From: Sphaerolaimus hirsutus
Taxonomy: Eukaryota; Nematoda; Chromadorea; Monhysterida; Sphaerolaimidae
Length of the DNA: 64,000 bases
Reading direction: 5' to 3'
Assembly (NCBI GenBank): GCA_964036195.1
Contig: OZ038456.1
Span: 1,054,001-1,118,000 of the forward strand
Shown here: in pieces, positions 1-64,000 of the stretch
Layout of the letters: each line of letters starts with the position of its first letter
Position numbering within the stretch: position 1 is the first letter of the stretch
Made by a program: the position numbers and the translations under genes
Notes under the pieces: generated by a model
What the model was told of the DNA's origin: nothing
The model's input: only the letters and a program-made list of their open reading frames with translations
The model's database searches: none

Positions 1-400
1 AATTTAATTTTTTACTTGCCATTTCACTTCTCATTTGACTTTTGTTTATTTTCACTGCAATTCACTTCTCACTTCTCTTTTTACTTGCCATTTGACTTGA
101 CTTGAGACTTGACATTTATAACTTGACATTTGACTTGATATTTGATAACTTGACATTTAACTTTACATTTGACTTGACATTTATCACTTGAAATTTGACT
201 TGACATATGACTTGTTATTTGACTTGACATGAAATTTGTCACTTGACATTTGACATGACATTGATCAGTTGACATTAAACTTGACATTGGACGTGGCATT
301 TGACATGACATTTATCATATGACATTAAACTTGACATTTCACTTGAAATTTATCACTTCATGTAAAACTTGACATTTGACATGACATTTATCACTTGATG
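1..400. repeat. TTGACATTT minisatellite, block 1
   Basis: Degenerate tandem array built from short words such as CTTGACATTTGA, ATCACTTGACATT and CTTGAAATTTATC, with a step of roughly 14-18 bases. It runs in from the left edge of the window and stops near position 400. The ORFs read through it are low-complexity Met/Ser/Gln/Lys/Val strings and are not taken as genes. The same array resumes at 1686. Confidence 0.9.
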
Positions 401-1685
401 TGCTGACCGTGGCAAAATGGATGGATAAAGAAATACAGAGAATTGATAATTAGGCTCATATTTTCACATTTACTTATTTGCACTAATTTACAATTTATAC
501 ACTATATTAATTTACCACGCAAATTGTATTTCCTGCACTATATTATTTACCCATGGAGAATATTCGATTAGGAAAGTGTTCTATAAGTTATTGATAGGTT
601 TTTGTGGAATGTTTAGGTTAAAAGGTCAAATATGTTATTAATAGGTGTATTAATATAAAATTAGGCTCATTCAACTCGCCGTAATTTTCTGATCATGATT
701 ATACATACATTTGCATAGTTTACTTGCAGTTTACAAAAGTCAAATCTTGTAAATATTTACGTGCTGCGTAATTATCTAGGCCAGCGTCCTAATGGAGAAA
801 TAGTGCCCTGTGTGCAACTAGCATTTACTGTACGAAGCCCTTCGCGTAGGCATAATTGTTTAACCCTGTCCACAACTTATATTTATATTTACTTAATAAT
901 TATAATACTTTGCTCAAGCTGAATATATTATAGACCCTGCTCAATTAATATACCCATTTACCTCGAATAAGTCCCAATCTGCCAATTATGAAATATACGT
1001 TTCCAGGAAGTGATTATTATTATTATATCGAATATACCCTACTCTATTTATGTCATTAGGAACATTTACACTACTATTTACAGTTTCAAACCCTATTTTA
1101 TTAGTTCCAATGTGCGTCAATGTTTTCTGACAAATTGGAACAAATTAGTAAATCGGCCGAGTTTGCCGACTTCGCGCCTCTCAAGATTAATAGTTTTCTA
1201 TTAACCCAATTTGTACCTGGTATTTCTTTACCATAAGTATTTGAATGTATGCACGCATAGAATAAGCCAACTGTTTCTATCAAATGTGTCTTATTGCTAT
1301 ATTAGTGGTTTATTTGTGCATTTGTATTAGGAAATTACTGTAACTGTTTTTCTATACATGATTTCCGTGTCTTAGCTACTTTGGAAGTTTTTACTTCAGT
1401 CTGCGGACCCCAAGCTACTGAACGAAAATAAGCTAGCGATAGAAACTTCAATTAGGAAGCTCGCTAGACTTTGCGCTTTTGTAACACGCTGTATCTGATC
1501 GAAATAAAGTACCTGAAACAATTCGAAACCCCTTTTCAACACACAACTACGAAATAAACTCAACTTGACTGTCGACAAGTGGACGTTCGGCTACAACGGG
1601 AAATCAACCACTCTAAAGGCCGTTTCTCACTACGGTCTTGGAGCTGCTGGATTCGGTGGTAGAAGACGCTGACTTCGGTGGCTTC
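401..1685. other. AT-rich stretch without a recognisable gene
   Basis: No splice-bounded exon or terminal inverted repeat stands out. The last 300 bases (about 1385-1685) are richer in GC, contain AATAAA near 1504, and border the satellite directly; they could be the end of an old LTR or UTR, but nothing confirms this. Confidence 0.4.
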
Positions 1686-4600
1686 ATCACACTTGACATT
1701 AAGCTTGACATTTAACTTGACATTTGACTTGACATTTCACTTGAAATTTATTACTTGACATTTCACTTGAAATTTATCATTTGGCATTTGACTTGACATT
1801 TCAATTGAAAGTTATCACTTTGTATTCACCTTGACATTTATCACTTGACATTTGACTTGACTTGACTTTAGACTTGACATTTACAACTTGACATTTGACT
1901 TGACATTTATAACTTGACATTTGACTTGATATTTGATCACTTGACATTTAACTTGACATTTGACTTGACATTTACCACTTGAAATTTGACTTGACATTTA
2001 CCACTTGAAATTTGACTTGACATATGACTTGTTATTTGACTTGACTTGAAATTTGTCACTTGACATTTGACATGACATTTATCAGTTGACATTAAACTTG
2101 ACATTTGACTTAACATTTGACATGACATTTATCACTTGACATTAAACTTGACATTTCACTTGAAATTTATCACTTGACATTTGACTTGACATTTGACATG
2201 ACATTTATCACTTGGCATTAAACTTGACATTTCAGTTGAAATGTATCAGTTGACGTTTGACTTGAAAGTTATCACTTGATATTTGACTTGATATTTTATC
2301 ACTTGATTTTTTATAACTTGACATCTATCACTTGACATTTATCACTTGATATTTATCACTTGACATTTATCAATTGACAATTATCAATTGACATTTGTCT
2401 TGACATTCATCACTTGACATTTAACTTGGAATTTATCACTTGACATTTATCACTTGACATCTATCACTTGACATTTTTCACTTGTAATTTCACTTGAAAT
2501 CTACCACTTGACATTTATCACTTGATATTTGACTTGATATTTTATCACTTAATATTTTATCACTTGACATCTATCACTTGACATTTATCACTTGACATTT
2601 GGCCTGACATTTATTGCTTGACATTATCAGTTGACATTTGACATGACATTTATCACTTGGCATTAAACTTGACATTTCAGTTGAAATGTATCAGTTGACA
2701 TTTGACTTGAAAGTTATCACTTGATATTTGACTTGATATTTTATCACTTGATTTTTTATAACTTGACATCTATCACTTGACATTTATCACTTGATATTTA
2801 TCACTTGACATTTATCAATTGACATTTATCAATTGACATTTGTCTTGACATTCATCACTTGACATTTAACTTGACATTTCACTTGAAATTTATCACTTGA
2901 CATTTATCACTTGACATCTATCACTTGACATTTGACTTGACTTGACTTTAGACTTGACATTTACAACTTGACATTTGACTTGACATTTGACATGACATTT
3001 ATCACTTGACATTAAACTTGACAGTTCACTTGAAATTTATCACTTGACGTTTAACTTGACATTTGACATGACATTGATCAGTTGACATTCAACTTGACAT
3101 TGGACGTGGCATTTGACATGACATTTATCATATGACATTAAACTTGACATTTCACTTGAAATTTATCACTTCATGTAAAACTTGACATTTGACATGACAT
3201 TTATCACTTGACAATAAGCTTGACATTTAACTTGACATTTGACTTGACATTTCACTTGAAATTTATTACTTGACATTTCACTTGAAATTTATCATTTGGC
3301 ATTTGACTTGACATTTCAATTGAAAGTTATCACTTTGTATTCACCTTGACATTTATCACTTGACATTTGACTTGACTTGACTTTAGACTTGACATTTACA
3401 ACTTGACATTTGACTTGACATTTATAACTTGACATTTGACTTGATATTTGATCACTTGACATTTAACTTGACATTTGACTTGACATTTACCACTTGAAAT
3501 TTGACTTGACATTTACCACTTGAAATTTGACTTGACATATGACTTGTTATTTGACTTGACTTGAAATTTGTCACTTGACATTTGACATGACATTTATCAG
3601 TTGACATTAAACTTGACATTTGACTTGACATTTGACATGACATTTATCACTTGACATTAAACTTGACATTTCACTTGAAATTTATCACTTGACATTTTTA
3701 CATGACATTTATCACTTGACAGGTAGCTTGACATTTAACTTGACATTTGACTTGACATTTCACTTGAAATTTATTACTTGACATTTCACTTGAAATTTAT
3801 CATTTGGCATTTGACTTGACATTTCAATTGAAAGTTATCACTTTGTATTCACCTTGACATTTATCACTTGACATTTGACTTGACTTGACTTTAGACTTGA
3901 CATTTACAACTTGACATTTGACTTGACATTTATAACTTGACATTTGACTTGATATTTGATCACTTGACATTTAACTTGACATTTGACTTGACATTTACCA
4001 CTTGAAATTTGACTTGACATTTACCACTTGAAATTTGACTTGACATATGACTTGTTATTTGACTTGACTTGAAATTTGTCACTTGACATTTGACATGACA
4101 TTTATCAGTTGACATTAAACTTGACATTTGACTTGACATTTGACATGACATTTATCACTTGACATTAAACTTGACATTTCACTTGAAATTTATCACTTGA
4201 CATTTGACTTGACATTTGACATGACATTTATCACTTGGCATTAAACTTGACATTTCAGTTGAAATGTATCAGTTGACATTTGACTTGAAAGTTATCACTT
4301 GATATTTGACTTGATATTTTATCACTTGATTTTTTATAACTTGACATCTATCACTTGACATTTATCACTTGATATTTATCACTTGACATTTATCAATTGA
4401 CAATTATCAATTGACATTTGTCTTGACATTCATCACTTGACATTTAACTTGGAATTTATCACTTGACATTTATCACTTGACATCTATCACTTGACATTTT
4501 TCACTTGTAATTTCACTTGAAATCTACCACTTGACATTTATCACTTGATATTTGACTTGATATTTTATCACTTAATATTTTATCACTTGACATCTATCAC

Positions 4601-4720
4601 TTGACATTTATCACTTGACATTTGGCCTGACATTTATTGCTTGACATTATCAGTTGACATTTGACTTGACATTTATAACTTGACATTTGACTTGACATTA
4701 ACCACTAGACATTTATGACC
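1686..4720. repeat. TTGACATTT minisatellite, block 2, with higher-order duplications
   Basis: Same words as the first block, but with long-range order. A ~0.5-kb segment appears three times, marked by the landmark TGTATTCACCTTGAC at about 1820, 3337 and 3844. The second and third copies are almost identical over several hundred bases. A second segment (around 2160-2660) recurs about 2.02 kb downstream (around 4183-4680). Near-identity on a degenerate background means the large-scale duplications are much younger than the basic repeat. Confidence 0.9.
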
Positions 4721-5454
4721 TGAAAGTAATCACCATGCAAGGTCACATGCTCAGTATCACATCAAGCAGTAGTTCAGGCATGTTTGCGCATTTTACACAA
4801 AACAAGCAAACTTGAATAACTTTTGTAAATCTCAACCAAAATCGCCAAAAATTGGCTCATTTGAAAGCTCTAGTCATGGCGCACATCAACAAATTTTTTT
4901 TATTGCTGCATTTGTATTCAAATTTTGAATTTATTGAGGTTTGAAAATTTCAAACAGATACCGTCCCAAAGTGGGCGGAGCCTGTGAAAAAAATTTCCCG
5001 AAAATAAGAAATGGCATCATATGCTCTTTCATATGAGCCATCAACCATGAAAATCGGTCGTGTTTCACTTCAAGGAAGTTATTGCAGTTTGAAGATTGTC
5101 GGGAGAACAAGAAGAACAACAAGAACAACAAGAACAACAACACTACTTGAAAAAGAAAATCCGTAATAACTTCCTTCGAACTCAACCGTTGGATCTGAAA
5201 ATTTGCATGGTGGTACTTTTCGACACGGGCTTTTTAATGGTGCAGTCGGTTCTGCACTAGCGCATTGCGTTCCGTTATTGCGAGTTTAAATTTGCGATTT
5301 CCGCATTTTGGTGTGTCCGACCATATTATGGGTGGGTCGCTTGCGCCCTCCCTCGGCAGCGAGGGATCAAGCTGGCGCGCCCACCCGATAAACGATGTTC
5401 TAACGTAACACAGTGTTTTGAACGTCTGTTATGCATTTCCCGGACCACAAATAC
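4721..5454. other. Non-coding spacer
   Basis: No gene seen. It contains simple GAACAACAA runs near 5105-5145 and a GC-richer patch (5225-5400). Degraded repeat sequence is the likely origin. Confidence 0.4.
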
Positions 5455-5499
5455 ATAGTGCCCATTTTGAGGGGGCGGGTATTTCGAGGAAATACGGTA
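5455..5499. mobile_element. Right-end fragment of a TACCG MITE
   Basis: Only the right terminus, GGGTATTTCGAGGAAATACG then GTA, is present. It matches the full copy at 6415-6820. No left end is seen nearby. Confidence 0.7.
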
Positions 5500-5829
5500 A
5501 ATGAATATAAACTGCAGTTGGTGATCCTTTTTAAGCAGATGATGTGAAACACATGTTCAACACACTTAATGAGTTGTAACTATTAGGACAAGTATTATAC
5601 TGTATATTTGTATGGTCATATGGTATTTAAGGGTCAAGTCATGACCTGACAATTTTTGAACAATTTCAATGAAAAATGTTGTCAATCAATTGTGAAATCT
5701 TGACGTAAAATTCATATCTGAAGAACTACAAATCTTTTTGGATAATTTTTGGGCACAATATACTTAGAGATACGGTAGTGCTTTCAACATGTCCATTTAG
5801 TGATTGATATACCTAAGCTATATTGGTTA

Positions 5830-6267
5830 TGCTGCGATTACAGCTCGGGCATAAAATTGACCGGGCGTAAAATTGATTTTGACCTTAAAATTAATTACAG
5901 ATGATTGGATAAAGATACTTCATTGTTTTTTTCAGTCATAGAAAGCTTAGATGCAGACGTTTCTTGTGTCCAAAGCTCGTGAGTTTATATTAATCGTACT
6001 GGGAGTAATGAATTTTAGCACAATTTTTCAATAATCTGCTGTAAGTTGCATAAAATTAGGGCGTAAGATAAAAAAATTTGTGCCAAAATTCATAACTTCT
6101 AGTACAAATAAAATAAACTGATGAGCTTTGGACACAAGCAACATCTGCATGTGCGCTTTCTTTGACTGAAATCACAACGCCATATCTTTATCCATTCACC
6201 TGTAATTAATTTTACGCCCAAACATGAATTTTACGCCTGATCAATTTTACGCCCAAGCTGTAATCAT
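5830..6267. mobile_element. Inverted-repeat element, GCGATTACAGCTC termini
   Basis: The left end reads GCTGCGATTACAGCTCGGGC and the right end carries the inverse (GCCCAAGCTGTAATC). Both arms contain the words GCGTAAAATTGA and AATTAATTACAG in mirror order, so the unit is a long palindrome of about 440 bp. No ORF is present. Related copies lie at 48055-49682. Confidence 0.75.
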
Positions 6268-6414
6268 GTCAAGAGAGAATTTGTCATTTCACCTTTAATT
6301 TTTCATCATGCTGTAACTCCGACTTTATGAAAAATTAAAAAAGAACCTTTGTATGATAGAAAGCTTTTTGGATACACCTAGATATCCTCCCAACGATAAA
6401 TTACAGTTTCCAGT

Positions 6415-6820
6415 TACCGTATTTCCTCGAAATACCCCCCGGGGGTGATTGTTGCACAGTTGTCCCAAGAGGGGGGGGGGGTTAAACGAGGGGGGGGGTA
6501 TTTCGAGGGGGGTTAAACGAGGGGGGTATTTCGAGGGGGGTATTATTTCGCCAGAAATTTTTTCAAATCTTAGTACAAAATCGTCGTTTGTGATGTACAC
6601 TGGGGTAGAAAAATGCATCAATAACTGACATGTAAAGACTCCTGTAGACTAATAGTAGTACGTAGATGGTATCAACACTGTTCTAACGTGATGACGACAT
6701 TGTTTTAACGTGTGTTCTGCACTACGCAGAACACAAACTGCAGTATTTGCCATGTACGTTCTCTTTACACTCAATCTGGGGGGTATTTCGAGGGGGGGGG
6801 TATTTCGAGGAAATACGGTA
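6415..6820. mobile_element. TACCG MITE, full copy
   Basis: Begins TACCGTATTTCCTCGAAATA and ends with the exact inverse. Subterminal tracts are long C runs on the left and G runs on the right. It has no coding capacity. The outermost TA is the target duplication, as shown by the nested copy at 8434-8698. Confidence 0.9.
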
Positions 6821-8221
6821 TAGGGTTTTTAAAGAAACATCCACAAACAGTTACAGCTTTTAAATGGTTAGCTTTTACGGTCATAAGCAGGGTCTCAGAC
6901 AAGATTGAGATAACCTTCAATGAACGCACACGGTACATCAGTTGATCAGTTGAAAAGGGTTTTTTGATAAGATGTGATTAGCATTGAAAAAATCTCTGGG
7001 AGATTTATATTTAAAAAATCTCAGAAAATCTCAGAAAATATAAGATTTTCTGAGATTTATATTTTTTCCATGATTTTCCAGAGAGATTTAATTATATTTT
7101 CTCATGATTGAGAAAATCTCTCGAGAAAATCTCTCTATATTTACCCATTTTCACCCTCAAATTCACTAGTTCATGTGCATTTTTACCAATTTTCATCTAT
7201 TTTTAACAATACATTTGCTTATAAACCCATTTTTGGCAATTTTCTCTTTATTTGTAGTTTTTCCTCCCCTTTTTCTGTTCTATGGCATGAAAGAGCCAAT
7301 AAAAAAGTTTTCTGAAATACATTTTATGTCCACAAGTACTTTCAAGAAGTATACATAAAAGAGAGTACTGGAACTTTTTCAGAGGAAATTTAGATGTATT
7401 TACTTAATACTCAAGTATATGTATTTTTGAGTAAACGTAAATAGGTATGTTTTAACCCCTGGACCATACCAAACCCCTGCAGTCCCATGAAGACCCAGTG
7501 CGCAAGTACGAGGCTGTACCTAAGACCCTAAGCATGGGCACTGGATGTTGCTACTCATGCAATTGGAAATATACTTACCAAATTTTGGTGAAAAAGTCAT
7601 CTGATAAATTCTGTGGGGATCATCACATGTGAAAGTATTGTATTCTACTATGAGGAAAAATGTGCCTAAACCATATTTTTGTTCATTATTTGTATACTAA
7701 ATACATGGTAGTACAAAGTGTGCCATCAGTAGACAATATGCTGTTATCATATGAAATTGTGAATGAAAAGGTAAAACAACAGTTTATTTGCTCATATCTA
7801 CTCTCAATGGTTCAAACACCTTGAAATATCGATCAAATCATACTTCAAGTTGAGAGATTTTTTGAGATTTTTTTGAACTGCAAGAGATTTTCTCAGAGAT
7901 TTAATTATATTTTCGAAAATGACCTAAGAGATTTAATTATATTTTTTTCTTGAGAGATTTTCTGTGATAATATTTATTTATATTTTCTCAAAATCGGTCG
8001 TTTTTTTCAATGCTAGCTGTGATTAGCATTGAAAAAAACGACCGATTTTGAGAAAATATAATTAAATATTATCTCAGAAAATCTCTCAAGAAAAAAAATA
8101 TAATTAAATCTCTTGGGTCATTTTGGAAAATATAATTAAATCTCTGAGAAAATCTCTTGCAGTTCTAAAAAATCTCATAAAATCTCTCAACTTTAGGTGT
8201 GATTTAATAGATATTTCAAGG

Positions 8222-8837
8222 TATTTCGAGGGGGGGCTTATTTGAGGGGGGGGTTATTATATCGCCGGAAATTTTCGTAAACAATGGTAGTAAAGAATGG
8301 GTTTTTACGTACCCATAACTAGTAATAAACGTGACTAAAGGGCATATACTAGGACATATAAAGTACATTGCTACACATCCTAGTCTACCTATGTGTAGTT
8401 ATGATGCAAATTGGCCGCATAGAGTACAGCATGTACCGTATTTCCTCGAAATACCCCCCCCCCCCTCGAAATAGCCCCCTCAAAATGGGCACTATGAATT
8501 TGTGGTCCGGGAAATGCATAACAGACGTTCAAAACACTTACTGTGTTACGTTAGAATATCGTTTATACCATCTACATCCTTATATAAGGCTGTAAAAACT
8601 TATAAATGGTGGTTATTGTTGCATTTTTCACGTTTTTCTCTCAAAGTTTTCACTCTGTAAAAATAAACCCCCCGGGGGTAATTCGAGGAAATACGGTACA
8701 TTGCATACATGATGTACATCATCAAAAACGGGGGTATTTCGAGGGGGGGGGGGGGGTGTTTTTCCCCCAGCTCAAAAACATCTGGGGGTATTTCGAAAGG
8801 GGGTACATTCTAGGGGGGTATTACGAGGAAATACGGT
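8222..8837. mobile_element. TACCG MITE interrupted by a second copy
   Basis: The left end is cut short (it starts at GGTATTTCGAGG) and the right end finishes GAGGAAATACGGTA. It is split by the copy at 8434-8698. Apart from that insertion it resembles the copies at 14280 and 60970, including the CATTGCATACATGATG segment. Confidence 0.8.
8434..8698. mobile_element. TACCG MITE nested in another TACCG MITE
   Basis: Complete 265-bp copy with both termini. The host sequence on either side reads CAGCATG then TA, and TA then CATTGC; the empty site CAGCATGTACATTGC is present in the copy near 60960. This gives direct evidence for a 2-bp TA target duplication. Confidence 0.9.
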
Positions 8838-9078
8838 AGTTAAAAATAGATGAAAATTGGTAAAAAGCACATGAACTAGTGGTTTTGTAGGTGAAAATGG
8901 GCAAATATTGAGAGATTTTCTTGAGAGATTTTCTGGAAATCAGGAGAAAATATAATTAAATCTCTTTGGAAAATCATGAAAAAAATATAAATCTCAGAAA
9001 ATCTTATATTTTCTGAGATTTTCTGAGATTTTTTAAATATAAATCTCCCAGAGATTTTTTCAATGCTAGCTGTGATAA

Positions 9079-10077
9079 GCTCAGGAACGTGTATATCGCT
9101 AGGTATATGGCTTATCAATGCCATCAAGATGTTGTAAAAAATTTAAGTATGGACTCTGGCTCTGGCGCCAATGGCAAAAAGATGAAAAAATTGTAAGCAC
9201 GAAATCTGTAAATAGGAATTATTTCTGTATGTACGATGTGTATTGGGTGAAAATGTGTATACAATTTTTTTAAATTCTTCTCTGAAAGTTAGAAAATGCT
9301 CTCCAGTTGTAGTGTGATGTACTTTGCCAAAGTCTTTGACTAAGCCTATATACTGAACGCAGCTCCAGAAAAAAGCTCCAGAAATTTTTTCAGGCAGCTT
9401 TCCCCCTGGAGGGCAATTTAATAAAATATCTATCTGACACCACGCAGGTGTCTATCTACAAAACTTCTGTCCATATCTAGATTACTATTTATACCTATTT
9501 ATAAATATAGACGCATCTATGGATGATCTTGAGAAAATCCTCTCACATCCCTTTAATCCGTGGACACCATACATTTAATTGTTTGTAAAATACTGTTTTC
9601 TCTTAGAATAGGTTGTTTTCCCTGAGGTTTCACAATTTACATAAATACATATAACGCTATTCTACACAGAGAAAGTGAAAGAGGATGATGGGAAGGAAAT
9701 CTGTATTTACCTGGTGAATCTGCATTTATTGTCGTCAGTTGTACAATTTTCTGGAAGAAGTTTCGGATTTATATCTGTATTTTTAAGTGGGGACTTTCAA
9801 ATGCCATCTTTCAACTCAATTGACCAAAAGTGATGTGTCCACGTATTTATGGAACATTTCTTTAAGAAGATGTACCTACCTACTATGTATTTTTAATAAA
9901 TCAAAATTGAGATCAACAAAGCGGGAACGCTTCACTCGACATGAGAAATCTATTTATTTACCATAAATGTTGTGAAGTCAACAAACACACAAAAAGCCAA
10001 CGCTTTGCTAAAGTGCCAAAAGCGCAATGACGCTTTTCAGTCATGTAAATAGCCAGTACCTACTATTTAGTATTTTA
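9079..10077. other. AT-rich spacer without a gene
   Basis: Nothing with coding structure or clear terminal repeats was found. Confidence 0.4.
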
Positions 10078-11431
10078 CTAAGTGTGTAATATGTATTGGC
10101 TTGTTGCAAAAGTTTTTGCCGTTTCAGAATACTCTCCCAGTTGATCGTCCTAGGCAGAGTTGGAAAAACGTATTTACGTTTACCCGAAATACCCGGTTAT
10201 TTGGTTACTTATATTTACGTTTACGTTTACGTTTTCCAAAAATACCATTACGTTTTGTTACGTTTTCCTAACCAAAATACCTGGGTACTAGGGAAAACGT
10301 AAAAAGTCTGATCTTTAGTAGCTTCTTAGTGGCCGCGCCCTCAGACGGAACTGCATATTTCCATGAATTCTCTACAGATTTTGATTGTCGAGCACTAAAA
10401 ATGCTCAGAATGATGTGGCGATCCCATAAGTGCAGCGATTAGGATGATTACAAACCATAGCTAAAACATTTTATAAACTTCGATCATAGTCACCATTGTC
10501 TACCGACCATAGTCGATGCCACACAGAGAATGTAGGTAACTGTATTTTGTCATAATCTGACAACAAATTATGAACAAAATAGTGAAAGAAATGTCATTTT
10601 TATGATTAATAATTCAACACAATTCCAGGTACTCTCTTCAGATAGGTGTGGCAGATTTCAAAGTATATTTGATGGAGTGTTTTTCCTAAATAGACTAAAA
10701 ACAGTTGTAAAAGTTTCAATGCACTGAAATTACTGTCTGTTCCCCTTACATCGGTGGCTGTAGAGTGGCCATTTAGCCATGGGCTTGTGAAATTTGCTAA
10801 AATAATCAATTTGGGAACAAAATAATTTGAATGAAAATTATGTGTCAGATTGTCTTACAAAAAGGTGTAATTTTTGCTCAATTTTTATGTTTATCTCATC
10901 GCTGTTTGTGTTAGATCATTATCATTTGTTATAGTTGTCTCACTCATGTTGTTGATTATGGTGAGCATGTAGTGCTAAAGACAGGAAGATATTGCATGGA
11001 CATCAGCGATTCCAAAGCACAGTGGCAAATACAACACATATAACATTTTTACGTTTACGCTTTTTTTTACGTATTCCTTGGTATTTTAAAGATACTTTAC
11101 GTTTTAGTATTTATACTTTTGATTTGGAAAAGGTATTTACGTTTACGTTTTCTAAAAATACCAGTATTTGTACAACTCTGGTCCTAGGGCAGTCCCAGAC
11201 CCTGTAAAATGCCCTGTAAAACGTCAAATGGCATGCAAAGTGTCAAAAGTCATGGAAAATGCCCTGCAGAATGGCAACTCAGTTGCCATTTTGCAGGGCA
11301 TTTCCCATGACTTTTGACACTTTGCATGACATTTGACATTTCACAGGACTTTTTACAGGGTCCGGGATTGGCACCAGGCCAACGTGCATGTGCATGAAGG
11401 GGTGCACGCTGTTGCGAACGATTGTCACCAG
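10078..11431 (-). CDS. Candidate minus-strand gene fragment split by an introner and a hAT-like element
   Basis: Read on the minus strand. The first exon, 11431 to 11375, follows a run of C ending in CTGCAG and encodes 19 residues (LVTIVRNSVHP...HMHVGL) in phase 0. It ends CTG and is followed by an introner starting GTGCCAATCCC. The next exon, 10149 to 10078, follows CCTAG and reads DDQLGEYSETAKTFATSQYI then a TAG stop. Between them lie the introner and a 1-kb hAT-like insertion whose 8-bp duplication repeats the acceptor CCTAG. Joining the two exons keeps one frame. Family unknown. Upstream exons are not identified, and an internal donor at GGGAGA/GTATTC could shorten the last exon. The segment is short, so chance openness cannot be excluded. 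Confidence 0.4.
10155..11180. mobile_element. hAT-like non-autonomous element with 8-bp duplication
   Basis: Termini are CAGAGTTGG on the left and TACAACTCTG on the right, flanked by the perfect 8-bp direct repeat GTCCTAGG (10147-10154 and 11181-11188). The interior is rich in TACGTTTACG words and codes for nothing. Eight-base duplications with CAG-type ends are characteristic of hAT transposons. Related copies are at 14396-15422 and 46751-47044. Confidence 0.85.
11186..11374 (-). mobile_element. Introner copy
   Basis: Near-palindromic unit with AGTCCCAGACCCTGTAAA on the left and its inverse on the right, ending GGGATTGGCAC. On the minus strand it starts GTGCCA right after CTG and ends at CCCTAG, so it could be excised as a 191-base GT-AG intron of the candidate gene there. 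The left terminus has lost a base and the flanks no longer match (CTA versus CAG). Confidence 0.75.
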
Positions 11432-11679
11432 CTGCAGGGGGGGGGGGGGGCGTTTTTGATATTTATGCCTTTAGGGGGTCACTGAGGTTGGATTGTTTTT
11501 TTACCACCCCGAGTATGTTAATTTTACCAGAAAAAAACAGCTGTGCGGCCTATGGAATGGTATATAAATAGCTCGTGCCCTGGATACACTTTCATGTAAT
11601 TAATTTCACGGTCAATTTTAGTATTGAATAAATTCCAGCTTACCTATATACCCCGGCTGAAAGCGCACTGATTATCCAG

Positions 11680-11808
11680 GAAGGTCGAACGCGAGACGAT
11701 TCGAAAACGGCAAAAACTTATGCAACAGACCAATATTTGTTTCTTTCGAAAACATTGAATCAGAGGCGAGGCGTGAAAGTATTAGATTTGCGAGTGAATG
11801 AATATTAA
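11680..11808 (+). CDS. Candidate terminal exon, inverted relative of the 10.1-kb exon
   Basis: After TTATCCAG the plus strand is open for 42 codons to a TAA (EGRTRDDSKTAKTYATDQYL...). The segment DDSKTAKTYATDQY resembles the minus-strand exon at 10149-10078 (SETAKTFATSQY), and the nucleotides also match (ACGGCAAAAACTT). This looks like a diverged inverted duplicate of the same exon. Function unknown. It could equally be a pseudogene fragment. Confidence 0.3.
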   Translation, partial: EGRTRDDSKTAKTYATDQYLFLSKTLNQRRGVKVLDLRVNEY

Positions 11809-11917
11809 TACCTCAAAACCGCGTGGTACCCAAATTTCCATAAAATATTGTAGCTCACTAGCAAAAGTACTGTAGCAAAAGATTGCTCACTGTGAATAGC
11901 GTACCATACCATTGTCT

Positions 11918-12962
11918 TACCGTATTTTCTCGAATAATTCCCCTGGGAACAAATCTTCTCGTCAAGATTTTTTCGAGGGGGTACTGTTATTATATACCGT
12001 ATTTCCTCGCAATACCCCCCCCCCCCTCGAAATACCCCCCCCCCCCCGTCGTTCTAAATAACGGTTTTTGTTGTATTTTTCGACGTCTGCGTACGTTTCA
12101 GACGACCATTTCGTACTGGGATTTAACAAATTTTATTGTGAAATAATAACCCCCCCTCGAAACCCCCCCCCCCCCTCCCTCGTTCTCCCCCCCCCGGCCT
12201 CCCCCTCTCGGGAGCACTATGAAACAATCACCCCCGGGGGGTATTTCGAGGAAATGCGGTAGTCATAATTTTCAACCATGTTCTTATAACCGTAATTCCT
12301 CGAGAAAAAACCCCCTGGGGGTTTATTTTTTCGCCAGCAAATTTTAAGGGAGAGTTAATTCGAGGGGGCTTATTCAATGGGGTTTTTTATTTCGTCAGAA
12401 AATTACGTGACGGATTGTAATAAAGAAAAGGCGAAAACATACCCAAAACTGGTAATAAATGCGACCGAACAAGATATTTTTGGAAATCTATGAAGATATA
12501 TCTACACAAAGTAGTGTATGTGTAACTGCGATGCAATTTGGCAGTAATTTAGCTTAAGGAGTAAATATTATACCTTTACATTCACAAAACCGTTAATAAA
12601 TGTAACATAACAGGAATATTTGCACATAATTACATTTATATCTACACAAACTAGTCGCTGCTATGCAAATTTGTAATTAATACATGATGTATGTACATTG
12701 CATACATGATGTGCATTTTTCGAGATGGGGGAAATCCGAGGGGGTTTTTTTCCTCAAGTAGCTCAGACCTGGGCGTATTTCGAGGGGGGTCAATTCAATT
12801 CGAAGTTCATGAAAAATGTTTTATTAACAAAATAGAATGCCTCAGATGCCCAAGGGGCTAAATTTTGGAGGGGCAATTAATTTTTTCCTCACTCGTGTAA
12901 CATGGTGAATTATTCATGACGGGGTAATTATACGAGGGGGTGATATTCGAGCAATTACTGAA
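11918..12962. mobile_element. Cluster of degraded TACCG-type MITEs
   Basis: Begins TACCGTATTTTCTCGAATAA and ends with a decayed inverse (GATATTCGAGCAATTAC). It contains one well-preserved insertion (11995-12261) and several internal pieces with C- or G-runs and TTCGAGG words. Confidence 0.65.
11995..12261. mobile_element. TACCG MITE nested in an older relative
   Basis: Starts TACCGTATTTCCTCGCAATA and ends TTCGAGGAAATGCGGTA; each end carries one change from the consensus. It is an inverted repeat with long C-rich tracts. Confidence 0.8.
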
Positions 12963-13130
12963 AAACTTCGAATGCCTGCCGCTTGCCGTCATTCCCAATT
13001 CATGTTACTATTTATTTGTAAGTAATAAAGTTTTTCATTTTGCGTCATCAATTTGTGAATCGAATTTGCCTATGATTACAATATTTTATCGCATGGTTTT
13101 ATCGAAGGGCTCACACCCGCTTACGTAATA

Positions 13131-13968
13131 TACCCAACGATGGCAAAAACACACATATTAAATACGGAAACTCATTGAGTTTCCGTGTTTTTGTTTAACA
13201 CAGAAACACGGAAACTCAACAATTGTGAAAAACACAGAAACTCAAATGAGTTCTTTTTTGGAGAACACAGAAACACGGAAACACAGAAAATACGGAAATG
13301 TTTTTTGAGTTTTTTTTATCCAAGCAATTGAAGGCACAAGATTTGAACTGAACAAGGTGTGTATGTACGTGTACACAACATAAGGTATGCATGTATGTAT
13401 AGTGTGTAAATATGTACATAGTATCCAAGTTTACAATGAAATAAGTATCCAAAAAAATGGTGTCCGCATCTGCTGGTGGTTTTGACAATATTAGGGACTG
13501 TGATGAAAGTATTGAGGAGTGTCCACCAGGGTCTGCTAGCTCACACAATTAAGCTGAGAGCTCCTCACCCCCCGAGCTGTCAAAGGTATTGGTCACCCAT
13601 TTGGAACTACCTCCAGTGAACTAATCAAAATTTACAAATGAAAATGACAAAATGTATGCAAAACCAATATTTGATAAGAAAACCACTGTTTCAAGTAAAA
13701 TGCAACTTTTTCTAAAACAACTCAAGTTTTTACCAAAAAAAAAACTTGAGTTTTCATCAAAAAACTTGAGTTTTTACTAAAAAATTTAGGTTTTTATCAA
13801 AAAAACTTGAGTTTGTACCAGAAAACTCAAGTTTTTTTCAAAAAACACAGAAATAAAACACAGAAACTCGAGTTTTTTTTCATGAAAAAACTCAAAACAC
13901 AGATATTCATTTTTGAAAAACTCAAAATACAGAAAGTGTTTTTATTTTGAGAACTCACCCATCGTTGA
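13131..13968. mobile_element. Foldback element, ACCCAACGATGG termini
   Basis: Left end ACCCAACGATGGCAAAAACA and right end carrying the inverse (ACCCATCGTTGAAT read on plus). The interior consists of AAACTCAAGTTTTT and AACACAGAAACTC words in both orientations. No gene. A left-end fragment occurs near 27160. Confidence 0.6.
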
Positions 13969-13978
13969 ATATACCGCA

Positions 13979-14395
13979 TACCGTATTACCTCGAAATACC
14001 CCCATGGGGGTTTATTATTTCACCAGCAAAATTTGAGGGGGGGTTAATTCGAGGGGGGGTTAATTCGAGGGGGGGGGGGGTATTATTTCGCCAGAAATTT
14101 TCGTGAAAATCATAGTAAAGAATACACCTTTTCTTACACAAAAACGGTAATAAATGTGAGAATATAGGTTATATTGGGGCTACAAATGTACATCTGTACA
14201 CAAATGAGCGTATAAGAGTAGCTGCAATGCAAATAAGTAGTAATAAATACATCATGTACATTGCATACATGATGTACATCATTCCGGAGGGGGGTATTTC
14301 GAGGGGGGGGTTTATTTCCCCAGCCCATTTTGAGGGGGGGTTAATTCGAGGGGGGGGGGTTAATTCAAGGGGGGGATTATTCGAGGTAATACGGT
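13979..14395. mobile_element. TACCG MITE, TATTACC subfamily
   Basis: Starts TACCGTATTACCTCGAAATA and ends with the matching inverse GAGGTAATACGGTA. Internal words CATTGCATACATGATG and the TTATTATTTC stretch match the copies at 28452, 31788 and 60693. Confidence 0.9.
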
Positions 14396-15422
14396 AGTTG
14401 TTATAACGTATTTGCGTTTACTCGAAAAATACGGATACTCGAGTACTGCGTAAATCATAGTTGTTAAAACGTATTTACGTTTACTCAAAAAGTACGTATA
14501 CTCGAGTGCTGAGTAAATACGTTTACGTATACTTTTTGAAAGTACTCGAGTACAGAAAACGAATTTCGGATAGCCTGTTTACAGGCTTTTTCAAGGCAAA
14601 GATGGTAAAAAGTTTAAGGCTCAGGGTTTAACATGCAATATTTGTGCAGGGGCCAGTTCTGCAAGTGGAAAAGTTAAAAGTTAAGAGTTGAGTAAAATGA
14701 CAAATGGCAAGTTAAGAGTAAAGTTGAATGATAAATGATGAGTTAAGAGACAAGAGTAAATTTAAGAGTAAAGTTTAATGACAAATGATTAGTTAAGAGA
14801 TAAAAGTAAAGTTAAGAGTCAAGCCAGTGTATCCAAATCTTTTTTTTTGTCATATCCAGATCTTATGTTTTTGTTTCCAAATCTTATTTTTCAACATAAG
14901 ATTTGGATACAAAAAAAATAAGATTTGGATATGTAAAAATAAGATTTGGATACACTTGCTTGACTCTTAACTTTACTCTGATCTCTTAACTAATCATTTG
15001 TCATTTAACTTTACTATTGTCTCTTAACTCATCATTTATCATTTAACTTTACTCTTAACTTGCCATTTGTCATTTTACTCAACTCTTATGTTTTAACTCT
15101 TAACTTGTCCACTTGCGGAACCGGCACCTGGACGTGTTTTTAAAAACACAATAACCTCAAATGAATCAAAACGGCTGCGAAAACGGCAACAGGAACCCGC
15201 TTTTACATCTTTTCCGGAAACAATAGATTACTTTTTACATTTTCCTTGAAAAAAAAGCGAAATTTTACGTTTTCCCTGCAAAAAAGTACTTTAACGCACG
15301 TTTTACGCAGCGTAAAAGTATAAAACTTTTACTTTCCGTTTTCTGTACTCAGAGGTGAGTAAAATAAAAATACTTTATGTTTACGTTTACTTTGAAAAAA
15401 GTTCAGTACTTTTAACAACTCT
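14396..15422. mobile_element. hAT-like element, left end truncated
   Basis: The right end TTTTAACAACTCTG matches the hAT-like copies at 10155 and 46751. The left end starts GTTGTTATAACGTATT, so the terminal CAGA is missing where it abuts a TACCG MITE. The interior contains ACGTTTACG words and is interrupted by the element at 14650-15127. Confidence 0.7.
14650..15127. mobile_element. Introner-related long element (GCAAGTGG type)
   Basis: Termini GGGCCAGTTCTGCAAGTGG and CCACTTGCGGAACCGGCAC form an inverted repeat. The outermost bases (GGGGCCAGT, ACCGGCAC) resemble those of the 190-bp introners. The arms hold AAGTTAAGAG words and the centre is a GTATCCAAATCTTA palindrome. The flanks CAG and CTG do not match exactly. 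A second copy at 51055-55377 hosts the LTR retrotransposon. Confidence 0.75.
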
Positions 15423-15426
15423 GAAA

Positions 15427-15470
15427 TACCGTATTTCCTCGAAGTACCCCCAGGGGCCAGATTTAATTCT
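15427..15470. mobile_element. Left-end fragment of a TACCG MITE
   Basis: TACCGTATTTCCTCGAAGTA followed by CCCC. The right end is missing. Confidence 0.7.
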
Positions 15471-15660
15471 CCCTACAGATTTGTAGGGTAGGGCGTACGC
15501 CCGATAGATTTTTTAAAGTTTAGCCGCATCGACGCACATGCACCGAGAGCAAGGCGGTTTGTAAAATATACGAAACCATCCCTTGGTCGCTCTAAGGTCG
15601 CCGATATTGCAATATGACGTACTAGCAGTATTCTCGCCGACCTTCGGTCGGGTTTTGCAG
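15471..15660. repeat. Segment repeated in inverse orientation near 21.6 kb
   Basis: The stretch from CTCCCTACAGATTTGTAGGG through CAAGGCGGTTTGTAAAATAT to ATTGCAATATGACGTA recurs inverted at 21511-21670. It is GC-richer than the surroundings and ends with a small TCGGTCGGG patch. Identity unknown: a dispersed repeat or the end of a larger element. Confidence 0.65.
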
Positions 15661-15849
15661 TATTTTATATTTTCACACAAAATAATGGATATTTTTAGCT
15701 AGAAATCTGTGCTTATAATGCTAACCTATGTATTTTCCTGAAGGAAATTCTGAAAATCAAAAATAATACAAAAAGCAGAAAAAAACATTTTGGGAAAATA
15801 CATGTGTTGCTTGTGTGCTTGTATGTGTTGCTTCTTTTTGTGTATACTT

Positions 15850-18800
15850 ACAATACAAGTATGGAGTACATATTTTTAGTCAGCCATTAAGACACCCAAA
15901 ATGCATCATCTCATAATTTGCATAATTTTAATTTTTTAAGCCCTGGGGGTAGTTTCTAAGGGTTAAGGTAATGTAGTAAATACCAAAATGGAGTTATATT
16001 TGAAAAAAGAGCCACCAAGATCCCTAAAATGCATCATTCCTAGGGTGTCAACAAAATTTTTTTAACGGAAAACAGAAGTAAAAATGGAAGCGGAAATGGA
16101 AACGTTTCTGCACTTGCCAGAAAATGGAAACCGGAAAAATTTTGCACTTGGTGGAAAATGGAAATGGAAAAAAATTTGCCTGCGGAAATGGAAAAAGGAA
16201 AGAAGTTTGCCTGCAAAAAGCGCAAACAGAAAATATTTTGCATTTGCCGGAAAACAGAAACTGAAACAGTAAAAATTTTGTACTTGCTGGAAAACGGAAA
16301 CGGCAAAAATTTTGCCTGCGGAAAGTGGAAAACAGAAATCATTCCATAATTTGGATTTTTTTAAGCCCTGGGTATTATTTTAGGGTTATGGTAATGAAGT
16401 GTCAAAATTGATTGCATATTTGAAATCAGTGCCATCAACTAAACCCAAATGCATTATTTTATAATTTGAACTTTTTTGGGCCCTGGGGGTTCTATTCAAG
16501 GGTTATGGTAATGTAGTATCAAAATGGAGTGCTTAATTGAAATCAGTGCCATCAAAACTCCACAAATGCATAATTTCATAATTTGAACTATTTCAAGCCC
16601 TGGCAGTACTATCTATGGGTTATGGTAATGTAGTACCAAAATGGAGTACATATTTTAAATCAGCCATTAAAACCCCCAAAATGCATCATCTCATAATTTG
16701 CATCATTTTATAATTTAAAATTTTTTAACCTGGGGTAATATTTTAGGTTTATGGTAATGTAGTTTCAAAATTGAGTGCATATTTGAAATCAGTGCCATCA
16801 ACTCAACCAAAATGCATTATGTTATAACTTACACTTTTTGGACCCCAGGGGATCTATTCAAGGGTTATGGTAATGTAGTACCAAAATGGACATATTTTAT
16901 TGAAATCAGTGTCATCAAAACCCCACAAATGCATAAGTTCATAAATGAATAAGTTCATAATTTGAACTATTTCAAGCCCTGGCACTGGCAGTACTATCTA
17001 TGGGTTATGGTAATGTAGTACCAAAATGGAGTACATATTTTAAATCAGCCATGAAGACCCCCAAAATGCATCATTTTATTATATGAAATTTTTTAACCTG
17101 GGGGTATTATTTTAGGGTTATGGTAATGTAGTTTCAAAATTGAGTGCATATTTGAAATCAGAATCATTGAAACCAATGAAATGCAGAATTTCATAATTAA
17201 AGGTTTTTAACCCTGGGGGTACTATTTACGGGTTATGGTAATTTAGTGTCAAAATAAAGTGCATGTTTGAAATCAGTGCCATCAACTCTACCAAAATGCA
17301 TTATGTTATAATTTAAACTTTTTTGGGCCCTGGGGGTCATATTCCAGGGTTATGGTAATGTAGTACCAAAATGGAGTATTTAATTGAAATCAGTGCCATC
17401 AAAACCCCACAAATGCATAAGTTCAATATTTTGAACTATTTCAAGCCCTGGCAGTACTATCTATGGGTTATGGTAATGTAGTACCAAAATGGAGTACATA
17501 TTTTAAATCAGCCATGAAGACCCCCAAAATGCATCATTTTATTATATGAAATTTTTCACCTGGGGTATTATTTTAGGGTTATGGTAATGTAGTTTCAAAA
17601 TTGAGTGCATATTTGAAATAAGAATCATTGAAACCAATGAAATGCAGAATTTCATAATTCAAGGTTTTTAACCCTGGGGGTACTTTTCACGGGTTATGGT
17701 AATTTAGTGTCAAAATGGAGTACATATTTGAAATCAGTGCCATCAACTCTACCAAAATGCATTATGTGATACTTTAAACTTTTTTGGGACCTGGGGGTTC
17801 TATTCCAGGGTTATGGTAATGTAGTACCAAAATGGAGTATTTAATTGAAATCAGTGCCATCAAAACCCCACAAATGCATAAGTTCATAGTTTGAACTATT
17901 TCAAGCCCTGGCAGTACTATTTATGGGTTATGGTAATGTAGTACCAAAATGGAGTATTTAATTGAAATCAGTGCCATCAAAACCCCACAAATGCATAAGT
18001 TCATAGTTTGAACTATTTCAAGCCCTGGCAGTACTATTTATGGGTTATGGTAATGTAGTACCAAAATGGAGTACATATTTTAAATCAGCCATGAAGACCC
18101 CCAAAATGCATCATTTTATTATATGAAATTTTTTAACCTGGGGGTATTATTTTAGGGTTATTGTAATGTAGTTTCAAAATTGAGTACATATTTGAAATCA
18201 GAATCATTGAAACCAAGGAAATGCAGAATTTCATAATTAAAAGTTTTGGGCCCTGGGGGTTCTATTCAAGTGTTATGGTAATGAAATGCCAAAATGGAGT
18301 GCTTAATTTAAATCTGTGCCATCAAAACTGCACAAATGCATAATTTCATAATTTGAACTATTTCAAGCCCTGGCAGTACTATCTATGGGTTATGGTAATG
18401 TAGTACCAAAATGGAGTACACATTAAAACCCCCAAAATGCATCATCTGATAATTTGCATCATTTTATACTTAAAAATTTTTAAACCTGGGGGTATTATTT
18501 TATGGTTATGGTAATGTAGTTTCAAAATTGAGTGCATATTTGAAATCAGAATCAATAAAAACAATGAAATGCATAAGTTAATAATTAAAATTTTTTTAGC
18601 CTTGGTGATACTATTCAAAGGTTATGGTAATTTAGTGTCAAAATGGAGTGCATATTTGAAATCAGTGCCATCAACTCTACCAAAATGCATTATGTTATAA
18701 TTTAAACTTTTTTGGGCCCTGGGGGTATTATTTAAGAGTTTATGGTAATGTCGTTTCAAAATTGAGTGCATATTTGAAATCAGTATCATTGAAACCAATG

Positions 18801-19165
18801 AAATGCAGAATTTCATAATTAAAAGTTTTTTAGCCCTGGGGGTACTATTCAAGGGTTATGGTAATTTAGTGTCAAAATGAAGTGCATATTTGAAATTAGT
18901 GCCATCAACTCAACCAAAATGCATTATGTTATAGTTTAAACTTTTTTGGGCCCTGGGGGTTGTATTCAAGGGTTATGGTAGTGTAGTACCAAAATGGAGT
19001 GCTTATTTGAAATCAGTGCCATCAAAACCCCACAGATGCATCATTTCATAATTAGACATTTTTAAGCCCTGGGGGTATTATTTAAGAGTTATGGTAATGT
19101 AGTTTCAAAATGTAGTGTGTATTCGAAATCAGAGCCATCAAAACCCCCCAAATGCCATGCCCATG
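15850..19165. repeat. ~116-bp satellite with ~463-bp higher-order unit
   Basis: About 26 monomers, each containing GGGTTATGGTAATGTAG, CAAAATGGAGTACATAT and CCCAAAATGCATCAT. A four-monomer block repeats with a period near 463 (ATGAAGACCC at 17051 and 17514), then one extra monomer gives the next step (18091). The array is interrupted by a transposon at 16041-16337. No coding function is apparent. Confidence 0.93.
16041..16337. mobile_element. TAGGGTGTCAA hAT-like element inside the satellite
   Basis: Starts TAGGGTGTCAACAAAATTT and is filled with GGAAAACGGAAA-type words. The flanking 8 bases ATCATTCC occur on both sides (16033-16040 and 16338-16345), which fits a hAT-type 8-bp duplication of satellite sequence. 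The expected right terminus GACACCCTA is absent, so the right end has decayed or been deleted. Confidence 0.7.
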
Positions 19166-20470
19166 TAAAGGAAATCATAATATTTTCAAAAAGTGCATAG
19201 CAAGTGCAACACACTGTAGAAATGATGGTGCACTTTCCCAGAATGTGGCTATTCAGCATTCTATTATGTTGTATTTGTGTGTTCCAAAATGATTGGGCCA
19301 GCACAATTTCGTAGTTACTTCTGTAGAAAAATAATATTCATGATACTCATAACTGTTTTATTTAAATGCAAAAATTTGTCATCAAGTTGAAACTACCAAA
19401 TTAGGGAAGTGTCACATGAAATGTGATTGAAAGCATGTTTCAATTGTTTATGTAAGAGTGGCCAAACATGCATCATTTGTAAATATAACTGTCATGTATA
19501 TGTATTATTTGACTTTTTTAAACTGTTTTATTTTTATTTGTTTAGGAACACAGACATTTTTCTTGTTCAAAGATCAGCTTTATCAAATTGGAGATCAAAT
19601 AGAATGAAATTATTAGTCATTTACAATTGTTGGAATGACATCACATCATTTCTCTGATTTGCTATGTATGTTCTTATACATTTACAAATTAGAAACACAT
19701 GTTTGTATTGTTTAAAAATGAGATAGATTATTTGGGGTTTGGTGTGATTTTAATTTGAATATATAGTTTGAACTTTAATATTGCATATATTTTTATTTGT
19801 CAATTTAAATGAGTCTCTAAAATGCACTGTCCCAATAATTTTGGAACCTTCAAATGAATCACCAAACATGTTCAAACCTCCCAGCTTTGCTGCTTATTAC
19901 AACATAGTCCAGTGGTGGCAAACTTTCAAGGAAGCAAGCATTGAAATTCCCATTTAAATAATTGAAAAAAATTGATCCTATAGAAACTTTTAAAAACAGT
20001 TTTTAATTGCAAATTGTTTTGTAAAAGTTTTTGAAAGCTTCTATTATATACTGAATGTGTGATTCTATTGGGAATAATATTGGGAAAGATGATATATAAC
20101 ATAACATTCTAATCACTTTTTTGTTGATGATTAAGATATTTTAGGCCATGACACAAATGCAATTTTTTTGCTTTTTTCTGTAATGTTCCACCCCAAATTA
20201 CTCCTTTATTTAAAAAAATTATTTACTTTTATGTTTAGTGTTTACATTACATGTTTTTACCATTGGGAAAATAAAAATATGAAAATATGACAACATTTTT
20301 AATTTTTGCATTTTTATTTGCTATCACTAGACATTTTAGTGGTGCAACCAAAATTCTCACATCACACAAAGCCCTGCCTGTCTAGACAAATGAATCAGCA
20401 AACATGTCCAAACAGAGCCAGCTGGTGCCAATTCAAGACCACAGCAAACATGTCCAAACAGAGCCAGCTG
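19166..20470. other. AT-rich stretch; short direct duplication at its end
   Basis: No gene recognised. Near the right end the ~38-base segment starting CAGCAAACATGTCCAAACAG occurs twice in tandem (about 20397 and 20443), directly before the element at 20471. Confidence 0.45.
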
Positions 20471-20668
20471 GTGCCAATTCCAGACCATGTAAAGTGTAAA
20501 GTAAAATGTCAAATCTCAAATGTCAAATGTCATGTCAATCAAAAAAAGAATATTTTATTACTGAAATTTGCGTGACAATTGACACTTTACTTTACATTTG
20601 TCATGATAATTGACACTGCATGACATTTGACATCTTACTTTGCACTTAACAGAATCTGGGACTGCCCC
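20471..20668. mobile_element. Introner-like element, GTAAAGTGTAAAG subtype
   Basis: Starts GTGCCAATTCCAGACC and ends ATCTGGGACTGCCCC, between CTG on both sides (20468-20470, 20669-20671). The arms carry GTAAAGTGTAAAGTAAAATG instead of the CCCTGTAAA arms of the main type, with a mirrored TTGACACTTTACTTTAC. On plus the flank is CTG, so no AG acceptor is provided; no exon is claimed here. Confidence 0.75.
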
Positions 20669-20689
20669 CTGAAAGCAGCTTGCTTGCAG

Positions 20690-20880
20690 GCTCCGCCCAC
20701 TGTGTTAGTGTAACTGCTCTAACCTCTGTCACCCACCCAGTATAAAACCAGCTCCCTAGACAGCCAGAGCTCAAGTCAGACCCACTCGGGTCTGCACCTA
20801 GACTCAATATAGGGTTCTACCTCCTATATTGGGATTGTATTTTTATGTAGGGGGTGTTCCCGACCAGTGGCCCCCGGTGC
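20690..20880 (+). promoter_or_regulatory. TATA-containing promoter-like or LTR-like segment
   Basis: GC-richer block with CCCAGTATAAAACCAGCTCC (TATA-like box near 20741), followed 50 bases on by CCCACTCGGGTCTGCACC and a short inverted pair around AATATAGGGTTC. This layout is common in LTR promoters, but no partner LTR or coding region is visible, so the call is tentative. Confidence 0.3.
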
Positions 20881-20934
20881 ATAGGATGGGGGGTTGTCCA
20901 AGTTCAAAATTGTAGGAAGCAAGAATTTCCTTAG

Positions 20935-21150
20935 CTAAGAACAGGCACCAATTCAATTTTCTACCAGGAACCAATACAATTTACTGATACAAGTTGACTC
21001 TGGAAACTCAAATGAACTTGTAGCTAATAGCTCCATTGTTCCCTAGGACCAGGGAGCAATTCAATTTTTTACTTGGACCCAATTCCCCTTCTACCACAAG
21101 TTGACTCTGGCAACTCCCTAAGTCAACTTGTAGCTGCTCGTTTCTTGGCT
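20935..21150. repeat. Two diverged direct repeats (ACAAGTTGACTCTGG)
   Basis: Two neighbouring copies of about 105 bases share ACAAGTTGACTCTGG, AACTTGTAGCT and AATTCAATTTT in the same order. They may be part of an old element. No gene. Confidence 0.5.
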
Positions 21151-21197
21151 ACCACCCAACCCTTCCGTCCCTATAAGTATTAAGAAAGAAGATTAAG

Positions 21198-21510
21198 ATA
21201 TCGCTTCGATTTTGGCCCGGAAATCACTATTTCGTCATTTCTTGGCCGTCTGCCAATTCGTTTTTATTTTATTTTGTCGGGCGGGTTACTCGCATAAGTC
21301 GCGCTTTTGTACGCTCGTGCATGCATTTCTTTCTTGTCGCTGCCCTCATGGTTTCGGTTGCAGACAGTGAACACTAACAAAGTGACCACCTGACTACACA
21401 AAAGCGCGACTTATGCGAGTAACCCGCCCGACAAAATAAAATAAAAACGAATTGGCAGACGGCCAAGAAATGACGAAATAGTGATTTCCGGGCCAAAATC
21501 GAAGCGATAT
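21198..21510. repeat. Large perfect-looking palindrome
   Basis: The left arm 21198-21311 (ATATCGCTTCGATTTTGGCC ... GCGCGCTTTTGT-like end) is mirrored at 21397-21510, around an ~85-base loop. The arms appear almost without mismatches over ~114 bases. It directly abuts the repeat at 21511. Confidence 0.85.
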
Positions 21511-21670
21511 ACGTCATATTGCAATATCGGCGACCTTAAGGGATGGTTTCATATATTTTACAAACCGCCTTGCTCTCGGTGCATGTGCGTCGATGCGGCT
21601 GAACTTTAAAAAATCTATCGGGCGTACGCCCTACCCTACAAAATCTGTAGGGAGAATTAAATGTGGCCCC
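21511..21670. repeat. Inverted copy of the 15.5-kb segment
   Basis: Mirrors 15471-15605, from the ATTGCAATAT end to CTGTAGGGAGAATTAAAT. Both copies lie next to other repeats. Confidence 0.65.
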
Positions 21671-21959
21671 AGGTTTTTTTTTGCATAGTTGAAATTGTGA
21701 GGAATTAAAATACAATTGTTGTGAATGGATAAAATACACAACAGTTTCCCTGAGGAGTGGTTTTATCATCAATCCTGGTAATTACTGAGGACTCGGCACA
21801 AAAATGTGAAAAAGTGTGAACTAGTGATGGAAAAGCACCAGCCAAATAGCGCAATGACGCCGTGCGTTTTCAAATGCGAGATTGTGCAGGGCCACACAAA
21901 AGAAGGGTGCCAAGCGTCAATGGCGGCATGGCGCTTTTTAAGAGACGCCAGGCACGCCA

Positions 21960-22063
21960 AAACGTACGTTTGCCATTTTGCAGGGCATTTTCCATGACTT
22001 TTGACACTTTGCACGCCATTTGACATTTTACAGGGCTTTTTGCAGGGTCTGGGACTGGCACCA
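21960..22063. mobile_element. Right half of an introner
   Basis: GCCATTTTGCAGGGCATTTT through CAGGGTCTGGGACTGGCAC matches the right arm of the main introner type. The left arm has been replaced by GCGCC-rich sequence (about 21830-21958), so this is a recombinant or truncated copy. Confidence 0.7.
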
Positions 22064-22098
22064 GGTTTCTAAAAATACTTGGCGCCATTATATTGCAC

Positions 22099-22270
22099 TA
22101 GGGTGTCAAAAAAAATTTTTTACGGAAAACGGAAAGGTAAATATTTTTCACATTACGGAAAACGGAAAACGGAAAGGTAAAAAAATAATTTCTGCCGGAA
22201 AACGGAAAGGTAAAAAATTTCCCTGCAGAAAGGTGGAAACGGGAAACGGAAACGGAAATTTGACACCCTA
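22099..22270. mobile_element. TAGGGTGTCAA hAT-like element, short copy
   Basis: Starts TAGGGTGTCAAAAAAAATT and ends AATTTGACACCCTA. The interior is made of ACGGAAAACGGAAAGGTAA words. Flanks TATTGCAC and ATTTGTAC are only partly similar, as expected for an older 8-bp duplication. Confidence 0.75.
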
Positions 22271-22302
22271 ATTTGTACTAAACTGGTGCACAGTCTTCTG
22301 TA

Positions 22303-24098
22303 ACGATGGCAAACCCCCGAGAAAAAAGTATTTAAATTTTTAAGTGTTTTTTCTAAAATTTATTTTCGAATTTTCGAATTTTTCCCCACATTAATTTTCG
22401 AATTTCGAATTTAATTTTCGAATTTTAGAATTTTAGAATCTTTTTTAGCAATTTTCGAATTTTTTTGGCTAGTTTTCGAATTTTTTCAAATAATTTTCGA
22501 ATTTTTTTGGAAAAGTATTGAATCTGAAGCTTTAAACACATTATTTGGACTGTTTTCATATTCTCCTCAGTTTTTAAACTTTATTTTCACCATAATTTAG
22601 CATTAAAACTGGTGGAAGGAGTTATACGGACCAGTGTCCTACTTCTTCATTTAATTCACACATTGACACATTCAATTCACCAACGCAGCAAAGGCAATAA
22701 AAACAACAATTAAAAATCGGTGTCAAATAAAATATTGGCATAGAATACCGTATTTCCTTGAATTAACCCCCCCCCCCCCTGGGGGTCTATTACTTTGCCA
22801 GAGATTTTTCGAAATCCCAGTGCTAAATTGTTTTTTTTGTAAGTAACACAGATGTAAAAAATGCAACAAAAACCGCCATTTATAAGACTCTATACACTTA
22901 TATAAGTACGTAGACGGTACAAACACTGTTCTAACGCAACACAGTCATTGTTTTTAACGTGTTTCCCAGATAACAAACCACACAAACGTTCTCTATACAC
23001 CAAATTTGGGGGCGGTATTTCGAGGGGGGGTTATCAATTCATGGGCAAATATTGAGGGGGGTATTTTGAGGGGAGGGGATATTTCAAGGAAATACGGTAT
23101 AAAAACGGATGTGTCAAAGTTCGCGTCTTCCGCCGCGGATGACATTTCAATAGTTTTGTTACGTTTCGCTTTTTCATATGCGCCGCATATCAATTGTCGC
23201 TTTATTTGGCACGTTGAACTTAAGAATGCGTTTTGTTGCCTTGAATTGCCTGAAAAATTCGAAAACTATTTTCGAATTTTTGAATTTTCGAATTTTCGAA
23301 TTTTTTGAAAAATAAATCGATTTTTAAGTGTTTTTTCTAGGGGTGCAATAAAAATTCGAAAATTCCGAAAAAATTCGAAAATTCGAAAATATTTTCGAAT
23401 TTTCGAATCTTTTTTGGCCATCGTTAGTCTTCTGACGCCATTTTCAACGCGCGCCAAGGAACCAAGGATCACTGATGGTGCTGGAGGATGCCGAGCCAAG
23501 CCGCGCCGCAAAAAAAGCGCATTATGGCGCCAGGGCGCCATTCCACCACCATTCAGTAAGAACCACAGCAAAAAATGGGGGTCTGATGCGTAACGATGTC
23601 AAAAAAAGATTCGAAAATTCAAAAACATTTTTGAATTTTTGAATTTTTCTGGAATTTTTGAATTTTTGTTTCACCCCTGGAAAAAAACACATAAAAATCG
23701 ATTTATTTTTTAAAAAAATCAAAAATTCAAAAATTTGAAAATTAGTGTCGAATTTTTTACAGACTTCCAGGCCACAAAACACATTCTTTAGTTAAACATT
23801 TAACAGTCATGGAAGCTCTGAAAAAAGAACATATTTGTGCTAAATTTAGCTAAACTAAGGTAAATCACATGTGAAAAAAAGTTAAAAAGCTATCAAAAAC
23901 ATTGAAACTATCCAAATACTGCTTTAAAGCTTCAAATTCAATATATTTTTTAAAAAATTCGAAAATTGCCCAAAAAGATTCAAAATTCGAAAATTCAAAA
24001 ATTATTTTGAGAAAAAATTCGAAAATTTGAAAATTCATTTTAGAAAAAAACACTTAAAAATTTAAATTCTTTTTTTCCGGGGGGGTTCGCCATCGTTA
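22303..24098. mobile_element. TTCGAATTTTCGAA foldback complex with nested insertions
   Basis: Left end AACGATGGCAAACCCCCGAG and right end with the inverse (TTCGCCATCGTTA). The interior is dominated by TTTTCGAATTTTCGAA in both orientations. At least two further internal termini (GGCCATCGTTAG near 23418, GTAACGATGTC near 23590) suggest copies within copies. A TACCG MITE sits at 22746-23099. ORFs in it are Phe/Glu/Lys/Ile-rich readings of the repeat. Confidence 0.7.
22746..23099. mobile_element. TACCG MITE
   Basis: Starts TACCGTATTTCCTTGAATTA and ends ATTTCAAGGAAATACGGTA, with C and G tracts in the arms. It lies inside the ATGGCAAAC foldback. Confidence 0.85.
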
Positions 24099-24111
24099 CT
24101 GATGCGTCGGG

Positions 24112-24392
24112 AAGCATACTGGATGCGCGTGAAACGGCCTCTGTGAAGTCACTTCCACACGCTTCCACACACTTCACCTAGCTTCACGACGGCTAAAATT
24201 TCGTGAAGCGCGCTTCCCGATGCTCACTCAGTGAAGACACTTCACAAACACTGTGCAGCATCGCTAGCGCACGTCTGTGACGTGAAGTGTGACGTTCAAC
24301 GTCGTGAAGCGCCGGGAAGCGTCGACCAGCTTCGTTAAGCGTCGGGAAGTGTTGCCGTGAAGGCACTTCAAGACGCTTCACGACGCATCAAA
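24112..24392. mobile_element. CpG-rich inverted-repeat element (TTCACGACGC)
   Basis: Left end TGATGCGTCGGGAAGC and right end GACGCTTCACGACGCATCA. The interior repeats GTGAAGCG and CTTCACGACG. Its base composition contrasts sharply with the AT-rich flanks. No gene. Confidence 0.65.
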
Positions 24393-25095
24393 CCCACATT
24401 TTTGCTGGGAACATATAGAAAGTCAAATTATAATTTTGTGCAACGTGAAGATGGATGTGGTGACTAAAATATACCGGACAAAAAAACTGAAAGATGATAA
24501 ATACAAAGAGAGAAACCTATATAGCCATGTACATATGTATTTACAATGTATTTGTTTATAAATATGTACCTTTCACTTTATAAGCATCCAATTCAAGTCC
24601 TGAACACATCATTGATGTGGTTGAGTGTTATTGAAATTTTGACAATCAATTAGGTACACTTTCTGTCGTTCCACTTACATGTGAAGCCGTTTTCTGGAAT
24701 TAAATAACCGATATACCCGGGTAATTATTTAATTCCCGGATACGAGTACCTAGTAAAACAAAGTGTTAATTTACGAAGCAAAGTCAATGTCAAAAAATGT
24801 CAAAATTAGCCCCTGAGTGGGTAAAATTTCCAAATTCGGTGATGTTGGTATTTGCTGTTCCTGACTCCTTTGATGTAAATAATACATAAATATATAATCA
24901 GCTGTTTGCGTTAAATATAGCGGGAGTGCCACAGAAGCGTGAAACCTGAATTAACACGATTCCTGCGTTTTTACGCATCAAAACACTGAGTGCTAACGTT
25001 ATTACCTATCCACACGATATTTCTGCCAATAGAATAGCATGACAAATGGCACCTTCACATGGAAGTCAAGTGACTATATTTATATATTGAACCTG
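24393..25095. other. AT-rich spacer
   Basis: No gene, terminal repeat or tandem repeat recognised. Confidence 0.4.
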
Positions 25096-25294
25096 GTTCC
25101 AATCCGTGACCCTGTAAAGTGTAAAGTAAAGTGTGAAATGGCATGCAAAGTGTCAATTGTCATAACAAATGTAAAGTAAAGTGCCAATGTTCATGCAAAG
25201 TTCAGCAATAAAATAGTTAATTTTTTCCTTTGATTGACATTTTACATGATATTTGACACTTGACTTTACACTTTACAGGGTCTGCGACTGCCCC
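25096..25294. mobile_element. Introner-like element, GTAAAGTGTAAAG subtype
   Basis: Starts GTTCCAATCCGTGACC and ends GGGTCTGCGACTGCCCC, flanked by CTG on both sides (25093-25095, 25295-25297). The arms mirror each other through AAAGTGTCAAT words. Confidence 0.8.
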
Positions 25295-25407
25295 CTGACA
25301 AGAACTATAACAGTGAGCTCTTCTATCTGATGAAATACGGTAGTTTGAAACTGTTCCAATGCATGGAATTTTTCTTGGAGCAAACACTGCGCTCGAACGG
25401 GTGGATC

Positions 25408-27118
25408 ACATTTAACATAGAAGCACATGTCACAGTATGTCTCCCTGCACATGCCGCAGTGCCCATATCACAGTTTGTCTCCCTGCACATGCCTGAAGGC
25501 ACAGATCACATGTTACTGTGCTCATTGCACAGACACTCGGGGCGGTGTTGTGGAAATGTGTGTGCGCGCGTGAAGTACATGTATTATCATGATACTTAAT
25601 TCAAAAACACATGGTGACATGCATGCCAACTTATAAACCCCCCCTCGAAATACCCCCCCCCCCCAAATTTAGTGTATAGAGAACGTAAACGACAAAGGCT
25701 GCAGTTTGTCATCCCGACAATGCAGAACACACGTTAAAAACGATGACTCTGTTATGTGAGAACAGTGTTTGTACGTCTACACACTTATAAATGTCTTTAG
25801 AGTCTTATAAATGGCGATTTTTGTTGCATTTTTCGACGTCTGCGTACGTTTCAGACAACATTTTAGTACTGGGATTTCAAAAAATTTCTGGCGAAATAAT
25901 AACCCCCCCCCCTCGAAATACCCCCCCCCCTCGTTTAACCCCCCCTCAAAATTCTCACTCTGAAACAATAAACCCCCCGGGGGTATTTCGAGGAAATACG
26001 GTAGATAAGTACCCTGTTAAACAAGGTCTCAATGTGTGGCTGGCAGCATGAACGATTTGAATTGGCAACATTGATTGCGTGTTTAATTACTTTTGGCGTC
26101 AGTTGATAGAATTTATAATAAAAAAATTATTTTCTTGTGTTTTAATAAGTTGATTGAAAACTGTATCAGTTTAATAGTATGTGACACATAAACAAATGTA
26201 CAGCACATTGACAAGTATACAGCTATTTACAAATATAAAAAATGAAATTAATAGATTATATGTGAAAAAAGTTGTAGAGACATGTTAGACTGATATGTAA
26301 TAGTAAAATTAACTATAATGTTATTTTCCCCATAATTGAATTGAATAAACAATTATAATTGAATAACTCCCCATTTTGAATAATACCCAGTGTATACTAT
26401 TAACAAGCTGATAATTTGAATGGAAAAATGCACCCCAAGGGAGTTTTTGATAGAAACATGAAATCAATAGATTTTTGTCAGCAGATAAACTGGGGTGCAT
26501 TTTGGGGTGCATTTTTTCATTCAAATTATCAGCTTGTTAATGGGGATTATTCAAAATGGGGAGTTATTCAAGATAACATCATAGTTAAGTTTACTATTAC
26601 ATATCAGTCTAACATGTCTCTGCAATTTATTTCACAGATAATCTATTGATTTCATTTTTTGATATTTGTAAATGGCTGTATATTTGTCAATGTGCTGTGC
26701 ATTTGTTAATGTGTCACATACTATTAAACTGATACGTTTTTCAATCAACTTATTAAAACACAAGAAAATAAATTTTTTATTAGAAATTCTATCAACTGAC
26801 ACCAAAAATAAATAAACACACAATCAATGTTGCCCATTCAAATCGTTCATGCTGCCAGCCGCGCATGTAGACCTTGTTCTAATTATCGGCATGCATGTCA
26901 CATGTGTTTTTGAATTAAGTATCATGATAAATACATGTACTTCACGCACGCACACGCATTTCCACAACACCGCCCCGCGTGTATGTGCAATGTGCACAGT
27001 GACATGTGATCTGCGCCCTCGGGCATGTGCACGGAGACAAACTGTGATATGGGCACTGCGGCATGTGCAGGGAGACATACTGTGACATGTGCTTCTATGT
27101 TAAATGTAGCACACTCGC
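25408..27118. repeat. Giant palindrome, ~0.7-kb arms
   Basis: The left arm starts near 25408 (ACATTTAACATAGAAGCACA), and the same sequence appears inverted at the right end near 27099-27118. The mirror continues through TGCTGCCAGC, TGGCGTCAGTTGATAG and ATCAGCTTGTTAATA words to a ~70-base centre near 26440-26500. The left arm is longer only because a TACCG MITE (25637-26003) is inserted. ORFs on plus at 25330-25599 and on minus at 27176-26922 are mirror images of one another. A foldback transposon or an inverted duplication; no recognisable enzyme. Confidence 0.85.
25637..26003. mobile_element. TACCG MITE inserted in one palindrome arm
   Basis: The right end is intact (GTATTTCGAGGAAATACGGTA) and the left terminal bases are lost (starts AACCCCCCCTCGAAATACC). 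It is absent from the matching place in the right arm, so it arrived after the palindrome formed. Confidence 0.8.
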
Positions 27119-28265
27119 TCAAACGTTTCGTAATGAGACCGGCAAAGTGTGATGCGCCCAATGATGGCAAAAACACACTGTGTTAGTTAAAAGTATTCAC
27201 ACTCGTACAAAAATCACGTAGTACAATGACTTCCAAAAGGTCCGCCGAGTTTACTGTGTTTTCAGATTACATAGAAACGCGAAATTTGCACATTTTCAAA
27301 AACTCAAAATTCAAATGAGCTTTTTCTTGCGAACACGCGAACACAGATGCCGTCCAGTATCTTGAATAGAACGGCTCATCATACCTCCGATAGAATGGCA
27401 CCTCCTATATAACAGCCACTAGAATGGCAGCTAAAGATTTATCATGTTGCAAAAGTGGAAAAACGTTGCCAAGTACATTTAAAGTGTTCCAGGCGATGGT
27501 TTAGGAGTTCTATTTTGTGATTACCTACCTAAATATTGTCTTGTTTGAATTGATGCTGCAATATTAAAATATCATGATGTTTTTGATGCTCACTCAAGTT
27601 TCATTAAAATACAAGACTAGGTAAATACATGCAAGTTGTAGCAGTTGATTGAGGTTAAGTTTTGGCAAAATACAAAATGATACATGTGTGAAAAATTGGC
27701 AAAAAAATGGCAGACTCCAGTAGATTTGGACCTCTAATTGAATGACATGTTGAAAGCTAATAAGAAATAGAACAATGTTCTCCTATCTGAAGATATACAA
27801 AAATAGAACTCAATTTTTTGAGTAGTTTTCATGGGATTCAATGCAAAGTGTATGATGTAATGTTGAAATGAACAACATAATTAAAAAATAAAATAAAAAA
27901 TTCATCGCAAAATTATTTATGCAAGAATGGTTAAATGTACAGCGTTGAAACTTCAGAAATCAGTAGCCCGAATGTTCTTTTATATGTGTAAATATCGTTT
28001 AATTAATTTATCTTTATAAATGCTGTTGTAATTAATCAATTTGAAACTGGATATGAATGTGCACGTGGCTGCATCGAGTGTTAGCTGAACATACAGAAGA
28101 AAAGTTTGGTCCCAAAACCCGTTGTTTCTGTGTAAAGATTCAGTTTTTAATAAAGATAACTATGTTTTAAGAAAAACATGATCTTTGTAAATATTTGAGT
28201 TTTCACAAAAACTAGAAAGACACTGTTTATAACTCTAGCTTTTTGTGCAGTGTTCTAAACACAGA
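27119..28265. other. AT-rich spacer with a terminal fragment
   Basis: CCCAATGATGGCAAAAACAC near 27158 is a left-end fragment of the family at 13131. The rest shows no gene. Confidence 0.4.
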
Positions 28266-29095
28266 TACCGTATTACCTCGAAATACCCCCAGGGGGTTTA
28301 TTATTTCGCCAGCAAAATTTGAGGGGGGATAATTCGAGGGGGGGTCTATTCGAGGGGGGGTCTATTATTTCGCCAGAAATTTTCGGAAATTCCCCATACG
28401 CAGACGTAGAAAAATCGAACAATCACATAGATTTATATGTGTTTATAGGCATACCGTATTACCTCGAAATACCCCCATGGGGGTTTATTATTTCGCCAGC
28501 AAAATTTGAGGGGGGGTTAATTCGAGGGGGGGGGGGTTTATTATTTCGTCAGAAATTTTCGTGAAATTCATAGTAAACAATACGCTTTTTCATACACAAA
28601 AACGGTGATAAACGTGAGTAAATAGGTAATATTGGGCTATAAATGTACATCTGTACACAAATGACCGTAAAAGTGTAGCTGCAATACAAATTAGTAGTAA
28701 TAAATACATCATGTACATTGCATACATGATGTACATCATTCTGGAGGGGGGTATTTCGAGGGGGGGGTTTATTATTTCCCCAGCCCATTTTGAGGGGGGG
28801 GGGTTAATTCGAGGGGGGGTTTAATTCAAGGGGGGGGGATAATTCGAGGTAATACGGTATATTACTGTATATACACAAAAACCCTTCCCTAACGTCACTT
28901 AATCATCAGTTTTGACGTGTGTTCTGCATAGTACAGATCACAAACTGCGGTATTTGTCATGTACGTTCACGTTACACTCAATTTTAGGGGGGTATTTCGA
29001 GGGGGGGTTTATTATTTCCTCAGCCGAAATTTAGGGGGGGTATTTCGAGGGGGGGGGTCAATTCAAGGGGGGGGATAATTCGAGGTAATACTGTA
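28266..29095. mobile_element. TACCG MITE split by another TACCG MITE
   Basis: Left end TACCGTATTACCTCGAAATA at 28266 and right end GAGGTAATACTGTA at 29095. The inner copy (28452-28859) separates the two halves. The inner part of the right half (TGTGTTCTGCATAGTACAGA) matches the 6415 copy. Confidence 0.8.
28452..28859. mobile_element. TACCG MITE, TATTACC subfamily, nested
   Basis: Complete copy, TACCGTATTACC at the left and GGTAATACGGTA at the right, flanked by GGCA on the left and TTAC on the right, consistent with TA duplication. Confidence 0.85.
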
Positions 29096-29379
29096 CTCAT
29101 TTCTGAATAACACAACAACAGAAGGTGTTCTTTTCTTAACAGACCTTACCCATTATTGCATGTGCCCACCGTGCGGCGTTCTTCACAATTTCATGTGCAA
29201 AATTCATGCGCCCAGATTTTTGGAACCGTAAAAATACACATTGCCGCACCGACATTAGCGCCTCTCATTTTAGTAATGGGAAATAGCGGCGACAGGCAAA
29301 CACTCTCGGATTTCATACAGTGACATCAGTGAGAGTTGTCGTTGTGATTGTAGATGACACGAAATTCCAAAATTCCAAG

Positions 29380-29890
29380 CGCCAGCGCCAGGCATTTTGT
29401 TCCTGGCACCGGGAAAGAATAGCGTCAAGCGCCAAAAGCGCCATGGCGCTTTTCATGGGCATGGCGCCAAGCGCCAATGGCACCCCAGCAAGTTAGCACC
29501 AAGCGCCAAAAGCGCCATGGCGCTCTTTGCTTTGGTGCTAGCATAAGGCGCCAGCGCCATAGCGCTTTTACATCACTACCAATGTTTAGTGATGTAAAAA
29601 GTGCCAGGACTTAGATGCCAAGCACCAAAAGCGCTTTTCCAACCTCCAGTGCCAAGGGCCAGCACCAGGCATTTTGTTACTGACACTGGGCAAGAATAGA
29701 GCCAAGCACCAAAGGCGGCATGTAACTTTTCATGTTCATTGCACCAGGTGCCAATGGCACCACAGCAAGATAGCACCAAACGCTAAAAGCACCATGGTGT
29801 TTTTGTATTGGCATAAACACCAGGCACCAGCATCACTGGGCACTGGCACCACCGGGCACCACGGCACTTTTACCTCACTAACCATGTGGT
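29380..29890. mobile_element. GCGCC-rich palindromic elements (two copies)
   Basis: Two adjoining units with CGCCATGGCGC and AGCGCCAAGCGCCA words. Each ends in CTTTTACATCACTA-like sequence, and the junction near 29570-29600 reads as two such ends back to back. The second copy is decayed (GCACCA replaces GCGCC). Readings such as the plus ORF at 29674 are Cys/His/Ala/Ser translations of the repeat. Confidence 0.65.
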
Positions 29891-30454
29891 ATACTGAAAT
29901 ATTCTCAAGTGGGTTTGTCCTTGTCCTTGTAGCTGACAACAAACAAAAAAATTCAGTAAATCAGCACATCATTTGGGACCTTCAGCACCTTCAGCTGCAG
30001 GGGCCAGTCCCAGACAGATTTTTTTATTATTCCTTGCGCTTTACTGGAGATTCACATGGCACTTGATAAATGTTATAAGTAATTTTGCATTTGATATGGC
30101 ATTTTACCAAGTGGCATTTTACCAACTTTTCATGCACTAGTTTAGTTAAACCCACTTTTTGTGAATTGTTTTGATGAAGTCTATAGTAGGTCATTCAAAT
30201 TTGAATTTGGGATGTGTGGTTATAATCGCATTTCTCCTACTCAGTTCCCATTATGAATTTAAATATTCAAATCTTCATACTAAATATGCAAGCACTAACA
30301 AGCAAAGTTCAAAACAAAAAGGCGGAGTCGTATAGACGCAACACATGTGTTTTCCTTAAACTTTTTCAAACAACATGCTGTTTGAATGCATCGACACGAC
30401 ATGCCTCACTTATGTCACTGCGTTTCAACCAGCATGTGCAGGCGCCATGTAAAT
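29891..30454. other. Spacer with an introner fragment
   Basis: GGGGCCAGTCCCAGACAG near 30001 is a lone introner terminus. The rest is AT-rich; a plus ORF starting at 30253 runs into the next GCGCC repeat and is not accepted as a gene. Confidence 0.35.
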
Positions 30455-30665
30455 ACTTTTTCGTTCTTGGCGCAAGCACCATTATTAGTGGTGGAAAAAG
30501 CGCCAGGACTTTGGCGCCAGGCGCCAAAACCGCCGATTTCCAAACACCAGCGCCAAACGCCAAATGCGCCGGAGATAAATGGCGCCAAGCGCCAGCGCCA
30601 GGCATTTTGTTCCTGGCGCCACAGCAATATAGCGCCAAGCGCCATGGCGCTTTTCCTTCACTAAC
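30455..30665. mobile_element. GCGCC-rich palindromic element
   Basis: Ends AGTGGTGGAAAAAGCGCC and GGCGCTTTTCCTTCACTA. The interior is alternating GGCGCC/AGCGCC words. Confidence 0.65.
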
Positions 30666-30826
30666 CATGATGTTTTTCAACATTCTAAATATCACATTTT
30701 GCTCGATGTTGTGGTCCGATGGCACGTGTTAGATGAGTTTTTTTACACACATTTACACCGTACTGAATGGCGCCGTTTTACGCGAGACTTATACTCGCAG
30801 TTCCAAACTGAAAGTAAGTAGGTATG

Positions 30827-31177
30827 TACCGTATTTCTTCTAATAGAAGGGCAGGTCTCCAATAGAAAGGCGTCTCCAATAGAAAGGTGTCTCCAATAGA
30901 ACGGCGTCTCCAATAGAAGTTACACTTTTTCGACTTAATTTGGGCCGCGAAAAAAATATTTTGGTCGATCAAATGTTGAATGAACTCTATGGATCGTCAT
31001 AGAGTTAGAGAAACTGTGTTAGAAAAACTTGAAAAACACTTTGAAAAACCCTGACAGAACTCGAAAAAGGTTGACCGAAAAGTTGAAGAAAGAAATAGAA
31101 GGGCGGTCTCCAATAGAAGGGCAGGCAAAAAAGTTGACGAAAAAATAGAACGTCCTTCTATTAGAAGAAATACGGTA
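30827..31177. mobile_element. TACCG MITE, CTTCTAATAG subfamily
   Basis: Starts TACCGTATTTCTTCTAATAG and ends CTATTAGAAGAAATACGGTA. The arms carry CTCCAATAGAA words. It has the same outer seven bases as the CTCGAAATA subfamily but a different inner sequence. Confidence 0.85.
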
Positions 31178-31787
31178 TTTAACGAATAAAATGAGGTAAA
31201 TAGGTGATATGATCCAGTGCCAAGATTAATTGCCGATCACCGATTTTTATTTTATAGTAGCATTTATGGGCGTTTACATCATTGATGCGATACGGTTCCC
31301 GTCGAATAGATCACAACGTTTTACTGACTATTTGTCAGTTTCAATAGAATTTGTTTGCGTGTGATTTTAGTCGGCAGTATAGGCGAACTCAATACCTATT
31401 TATGTATGTAATTGAATAGGTAGGCCAGGTAAAGAAAAATATTTTGAGAAAATTTTAAGCTGGAGATATTCAAGTTTTTTTTCTTCAATTTACGCTTTTG
31501 CATTTTTTTTTTGGCAGATGAACTGAATGAGGTATTTAATTTATTTACCCGTGTTCAGCTATTTTGTTCTTTCAACCTTATTCTTACCTCATTCTTTTGT
31601 CCAACATTTTTGCAATTTATCTAAAATTTTACGCGTCAACTTTGTGATAGGTACATTTGTTTTTCTACCACAGTCTGAAATTATTCTACGGCATTCTGAA
31701 TATTCAAAGAATTTACGGTAACACGCTTGCTCGAATAACGCCCCCTTTCAATAACCATAAATGTCAACAAAAAGAGTGATACCCACT
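31178..31787. other. AT-rich spacer
   Basis: No gene or repeat end recognised. Confidence 0.4.
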
Positions 31788-32238
31788 TACCGTATTACCT
31801 CGAATTGTCCCCCCTTGAATTAACCCCCCCCCCCCCCCCCACGAATTAACCCCCCCTCAAAATGGGCTGGGGAAATAATAACCCCCCCCCCCTCGGAATA
31901 CCCCCCCTTCGGAATGATGTACGTCATGTACATAATAAATACATCATGTATGCAATGTACATGATGTATATTACTGTTAATTTGCATTGAAGCTACACAT
32001 AGAGTAGTTTGTGTAGCTATCTACGTTTTTATGTCCAAATATATCCTGCTTGGACACATTTATTACCTGTTTTGGGTATGCAAATGCCTACTATTTACTA
32101 CGATCCTTACGAAAATTTCTGACGAAATAATTAAAAAACCCTCGAATAAACCCCCCCCCCCCTCGAATTAACCCCCCCCCTCAAATTTTGCTGGCGAAAT
32201 AATAAACCCCCATGGGGGTATTTCGAGGTAATACGGTA
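31788..32238. mobile_element. TACCG MITE, TATTACC subfamily
   Basis: Complete copy with inverted TACCGTATTACCTCGAAT-type ends, internal ATACATCATGTATGCAATG, and C-rich arms. The orientation is opposite to that of the copies at 13979 and 60693. Confidence 0.88.
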
Positions 32239-32436
32239 TTTACTAAAAAGTTCTTTCCCTCTCCTGTTCCCTATAAAAAAAATCGCAAACATTCTAGTAG
32301 ACTGAAATTTGAGACATGTAGATATTTTGAATGGTTATTTGTGCAGTTGTAGTACACTGTACTGTAGAATACTGTTTAAATGTATCCATGCAAAAGCATG
32401 TGCAAGATATTTTTGACTGATTTCAAATCAGTGATT

Positions 32437-33563
32437 TGGTGGCCCGCACACTTGGTTGAAACAGCGACAAGATTGTTTGTGTGTCAACTGAACATTAATT
32501 TTCATATTTGTTACATTTGGTTAATTTTGGGTTGGTGGGTTGAGCTTAGGCTGCCATTTGCATTTTTTGCTGGTACAAACATTTGCAAAAGCATTTGTGT
32601 CAAATACAAAAAGTGAAAAATGATGCAGGATGTAATTTCCCATGTTTTGTGTTTGATCCATGTAAAAGACCATATGAAATTACATGAGTTGTAGTATTAT
32701 TTTGATTTGACACAAATAAAATGTTACATGAGCATTACATAGCATTCTGTGTTACTCTGTAAGCACAAACATTACACATGTTGTAAACTAAAAATTTATT
32801 GACAAAAAATTTGTGTCAACTGACAATTCTGCTGATTCCGCCATAATGAGTTACCCTCACCTGTTTTAATTGGTATCTTCTCCCACTTTCATATATAAAC
32901 ATTTGAAAATTAAAACAAAAATTGAAATGAAATTAAAAAAAAGTGCCACTCTAATTGTAAATGTCTGAAATTACTATGTTTTTATCAATAATTTGATATC
33001 TCAAAGTTCACAAATTTCTAGCAGTGTGTGACCCAAAAAACTATGCACCATCACTTACTACATATGTAGTCCAAACATTAATCACATAGCAACATTTTCC
33101 ATCTAATACAGCTATTTTCAATCAGTGGCAAAAATAGGGGTACTCGGGAAAAAAAAACATGAAAAGTGTAACATTTTGTATGATTTTGCATGCATAACCA
33201 TGGACATTCATACATTTGTGTCAACTGCACATGCATTTGTCACTGTAATGTTACAAAATTTAGTCAGTTGACACATTCATATATTCAATGTGTCAACTGA
33301 AACAGTAGACACAACTGTAAAAAATTTTAATGTGTACTAGAAATAGTAGTAGCAGTGACACGTGCAAGGTGTTATATTTTCTGATTTAGTAGACATTGAC
33401 TGAATGTTTGATTTATATGACTTTTCGAAACCTATAAGCAGAAATGTTTTATGAAAATATTGTAATCAACATCCCTGTGTCAACTGCACACACATGTGTG
33501 ATGCTTTTTTCAGTTGACACATCGAAAAAAATTTCACTGTGTCAACTAGTGTGCGGGGGCCCA
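32437..33563. mobile_element. Inverted-repeat element, GGCCCGCACAC termini
   Basis: Left end GGTGGCCCGCACACTTGGTTG and right end GTCAACTAGTGTGCGGG. The interior has many GTGTCAACTG words. The sequence TTGAATGGTTA-TTGTGC occurs on both outer sides (about 32328 and 33573), possibly part of the host duplication. A related element is at 59126-59653 and fragments are near 45010 and 58780. Confidence 0.6.
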
Positions 33564-34070
33564 ATAGAGCATTTCGAATGGTTACTTGTGCGTTTTGACA
33601 CATATAGAAAAAATTAAGTGCCCGACATGTTTGACTTTATTATCCAAAATACTCAAACATGCGACGTGAGATTTTCCGCAGCACAAGTACCTACGTACAA
33701 TTTTCCATCGATTATTTTCCTATTCAACATATAAAAAGACTTTCTTTTCCTCGAATGTCCTTCCCCTTTTCTCTTGTAACGTGCCAATGGTTGACCTTTT
33801 TGCATGCACATTTTGTCAACACAAAAATGTGTTCGAAATCTTTGTTTCCTATTCTAGTTGACCCACGCGCGCAATATCATTATTATGAAATGATGAGATT
33901 CCGTTTTGCGTTACGTTTTTTTCTTCAACTGCCCATGTAAGTATTCGAATTCCCATTGTATAGTAAATTAACAATTTTAAACACTATTTAACACAAGTGT
34001 GCAAAAAAAACAACCCTCCCAATTGAATAAACTGTCACGTTCCAGTACATTTCACCGATCGATTCTAAAA
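33564..34070. other. Region upstream of the microprotein gene
   Basis: No repeat ends. A plus ORF of 93 codons (33659-33940) lacks clear coding character. The segment may hold the promoter and 5' UTR of the next gene, but no motif proves it. Confidence 0.3.
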
Positions 34071-34433
34071 ATGGGAAACGCTGCGGGTTCGGGAAAACAG
34101 CGCACCGGAAGTCCCCATGGCAATAATGAGCAAAACACTTGGCGGGCAATAACTAGCAGGTGCCACTCACAGACCCTGTAAAAAGCCCTGTAAAATGTCA
34201 AATGTCATGCAAAGTGTCAAAAGTCATGGAAAATGCCCTGCAAAATGGCTACCAAGTTGCCATTTTGTAGGGCATTTTCCATGACTTTTGACACTTTGCA
34301 TGACATTTGGCATTTTACAGGACTTTTTACAGGGTCTGGGAGTGCTCCCAGGAGAGCGCCGAGAATTGATATGGTCAGCTTTTTTGTTGCTGTATTGGGG
34401 TTTTACGCACTGTTCAAAAGGGATTCAAAATAG
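34071..34433 (+). CDS. Two-exon gene for a 56-residue putative membrane microprotein
   Basis: ATG at 34071 sits in a good eukaryotic context (A at -3, G at +4). Exon 1 is 34071-34159 and exon 2 is 34352-34433, ending TAG. The 192-base intron is exactly an introner: exon 1 ends AGCAG, the intron starts GTGCCA and ends CCCAG, in phase 2. The joined product is 56 residues. The N-terminus is MGNAAGSGK, a possible N-myristoylation signal (Gly2, small residue at 6). The middle is polar (TGSPHGNNEQN). The C-terminal part holds one hydrophobic stretch, MVSFFVAVLGFYALF (about residues 37-51), followed by KRDSK. This suggests a single-pass membrane protein with a short basic tail. AATAAA follows 35 bases after the stop. 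Without splicing the reading stops after AITSRCHSQTL. The family was not recognised. Confidence 0.7.
34160..34348 (+). mobile_element. Introner forming the intron of the microprotein gene
   Basis: 189-bp near-perfect palindrome, starting GTGCCACTCACAGACC and ending GGTCTGGGAGTGCTCC, between CAG duplications at 34157-34159 and 34349-34351. The 5' GT is the donor and the right CAG gives the acceptor AG. Confidence 0.9.
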
Positions 34434-34467
34434 GTATCTCGAAAACTTATAAATCCGAGTTTACCAG

Positions 34468-34473
34468 AATAAA
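34468..34473 (+). promoter_or_regulatory. Polyadenylation signal AATAAA
   Basis: Canonical hexamer 35 bases after the TAG of the microprotein gene and before the GCGCC repeat begins. The position fits the 3' end of a short transcript. Confidence 0.6.
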
Positions 34474-34504
34474 GTGTCCACAATCAAGTGTGTCCCATGT
34501 AGTG

Positions 34505-34690
34505 ATGGAATGGCGCCATGGCGCTGGCGCCATTTTAGTTCGCCATTGGCGCTTGGCGCTGCTTTTCTGTGGCACCCTTGGCGCCTGGCGCCCTGTTTCC
34601 GAATGGCGTCATGGCGCTGGGCGCCCTCTTCTGTGACGCCCTTGGCGCCTGGCACGCAGTCCTAAAATGGCGCCACAATGGCGCCAACAC
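34505..34690. mobile_element. GCGCC-rich palindromic element
   Basis: Begins AGTGATGGAATGGCGCCATGG and ends AATGGCGCCAACAC. Filled with TTGGCGCCTGGCGCC-like words. It separates the microprotein gene from the next gene. Confidence 0.65.
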
Positions 34691-34698
34691 GGTTTCAG

Positions 34699-37600
34699 TG
34701 TGAGATGTGTAAAAACGATAAAAATTTTGAAAAATGAGTGCATCGAAAATAGATTTTCAACTCACTATTGCGTAAGTAAACCACGTTTAGTGAGCACCAA
34801 TGCACCCCCCCCCCCATTTTTAGGCGTCAGGCGCAGATGTCCGATCAGCCAGCACCCCCCATTTGACATCGCTGTACATTTACGCCTATGGGCAGACGGG
34901 TATTGGGGTGACCCCGGATTTGCGCTGGCCCGACAAAACGCATATTAGATGCGTGCCTGCGCATCAATTGCTGGACTATCAAGCCAGGTGGGTGAGATTT
35001 AGTTGTGGGTGATTGGTTCTACACCCCTACACGGGGCAGGCCTGATACGCACATCCGCCCGATACGCACATTTGCCCGTTGTTTTCACTTGACACTTTTT
35101 CAAGTGATTTTCAGATATGAGTGAAGTGAAAAAAGTTCACTAATGTCATTGCGCAACTTTTTTTCACTTTACTCATATCTGAAAATCACTTGAAAAAGTG
35201 TCAAGTGAAAACAACGGGCAAATGTGCGTAACGGGCAGATGTGCGTATCAGTGCACCCCCGTTCTACACACACTAGTTTTCACCGTGACTTGGGTGAAAA
35301 CTGAAATGGGACATGGAGGCATACAGCCTACTCTTATTGTATGCTATATGTGTTTTAGTTTTCAAATTTTCACATTTAAACTTCCATTAATAAAAATTCA
35401 GATTTAACATAAATTAATGTTGATTAATCCGCATTTCCAAAAAATTCGGTTTTCACCGAATTCACAGTCAAAACTTGTGTGTGTGGGCACATTGTTTATT
35501 TTGTGGATTTTTTTGCTTTGATTTGTTGCTTGTATTCGGGATGGTTGGAGTTAAATAACGGTTGAAAAAATAGCTTTCTTTTGAAAAAATGCAAGCATCG
35601 AAAATGTTTAAAAAAGCGCAACTAACATTTCTGGTAAACTTCAGTAGGTATTTTAAAATTTTACATACATACACATTGGCATTTGTGGTGTTTTCGATTG
35701 GTTTAAGAACCGGGTCGTAAAAAAACGTTTTTTTCCACCCATACCTTGCAGTAACGTATCTTGGGAAGTGGTGTCGGAGTCATGGGCTAACATCAAGCTT
35801 GGCAAGGTGCCAATCCGAAGGTTTTTACACCAGTGACTTACACTACGGGCTTTTCCCGTTACATTTTCTCCTCGTAAACAATCCAATTAAAACGATCCAC
35901 CCTGCTCAAATAATCCCCCCACCACAAAAATTCGACAGATTTTCAGTGGACAATCTGTACATGAGGCACCTGCCGCTGGACACGTTGGACCAGGTGCCAA
36001 TCCCAGACCCTGTAAAATGCCCTGTAAAATGTCAAATATCATGCAAAGTGTCAAAAGTCACGTAAAATGCCCTGGAAAATGGCAACTCGGTTGCCATTTT
36101 CCAGGGCATTTCACATGACTTTTGACACTTTGCATGACATTTGACATTGTACGGGACATTTTACAAGGTCCGGGACTGCCCCCAGGTGCTCGCCGTGTAC
36201 ACGGCCTGCCCGAATGCGCAGCTGCGTGAGATTCACTTCGAACAGTGCGACACGATGGGCCTGGAAGGGGGCAGGGTGCAGGCTCTGTTGAAGGCACAGC
36301 ATTTGAGGTGTGTGATGGGATGGGGATTAGGTACCGTATTTCTTCTAATAGAAGAGCGCCGTTCTATTTTTTTCGTCAACTTTTTTACCTGCCGTTCTAT
36401 AAGAGGTGCCGTTCTATTGGAGGTATGCCATTACATTAGAAGAAATACGGTATCGCTTTTACACTCCTCGGACTGCGTGCTATGCATTTTTCTGAAGGAA
36501 ACACTCCATCATGACGTCATCGTCAAAAAAAAATTGTTGTGCAAATGTAATTTCATTTACGAAACATGTCCTTGTACTGGGCTCCGTATATTTTATGAAA
36601 GTGAAAGTTCCTGTAAAAGACACTGTTACCGTAAATGCTCTATTAGGACGACCCCCCTCCAATCAAGCGACCTCTCCAATAGTACGACCCCCTTTGGCAC
36701 GTTGTCTAAGTATAAAGCGACCCTCTCCAATAATGCGACCCCCTCCAATAATGCGACCCCCAAGAAAAATAAAAAACAACAAACGGATGTAAGAAAATGA
36801 TGTCGCAATCTTCAGAGTTCAGACGCTGCTAATTCGGCAAATGTTGCCGCAAATTTAGCAAATTTTGTAGCTTTTTGGTGATTTTTGCCTTACAATATTG
36901 TTTTACGATGCCATGCTCATACGAGTTAAACGAACAGTTGAGTTGTTGAGGTGTCGAAAAATACAATGCGACCCTCTCCAATAAAGCGACCCCTCCAATA
37001 ATGCGACCCCCAAAAATGTGCTGAAAACAATAAACCGACAGTCGCCTTATTGGAGCATTTACGGTAAGTGTCAAAGACCCTGTAAGATGTTATGTGTCAT
37101 GTAAAAGACCCTGTAAAATGTCATGTGTCATGTGTCATGTAAAAGACCCTGTAAAATGTCATGTGTCATGTGTCATGTAAAAGACCCTGTAAAATGTCAT
37201 GTGTCATGTGTCATGTAAAAGACCCTGTAAAATGTCATGTGTCATGTAAAGTGTCAAATGTCATGTTAAAAACCCCGTAGAGTTGCATGTGTATCCAAAT
37301 CTTACTTTTTTGTATCCAAACCTTATGTTTTTGTATCCAAGTCTTACTTTTTTACAAAAGATTTTGATACAAAAACATAAGATTTGGATACGATAAAATA
37401 AGATTCGGATACACATGACACGTTACAGGGTCTTTAACATGACATTTGACACTTTACAGGGTCTTTTACAGGGTCTGGGAGTGCCCCGTGGTAGGAAACC
37501 TTAAAGTTAGAAAAAATAGAAAAAATCCCACGTGTTTTTCAGATCAAACGTGCAGCAGTTGACAGATTCAAACGGTGCACTGAGAATGGACCAATTTCGG

Positions 37601-40600
37601 AGCTTGGGTCCCGATGGAAAGGTGTGCGCAATCTTTTTTGTCGCCATTTACAGTTTTGATTGATTACGTCGATGATTATGTCCTATTTACCAAATTCATC
37701 TTTTTGCACATAAGTACAGTTACACTCTCTTAGCGATTTTATTTCACTTTACAACTTTCTTGGCTGCAGTTTCGTGGCTGCAGCATGACACAGTTTGCAT
37801 GTAAATATCTCACATTGTGTGTTTTGAACAGTCTGAAAGTATTATAAAACAGCACGAAAAATTGTACACATTGCGGTTAGGGCGTTTTTTGAGTATCAAA
37901 TCCTGAGGAAAATAAGGCATAAGAACATCAGGGACAGTCCCGAGTCCTGTGAAGTGTAAAATGTCATGCACAGTGTCAATTGTCGTGACAAATGTAAAGC
38001 CATGACATTTGTCATGACAATTGACACTTTGCATGACATTTCACACGACATTTTACACTTACTTTACTCATTACAGGGCTCGTGACTGCCACCAGCCATC
38101 ACCAAAAGTAACCAAGTCCAAATATAAGTAAAAAAACACACCAGAAAACAACAATTCAATGATAATAGTCAATACAATTCTGCTTGCAGCATAAATAAAC
38201 ACCCTCCCGGACAAGTTCACCACCCATTTTTTTATTTCACTTCTAACGCAATATCTCCGTCCATGGGGGTGTTATAAGGCTGAAACTTTGTATATACCGT
38301 ATTACCTCCAATATAAGGCATCCCTCTAATATAAGGTACCCTCTAATATAAGGTATAACTTTTGGCTATTTGAGCGCGACGAAATAAATATAAGATGCCC
38401 TCTAATATAAGGCATACCTCTAATAAGGCACAGCTGGCTGCGTGCCAAAACACGCAAAATAATAAAAATAGTTGCTAAACATGGCGGAAAATGATGGAAA
38501 TGGTGCCGAAGAGCACTGTGATGACCCTTTGTCGACTTCCGCCGCTGAAACGTGTGTCAGTTTACGGCGGCACTATTCACTCGAAGAGAAACTTTGAATT
38601 GTTTACCAGACGAAAATCTGGTGAAAAAAATTGAAGGTACCCTCTAATATAAGGTACCCTCTAATACAACGTATAACTTTTGGCTTTAAAAATCAGACGA
38701 AAACAACATAAGGTATACCTTATATTAGAGGTAATACGGTATAAAGTTGTAAGACCCCTTACTCCGCAACAATGGGGGGAGGTGCGGCGACCCACCCTGT
38801 AGTGAATCGCCGCACCTCCCCCATTGTTGGGGAGTAGAGGGGTCTTACAACTTTATATTTACAAAGTTTCAGCTGTATAACACCCCCATGGACGGAGATA
38901 TTGCATTCGAAGTGAAATTAAAAAATGGGTGGTGAACTTGTCCGGGAAGGTGTTTACAACCACAGAAAAAAAACAAGTAAAAATGTTAACCATCCCCACA
39001 GAGCCACTGCCTGTTCTACCTACACGATGAAGTTCTCTATGAACAAGCCGCGTATCGCCCTTCCAGTGGCACGCCCGCGCCGCACCATTCAACGCCAGCA
39101 GGTGCCACTCCCAGACCATGTAAAATTCTATGTAAAATGTAAAATGCCATGTTAAGTGTCAAATGACATGTAAAAAATAGCCTGGAACATGGCAAAAAAC
39201 GTTTGCCATTTTACGAGACATTTTACATGGCTTTTATTCAACACTTTGCAGGACATTTCACACTTTTCAAGGCATTTTACATGACTTTGACACTCTGCAT
39301 GTCATTTTACACTTTACAGGGCATTTTACATGGTCTGACAGTGCCCCCGGGTCTGAATCTAACTGACCCGGATCCATATTACGATGGATATGCAAATGTG
39401 CCCAGGCAAAGGGGTTCGATGGCTTCCATGGGTTATAATTATGCGAGTTACGGTACTCATAGAAGTTCCAGGCACTCTGTGTATGGACAGAGTGTGGGCC
39501 CCGTTGAAGGCACTCAGCGGTGGGTATTTAATTTTGGTACTTTTTGCATGCAGGGTTAACAAAAATTGAGAATGTGGTAAAAATGTGAAAGAAGAATGGA
39601 GAAGGTATAAAAAGTATTTTTCAAATCATTGCATTGCATAAAAATTGCCCAGTTTATTAAGTACTCTTTTTGCATTTAAATTACTAAATATTCTTGTAAA
39701 TTTCACATTTTACGTAAAAATGGAACTTAAAATTGTTTGTTAAATTAGTTTTTAAAGAACAACACCTTTTTTTTGCAAATCCTAGGGATTTGGTATTTAT
39801 GTTTTTACACGTGTGTCTGATGGAGGTATTTGTGCTTGTCACGTGTGATTGTAGGTATGTGCTCTGTGTAAAATTGTGTAAAGTGACTAGAGCAAACAGA
39901 GAGTGTGCATGTTGAACAGAAGACAATGTTCCCATGACTAAAATCATCGACAACATGATTTTTATGCCGCTCTGTTTGTAACCGAAAAACTAAACAAAAT
40001 ATTCACATATTTACCTAGTTTCGTATCTTACCTATTTTCCATTTTTATTGTGTGTAAAATTTCGTGCTGACAAATTTCTAATCTTCAATTCAAAGGCTTC
40101 CTGTCACCAAATTTTTCCCCCAGCGTTATATTTAGTAAAATACAAGTTTGAGTATCAGTGTAGATTTACATGTCTCGATTTCACTCGATGCAGCCAACCT
40201 CCATCCTATCGAAATCGAATTGAAATACTTGATTGGCCGAAAGTTCCATGACAAAAATAACTTTAAATTTTTCATGCCTAATCTGGTGCCACTCCCAGAA
40301 CCTGTAAAAAGCCCTGTAAAATGTCAATAGTCATGCAAAGTCAAAAATCATAGAAAATGTCCTGAAAAATGGCAAACATACGTTTGCCATTTTGCAGGAC
40401 ATTTTCCATGACTTTTAACACTTTGCCTGACATTTCACATTTTACAGGACTTTTACAGGGTCTGGGAGTGCCCCCTGATCCTTAAAAAACCCAAAAATAA
40501 ATTAAAAACGCCAAAAACCCGCAGAACCAACACCATGTTAGCGGTTCCGCGGCCGACCAGCGGCATAGCGCAACAAGGGCCGATTTACGGGGAGCGTGAA

Positions 40601-43600
40601 AATTGGCGCAATATTGCCAGAGGGCGGCAGCCGCCCTTCAGACTGTATTATCCCGAGATTGTGATCGAATTGGCTTCACAGGGTGGATTGAGTTGTACGC
40701 AGCACGTAGGTTGAGTATTTTTGAGAGTTACGTTTGGTGATTTTAATACCGTATTTCGTCGAAATACCCCCTCAAAATACCCCCTCAAAGTACCCCTCCC
40801 CCCAAATTGAGTGTAAATGACAAAAGCTGCGGTTTGTGGTCCGGGCAACGCAGAACACACGTTTAACACAATGATTGTGTTATGTTAATACAGAACACTT
40901 TATGCCATCTACATACTTACCGTATCACCTCGAATTAGCCCCTCCAAGAATTCACCCAGGTCTTTCCGAGCTGAGTAAAAAAAACCCCACCCCCCTCGAA
41001 ATCCCCCCCCCAGTTTCTGACCTGACTGCTGTCGCCATAACTCCCGCTGTCGGGGGAATTAAGAGATTAAATTTGGGAGGGACGTAGCCGACATTCCCCC
41101 CCCCCCTACTATACTCCAACGCAGGGGCGACGGCGACCCCCCTAAGTGTGGGTCGCCGTATACGCGCAAAAAATCTTACAGAATTTCGCTGTCCGCGTCA
41201 AGTCCGGCACCCAGTGGTTTTTCACCACATTGGCTGCCTTAACTCCAAAAACGTGGACACGAAATAGCTTAAATTTGGGGGGGGGGGTTATTGTCAACAT
41301 CCTGTGGCACCATCGACTCACCAAAAGTGTCGCTCACTGCGTATTTATACCGCGCTGTTTTTTACAGATACAGTGTATGCATCAGGTCCAGGACCAACTT
41401 GCGTTTCACCGAGCCAAATTCACTTCAAATATATTTTTTATTAGACACTTGAAAAGTTGGTATAGGATGCCCTCTAGGGAAGGGTTAAAGGTATAAAATT
41501 GCATAAAAAACCTTACCCCAAAAATGCCCCACTTAGGAATTTTAATGGGGGTGAATGTGATGAAGTCACTTATGACATCATCACCATACAAATTTGTACT
41601 GTGATGATGTCATAGGTGATGTCAGAACAGTCACCCCCATTAAAATTCCTTAGTGGGGCATTTTATGGGGCAAAGTTTTTTACGCAATTTTATACCTTAA
41701 ACCCTTCCCTAGAGGGCATCCTAAACCAACTTTTAAAGTGTCCAACAAAAAAATATATTTTAAGTGAATTTTTAGGATGCAACTGTAGGGGCATTGCTAA
41801 AGTATCGCTTAACAGGTATTTAACTTCACTGCATTGTACAGTATCGTATGGGTCTGTAGAATTGTAAAACTGCATTACATGACTGAATTGAGCATTTTTG
41901 AAAAAAATTATAAGGTGCCGGACCTGATGCAGACAGCACATTCATTGAAAACGCGTTATACCCGCGAGCGACACCTTTGGTCGGTCGCCGGCGCCCGCCA
42001 TTTAGTGTACAGTAAGGGGAGGGGTGTCGGCTATATCCCCCCAGTTTTAGCTTCGTCTTGTCCGCGTTTCTGGAGTGATGGCACCTGAAGTGATGAAAAA
42101 CCACTGGGTGCCGGACTTGACGCGGACAGCGAAATTCTGTAAAAAAATTTGCGCGTATACGGCGACCCACACTTAGGGGGGTCGCCGTGGCCCCTGCGTT
42201 GGAGTATAGTAGGGGGGGGGGAATGTCGGCTACGTCCCTCCCAAATTTAATCTCTTAATTCACCCCACAGCGGGAGTTATGGCGACAGCAGTCAGGTCAG
42301 AAACTGCCTGCCGGACCTGATCCGAACGCAGTTTACATCATGTATTCAATGTATACTCCGGTTACTTTACACCCTGCACGCGTGGTTTCCGCTGAAAGTG
42401 TGCCAACGATGGTTAGGGCGTGCGAGTTTCATAAAAAGATGACAAAATTGATCGTTGTTATAATGTTATTCATTAACATATTCACATCGATGAATTTTTT
42501 TCATCTTTTTACGGAAATCGCATGACTTAACAATCATTGGCACGCTTCCAACATGAGACATAAATCAGTGCGACGGCAGAGTATCATGTACGCCGAGTAT
42601 ACCTGATGTATTAATTGCTCCCGAATATCATCGCATCGCAGCTACGCATCACTAGTAGATACATGTAAGGTATCCCTATTATGTCCAAATTTTTCCTGTT
42701 TGGTCTCACTTATTACCAATTTTGGGTATGTTTTGGCCTTTCGTTTACCACGATCCTTAACGAAATTTTCGGACGAAGTAATAAAAACGCCCTTTGAATA
42801 AGCCCCCTTCGAATTAACCACCCGTCAAAAGTTGCTGGTGAAAAAAAACCCATTGTGTATTTCGAGGTAATACGGTATCCAAATATATAAGTCAATAGAC
42901 TCTTATACATGGTACTGTGGCATTTTTCTACGTATGCGTACGTTAGAAACAACAAATTAGTACTGGGGGCAGTTCAAAAAATTTATGGCGAAATCATCAC
43001 CCCGGCCCCTCGAAATATTTATATCCCTCAAAATTCTCACTCTGAAAAAATAAACCCCTTGGGGTATTTCGAGGAAATACGGTACTAGCATGTGAAAAAG
43101 TGAGGACTTATTGGAGACAGTGATCAAATTTCCCTATGTACATTTCACTCGGACTCGATAACCATGTCTGTCAATTGAGGCGTTTGGTTCCGTAACCCGT
43201 TAAGTGCAAAAGTGAAAAAAGGGTTAAGTGCGGATCTGATATATATTTTCATTTTTCTTTATGATAAAAAAAAATTACCTCAATATCTCATACCGTTCCC
43301 GAGATACAGAGATACCGATTTTTGAAAATTTGTCAAAACTTTAAGTGCGATTTTCAAAAATCCCAAAAACGTGCAGATAACGGGTTTCGGAATCAAACTC
43401 CTCAATTACTGTCACAAGACAGTGTATACCGTTTGATTTGAAAATCTCAAATACCATTCCATCTCAACCTTTTAAAGTCCAATTTCACAACTTTAAAAAT
43501 TTCTCAAAACTTGAAAAATATTTTTTTCAGCCAGTGCGCATTGTACCCGAAATGACCTGGCCCAGCAGCTATGCAGTTTCTACTGGTGCAAACAAAGCCT

Positions 43601-45534
43601 GCAATTATTTGCAGTATGTTGATATGGATACACTGTCGATTATTTGCAGGACGAAAACTAGAGTGCGTTTGGTTGTTTATTTTACTCAATTGTACTCTGA
43701 ATATAGAGAAGACTACATTTCAAACCATTGTGATAGATTTTGGTGAAATCTATTTAAAGCTGGCAAATGCAAATTTTATCACCGTGGACTGGATTGCTTG
43801 CAGACAATTTATATGAGAGCCAGGAGAAACATTTGTATCAAAGTTATGGCAGAATGCTAAAAATGCATTATATTGCTGTAATTTATGAACTCAAGAGGCA
43901 TGAAAAATAGGTGTTGCTACTTTTTATCAAATCAGTTTCCACAACATTATTTAAAAAAATAGATTTTTAAATTTAAAAAAACCTACCGTATTTCCTCGAA
44001 ATACCCCCCGGGGGGGTGATTGTTTCATAGTGCTCCCGAGAGGGGGGGGGTTAAACGAAGGGGGGGTATTTCGAGGGGGGGGGGGGAGGGGTTATTATTT
44101 CGCAAGAACTTTTTTGAAATCCTAGTACAAAATCGTTGTTTGTGATGTGCGCTGGGGTAGAAAAACGCATCAATAACTGACATGTAAAGACTCCTGTAGA
44201 CTAATATTAGTACGTAGATGGTATAAACACTGTTCTAACGTGATTCCGACATTGTTAAAACGTGTGTTTTGCACTACGCAGAACACAAACTGCAGTATTT
44301 GTCATGTACGTTCTCTTTACACTCAATTTGGGGGGGGGGGGGGTATTTCGAGGGGGGGTGATTGTTTCATAGTGGTCTCGAGAGGGGGGGGGGGGGTCAA
44401 ACGAGGGGGGGTATTTCGAGGAAATACGGTAGTTGCATTAGGGTGAGCCGATGGGTGTGTGGTGTGAAATTTACTTGCATTTGACTTCAATGGTCTGAGA
44501 CAAACAAGTAAACATTATTTGATTTGATATGGAAAAATAAATTGCCATCCCTAATCACAACAAAACATTCTATTCCACAGGCGACCATGCACACCCTCAC
44601 AACGCTGCTGAACAACCTGACCGTGTCCCAGGTGCCAATCCCAGACCCTGTAAAAAGCCCTGTAAAATGTAAAATGTCACGCAAAGTGTCAAAAGTCATG
44701 GAAAATGCCCTGCAAAATGGCAACTCGGTTGCCATTTTGCAGTGCATTTTCCATGGCTTTTGACACTTTGCGTGACATTTCACATTTTACAGGGCACTCT
44801 ACAGGGTCCGGGACTGTCCCAGGTGTCCCGATCGGCCCGCTGTCTCACGTTCGCCGGATGCGATTTCAGCGTTATCACTGCGGACAGTTTCGCAGATTTC
44901 CTCAAGGCGCACACGCCGAATTTGGACGAAGTCAATTTTGATGCAACCTGCACCAGTTTGCAACAGGTTCGAGTTTTGGCTTGTGTGTATTCTTGATTAG
45001 TTGCTGGAAGTTGGCGGCCTGCACACTAGTTGACACATGTGTCAAGTTGTGCGGGTTTTGGTGGAAGAATTCGAAAAAAGTGAAAAAGACCCTGTAAACG
45101 ACCCTTAAAATTTTAAGGACCCTGTAAAATGTCGTGTGTCTTGTAAAAGACCATGTAAAGTACACAAATCTTATGTTTTTCTATCCAAACTTTATGTTCG
45201 GATACAAAAACACAAAATTAGGATACTGTATAAAAATATTATGTTACTTTACATGGTCTTTTACCTGGCACTTGACACTTTACAGTGTCTTTTCCACATA
45301 ACATTTTACAGGGCCCGGGACTGCCCCTGGCCCAAACCATAAAAAAAACTCAACACCCCCACCCCTTCTCAGGTGCGCATGGCCCTATCATCAGTGTACG
45401 AAGACGACGACAGTTTCGGTCCCGGTGGTCCGATCAATTTTAATCTGCCACCAAATGCGACCGGTCCCCAGCCGAACATGAATGGCAATGTACATGAACC
45501 GTATCACGATTATGTGCCCACTGGTGGAATGTGA
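34699..45534 (+). CDS. Multi-exon gene, unknown protein with LRR-like stretches
   Basis: Twelve exons join in one frame: 34824-34987, 35752-35820, 35939-35993, 36186-36307, 37543-37621, 39002-39101, 39342-39519, 40525-40705, 43531-43662, 44581-44631, 44823-44966, 45373-45534 (TGA). They total 1437 bases, or 478 codons plus stop, and every junction keeps phase with GT/AG sites. A possible earlier exon is 34699-34771 (ends HYC, donor GTAAGT). No initiator ATG was found. Leucine-rich-repeat-like parts lie at about residues 90-140 (CPNAQLREIHFEQCD) and 362-425 (ARCLTFAGCDF, PNLDEVNFD). CNYLQYVDMDTLSIICR (about 343-356) recalls an F-box helix pair, weakly. Residues 197-255 are Tyr/Gly/Ser-rich, and the C-terminus is acidic then Pro/Asn-rich. 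Three introns are exact introners; others hold nested MITEs. An adaptor or ubiquitin-ligase role would be a guess. Whether the two LRR parts are one gene or two is inferred from phase only. Confidence 0.65.
35043..35249. mobile_element. Near-perfect palindromic MITE, CTGATACGCACAT termini
   Basis: Both ends read CTGATACGCACATCTGCCCG-like sequence in inverse. The arms of about 95 bases (GTTTTCACTTGACACTTTTT) mirror around TTCACTAATGTCATTGCG. It lies inside an intron. Confidence 0.85.
35994..36182 (+). mobile_element. Introner forming an intron (phase 0)
   Basis: Starts GTGCCAATCCCAGACC after exon end GACCAG and ends GGTCCGGGACTGCCCC before CAG then exon GTGCTCGCC. The CAG duplications are 35991-35993 and 36183-36185. 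The intron is 192 bases. Exons read LDTLDQ / VLAVYT in one frame. Confidence 0.92.
36332..36452. mobile_element. TACCG MITE, CTTCTAATAG subfamily, short
   Basis: Starts TACCGTATTTCTTCTAATAG and ends ATTAGAAGAAATACGGTA. 121 bp, inside an intron. Confidence 0.85.
36627..37066. mobile_element. TACCG MITE, AAATGCTC subfamily
   Basis: Starts TACCGTAAATGCTCTATTAG and ends TTATTGGAGCATTTACGGTA. The arms contain GCGACCCCCTCCAATAATG words. It shares TACCGTA with the other subfamilies but not the adjoining bases. Confidence 0.8.
37067..37480. repeat. Introner-derived tandem repeat with GTATCCAAATC palindrome
   Basis: Five or so direct repeats of GTAAAAGACCCTGTAAAATG with TGTCATGTGTCATG, then a GTATCCAAATCTTAC palindrome, then an introner-type right end (GGGTCTGGGAGTGCCCC). 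It looks like an introner arm that expanded into a short tandem array. Confidence 0.75.
37932..38092 (-). mobile_element. Introner copy within an intron (reverse orientation)
   Basis: Flanked by CAG at 37929-37931 and 38093-38095. The left end is GGACAGTCCCGAG and the right end CGTGACTGCCAC, so its GTG-end faces the minus strand. It lies inside a larger plus-strand intron and is not itself a splice unit there. Confidence 0.8.
38197..38950. mobile_element. Inverted-repeat element, CGGACAAGTTCACCACCC arms
   Basis: Arms 38203-38295 and about 38848-38948 mirror each other (CCGTCCATGGGGGTGTTATA in both). The centre carries a second palindrome (GGGAGGTGCGGCGA at about 38776 and its inverse at 38808). 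A TACCG-type MITE is nested at 38295-38742. Confidence 0.75.
38295..38742. mobile_element. TACCG MITE, CTCCAATATAAGG subfamily
   Basis: Starts TACCGTATTACCTCCAATAT and ends ATATTAGAGGTAATACGGTA. The arms repeat CTCTAATATAAGG. The surrounding host repeat reads TTTGTATA on the left and TATAAAGTTG on the right. Confidence 0.85.
39102..39347 (+). mobile_element. Introner forming an intron with a shifted acceptor
   Basis: Starts GTGCCACTCCCAGACC after exon end CCAGCAG. The right duplication has become CGG (39348-39350), destroying the original AG. A changed sequence just inside the right end, CTGACAG (normally CTGGGAG), now offers an acceptor, so the exon starts at 39342. This adds nine bases (TGCCCCCGG), three codons, without a frameshift. 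The internal arms are longer than in the 190-bp copies. Confidence 0.85.
40286..40474 (+). mobile_element. Introner copy within an intron
   Basis: Flanked by CTG on both sides (40283-40285, 40475-40477). It starts GTGCCACTCCCAGAACC and ends GGGAGTGCCCC. With CTG there is no acceptor AG, and it sits inside the larger intron 39520-40524. Confidence 0.85.
40747..41009. mobile_element. TACCG MITE fragments
   Basis: Left ends at 40747 (TACCGTATTTCGTCGAAATA) and about 40920 (TACCGTATCACCTCGAATTA), with C-rich pieces between. No matching right ends are nearby. Confidence 0.6.
41010..42310. mobile_element. 1.3-kb inverted-repeat element with nested palindrome
   Basis: The outer arms (about 41010-41230 and 42085-42305) share TTTCTGACCTGACTGCTGTC, GCGACCCCCCTAAGTGTGGG and GCGTCAAGTCCGGCACCCAG in inverse. 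A second palindrome inside (about 41415-41580 and 41592-41765) has CCCTCTAGGGAAGGGTTAAA arms. ORFs on both strands are mirror readings. It lies in a 2.8-kb intron of the plus-strand gene. Confidence 0.8.
42590..43084. mobile_element. Two TACCG MITE right-end pieces
   Basis: Right ends at 42879 (GAGGTAATACGGTA) and 43084 (GAGGAAATACGGTA), each preceded by decayed C-rich arms. The left ends are not preserved. Confidence 0.6.
43173..43407. mobile_element. MITE, TTGAGGCGTTTGGTTCCG termini
   Basis: Left end TTGAGGCGTTTGGTTCCGTA and right end TTTCGGAATCAAACTCCTCAA. The arms repeat TTAAGTGCGATTTT-like words. 235 bp, within an intron. Confidence 0.65.
43984..44431. mobile_element. TACCG MITE
   Basis: Complete copy with TACCGTATTTCCTCGAAATA and its exact inverse. 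The interior matches the copy at 6415-6820 (GACTCCTGTAGACTAATA and CACTACGCAGAACACAAACT). It lies in an intron. Confidence 0.9.
44632..44819 (+). mobile_element. Introner forming an intron (phase 0)
   Basis: Exon end GTGTCCCAG, then GTGCCAATCCCAGACC ... GGTCCGGGACTGTCC, then CAG and exon GTGTCCCGA. The CAG duplications are 44629-44631 and 44820-44822. The 191-base intron joins LTVSQ to VSRSAR in frame. Confidence 0.92.
45070..45327. mobile_element. Introner-related element in the last intron
   Basis: Contains AAAAGACCCTGTAAA arms, a GTATCCAAAC/GGATACAAAA centre and the right end GGGCCCGGGACTGCCCC. The left end is diffuse. It forms most of the 406-base intron before the final exon. Confidence 0.65.
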
Positions 45535-45640
45535 ATTAATTGTGTAGCTAAGCAGCTGTTTCTGTCTAATTTGTAAATGTTAATGAGGGTAATGTGAATG
45601 CCTCTTATTGACTTTTGAGCCTGTTTTCTGTTACATCCAG

Positions 45641-45857
45641 GGGCCAGTCCCAGTAAATTAAAGTGTCAAATGTAAAGTTAAATGCAAAGAAACTTGTCAA
45701 TTGTCATGCCAAATGTAAAGTCAAGTGTCAATTGTCATGCAAAGTTTAGTAATAAAATGTTTTATTTTTTGTTTTGATTTACATTTTACATAACATTTGA
45801 CAGTTTACTTTGCATGTGACTTAACATTTGACACTTTACAGGGCTTGGGACTGCCCC
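45641..45857. mobile_element. Introner-like element, GTAAAG subtype
   Basis: Starts GGGCCAGTCCCAGTAAATTA after CAG (45638-45640) and ends CTTGGGACTGCCCC before CAT. It lies in or after the 3' UTR of the plus-strand gene, about 105 bases past its stop, and contains AATAAA. Confidence 0.75.
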
Positions 45858-45860
45858 CAT

Positions 45861-46060
45861 GGTCCAGTCCAGCAAGTTGACAAGTGTTTTACTCTTGACT
45901 TTGCTCTTGACTTTTAACTTGATTCTTGACTTTGTCACTTGCGGAACCAGCAAGTGACAAAGTCAATAGTCAGGTTACAAGTCAAGAGCAAAGTGAAGAG
46001 GCAAGTAAAGAGTCAAGAGTAAAGCACTTGTGAACTTGCGGGACTGGCTCCAGATGGATG
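45861..46060. mobile_element. GCAAGTGG-type element, short
   Basis: Ends GGTCCAGTCCAGCAAGTTGA and TTGCGGGACTGGCTC. The interior is alternating TCTTGACTTT and AAGTCAAGAG words around CACTTGCGGAACCAGC. A smaller relative of the elements at 14650 and 51055. Confidence 0.6.
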
Positions 46061-46687
46061 TAATTACGAATGAGTATGCTGCTCGTAAATCTGAATTTTT
46101 GCTCCAGAATTTACCTGAAAAACCGTCGTTTTCTTACAAACTGCAGACAGAGAATTTGATTGCATAAATCTAGAGATTAAGGTGCATAAAGATATTTTGT
46201 CTTTATGCACTTTTATATTATTTCCTGACATCGATAGTTTTACTAATCATTGAGTTCTTGATTAGTAACTTTTGACGAATTGTTAGATTCAGTTTTTTTG
46301 TGCCGTGAAGTAATTGAGGCGTCCAATTCTAAAAGTCGACAAGTCCAAAATATGAAAATTTTGAGTTAGGCCCAGAAACATCATCTGGGGCTACTCCCGC
46401 ACATTTTTCATAATTTTCCATAAATTTTTTGACTTCACATGCCCATATGGCAAAGTGCCCAATTTGACATTTTTGGAAAAAAATGCAAAAAATTTGGGAA
46501 CGAGTCGACAAGTCCACTTAGTTTTGGGCTAAAAGTCGACAAGTCCACCTTCCGCAGACTTTTTTATGAAAAAAAACGCAATAAATGTGATAAGTCCATC
46601 ATGGACACAGATTTCTAAAAGTCGACAAGTCCATAAATTTCCCAAAAGGAAGGCGCAGCGCGGGCGGGATCAAAAATGGGGATGGTC

Positions 46688-47089
46688 CGGCCGTAAAGTA
46701 AACCCGGCCGTAAAGTAGAGGGTGCTACTTTAGGCCAAGCATCATTACGGCAGAGTTGTTAAAAGTACTGAACTTTTTCAAAGTAAACGTCAACGTAAAG
46801 TATTTTATTTTTAGTCACACCTGAATACAGAAAACGTAAAGTAAAATTTTTCTACTTTTACGCTGTGTAAAAGGTGAGGCAACGTAAATATCTGTAAATA
46901 CTCGTTTTCTGTACTCGCGTACTTTCAAAAAGTACGCGAGTAACTGAGTACTGGTATTTTTTCGGGAGGAAACGTAAATGTATTTACGCAGCACTCAAGT
47001 ATACGTATTTATCGAGTAAACGTAAATACGTTTGTACAACTATGCCTTACGGCCGGATTTACTTCACGGCCGGGTTTACTTTACGGCCG
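46688..47089. mobile_element. Middle shell, GGCCGTAAAGTAAACC termini
   Basis: Left end CGGCCGTAAAGTAAACCCGG and right end CCGGGTTTACTTTACGGCCG, a repeated inverted terminal motif. It is interrupted by a hAT-like element. Confidence 0.75.
46751..47044. mobile_element. hAT-like element, innermost
   Basis: Starts CAGAGTTGTTAAAAGTACTG and ends TTTGTACAACTATG, between CATTACGG and CCTTACGG (7 of 8 bases alike). It matches the copies at 10155 and 14396. Confidence 0.8.
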
Positions 47090-47480
47090 AAACGGACTCA
47101 TCAAAAATGTTCTCGAGTGCAAGAAGTCGACAAGTGCATTTTCCTCCAGAAAACAGTTCTGTTCTGTCCGAGTAGAATTTTATAGACACCCAATTTTTCC
47201 ATAATACGTTGAGTGCAGGGGCTGAAAATGTTGAGCATGAGAGAGCCCCATTGGACCATAATAATACCACGGACCTGGAATTTGAAATGAAACTTAAAAT
47301 GCGATTTTCTCAAAATCGCATTTTGTGGACTTGCCGACTTTTAGACTTAGACGCCTCAATTGCATTTTTAAATAGTAGCTTAAAAGCTTACTAAAATGTG
47401 CTTGTTTGACTAATGTGTATAAGGTCGATACGCTTGACGTTTTTGCTTTGAAGTCGGGTTAGTGCTGTGCTGTTGTACAG

Positions 47481-47610
47481 GGGGCACTCCCAGACCCTGT
47501 AAAAAGCCCTGTAAAAAGTTGTCATTTTGTAAAGCATTTCACATGACTTTTGACACTTTGCATGACATTTGACATTTTACAGGGCTTTTTACAGGGTCTG
47601 GGAGTGGCAC
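47481..47610 (-). mobile_element. Short introner copy
   Basis: Starts GGGGCACTCCCAGACC after CAG and ends CTGGGAGTGGCAC before CTG. It is only 130 bp because one arm is partly deleted. The flanks do not match exactly. Confidence 0.7.
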
Positions 47611-47828
47611 CTGCTGTGCTTTGTGGTTTTCCTACCCAAGCGTGAATGCTGTTATACTGCCATAATTGAGCATTTTTCTGTGCCATTCCGTTTTCAGCGA
47701 TCCCAGAAGGGAATTTTTACACTATAAGAAGATCCGACATATTCCATAAACATTACTTGATAGACGTTAAAACTGCCTTGTTGCAAAAAATCACAATTTA
47801 GTTTAAACATAAACAGAATTTTACCATA

Positions 47829-47952
47829 CCGTATTACCTCAAATTATCCCCCACCTTCAATTACCCCCCCTCGAATTACCCCCCCCCCCCCCCCTCAAAA
47901 TTGGCTGGGGAAATAATAAACCCCCATGGGGCTATTTCGAGGTAATAGGGTA
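47829..47952. mobile_element. Short TACCG MITE
   Basis: Starts TACCGTATTACCTCAAATTA and ends TTCGAGGTAATAGGGTA. Only the arms remain. Confidence 0.75.
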
Positions 47953-48054
47953 AATATTTATGTAAGTTGCCCATTTAGCAATAAAATAAACCTTTGGAAA
48001 TAGGTAGCTATCAATATTTATACACGACGCGAATTGAAAACAACCATTTGTATT

Positions 48055-49682
48055 AAGCTGCGATCAGCTTGACAGAAAATAACAACAGAAAATTTCAACG
48101 GTAAACTGTTTAAATCGGAGTGGATGATGTTACACAATGAAGATATTGAAATTTTCCGTTAAGCTGTAATCGCAGCTTTAAGCTGCGATTATGCTGCGAT
48201 TACAGCTCGGGCGTAAAATTGACCGGGTGGGCGTAAAATTGATTTTGGGCGTAAAATTAATTACAGATGAATGGATAAAGATGACATTGTGATTTCAGTC
48301 AAAGAAAGCTTAGATGCAGACGTGTCCAAAGCTCATGAGTTTATTTTGATCATACAGGGAGTTATGAATTTTAGCACAATTTTTTCAATTTTGCGCTGTA
48401 AGTTGCGTAAAATTAGGGCATAAAACTGAAAAAATTTGCACCAAAATTGATAACTTCTAGTACAATTAAAATAAACTGATGAGCTTTGGACACAAGCAAC
48501 ATCTGCATGTGCGCTTTCTTTGACTGAAATTACAATGCCATATCTTTATCCATTCACCTGTAATTAATTTTACGCCCAAAATCAATTTTACGCCTGGTCA
48601 AGTTTATGCCCATGCTGTAATCGCAGCATTACAGCTTGACGTTAAATTCGACACAGCGAAAAATTGATTTTTGGGCGTAAAATTAATTACAGGTGAATGG
48701 ATAAAGATATGGCGTTGTAATTTCAGTGAAAGAAAGCGCATAAAGTCGGCGGACATTTCACCCTACAAAATCGGAGAGTTAGAATTCGCTCGTGAATAGA
48801 GCGAACAACGAAACTTGTGTCCCACGCGGACGCTAGAAAAAGAAAATCAAATGTAAAAGAAAAATCGACGTTTCGCTGCGTCCGTGCGTGCCACGCCCTA
48901 GTTATCTACATTTTCAACGTTGCTCGTAAAGAATTTGACCGTTCAAACTACCGTCTTACCGTTCAAACTACCGTTTTTGTTTTTATTTTATTTTTCATTT
49001 GTTGGCTCCGTTCCAACAGATGAGAACTTGGCAGCCGGCCAAAATTTCGAAATCCGCTATTCAAATGAATAAAATAGGCTCACAATAGCTATATAACCAT
49101 GTACATAAACAAAAATAGCGATTATGAAGGTGGAAATTGGCAAGGTGAAGCAAATTTTAACGATTTTTTGCTAACTTTCAGTTTTCACTCTCATTTGTAT
49201 AATACGCAACTGGTAACTGGGATAAGGGCCAAGTTTTCATACGTGACCCGATCTATTCCAATGGTTAAAATATTGCGTCACAATACCCAATGACGACATG
49301 CACTCTCCACTGGAGAGACTGACACAAATGTTTGTAGGGCGATACGTCTGCCGACTTTATGCAGAAGTTTATTCTGTCCAAAGCTCATCAGTTTATTATA
49401 ATTGTAGTAGAAGTTATGAATTTTGGCTCAAATTTTTTTTATTTTTACACCATAAGTTGCGTAAAATTACAGCGTATAATTAAAAAATTTGTGCCGATAT
49501 GCATAACTTCTACTACAATCAAAATAAACTGATGAGTTTTGGGCACAAGAAACTTCTGCATATGCGCTTTCTTTCACTGAAATTTCAATGCCATATCGTT
49601 ATCCATTCCCCTGTAATTAATTTTACGTCCAAAAATTAATTTTATGCCACGTCGAATTTTACATCGAGCTGTAATCGCAACT
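48055..49682. mobile_element. Cluster of GCGATTACAGC inverted-repeat elements
   Basis: Three units: about 48055-48183 (short), 48192-48628 (close to the copy at 5830) and about 48620-49682 (termini GATTACAGCTTGACGTT-like and ACATCGAGCTGTAATCGC). All share GGCGTAAAATTAATTACAG and AAAGAAAGC words. The last contains a stretch (48760-49360) not seen in the others, with short ORFs of no clear coding value. Confidence 0.65.
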
Positions 49683-49831
49683 TTACTGACAATGTTTTTG
49701 TGTCATCATCTGTTCCCATTGACCAAGATAACACCTGTGAATTTCAAGGTTCACAATTCCGCCACTCATTTTGGTAGTCCATGTATTCTTCAGCAGCACT
49801 GAAAAAGTAGGTTTTGTACAGTGAATTTCAG

Positions 49832-50021
49832 GTGCCACTCCGACACCGTGTAAAAAAAGCCATGTAATTTGTCAAATTCATGCAAATTGTCAAATGTCAT
49901 GGAAAATGCCCTCCAAAATGGCAACTCGGTTGCCATTTCGCAGGGCATTTTCCATGACTTTTGACACGTTGCATGACATTTGACATGTTACAGGGCTTTT
50001 TACAGGGTCTGGGAGTGCCCC
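49832..50021 (+). mobile_element. Introner copy
   Basis: Starts GTGCCACTCCGACACC after CAG (49829-49831) and ends GGGAGTGCCCC before CAG (50022-50024). It could splice on plus, but the flanking exon evidence is weak. The right flank GGGCGC is shared with the next copy. Confidence 0.75.
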
Positions 50022-50082
50022 CAGGGCGCGTTAGTTTCAAACGTTGCCAATCCCGTTTTCAATCAAATTCACAAAAACATAC

Positions 50083-53000
50083 CTCGTTTTGAATACTCCT
50101 CTTGGAAATTCTTTGCTCTCCCCTGGGGGCAGTCCTAGACCCTGTGAATGTCAAATGTCACGCAAAGTGTCAAAAGTCATGTAAAATGCGCTGCAAAATG
50201 GCGACCTAGTTGCCATTATCCAGTGCATTTTCCATGACTTTTGACACTTTGCATGACATTTGACATTTCAGGGCTTTTTACATGGTCTGGGAGTGCCCCC
50301 AGGGCGCTAAATGGCGCCACTGGCGCTTGGCGCCTTTTTTGAAGAGTGCCATGTTCATCTGGCGCTTTTAAAACATCGGTGTGCATACCGTATTTGTATT
50401 AATAATTCCCATTTGAATAATTCCCCCTGTTTGACGAGTGGGGAAAGATAATACCCCCTCGAATAATTCACCCCTTAAGGCAAATGATCAATGTGTTTTG
50501 TTCAATTTGAACAAAAATGGCATGTTATTTTGACATTTAACGATATTTCGTAAAGCGTCTTGATAGAAACATCCTTGAAAATTTTGACGATGTAATAAAT
50601 ACCCCCCCCCCTTGAATAATTCCCCCTCGAAAAAATCTGACGAAATAATAATTCCCCGGGGTGATTATTCGAGCAAATATGGTATATCTCAGAATCAAAA
50701 TGGAAATTTTACACAATCTATGAACGTGACCACTGACCATAATAAAGCAACGTCCTCAAAACAAAAACTTACCTTTCGATACAGCATCTGAATGACACCC
50801 CGGCCTGTGAAAAATTAAATAGGTATAAATTTATGAAAGTGTCATGGTCCGGCTGGGGGCAGTCCCAAGCCCTGTAAAGTGTTAAGTAAAGTGTCAAATG
50901 TAAAGTCAAATGCAAAGTAAAGTGTCAATCAAAACAACAACAAAAAAGAAGATTTTTTTACTAAACTTTGCATGACAATTGACAGTTTACTTTGCATTTG
51001 ACTTTACATTTGACACTTTACTTTACACTTTACAGGGCTTGGGACTGTCACCTGGTGCCGGTTCCGCAAGTGGACAAGTTAAGAGTTAAAACATAAGAGT
51101 TGAGTAAAATGACAAATGGCAAGTTAAGAGTAAAGTGTAATGATAAATGATGATGTTGTAGTTGCCCTACATACTACTTATATTTATAGTTATATTCACA
51201 ACAGTTCAGTAGGTTTGAGTGATTGTGCTGAACCGTTAACTTTTATGTTTCAAGCAACATCAAGTATTGCCTACTTGGGTGTTTAAGTCAGTGGATGTTT
51301 TACCTCAATTCATTTGCCCTACAGGGTGGCCCATTAATGAATATGAGATGTTAATACTTTGAGATCCGTGTCGCAGGGCGACTGTGGTCACATAAAAGTG
51401 AAAACACATCCAACTCAAACATTCACTCTTTCCTCTCGGTTGCCCAGCACCTTGTGGACTTGACACTTGCTCGTTAAGGTCCACGTGCTGGTTCACACAT
51501 TGACATTTGCACGCCGGTGGCATGACTGTCTATTTGCTCTACTACCGTGCGTGCAACATGGTGATCGTACAGTTAAATTAAAGCGAACTCGAGAATCTAC
51601 CCGGGAGTCAAGCAGCGACCCCCGGCACGCGCAAGAAAATTACCGGCTGCGCACCGGCACACGCTAAATCCGCATCTAAGCGGCACGCAACAAAAGTGCA
51701 AACCCAAATGTCAGACAATGACACAGCCCCGTCGGGCTCGGGGCAAGCGAACCCCCCAAAAACCGCTACGCAAATCACGTTCACAGAACGCCAACTAACC
51801 GATAAAATAAATGAATGGAGTGCCATGGGCAACAGATGGGCGCTGCTGAACACGGGTAACACCCTGAATCAATATAGGGATGACACAATCACTGAGGCCA
51901 AAAAGAAATGGCCAAAATTCAACTCACCATGGAAGGACACAACAGACACAATGGCCAGGAAAGTACTCAGAATGGCGGAGAGATACTTCAGCACAACTAC
52001 GGATGACCACATCACGATGGAAAACCCGGAGGCGGAGCAAGATGACGAAGCTGACATTGGCAGCATGCCACTGATCCAACCAGGGAGAAAACCACACATG
52101 GCATATCTGCCAATGCCGCGACAAGAAATCAAAACGCAAAAACAGTCGACAGAACTAACCACCATAATGGACATGATGCAACTACAAATGCAGCAGCTAC
52201 AAGACATCAGACAGGATCAAGGCCAAATGCAGCAACAAATTGACCAGCTGACAAACCAGAAACAACAGCAGAACACGAGTTCACCCACAAACTGCTCAAC
52301 CAATCAACCACAGCGCCAAAACGACCCGTGGTCATGGAAAACGGACGAGCGCCTGGCAACACTGCCAAACGGATCCATTCTGGAACAAATGATCGCGTAC
52401 ATGGAATGTTACGCACTGTCACCTAATGACGGATTACAACAGTTGAGCACACTAAGAGTCCCCCAAGACAAAATGAGCGTAGGACATGTTGCATCAGCTG
52501 CGAGCAAACAAATCAAATTCGACGGAGACCAAAAAGGCAGCACAGGCCCGTTTAAATTTTGGCTGCACATGGTGATGCAACAATCAATGGGTGTCCCAGA
52601 AAGCATGCAGCAGTTATTCTGGAACAGTGTGTTCATGCAATGCCTAACGGGAAAAGCCCAAGAAAAATACATGGGAATCCGCATTTCTAGGCGCCATGAC
52701 ATTTTGTATGTGGTGGACAAGATGATCGAAATCTACAGACAGGAGCACCAAGTGTACTCAGTGGCAGACTGGTACAATTTGAAAGCCATGCAAGGGGAAT
52801 CAGTGTCATCCCTGCACACCCGACTGAGTGCAGAGTTTTACCACATCAGTGAAACCATGTCAGATGAGGACAGAGAAAAAATGATTGGAGACAAACTATT
52901 TTCGGAGGTCCCAAAATTAGTGCCCTCATCATGCTGGTATATGTGGCGCATCCGTTGGATGGATGGAGATTGCTCTTTGAGCAAGGCAGTGACACAAATG

Positions 53001-56000
53001 GATGCTGCTCGTATTGAGGTGGAGAGAATGCGCGCCCAGCGCAAAGAACAGCAAAACCAGGGGAACTGGCAGAAATACAGGGGAAACAGAAATGGGCAAG
53101 CAGAGTGGCGGTGTCAACCAGAACAGAAGCCATGCAGCACAGAAGAGGTGCAAGGTGAAGTGCGAGCCACAGTGGACCCAAAGGACTACAAGGGCCCATG
53201 GTGCACCTACTATCTGCACAGAAACCCTAAGGCTCACCACCCCAACAAATGCTTTGTCAACCCATCATCCCCAGAGTTCAGACCAGAACACGAGCAAAAC
53301 ATCAGGCAGAACAACAAGAGACAGGGGAGAACTGATGAAAAAGCCAAACAAATCATGGCTCACAAGTGTGCAGAGCTCGGGATAACCATGAACAGGGAAC
53401 CCGAACTAGCAAGTCGATATAGAACACAGAATGAAGATGAGGAACTGTCAGATATCGAGAGTTATGAGGACTGGGGAGATCTGGATGACTGGGCGCCAAC
53501 AGTTGCAAGCACAAAAGAGACCAGATGCAACTATACTGCAGGCACACCAGATCCAATGGCAGCAATAATGTTCAAAGGAGTCCCGATCAGAGGGCACATT
53601 GACACAGGCTGCAACATTGGCCTATTTATTGAAGACTCTGCATTGGAGCAAGTTTGGGCAAAAGCAAAAGTGGACCCTGTGGAGGAGCGTAAGAAATTCC
53701 GAGTATACACAGGCAGCCACATTCTCACAGCTGGAAACATCATCAAGGGCAAATGCCTCCGAATATATGACATGCCAGTCAAACATCAGACCCCAGATGG
53801 AAAATGGCACCAGGACATACTGCCTGCAGTTGTGAAACTGATGGACTTCCTACCTCAAGCTCACCCCCTGCTGATCGGAAGGGCAGCCATTTGGGGCAAG
53901 CTGCATATTGTGCAAACAATGCACAGTGAATTAGAGCGACTTTCACAAAAATTTGCCCATGGCATATCAACAAGCAGGAATAAGCAGAGGACTTGCAGCC
54001 CACTGTGGCAGAATTCAGGCCCAAAAAGACTGCACATGGAACAGGTTCATTTGATTCGGCACACACAAGCAATCATGCACCCAGATCCAACCATGAAAGT
54101 AAACCCAACAGTGCCAGACACACCCACGCCAACTGTGCAGACAAAAATTGTGCGACTAATCACACACACAAATGTGCACACACAAACTCTGGAATGGCCT
54201 GCCCCCAACCCACTGCACAATGCAAAGCCAAAAGAGAACAAATATGTGCATCAGCCAGATGGTTTGCACATGTCCTGGCAGCGAATGAGCCATAGCAACT
54301 CCGACTATGGGGCCATCAATGGACACACTCATCCAGCAGCCAGAAATCACACCTCCCGCATCTTCTGGAACCAGACAGTACAGAATGGCACCAGACAATT
54401 TCACCAACCTGGGCACCAGACTTTTCTGTCAAAGGATTGAAAGTGACTGCAATGCAAGAAGGACACATGGCACATCATGATTGTGTGAACTTTTGACTAT
54501 TTGATGCAAATTTGTTTTGGTTATACAATTGTTTTTAGGGCATTTTAATTTTACCTGTCTTTCATATTTTTTTTTTTTTTTTTTTTTTTTGTCAGTTCCC
54601 CCGTAGGGTGAACTTGGGGGGGACTGTTGTAGTTGCCCTACATACTACTTATATTTATAGTTATATTCACAACAGTTCAGTAGGTTTGAGTGATTGTGCT
54701 GAACCGTTAACTTTTATGTTTCAAGCAACATCAAGTATTGCCTACTTGGGTGTTTAAGTCAGTGGATGTTTTACCTCAATTCATTTGCCCTACAGGGTGG
54801 CCCATTAATGAATATGAGATGTTAATACTTTGAGATCCGTGTCGCAGGGCGACTGTGGTCACATAAAAGTGAAAACACATCCAACTCAAACGTTCACTCT
54901 TTCCTCTCGGTTGCCCAGCACCTTGTGGACTTGACACTTGCTCGTTAAGGTCCACGTGCTGGTTCACACATTGACATTTGCACGCCGGTGGCATGACTGT
55001 CTATTTGCTCTACTACCGTGCGTGCAACAATGAGTTAAGAGACAAGAGTAAAGTTAAATGACAAATGATTAGTTAAGAGATAAGAGTAAAGTTAAGAGTC
55101 AAGCAAGTGTATCCAAATCATTTTTTTTGTATCCAAATCTTATGTCGAAAAATAAGATTTGGATACAAAAACATAAGATCTGGATACGAAAAAAAGATTT
55201 GGATACACTTGCTTGACTCTTTACTTTACTTTTATCTCTTAACTAATCATTTGTCATTTAACTTTACTCTTAAATTTACTCTTGTCTCTTAACTAATCAT
55301 TTATCATTTAACTTTACTCTTAACTTGCAATTTTCATTTTACTCAACTCTTAACTTTTCCACTTGCGGAACTGGCCCCTGGTTTCTTCAGCCAGCATTCT
55401 TTAGCTCAAATCAATCAATTTTTCAAATATTAAAGTACTTTTTTCTTGAAATTTCTTGTTGAAGTTCAATACATAGAATACTTTATTAAAATACAAGTTC
55501 GTGAAAATATTTCATTTGAATTGATTATTTCGTCATTTTGTGTCATTTCTCTATTTCATCTAATTTTATTTACTTTCAAAAGTTTTCAATCAAATTCACA
55601 AAAACATACCTCGTTTTGAATACTTCTCTTGGAAATTCTTTGCCCTCCCCTGGGGGCAGTCCCAGACCCTGTAAAATGCCCTGTAAATAGTTAAATGTCA
55701 TGCAAAGTGTCAAAAGTCATGGAAAATGCCCTGCAAAATGGCAACCGAGTTACCATTTCGCAGTGCATTTTCCATGACTTTTGACACTTTGCATGACATT
55801 TGACATTTGACAGGGCATTTTACAGGGTCTGGGACTGGCACCTGATTGAATTGAGCATCCTCACTTTGTCAATGCCAATTTTTGGTGGCCCAGGTACATT
55901 GTTAGCTTGCTTCGATGCAATGAAAGCATTTCGATCGTCTGTGCTGTATTTACAATGAGTAGGATTGAAGAGCTTTGCTACAACTTAAGGGTCTGAATGG

Positions 56001-57919
56001 ATTAAGGTAATGGTTGCTATTGCCAGATTACCGTTTTACCTCGAATCAATCCCCCTTTAAATTCGCTGTCGAAAAAATAAACCCCCATGGGGGTAATTCG
56101 AGGTAATACGGTATCTAGATTATCCGATCTAGTAAATGATTGCAGTATACTTCTGAGTCTTGACAAAGTCTTGAATATTTTCGAATTTTCGAATTTTCGA
56201 ATTTTTTCGGAATTTTCGAATTTTCATTTCACTACTGAAAAAAACACTTAAAAGTCGATTTTTTTCAAAAAAAATCGAAAATTCGAAAATACTTTTCGAA
56301 TTTTTCAGGGAATTCCGTGAAATATAACACATTCTTAAGTTCAATCAGCTAAATCGATTGACAATTGATCCGATTCAGTTTTGAGCATGAAAGAGTTATC
56401 GCAACGAAAAATAACGTCAAAAAACGTTGAAATGGCAACCACCGCAGACCCATAGCTGGAGTCGGGGATGGCATTTTAGGGGATGGGTCAACTAGACTTA
56501 TTCGAGGGGGACTTATTGGAGGATTTACAGTAAATAACTCCCCCCTCAAATAACTCCCCCTCGAATAACTCCCCCCCCCCTTTTTCGAGCGTGAGGAAAA
56601 ACAACTCCCCCCTCAAATAATGCCCCCTCGATTAACTCCCCCCTCACAAATTTCTGAAAAAAAACTCCCCTGGGGACTTATTCGAGAATTTACGGTGGCT
56701 ACTTAACAGCTAAAAGCACTAAATTCAATATTTTCCCCCAAAAATTTTCAAAATCACCCCAAAAAAATCGAAAACTGCCTAAAAAGATTCGAAAATTCGA
56801 AATTCGAAATTCGAAAATTTGAAATTTAAAAATTAATTTGAGGAAAAACTCGAAAATTAGAAAATTCATTGAGGAAAAAACACTTAAAAATTTAAATACT
56901 TTTTTCGGAGGGTTTGCCATCGTTATTATTGACGCGTCGTCCAGTGGAGTGTCTCAAGTTACATCTATCTGACAGTCTGTGGGAACCGTCACTCCAGTGA
57001 AAGGACACTCTCCACGGGCAGTTTTTTTTGTCTAATGTTGGAAGTGTGCCAATGATAATTAAAGTATGCGATTTTTGTGAAACGATGAGAACATTTACAT
57101 ACTGTTTCGTATCGTCATGAAAATCACACGCGTTGAACATTGTTGGTACACTCTCAGCGTGAACACGCTGGACTATAACCAGTTTATGGTGGAAATACCG
57201 TATTTCCTCGAAATACCCCCCCCCCTCGAAATACCCCGAAATAATAACCCATAAATGGCGAGTTTTGTTGCATTTTTCGACGTCTGCGTACGTTTCAGAT
57301 GACATTTTAGTACTGGGATTTCAAAAAATTTCTGCCGAAATAATAAACCCCCCCTCGAAATACCCCCCCCTCAAAATTCTCACTCTGAAAAAATAAACCC
57401 CCCAGGGGTATTTCGAGGAAATACGGTAAGCCAGGAAAACTGACACACACACAGACACAGCATCTGAAAGTGTAATTCATTCTCAAGTGTGACGCGCGGT
57501 TTCAAAAGAACCCCCCGCCCACCCCCCCCCCCCCTCCAAAAAAACAACACTAACGCAGAATTGAAATCGCCCTCGTCGATCATCACCCGTCCGGCTTCAT
57601 CTATAGCTGGCTGGACCTCATCTCGAAATGGTTCCATTCTGCCATTGGCGTCGGAAATGAGACTGTCAGCGGTTGGTGCCGGTTGCACAATCAGGGGGCA
57701 GTCCCAGACCCTGTAAAATGTCAAAGGTCATGCAAAGTGTCAAAAGTCATGGAAAATGCCCTGCAAAATGGCTACCGAGTTGCCATTCTGCAGGGCATTT
57801 TACGTAACTTTTGACACTTTGCATGACATTTTACATTTTACAGGGCATTTTACAGGGTCTGGGATTGGCACCAGAGTGGCGTTTTGTTGGGCTGCCTTGA
57901 ATTGAAGTGGGGGTTTCAT
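50083..57919 (-). CDS. Minus-strand gene, unknown protein, with a duplicated exon
   Basis: Exons read on minus: 57919-57872 (starts ATG, MKPPLQFKAAQQNATL), 57691-57555 (IVQPAPTADSL...DFNS), 55943-55842 (TDDRNAFIASKQ...), 55649-55610 (GGQRISKRSIQNE), 50804-50773 (AGVSFRCCIE; strong TTTTTCACAG acceptor and GTAAGT donor), and 50122-50083, a duplicate of the fourth exon (GEQRISKRSIQNE). Phases agree from the second to the last. Introns between exons 1-2 and 3-4 are introners. The 4.8-kb intron between 55610 and 50804 holds the LTR retrotransposon. The first intron would be GT-TG, because the duplicated triplet is CTG on this strand. Alternatively the gene continues upstream to the exons at 59660-60041 with an acceptor inside the element. 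The product is polar, acidic then basic, with no recognised domain. The 3' end was not found. Confidence 0.5.
50126..50299. mobile_element. Chimeric introner beside the duplicated exon
   Basis: The left end GGGGCAGTCCTAGACC follows CTG; the right end GGGAGTGCCCC precedes CAG and GGGCGC. Both ends are of the GGGGC type and the triplets differ. This fits recombination between two copies. On minus its end supplies CAG before the duplicated exon. Confidence 0.75.
50303..50372. mobile_element. GCGCC element remnant
   Basis: AATGGCGCCACTGGCGCTTGG and a few further words of the GCGCC family. Truncated. Confidence 0.5.
50386..50684. mobile_element. TACCG MITE, GAATAATTCCC subfamily
   Basis: Starts TACCGTATTTGTATTAATAA and ends ATTATTCGAGCAAATATGGTA. 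The arms carry TTGAATAATTCCCCC. A better preserved relative is at 58185-58517. Confidence 0.8.
50856..51051 (-). mobile_element. Introner-like element, GTAAAG subtype
   Basis: GGGGCAGTCCCAAGCCCTG at the left and CTTGGGACTGTCAC at the right, between CTG at 50853-50855 and 51052-51054. On minus it starts GTGACAG after CAG and ends before CAG, so it is splice-competent in the local gene sense. Confidence 0.8.
51154..51558 (+). repeat. 5' LTR
   Basis: Starts TGTTGTAGTTGCCCTACATA and ends CCGTGCGTGCAACA, thus TG...CA. 405 bp, one base different from the 3' copy. Confidence 0.95.
51559..51576 (+). promoter_or_regulatory. Putative primer binding site
   Basis: TGGTGATCGTACAGTTAA immediately follows the 5' LTR. 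A leading TGG pairs with a tRNA 3' CCA end; the matching tRNA was not identified. Confidence 0.55.
51708..54440 (+). CDS. Gag-aspartic protease polyprotein of the LTR element
   Basis: 910 codons from the ATG at 51708 (the frame is open a little further upstream, but only to a GTG). About residues 148-190 are Gln-rich and coiled-coil-like. About 271-415 has the look of a retrotransposon Gag capsid region (FKFWL, FMQCLTGKAQEKYMG, LHTRLSAEF). Residues 499-515 hold a non-classical zinc knuckle, C-x4-H-x5-H-x4-C. An aspartic protease follows, with active-site DTG at 632-634 (HIDTGCN) and the flap-end motif LLIGR at 721-725; the ~92-residue spacing suits a retroviral-type protease monomer. The last 170 residues are Thr/Pro/His/Asn-rich and match nothing I know. 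Usual Ty3-like or Bel-Pao polyproteins continue into reverse transcriptase; this one stops. The frame is intact, which agrees with the nearly identical LTRs. Confidence 0.9.
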   Translation: MSDNDTAPSGSGQANPPKTATQITFTERQLTDKINEWSAMGNRWALLNTGNTLNQYRDDTITEAKKKWPKFNSPWKDTTDTMARKVLRMAERYFSTTTDDHITMENPEAEQDDEADIGSMPLIQPGRKPHMAYLPMPRQEIKTQKQSTELTTIMDMMQLQMQQLQDIRQDQGQMQQQIDQLTNQKQQQNTSSPTNCSTNQPQRQNDPWSWKTDERLATLPNGSILEQMIAYMECYALSPNDGLQQLSTLRVPQDKMSVGHVASAASKQIKFDGDQKGSTGPFKFWLHMVMQQSMGVPESMQQLFWNSVFMQCLTGKAQEKYMGIRISRRHDILYVVDKMIEIYRQEHQVYSVADWYNLKAMQGESVSSLHTRLSAEFYHISETMSDEDREKMIGDKLFSEVPKLVPSSCWYMWRIRWMDGDCSLSKAVTQMDAARIEVERMRAQRKEQQNQGNWQKYRGNRNGQAEWRCQPEQKPCSTEEVQGEVRATVDPKDYKGPWCTYYLHRNPKAHHPNKCFVNPSSPEFRPEHEQNIRQNNKRQGRTDEKAKQIMAHKCAELGITMNREPELASRYRTQNEDEELSDIESYEDWGDLDDWAPTVASTKETRCNYTAGTPDPMAAIMFKGVPIRGHIDTGCNIGLFIEDSALEQVWAKAKVDPVEERKKFRVYTGSHILTAGNIIKGKCLRIYDMPVKHQTPDGKWHQDILPAVVKLMDFLPQAHPLLIGRAAIWGKLHIVQTMHSELERLSQKFAHGISTSRNKQRTCSPLWQNSGPKRLHMEQVHLIRHTQAIMHPDPTMKVNPTVPDTPTPTVQTKIVRLITHTNVHTQTLEWPAPNPLHNAKPKENKYVHQPDGLHMSWQRMSHSNSDYGAINGHTHPAARNHTSRIFWNQTVQNGTRQFHQPGHQTFLSKD
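54614..54624 (+). promoter_or_regulatory. Polypurine tract
   Basis: TTGGGGGGGAC directly before the 3' LTR, the expected position of the plus-strand primer. A T-run (about 54568-54590) lies a little upstream. Confidence 0.65.
54625..55029 (+). repeat. 3' LTR
   Basis: Same 405-bp sequence as the 5' LTR apart from G at 54892. Followed by the duplicated ATGA. Confidence 0.95.
55653..55841 (-). mobile_element. Introner forming a minus-strand intron (phase 2)
   Basis: On minus: exon end TCAATCAG, then GTGCCAGTCCCAGACC ... GGGACTGCCCC, CAG, exon GGGAGGGCAAAG. On plus the duplications are CTG at 55842-55844 and 55650-55652. The intron length of 192 equals that of two plus-strand introner introns. 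Confidence 0.85.
56025..56113. mobile_element. Minimal TACCG MITE
   Basis: TACCGTTTTACCTCGAATCA to TTCGAGGTAATACGGTA; only 89 bp, almost only the inverted ends. Confidence 0.75.
56130..56935. mobile_element. TTCGAATTTT and CTCCCCC repeat fragments
   Basis: About 56160-56320 and 56700-56935 match the TTCGAAAATT foldback at 22303 (right end TTTGCCATCGTTA). About 56480-56695 is a TTACAGTAAATAACTCCCCC / ATTTACGGT element of the TACCG supergroup. No gene is seen. Confidence 0.6.
57196..57428. mobile_element. TACCG MITE
   Basis: Starts TACCGTATTTCCTCGAAATA and ends with its inverse. It contains GTCTGCGTACGTTTCAGA, as in the copies near 12080 and 25840. Confidence 0.88.
57695..57871 (-). mobile_element. 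Introner with CTG duplication in the coding sense
   Basis: On plus it starts GGGGCAGTCCCAGACC after CAG (57692-57694) and ends GGGATTGGCAC before CAG (57872-57874). On minus the triplets read CTG, so the element has a GT donor but ends ...CCCCCTG without AG. Removing the element plus one CTG joins ATG-frame codons NATL and IVQP. Confidence 0.8.
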
Positions 57920-58184
57920 TTTTTATGGATGGTGGTTCAGCGGATTTTTTCGGGTTCAGAAATTGCGATTTATGGTAAATTTTTGTTAAAAAGCATTTAG
58001 GTATTATGTATTTTTGTTTATTACGTAATAAACATTACGTGTTTGTGCTTTCACTGTGGTATTATATTTTATTATATTTACCTATCAGGTATGTTTCCAC
58101 TCATCAAACGGGGGTGCTATTCAAGTGGAAAAATAACTTTTGCTCGCCTGACCGGCAGGGCTCAAATTACTCAAAGGATGGAAC

Positions 58185-58517
58185 TACCGTATTTGCTTGA
58201 ATAATTCCCCCCCTTGAATAATTCCCCCCCTCGAATAATCCCCCCTGTAAGATGAGTGAGGAAAAAATAATTCCCCCCCTCGAATAATCCCCCCTCAAGG
58301 CACACGATCAATTTTTTTTGTCTATTTTGGACAAAAATAGCATGTTATTGTGTAAATAAAGCATGTTTTGTCAAATGAGTTGATGGAAACATGCTTGAGG
58401 ATTCTGACGAAATAATAATTCCTCCCCTTGAATAATTCCCCCCCTTGAATAATCCCCCCTCAAAAAAGTCTGACGAAATAATAATCCCCCAGGGGGATTA
58501 TTCAAGCAAATACGGTA
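58185..58517. mobile_element. TACCG MITE, GAATAATTCCC subfamily
   Basis: Starts TACCGTATTTGCTTGAATAA and ends TTATTCAAGCAAATACGGTA. The arms contain several GAATAATTCCCCC words. Confidence 0.9.
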
Positions 58518-59125
58518 CATTGGTATTTACAGTATTTTCTCTCTCATTGTTTTAAGCCACACTCTTAAGCCCCCCAACCCCCCCCCCCCCCCACAAACCA
58601 ATTTCTCTCTAGCAACAGTCTTCACTCTGTTCTCCATTTCACTAGCACTCAGTTCCTTCGCTTCGCTCAGAACCGACCCGCTTTGTTCGTTCCGATCGAG
58701 AACGCTCGCTGGCGGGTCCGGCTGGCGGCCGCGGCGATTTTGGGGAAAGTATTTTTCTAATGTTATAAAGGGTCCACACAAACTAGTTGACATCGCAAAA
58801 AATGTTAACTGAATGTCAACTAAATAGCACAAAACAATTTTTTAAGCATCACACTTAAACGACAGAAACAATAAAAAATTAAATGGCACGATATAAAATT
58901 ACCGTATTTCTTCTAATAGAAAGGGACGAAATTGAGATGAAACATCTGCCGGCTCCGTCAAGGAGACACAATGAAAATCGTTAAAAAATGCGACTTCATT
59001 ACCTCCACGGGGAGTTATTTTTCGGGGGTTTTCAAGGTGGTACATGTGGATGTGGCCATCTTACACTTACTTCGCCAGCGCTGGTAAGATTCCCAATAAG
59101 GGAGGACATTTGTCTAATGAAATGG
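58518..59125. other. Mixed spacer with MITE fragments
   Basis: Includes a fragment TACCGTATTTCTTCTAATAG (58902) and a GC-rich patch (58660-58740). No gene could be supported. Confidence 0.4.
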
Positions 59126-59653
59126 TGGCCCACATACTAATTGACAATTGTGTGTCAACTGTTCTTTGTCAACTCAGATTTCGGCTTCAAGTGTCGCAAA
59201 GTGATATTCCAATAAATTTGCCGTGATTAGCATGGGTGCACTTAGCGCGATTTTAGCGTTCCAAAAATGGGTGATTTTCAAAAAATTTACGATTAAATAT
59301 AATCTCAGAAAATCTCTCAACAAAAAAAATATTATTAAATCTCTCAGAAAAAACCCCCTGAGAAAATATAAATAAATATAGATAAGAGATTTTATTTTAT
59401 TTTTTCTCATAAACAAAATATAATTAAATCTCCCTGGAAAAAACTGGAGAAAATATAATTAAAACGATATTTTTTTATATTAAATTATATTTATTAATAT
59501 AAATCTCCCAGAGATTTTTGGAACGCTAGCCGTGATATTCTTTTTCAAATATTGCCGCATGTGCATTTGGAGATCGCTCTGAGACACGTGAAGCCGAAAT
59601 CTGAGTTGACATAGACCAGTTGACACACGTGTCAACTAGTGTGCGGGTCGCCA
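59126..59653. mobile_element. GGCCCGCACAC-type element with nested AGCATTG element
   Basis: Left GTGGCCCACATACTAATTGAC and right GTCAACTAGTGTGCGGGTCGCC resemble the ends of the 32437-33563 element. The inside (59224-59536) is bounded by TGATTAGCATGGG and AACGCTAGCCGTGAT, with AAATCTCTCAGAAAA words as in 6975-9078. Confidence 0.6.
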
Positions 59654-59659
59654 AAAAAG

Positions 59660-60041
59660 TTAGTGCGTTTTCAACACGGGCGATAACCTCACAGTTGACG
59701 GCGTCACAATCTGTCCACTCCTGACGGCGATTTTCTCCCGAATCCTGGTCAAAAACTTCGCAACATAATCAAAATACGGCTGGAAACTGGCTCGTTTCAC
59801 TCTGGGGGCAGTCCCAGACCGTGTAAAATGTCCTGTAAAATGTCAAATGTCATGCAAAGTGTCAAAAGTCATGGAAAATGCCCTGCAAAATGGCAACCGA
59901 TTTTCCACGACTTTTGACACTTTGCATGACATTTGACATTGTGCAGGGCATTTTACATGGTCTGGGACTGGCACCTGGTCTGACGTTGTCTACAAATCGT
60001 CGCACCCCATTCGGAAAAATTTCGAACAAATTCCTCTTTTT
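59660..60041 (-). CDS. Two minus-strand exons of an unknown gene joined by an introner
   Basis: On minus: acceptor CCAATAGCAG, exon 60041-59975 (KEEFVRNFSEWGATICRQRQT, phase 2 end), 173-base introner intron, then exon from 59801. The second exon stays open for 46 codons (VKRASFQPYFDYVAKFLTRI...) to a TAA at 59662-59660. It may instead end at GTGAG/GTTATC (59688) and continue to exons near 57.7 kb. The reading is rich in basic and aromatic residues and looks like real protein, but the family is unknown. The first exon and promoter were not found. A transposon end begins a few bases beyond the stop, so the true 3' end may have been altered. Confidence 0.55.
59805..59974 (-). mobile_element. Introner forming a minus-strand intron
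   Basis: On minus: exon end AGACCAG, then GTGCCAGTCCCAGACC ... GGGACTGCCCC, CAG, exon AGTGAAACG. On plus CTG duplications at 59802-59804 and 59975-59977. Slightly shorter than usual because the loop has lost about 20 bases. Confidence 0.88.
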
Positions 60042-60692
60042 CTGCTATTGGAAATGGGATGCAGGGGGTCCACGCAGACCATTCATAACAGTTTGATGGC
60101 ACATTTTGGCAAAGCGCCAAGTGAATGCCTGTATAGGGTACCTAATGGGTATATTTTTATCCATAAACTACGGTTTCGCAAGGATAGAATAAAATTTTGG
60201 GGACAGGGTACAACTTGGGAAGTTTTTTCCCTCGGTTTTCTTGACTTTTCATTCGCATGTTTTCTCACATAATAGGCTACCAACTTAGATGAGCAGTAAA
60301 ATAAAATCGGCCCAATTTTCGGGGAGGTGGGGTCCGAAAAATGTTATTTGGCATAACATTTTGTTGCATAATCAATACATATGCTAATCAACTGCATATT
60401 CGGGTCTACGAGCCGATGAATTTTTTCGGGCATATATTCATTAAAGTGATAATGTTTTAATTACCTGTGAGCACTGTGAATAATAACATGAAAATCAACT
60501 TCATTTTGGTCACGAATTTGATGAAACATTCAGCATAAAACGTTCATCGTTGAACGGTTTTCGTATTTAGGCAACTGATTACTAATAATTTATGTGTTTT
60601 GTACCATAGTAAATAAATGCATGTTATGTACAGTAAAACATCATTATTCCGTCTTATTTACATGAATCGTTGTACTGTTTGTGGAGTTTAAC
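60042..60692. other. AT-rich spacer
   Basis: No further exon or repeat end recognised. Confidence 0.4.
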
Positions 60693-61112
60693 TACCGTAT
60701 TACTTCGAAATACCCCCATGGGGGTTTATTATTTCGCCAGCAAAATTTGAGGGGGGGTTAATTCGAGGGGGGGTTTATTCGAGGGGGGGGTTTATTATTT
60801 CGCCAGAAAATTTCGTGGAATTCGTAGTAAAGAATACGCTATTTCTTACACAAAAACGGTAATAAATGTGAGAATATAGGTTATATTGGGGCTATAGATG
60901 TACATCTGTGCACAAATGAGCGTATAAGAGTAGCTGCGATGCAAATAAGTAGTAATAAATACAGCATGTACATTGCATACATGATGTACATCATTCCGGA
61001 GCGGGGTATTTCAAGGGGGGGGGGTTTATTATTTCCCCAGCCGATTTTGAGGGGGGGTTAATTCGAGGGGGGGGGGTTAATTCAATGGGGGATAATTCGA
61101 GGTAATACGGTA
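60693..61112. mobile_element. TACCG MITE, TATTACC subfamily
   Basis: Complete copy, TACCGTATTACTTCGAAATA to GAGGTAATACGGTA. It contains the uninterrupted CAGCATGTACATTGCATACA that proves the TA duplication of the nested copy at 8434. Confidence 0.9.
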
Positions 61113-61199
61113 TTTTACATTCACTCGGATTTAAATATGATAATAATCCGTGTAAACATGTGCACGGATTCGAGATAACCATACAATATCCTGGCAAAC

Positions 61200-61412
61200 C
61201 ACGTAACGATGGCAAACCTCTGGAAAGTGTTTTTTTCAATTTTCCAGTGTTTTTTTTTTTCTAAAAAGAATGTTTCAACATTTTCGAATTTTTCTGGAAA
61301 CAAACAGATTTTTAACTACTGTTTCTAGTGGTGAAATAAAAATTCAAAAACTTTTTTAAGAATCGAAAATTCGAAAGAGTTTTCGAATTTTCACATTTGT
61401 TTGCCACGGTTA
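61200..61412. mobile_element. ATGGCAAAC / TTCGAA element, short
   Basis: Left GTAACGATGGCAAACCTCTGG and right TTTGTTTGCCACGGTTA, with TTTTCGAATTTTTC inside. Same family as 22303-24098. Confidence 0.65.
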
Positions 61413-61685
61413 GTCCCAGGTGTGTGGTCCCTTGAAAAAAAAGAAAAAAATTGTTCATTGATTGAACAATGACAATGGTCATAATAAGGATCTACTAATT
61501 ACTTGAATAAAGTTGTCGGGTTTTTTTCTCAATTATATGGCCAATCATTTTTATATTTTTTGCTGTAATAATACTACCTAGGTATCTGTACTTTATGTAG
61601 TACATTCCAATACGGCCCAGACATTTGATGGAATATGTTCTTGTTTAGTCAAAATGCAATCCCTTCAAAAATCAATGGTCATGAA

Positions 61686-62558
61686 TAGGGTGTCAAAAAA
61701 ATTTTTCTACGGAAAAGTAACATTTTTTCACTTTATGGAAAACGGAAAGGTAAAAAAAATTTCTCCCGGAAAACGGAAAACGGAAAGGTAAAAAAATTTC
61801 ACTCAGCGGAAAACGGAAAACGGAAAGGTAAAAAAAATTATCGGCCAGAAAATGGAAAACGGAAAAATGAAATGCCAGAAAATGGAAAACGGAAAGCAAA
61901 ATTTTCACGGAAACGAAAAAAATAAAGTGAAATTTGCACGGAAATGGACAAATTAGCAGAAGGAAAACCTGCGTGCAGGTTTGCCTGTTTGGCTTTGATT
62001 GTGGTAGCTGTACATTCTGCAACTAAGGATCATGCCAGTAACTTCACTTGCTTAACTGAACCAACAAAACATCATCAAAGGGTAGCAAGGATACAATACA
62101 ACAACAATAAGAATTTACCAAAAGTAAACTTTGATGTAACTGAACAGTAAAAAGTATACTAAGCAGACTGCAAAGTATGTGTCCAAAATTACTTTGTGTT
62201 TTTTACAGATTTGGATACAGATTAAAATTATGATTGACACACGAACCTGGTAGTTAAAAATACCATAGTTGAAAAAGATAAATACAGATTGGAAAAATAA
62301 TGGAAAAATGCCCGAAAACTGAAAATCAAGCCAGAAAATGGAAAAATGGCCTGGAAAAATGGAAACAGAAAGGTAAAAATTTTTCAGCCGGAAAGTGGAA
62401 AAATGGGCCGGAAAAACGGAAACGTACAAAATTTTCAGCTGCCGGAAAACAGAAACTGGAAAGGTAAAAAAATTTCAGTTGCCAGAAAACGGAAAACGGA
62501 AAGGTAGAAAATTTTCCTGCGGAAAGGCAGAAACGGAAAACGGAAATTTGACACCCTA
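61686..62558. mobile_element. TAGGGTGTCAA hAT-like element with perfect 8-bp duplication
   Basis: Starts TAGGGTGTCAAAAAAATTTT and ends AAATTTGACACCCTA. GTCATGAA flanks it on both sides (61678-61685, 62559-62566). The interior is ACGGAAAACGGAAAGG arms plus a ~300-base AT-rich core with no transposase. Non-autonomous. Confidence 0.88.
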
Positions 62559-62749
62559 GTCATGAATCAGTAACAAAAAGGCCTGGAATCGCGCCCCACT
62601 AAAAGCTGGAATTGTGCCAAATGCATAAAAAATATCAGCGGACGCTGTGATTTAGTGGCTTTGGTCCATTAATTTTGTGCTATTTTAACATCAAATGTTA
62701 AATGAACTGTATGCATATCCTTCTACGAAATGTCTGTGACGTATTTTAA

Positions 62750-62884
62750 AACTTTGGCAGAACTTGAAAAAGATTGTCTGAAAAGTTGACAAAAAATAGA
62801 AAAACGGTCTCCAATAGAAGGGCAGGTAAAAAAATTTGGCGAGAAAAATAGAAGGGATCCCTTCTATTAGAAGAAAAACGGTAG
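62750..62884. mobile_element. TACCG MITE right-end fragment, CTTCTAATAG subfamily
   Basis: Ends CTTCTATTAGAAGAAAAACGGTA, preceded by GGTCTCCAATAGAAGGGCAGG. The left end is missing. Confidence 0.7.
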
Positions 62885-62962
62885 CTGAAAAAAATGCCAA
62901 GATTGCACCACATCGTCCCATTCTCACCAATGGCATTTTGCCAAGTCTATGTGTTAAGAGTT

Positions 62963-63177
62963 CCGCAAAAGGAGTCGAAATGAAAAACCATTTGGGAAGT
63001 GTGAAGTAAAATGAGATGTGAGAAGTGAAATGAGAAAGGCAAATGTGAATAGAAATGAGAAATAAAATGAGAAGTGAAATTAGAAATAAAAAGTTCACTT
63101 CATTGTTCGTTTGCACCTCTCATTTACTTTTCACTCCTCAAATGTTTTTAGCTCTCCACTTGCGAAATTAGCCCCAG
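62963..63177. mobile_element. GCAAGTGG-type element, diverged
   Basis: GAGTTCCGCAAAAGG on the left and CCACTTGCGAAATTAGCCCCAG on the right, with AAGTGAAATGAGAA words between. Confidence 0.5.
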
Positions 63178-63246
63178 TTATAAATAACCCCTCCCGAACT
63201 GGTATCCTCTATTCAGAACAAGTAAATATTGTATAACCGCTCCTAG

Positions 63247-63560
63247 GGATGTAAAAGCGCCGTAGTGGCGCTGGCGCCTGGCGCTAGCGCCAAAGCAAAC
63301 AGCGCCATGGCGCTTTTGGCGCTTGCCGCTATCTCGCTGTGGCGTAATTGGCGCTTGGCGCTATGCCCATGAAAAGCGCCATGGCGCTTTTGGCGCTTGG
63401 CGCTATTTTTGCCTAGCGCCAGGAACAAAATGCCTGGTGCTGGCGCTAGGCGCTAGCGCCAAAGGAAAAACCGCCATGGCGCTTGGCGCTGAGGGTTGGA
63501 AAAGCGCCATGGCGCTTTTGGCGCTTGGCGCCAAAATCCTGGCGCTTTTTACATCCCTAA
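63247..63560. mobile_element. GCGCC-rich palindromic element, best-preserved copy
   Basis: Starts GGGATGTAAAAGCGCCGTAG and ends GGCGCTTTTTACATCCC. The interior is TTGGCGCTTGGCGC and CGCCATGGCGC words. Composition differs strongly from the flanks. Readings in all frames are Ala/Arg/Gly/Trp repeats, not genes. Confidence 0.8.
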
Positions 63561-64000
63561 CCGCTCCACAATAGCCCATTCCACACTGGTGGTATGGATA
63601 AAGTGGGCACAAAGTGTCAAGATGGAATGCCTCGAAATGGAGACCCCATTAACAAAGCAAGCTCGTCAAGCCAAGTCAAACCCCTCTCAATGTTGCCTTT
63701 AGTTGCTAGGGGTTGTTATTGTCACATGGGCACATGTGGGTATACCCGAGTCAGTTGATTGAAGCTACCTAAACTCAAAAAGCTTTTTGTTTCCAGCTGA
63801 GGGGTTGGTTTGGTTTATTATTCATCTGTTTTTTTCTCCTCTCGTTGCGATGCTAAATATAGATGCATCAAAGTATTGAGGCTATGGTTTGATGCATGTG
63901 CATGTGAATTGCCTGGGTGGAGGCTGGTTTCAAAATGACTGCTTTTATACAGCTACGGCCCATTCCGCATCAAAGCCCATTCCGCATGTAGACCCATTAT
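63561..64000. other. Window end, no gene recognised
   Basis: Mixed sequence without repeat ends; the last 60 bases contain two short direct repeats (CCCATTCCGCAT). Confidence 0.35.

Follow-up and report, generated by a model that had tools for sequence, protein, structure and literature searches.

Hairpin MITEs with a CWG target-site duplication as candidate introners in the nematode Sphaerolaimus hirsutus

The introner phenomenon is known from other organisms, and the element family described here is very probably a further example. In the parts of Gozashti et al. 2022 drawn on here (PMC9860276), introners are described in which the 5' splice site lies in the element and the 3' splice site is derived from the duplicated target, with target-site duplications of 4 bp. 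The same division, with the 5' site in the element and the 3' site in the duplicated target, is predicted for the family in S. hirsutus, although those introners lack inverted repeats, whereas the elements here are flanked by a 3-bp CWG duplication and have an inverted repeat extending over the whole element. The introners of Symbiodinium and Acanthoeca resemble the present family in having inverted repeats and features that point to DNA transposition, but in the former a 4-bp duplication provides the 5' splice site, and for the latter the corresponding passages report no duplication (PMC9860276). The introner elements of Amoebophrya, as portrayed in sections of PMC7789003, likewise have inverted repeats and predicted hairpins, and their direct repeats of 3-5 nt over the exon/intron borders are comparable to the flanks observed here. 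They differ in that their splice sites are non-canonical and their inverted repeats are not specific to a family, whereas a single family with GT, and with AG in the CAG copies, is found here.

Among transposons, the closest counterpart is the NuwaI group of PIF/Harbinger, for which excerpts of PMC4482050 describe a CWG target-site duplication, inverted repeats of 12-61 bp that usually start with GGG, and candidate elements encoding a DDE transposase together with a Myb/SANT protein. The CWG duplication is common to both, and one end of the elements here is GGGGC; the NuwaI passages of that paper make no mention of introns, whereas the elements here are candidate introns. Pieces of PIF/Harbinger elements have also been described in recently gained fungal introns. 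A literature search for introners tied to NuwaI or to a CWG target returned none, although an earlier account of such a family may exist.

The window (the whole 64,000-nt stretch of DNA analysed) contains a family of hairpin MITEs of ~190 bp, each of which is nearly one long palindrome with fixed ends (Table 1). One end is GTGCC, which carries the donor GT, and the other is GCCCC, followed by the duplicated triplet; the inverted repeat thus reads GGGGC from one end and GTGCC from the other and spans the whole element. The two ends are GTGCCANTCCCAGACC and GGTCTGGGACTGCCCC. In the consensus of the window copies, 174 of the 181 positions are self-complementary. The copies can be aligned end to end, up to both predicted splice boundaries, and their sites are otherwise unrelated: when the flanks of 18 copies were compared with the window, similarity was shared only with other repeats and between the copies at 50126 and 55650. 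A 24-base core has 4,465 exact matches in the 348-Mb genome (2,270 forward and 2,195 reverse), a count that covers both strands and in which one intact element may score twice, and the reversed control of this core has none on either strand (0 + 0). The features of MITEs are all present, namely short length, inverted repeats, a target-site duplication, high copy number and stops in all frames. The core 24-mer has 0 matches in IMG/VR, and 41 stretches matching the 16-base terminus in that collection were judged to be due to chance, because the collection is large by our own size estimate, and were not used as evidence.

The same CAG or CTG is present at both sides in 13 of the 20 full copies (CTG in five of these), and identical CWG flanks are found in six of the 11 copies left out of model building, the chance of such flanks being 0.00031 per copy. 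These triplets are a 3-bp CWG target-site duplication, as in the NuwaI transposons, and the transposase involved was probably of the PIF/Harbinger NuwaI type. In the CAG copies the GT comes from the element and the AG from the duplicate triplet, and in the CTG copies the terminal AG is absent. All eight places at which the original prediction had located an element contain one. The length cluster of 191-192 bp that it described, counted with the second flanking triplet, holds for the copies at 34160, 35994, 44632, 55650 and 11184 but not for those at 39102, 57692 and 59802. The ten aligned window copies diverge from the consensus by 4.6 to 10.2%, which suggests a moderately old family, and a comparison of the flanks within the 64,000-nt window revealed neither an empty nor a polymorphic site. 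The proposals that the family is active or recently active and that many introns of this genome are new go beyond the evidence.

Table 1. Element copies and adjoining candidate exon segments in the window.
Feature	Position	Strand	Flanks	GC3 minus GC2 of join	Remarks
Copy, 191 bp	11184..11374	-	CTG/AGG		Right flank unclear; intron unsupported
Older relative, same ends	20471..20671	+	CTG/CTG		Join not open
Older relative	25096..25297	+	CTG/CTG		Join not open
Element + second CAG, 192 bp	34160..34351	+	CAG/CAG		Candidate intron, phase 2; support weak
Exon segment upstream of 35994 copy	35946..35993	+			Reads VDNLYMRHLPLDTLDQ; 5' start not fixed
Element + second CAG, 192 bp	35994..36185	+	CAG/CAG	0.46	Candidate intron, phase 0; join open, coding-like
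Exon segment downstream of 35994 copy	36186..36308	+			Reads VLAVYTACPNAQLREIHFEQCDTMGLEGGRVQALLKAQHLR; end guessed
Candidate exon before 39102 copy	39002..39101	+			After CCCCACAG, reads SHCLFYLHDEVLYEQAAYRPSSGTPAPHHSTPA
Longer copy, 249 bp	39102..39350	+	CAG/CGG	-0.12	CGG instead of second CAG; no AG at element end; join open, not coding-like
Copy	40286..40477	+	CTG/CTG	0.16	Join open in one frame, coding-like composition; six stops in each other frame
Candidate exon upstream of 44632 copy	44581..44631	+			After TTCCACAG, reads ATMHTLTTLLNNLTVSQ
Element + second CAG, 191 bp	44632..44822	+		0.28	Candidate intron, phase 0; join open, coding-like
Exon segment downstream of 44632 copy	44823..44967	+			Reads VSRSARCLTFAGCDFSVITADSFADFLKAHTPNLDEVNFDATCTSLQQ; end guessed
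Older relative	45641..45860	+	CAG/CAT		
Copy	49832..50024	+	CAG/CAG		Join not open
Copy, GGGGC at both ends	50126..50302	-	CTG/CAG (read as -)		Probably recombinant; stretch to its left duplicates 55650 flank
Older relative	50853..51051	-	CAG/CAG		Join not open
Element + second CAG, 192 bp	55650..55841	-	CAG/CAG		Candidate intron, phase 2; support weak
Copy, 180 bp with duplication	57692..57871	-	CTG/CTG		Stretch apparently coding; no AG at end
Element + second CAG, 173 bp	59802..59974	-	CAG/CAG	-0.02	Candidate intron, phase 2; join open, composition not coding-like

Eight loci outside the window were taken (two of them, L044 and L045, overlapping), and one of these, L049, provides the single junction proven by homology, the window cases being assessed by composition. 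At L049 an element copy, with both GT and AG, interrupts an F-box/LRR gene. The element ends fall, to the base, at the point where an LRR repeat is broken, and removal of the element joins the repeats gaplessly. The joined protein matches FBXL2 (6o60_C) with an E-value of 3.5e-46 over several repeat registers, and the best domain (i-E 8.3e-14) covers 92 residues without a gap, junction included. The Pfam LRR_6 E-value is 1.8e-12 for the joined sequence versus 0.0013 and 2.5e-07 for the separate halves, and the unspliced frame contains two stops. As read from the sequence, removal of the element restores the frame of a conserved F-box/LRR protein.

A uniform test was applied to the joins, in which the 60 bases before and the 90 bases after the element had to be free of stops with GC3 minus GC2 of at least 0.15. 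Coding-like open joins were found at five of 17 copies (35994, 44632, 40286, L049 and L048), compared with 1.7% of 1,182 CAG and 1.6% of 1,182 CTG control sites. The remaining 12 joins failed, including those of the CAG copies at 34160, 49832, 50853, 55650 and 59802 and of L047; at 34160, 55650, 57692 and 11184 the fixed 60+90-base span around the join contains stops, a test that a short exon would fail as well. The CTG copies at 40286 and L048 passed, which weakens the rule that CAG copies alone make introns. L048 has CTG/CTG flanks and a strongly coding-like join (GC3 minus GC2 of 0.46), so removal there would require either an AG close by or an end other than AG, and an AG 27 bases downstream would preserve the frame. 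In the copy at 39102, use of the AG at 39340-39341 as the 3' splice site would leave the frame intact. With hand-chosen exon ends, picked with the stop-free outcome in view, the join is the sole stop-free frame at 35994, 44632, 39102, 55650, 59802 and 57692 (four and three stops in the other frames of the last). Of 1,384 control CAG sites, 6% to 39% match the span of the six sites named first, and joined open frames were rejected as proof because control CAG sites are often equally open. The exact in-frame exon joins of the original prediction fared unevenly: those at 35994 and 44632 are open and coding-like, the open joins at 59802 and 39102 lack a coding-like composition, those at 34160 and 55653 are weak and that at 11186 is unsupported. 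The copy at 39102, with CGG, and that at 57695, with CTG, lack a terminal AG, and the end of the latter would therefore be TG.

Searches for host genes yielded little. No Pfam family was detected among 145 window ORFs (E 0.01), nothing usable was found for a 952-codon ORF and four exon models, and a further eight exon models gave one weak match, to DUF3950 (E 0.41), under its cut-off. A gag-like ORF had no relatives at 0.001 and a guessed gene model had none at E 1. Of two window exon models compared with solved structures, one had no match at E 1 and the other had one non-significant match (E 0.26), and Rfam (gathering scores) and tRNA searches returned nothing. For the L048 piece, there was no Pfam match near the cut-off and no protein or structure relative. 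The identification of the host gene at 34-45.6 kb as an LRR protein was dropped because no homologs were found. A reading of the host sequence at 59802 as a thrombospondin-like repeat, suggested by its motif, gained no support from Pfam.

A strong hairpin is predicted in all ten copies that were folded, and the copy at 44632 folds with its flanks at -147.8 kcal/mol (z -17.8). Across the ten copies, the mean pairing probability is 0.78-1.00 for internal AG and 0.76-0.99 for internal GT dinucleotides. Pairing of the donor GT is 0.46-0.68 and of the terminal AG 0.04-0.50 in the copies at 34160, 35994, 44632, 55650 and 59802. For the copies at 39102, 49832 and 57692 the pairing of the donor GT is high (0.98-1.00), and for those at 39102 and 11184 the same holds for the terminal dinucleotide (1.00). 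As acceptors, the internal TTTTACAG sites look no worse than the terminal CCCCCAG. These sites, the paired ends of the copies just named and the 12 failed joins weigh against the introner explanation.

The target-site duplications, the thousands of core matches, the L049 interruption and the five of 17 coding-like joins against ~1.7% of controls bear out the introner reading of the original prediction, and the family very probably represents genuine introners, that is, non-autonomous cut-and-paste hairpin MITEs that turn into introns upon insertion in exons. We infer splicing, the transposase type and a helper role of the hairpin. A NuwaI-type transposase would insert the element at a CWG triplet and duplicate it. 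With CAG on the sense strand and the GT-bearing end oriented upstream, the arrangement would become CAG|GTGCC...GCCCC-CAG|exon, and splicing from the GT to the second CAG would restore the target sequence exactly. The long hairpin may draw the element ends together and pair most internal GT and AG decoys; at a CTG target the usual AG would be absent.

The elements could instead be ordinary MITEs, intergenic or near or inside pre-existing introns, with neat junctions that are selected coincidences. Such a reading accommodates the 12 of 17 tested joins that are not coding-like, the commonness of similarly long open frames in the window sequence and the more than 4,000 core matches, by which most copies may be intergenic, but it is unlikely given that the L049 element ends meet the LRR-repeat interruption to the base and that coding-like joins occur at five of 17 copies versus 1.7% of controls. 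Intron copying through RNA, in which reverse splicing is combined with reverse transcription, a mechanism put forward for fungal introner-like elements, would likewise give copies sharing ends with GT and often AG, and the CAG|G context may be usable by reverse splicing too. It is nevertheless highly improbable, since a CWG triplet is duplicated in 13 of 20 copies, five with CTG, an unusual intron end, the palindrome runs the full length, CTG/CTG copies lie outside genes, and the older relatives at 20471 and 25096 have the same ends with CTG/CTG flanks and no open join.

Compatible with the introner explanation, though doubtful, is hairpin-guided and partly non-canonical splicing resembling that proposed for Amoebophrya introners, in which the inverted repeats would place the direct repeats next to each other, the end dinucleotide would be minor and CTG and CGG copies would be removed too. 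The strong hairpins in all ten folded copies are in line with it, as are the coding-like CTG/CTG joins (strong at L048, moderate at 40286), the stop-free hand-chosen stretch at 57692 (CTG/CTG) and the CGG end at 39102. In L049, as in the best two cases of the window, however, GT and AG are present, a frame-keeping AG is available downstream in L048 and upstream in 39102, L048 is without recognisable relatives, and a CTG insertion may just stay unspliced. A joint reading, which we put forward with considerable reserve, is that a CWG-ruled PIF/Harbinger-type transposase seeded introns across the 348-Mb genome, with the hairpin, beyond AG alone, defining the 3' end and CTG insertions also being removed. 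Two substitutions in one terminal repeat, from GGGGC to GTGCC, would have created the donor and loosened the hairpin base, and the stem would conceal internal decoys. CAG insertions would become GT-AG introns, and those at L048, 40286 and 57692 would be removed with a hairpin-placed GT...TG end.

The origin of new introns and the preference for CAG|G sites are old questions. As candidate introners, the elements of this family link transposon target choice directly to intron creation, and the CAG class, which gives the spliceosome an AG, and the CTG class, which does not, form a built-in natural control. The shares of CAG and CTG copies at junctions versus elsewhere would separate target choice, splice-site supply and selection in intron gain, and the CTG copies at coding-like joins raise the question of whether a hairpin may substitute for the AG.

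Element copies are present at all eight places at which the original prediction had put them, as introners of about 190 bp lying between exon segments. A profile built from nine copies, with the flanking triplets trimmed off, gave 37 matches in the window and the loci fetched from elsewhere in the genome (L042-L049, minus L045, which overlaps L044), comprising 20 full-length and 17 partial matches, with the longer copy 39102 (copies are named by window start position) counted among the latter. The elements terminate in GTGCCANTCCCAGACC and GGTCTGGGACTGCCCC, and 174 of the 181 positions in the consensus of ten window copies are self-reverse-complementary, making the element in essence a single hairpin. 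Where the terminal repeats differ (GGGGC versus GTGCC), the two differing positions sit at the hairpin base, and one of them creates the GT. The ten aligned window copies diverge from the consensus by 4.6-10.2% (mean pairwise identity 0.883), none of ten copies examined has a stop-free forward frame, and the older relatives 20471, 25096, 45641 and 50856 have the family's ends and different arms. Units similar to those in the arms form AT-rich minisatellite-like arrays at the start of the window, and the arms may have originated from, or expanded into, such arrays. Exact matches to a 24-base core number 2,270 forward and 2,195 reverse across the 348,482,957 bases and 762 contigs searched (the window lies on contig 9, 1054001-1118000), a count that only approximates that of elements, as an intact palindrome can score twice and mutated cores are missed; the reversed core gave 0 matches on either strand of the whole genome.

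Identical CWG triplets (CAG or CTG) flank 13 of the 20 full copies (CAG 8, CTG 5) on a mechanical reading, which is partly circular since nine of the 20 set the model ends; among the copies outside model building the figure is 6 of 11. Triplet frequencies in the window predict identical CWG flanks at a rate of 0.00031 per copy. Two copies have unequal CTG/CAG flanks and five do not fit, including 44632, which falls one base short of the model length and is CAG/CAG by eye. PMC4482050 describes the NuwaI group of PIF/Harbinger transposons with the same 3-bp CWG target-site duplication and with inverted repeats usually starting GGG; read inwards, one element end starts GGGGC, while the other starts GTGCC. 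The duplication and the one terminal repeat make a NuwaI origin plausible.

Features and their coordinates (window positions unless stated otherwise)
Feature	Location	Strand	Description
L049 copy	contig 1		192 bp; flanks CAG/CAG; between ...HIEYLNLSKCGRLTDVSL and RSLTATSGRLRALHLAGCSKITGAGL...
AT-rich arrays	1-4700		12-14-bp units (TGACTTGACATTTGACTTGACATT...)
Tandem satellite	15918-19139		period ~117 bp; 12-23 copies, varying with reference unit
Stretch left of 50126	50026-50125		duplicates 55650 flank (55582-55671): 96.7% over 90 bases, 97.2% over 71
Gag-like open frame	51582-54437	+	952 codons; HIDTG motif
Frame downstream of 59802 junction	59680-59800	-	neighbouring frame gives CCEVFDQDSGENRRQEWTDCDAVNCEV
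Second MITE-like family	45865-46053; around 55375		AAGTCAAGAG-type units, ends similar to GGGACTGG/CCAGTTCCGC (by reading)
Repeat families	13979, 28452, 60693 and others		TACCGTATTACCTCGAAATACCCCC-type, several copies each
Partial element copies	L044 1-3024		adjoin AATATCGATATT-type sequence

The elements could be ordinary MITEs near or inside existing introns and between genes, their neat junctions being coincidental. Open frames across a join (the flanks fused after removal of the element and second triplet) are alone insufficient as intron evidence, because CAG control sites (n=1,384) often match the open span: 26% for 34160, 6% for 35994, 12% for 44632, 14% for 39102, 39% for 55650 and 10% for 59802. 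A sharper test, uniform for all copies, added base composition by codon position: a join counted as coding-like if its frame stayed open from 60 bases upstream to 90 downstream and GC3 exceeded GC2 by at least 0.15, a threshold fixed in the script that also enumerated the copies. Such joins are in excess: of 17 copies tested, 5 have one, compared with 1.7% of 1,182 CAG and 1.6% of 1,182 CTG window control sites. The passing copies are three of nine with CAG/CAG flanks (35994, 0.46; 44632, 0.28; L049, 0.16) and two of five with CTG/CTG flanks (40286, 0.16; L048, 0.46), with none of three having unequal flanks. Among the places predicted to lie between exon segments, 35994 and 44632 have a coding-like join and 34160, 55650 and 59802 do not; 49832, 50853 and L047 are the other CAG/CAG copies failing the test, which would also reject exons too short to fill the fixed span. 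The 59802 join is open, without the composition signal. The frame neighbouring it looks more protein-like than the joined one and gave no Pfam match; a frameshift in this host gene is possible.

Pfam, protein and structure searches found no recognisable relatives of the window host stretches. Flanks were also translated at L042, L047, L048 and L049; of the first three, relatives were sought for the L048 piece only, and none were found. At L049, excising GT through the second CAG fuses ...HIEYLNLSKCGRLTDVSL to RSLTATSGRLRALHLAGCSKITGAGL... in phase 2, and the unspliced frame contains two stops. Once joined, the piece aligns with F-box/LRR-repeat protein 2 (6o60_C) in several repeat registers (full-sequence E 3.5e-46), the best domain aligning gap-free over 92 residues (i-E 8.3e-14), and it scores 1.8e-12 against Pfam LRR_6, compared with 0.0013 and 2.5e-07 for its halves. 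L049 is the one locus at which, at the sequence level, the interruption is proven by homology.

The ends, duplication, palindrome, exact L049 interruption and excess of coding-like joins are direct observations; beyond them, a CWG-specific transposase would insert the MITE, GT from the element and CAG from the duplication would serve as splice sites, and the hairpin would draw the two together. A fold of 44632 reaches z -17.8 versus shuffles. In ten copies folded with 20-base flanks, mean pairing probability was 0.78-1.00 for internal AG and 0.76-0.99 for internal GT. Pairing of the donor GT is 0.46-0.68 and that of the terminal AG 0.04-0.50 in 34160, 35994, 44632, 55650 and 59802; the donor is paired at 0.98-1.00 in 39102, 49832 and 57692, and the terminal dinucleotide is paired in 39102 and 11184. 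The hiding of decoys is therefore general and the exposure of true sites is not.

CTG copies supply no AG, and the joins of L048 and 40286 are nonetheless coding-like. Together with a hand-chosen stop-free stretch at 57692 (its other frames have 4 and 3 stops), this favours hairpin-guided, partly non-canonical splicing by which CTG copies are removed too, a reading that is unlikely overall. By reading, an AG 27 bases downstream would preserve the frame at L048, as would one at 39340-39341 for 39102, which has CGG where the second CAG is expected (candidate 240-bp intron). The joins at CTG copies and the coding-like join test give more weight to hairpin-guided removal and less to ordinary MITEs, a highly improbable explanation. 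Both ends of the 50126 copy are GGGGC, and the match of its left stretch to the 55650 flank suggests recombination between element copies.

The gag-like frame, whose HIDTG motif is presumably protease-like, gave 0 Pfam families at E 1 and 0 relatives at 0.001.

Gozashti et al. 2022 (PMC9860276) report 548 introner families, from 175 genomes out of 3,325, that show duplications, inverted repeats and various modes of splice-site recruitment; some bring their own 5' site and draw the 3' site from the duplication, and the present family fits that kind. No introner with a CWG duplication appears in the literature covered, and what is claimed here is a further member of that kind. It is doubtful, if conceivable, that a CWG-targeting PIF/Harbinger-type transposase seeded introns whose 3' end is set by the hairpin and not by AG alone, with CTG copies removed too. 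The elements of S. hirsutus are very likely an introner family.
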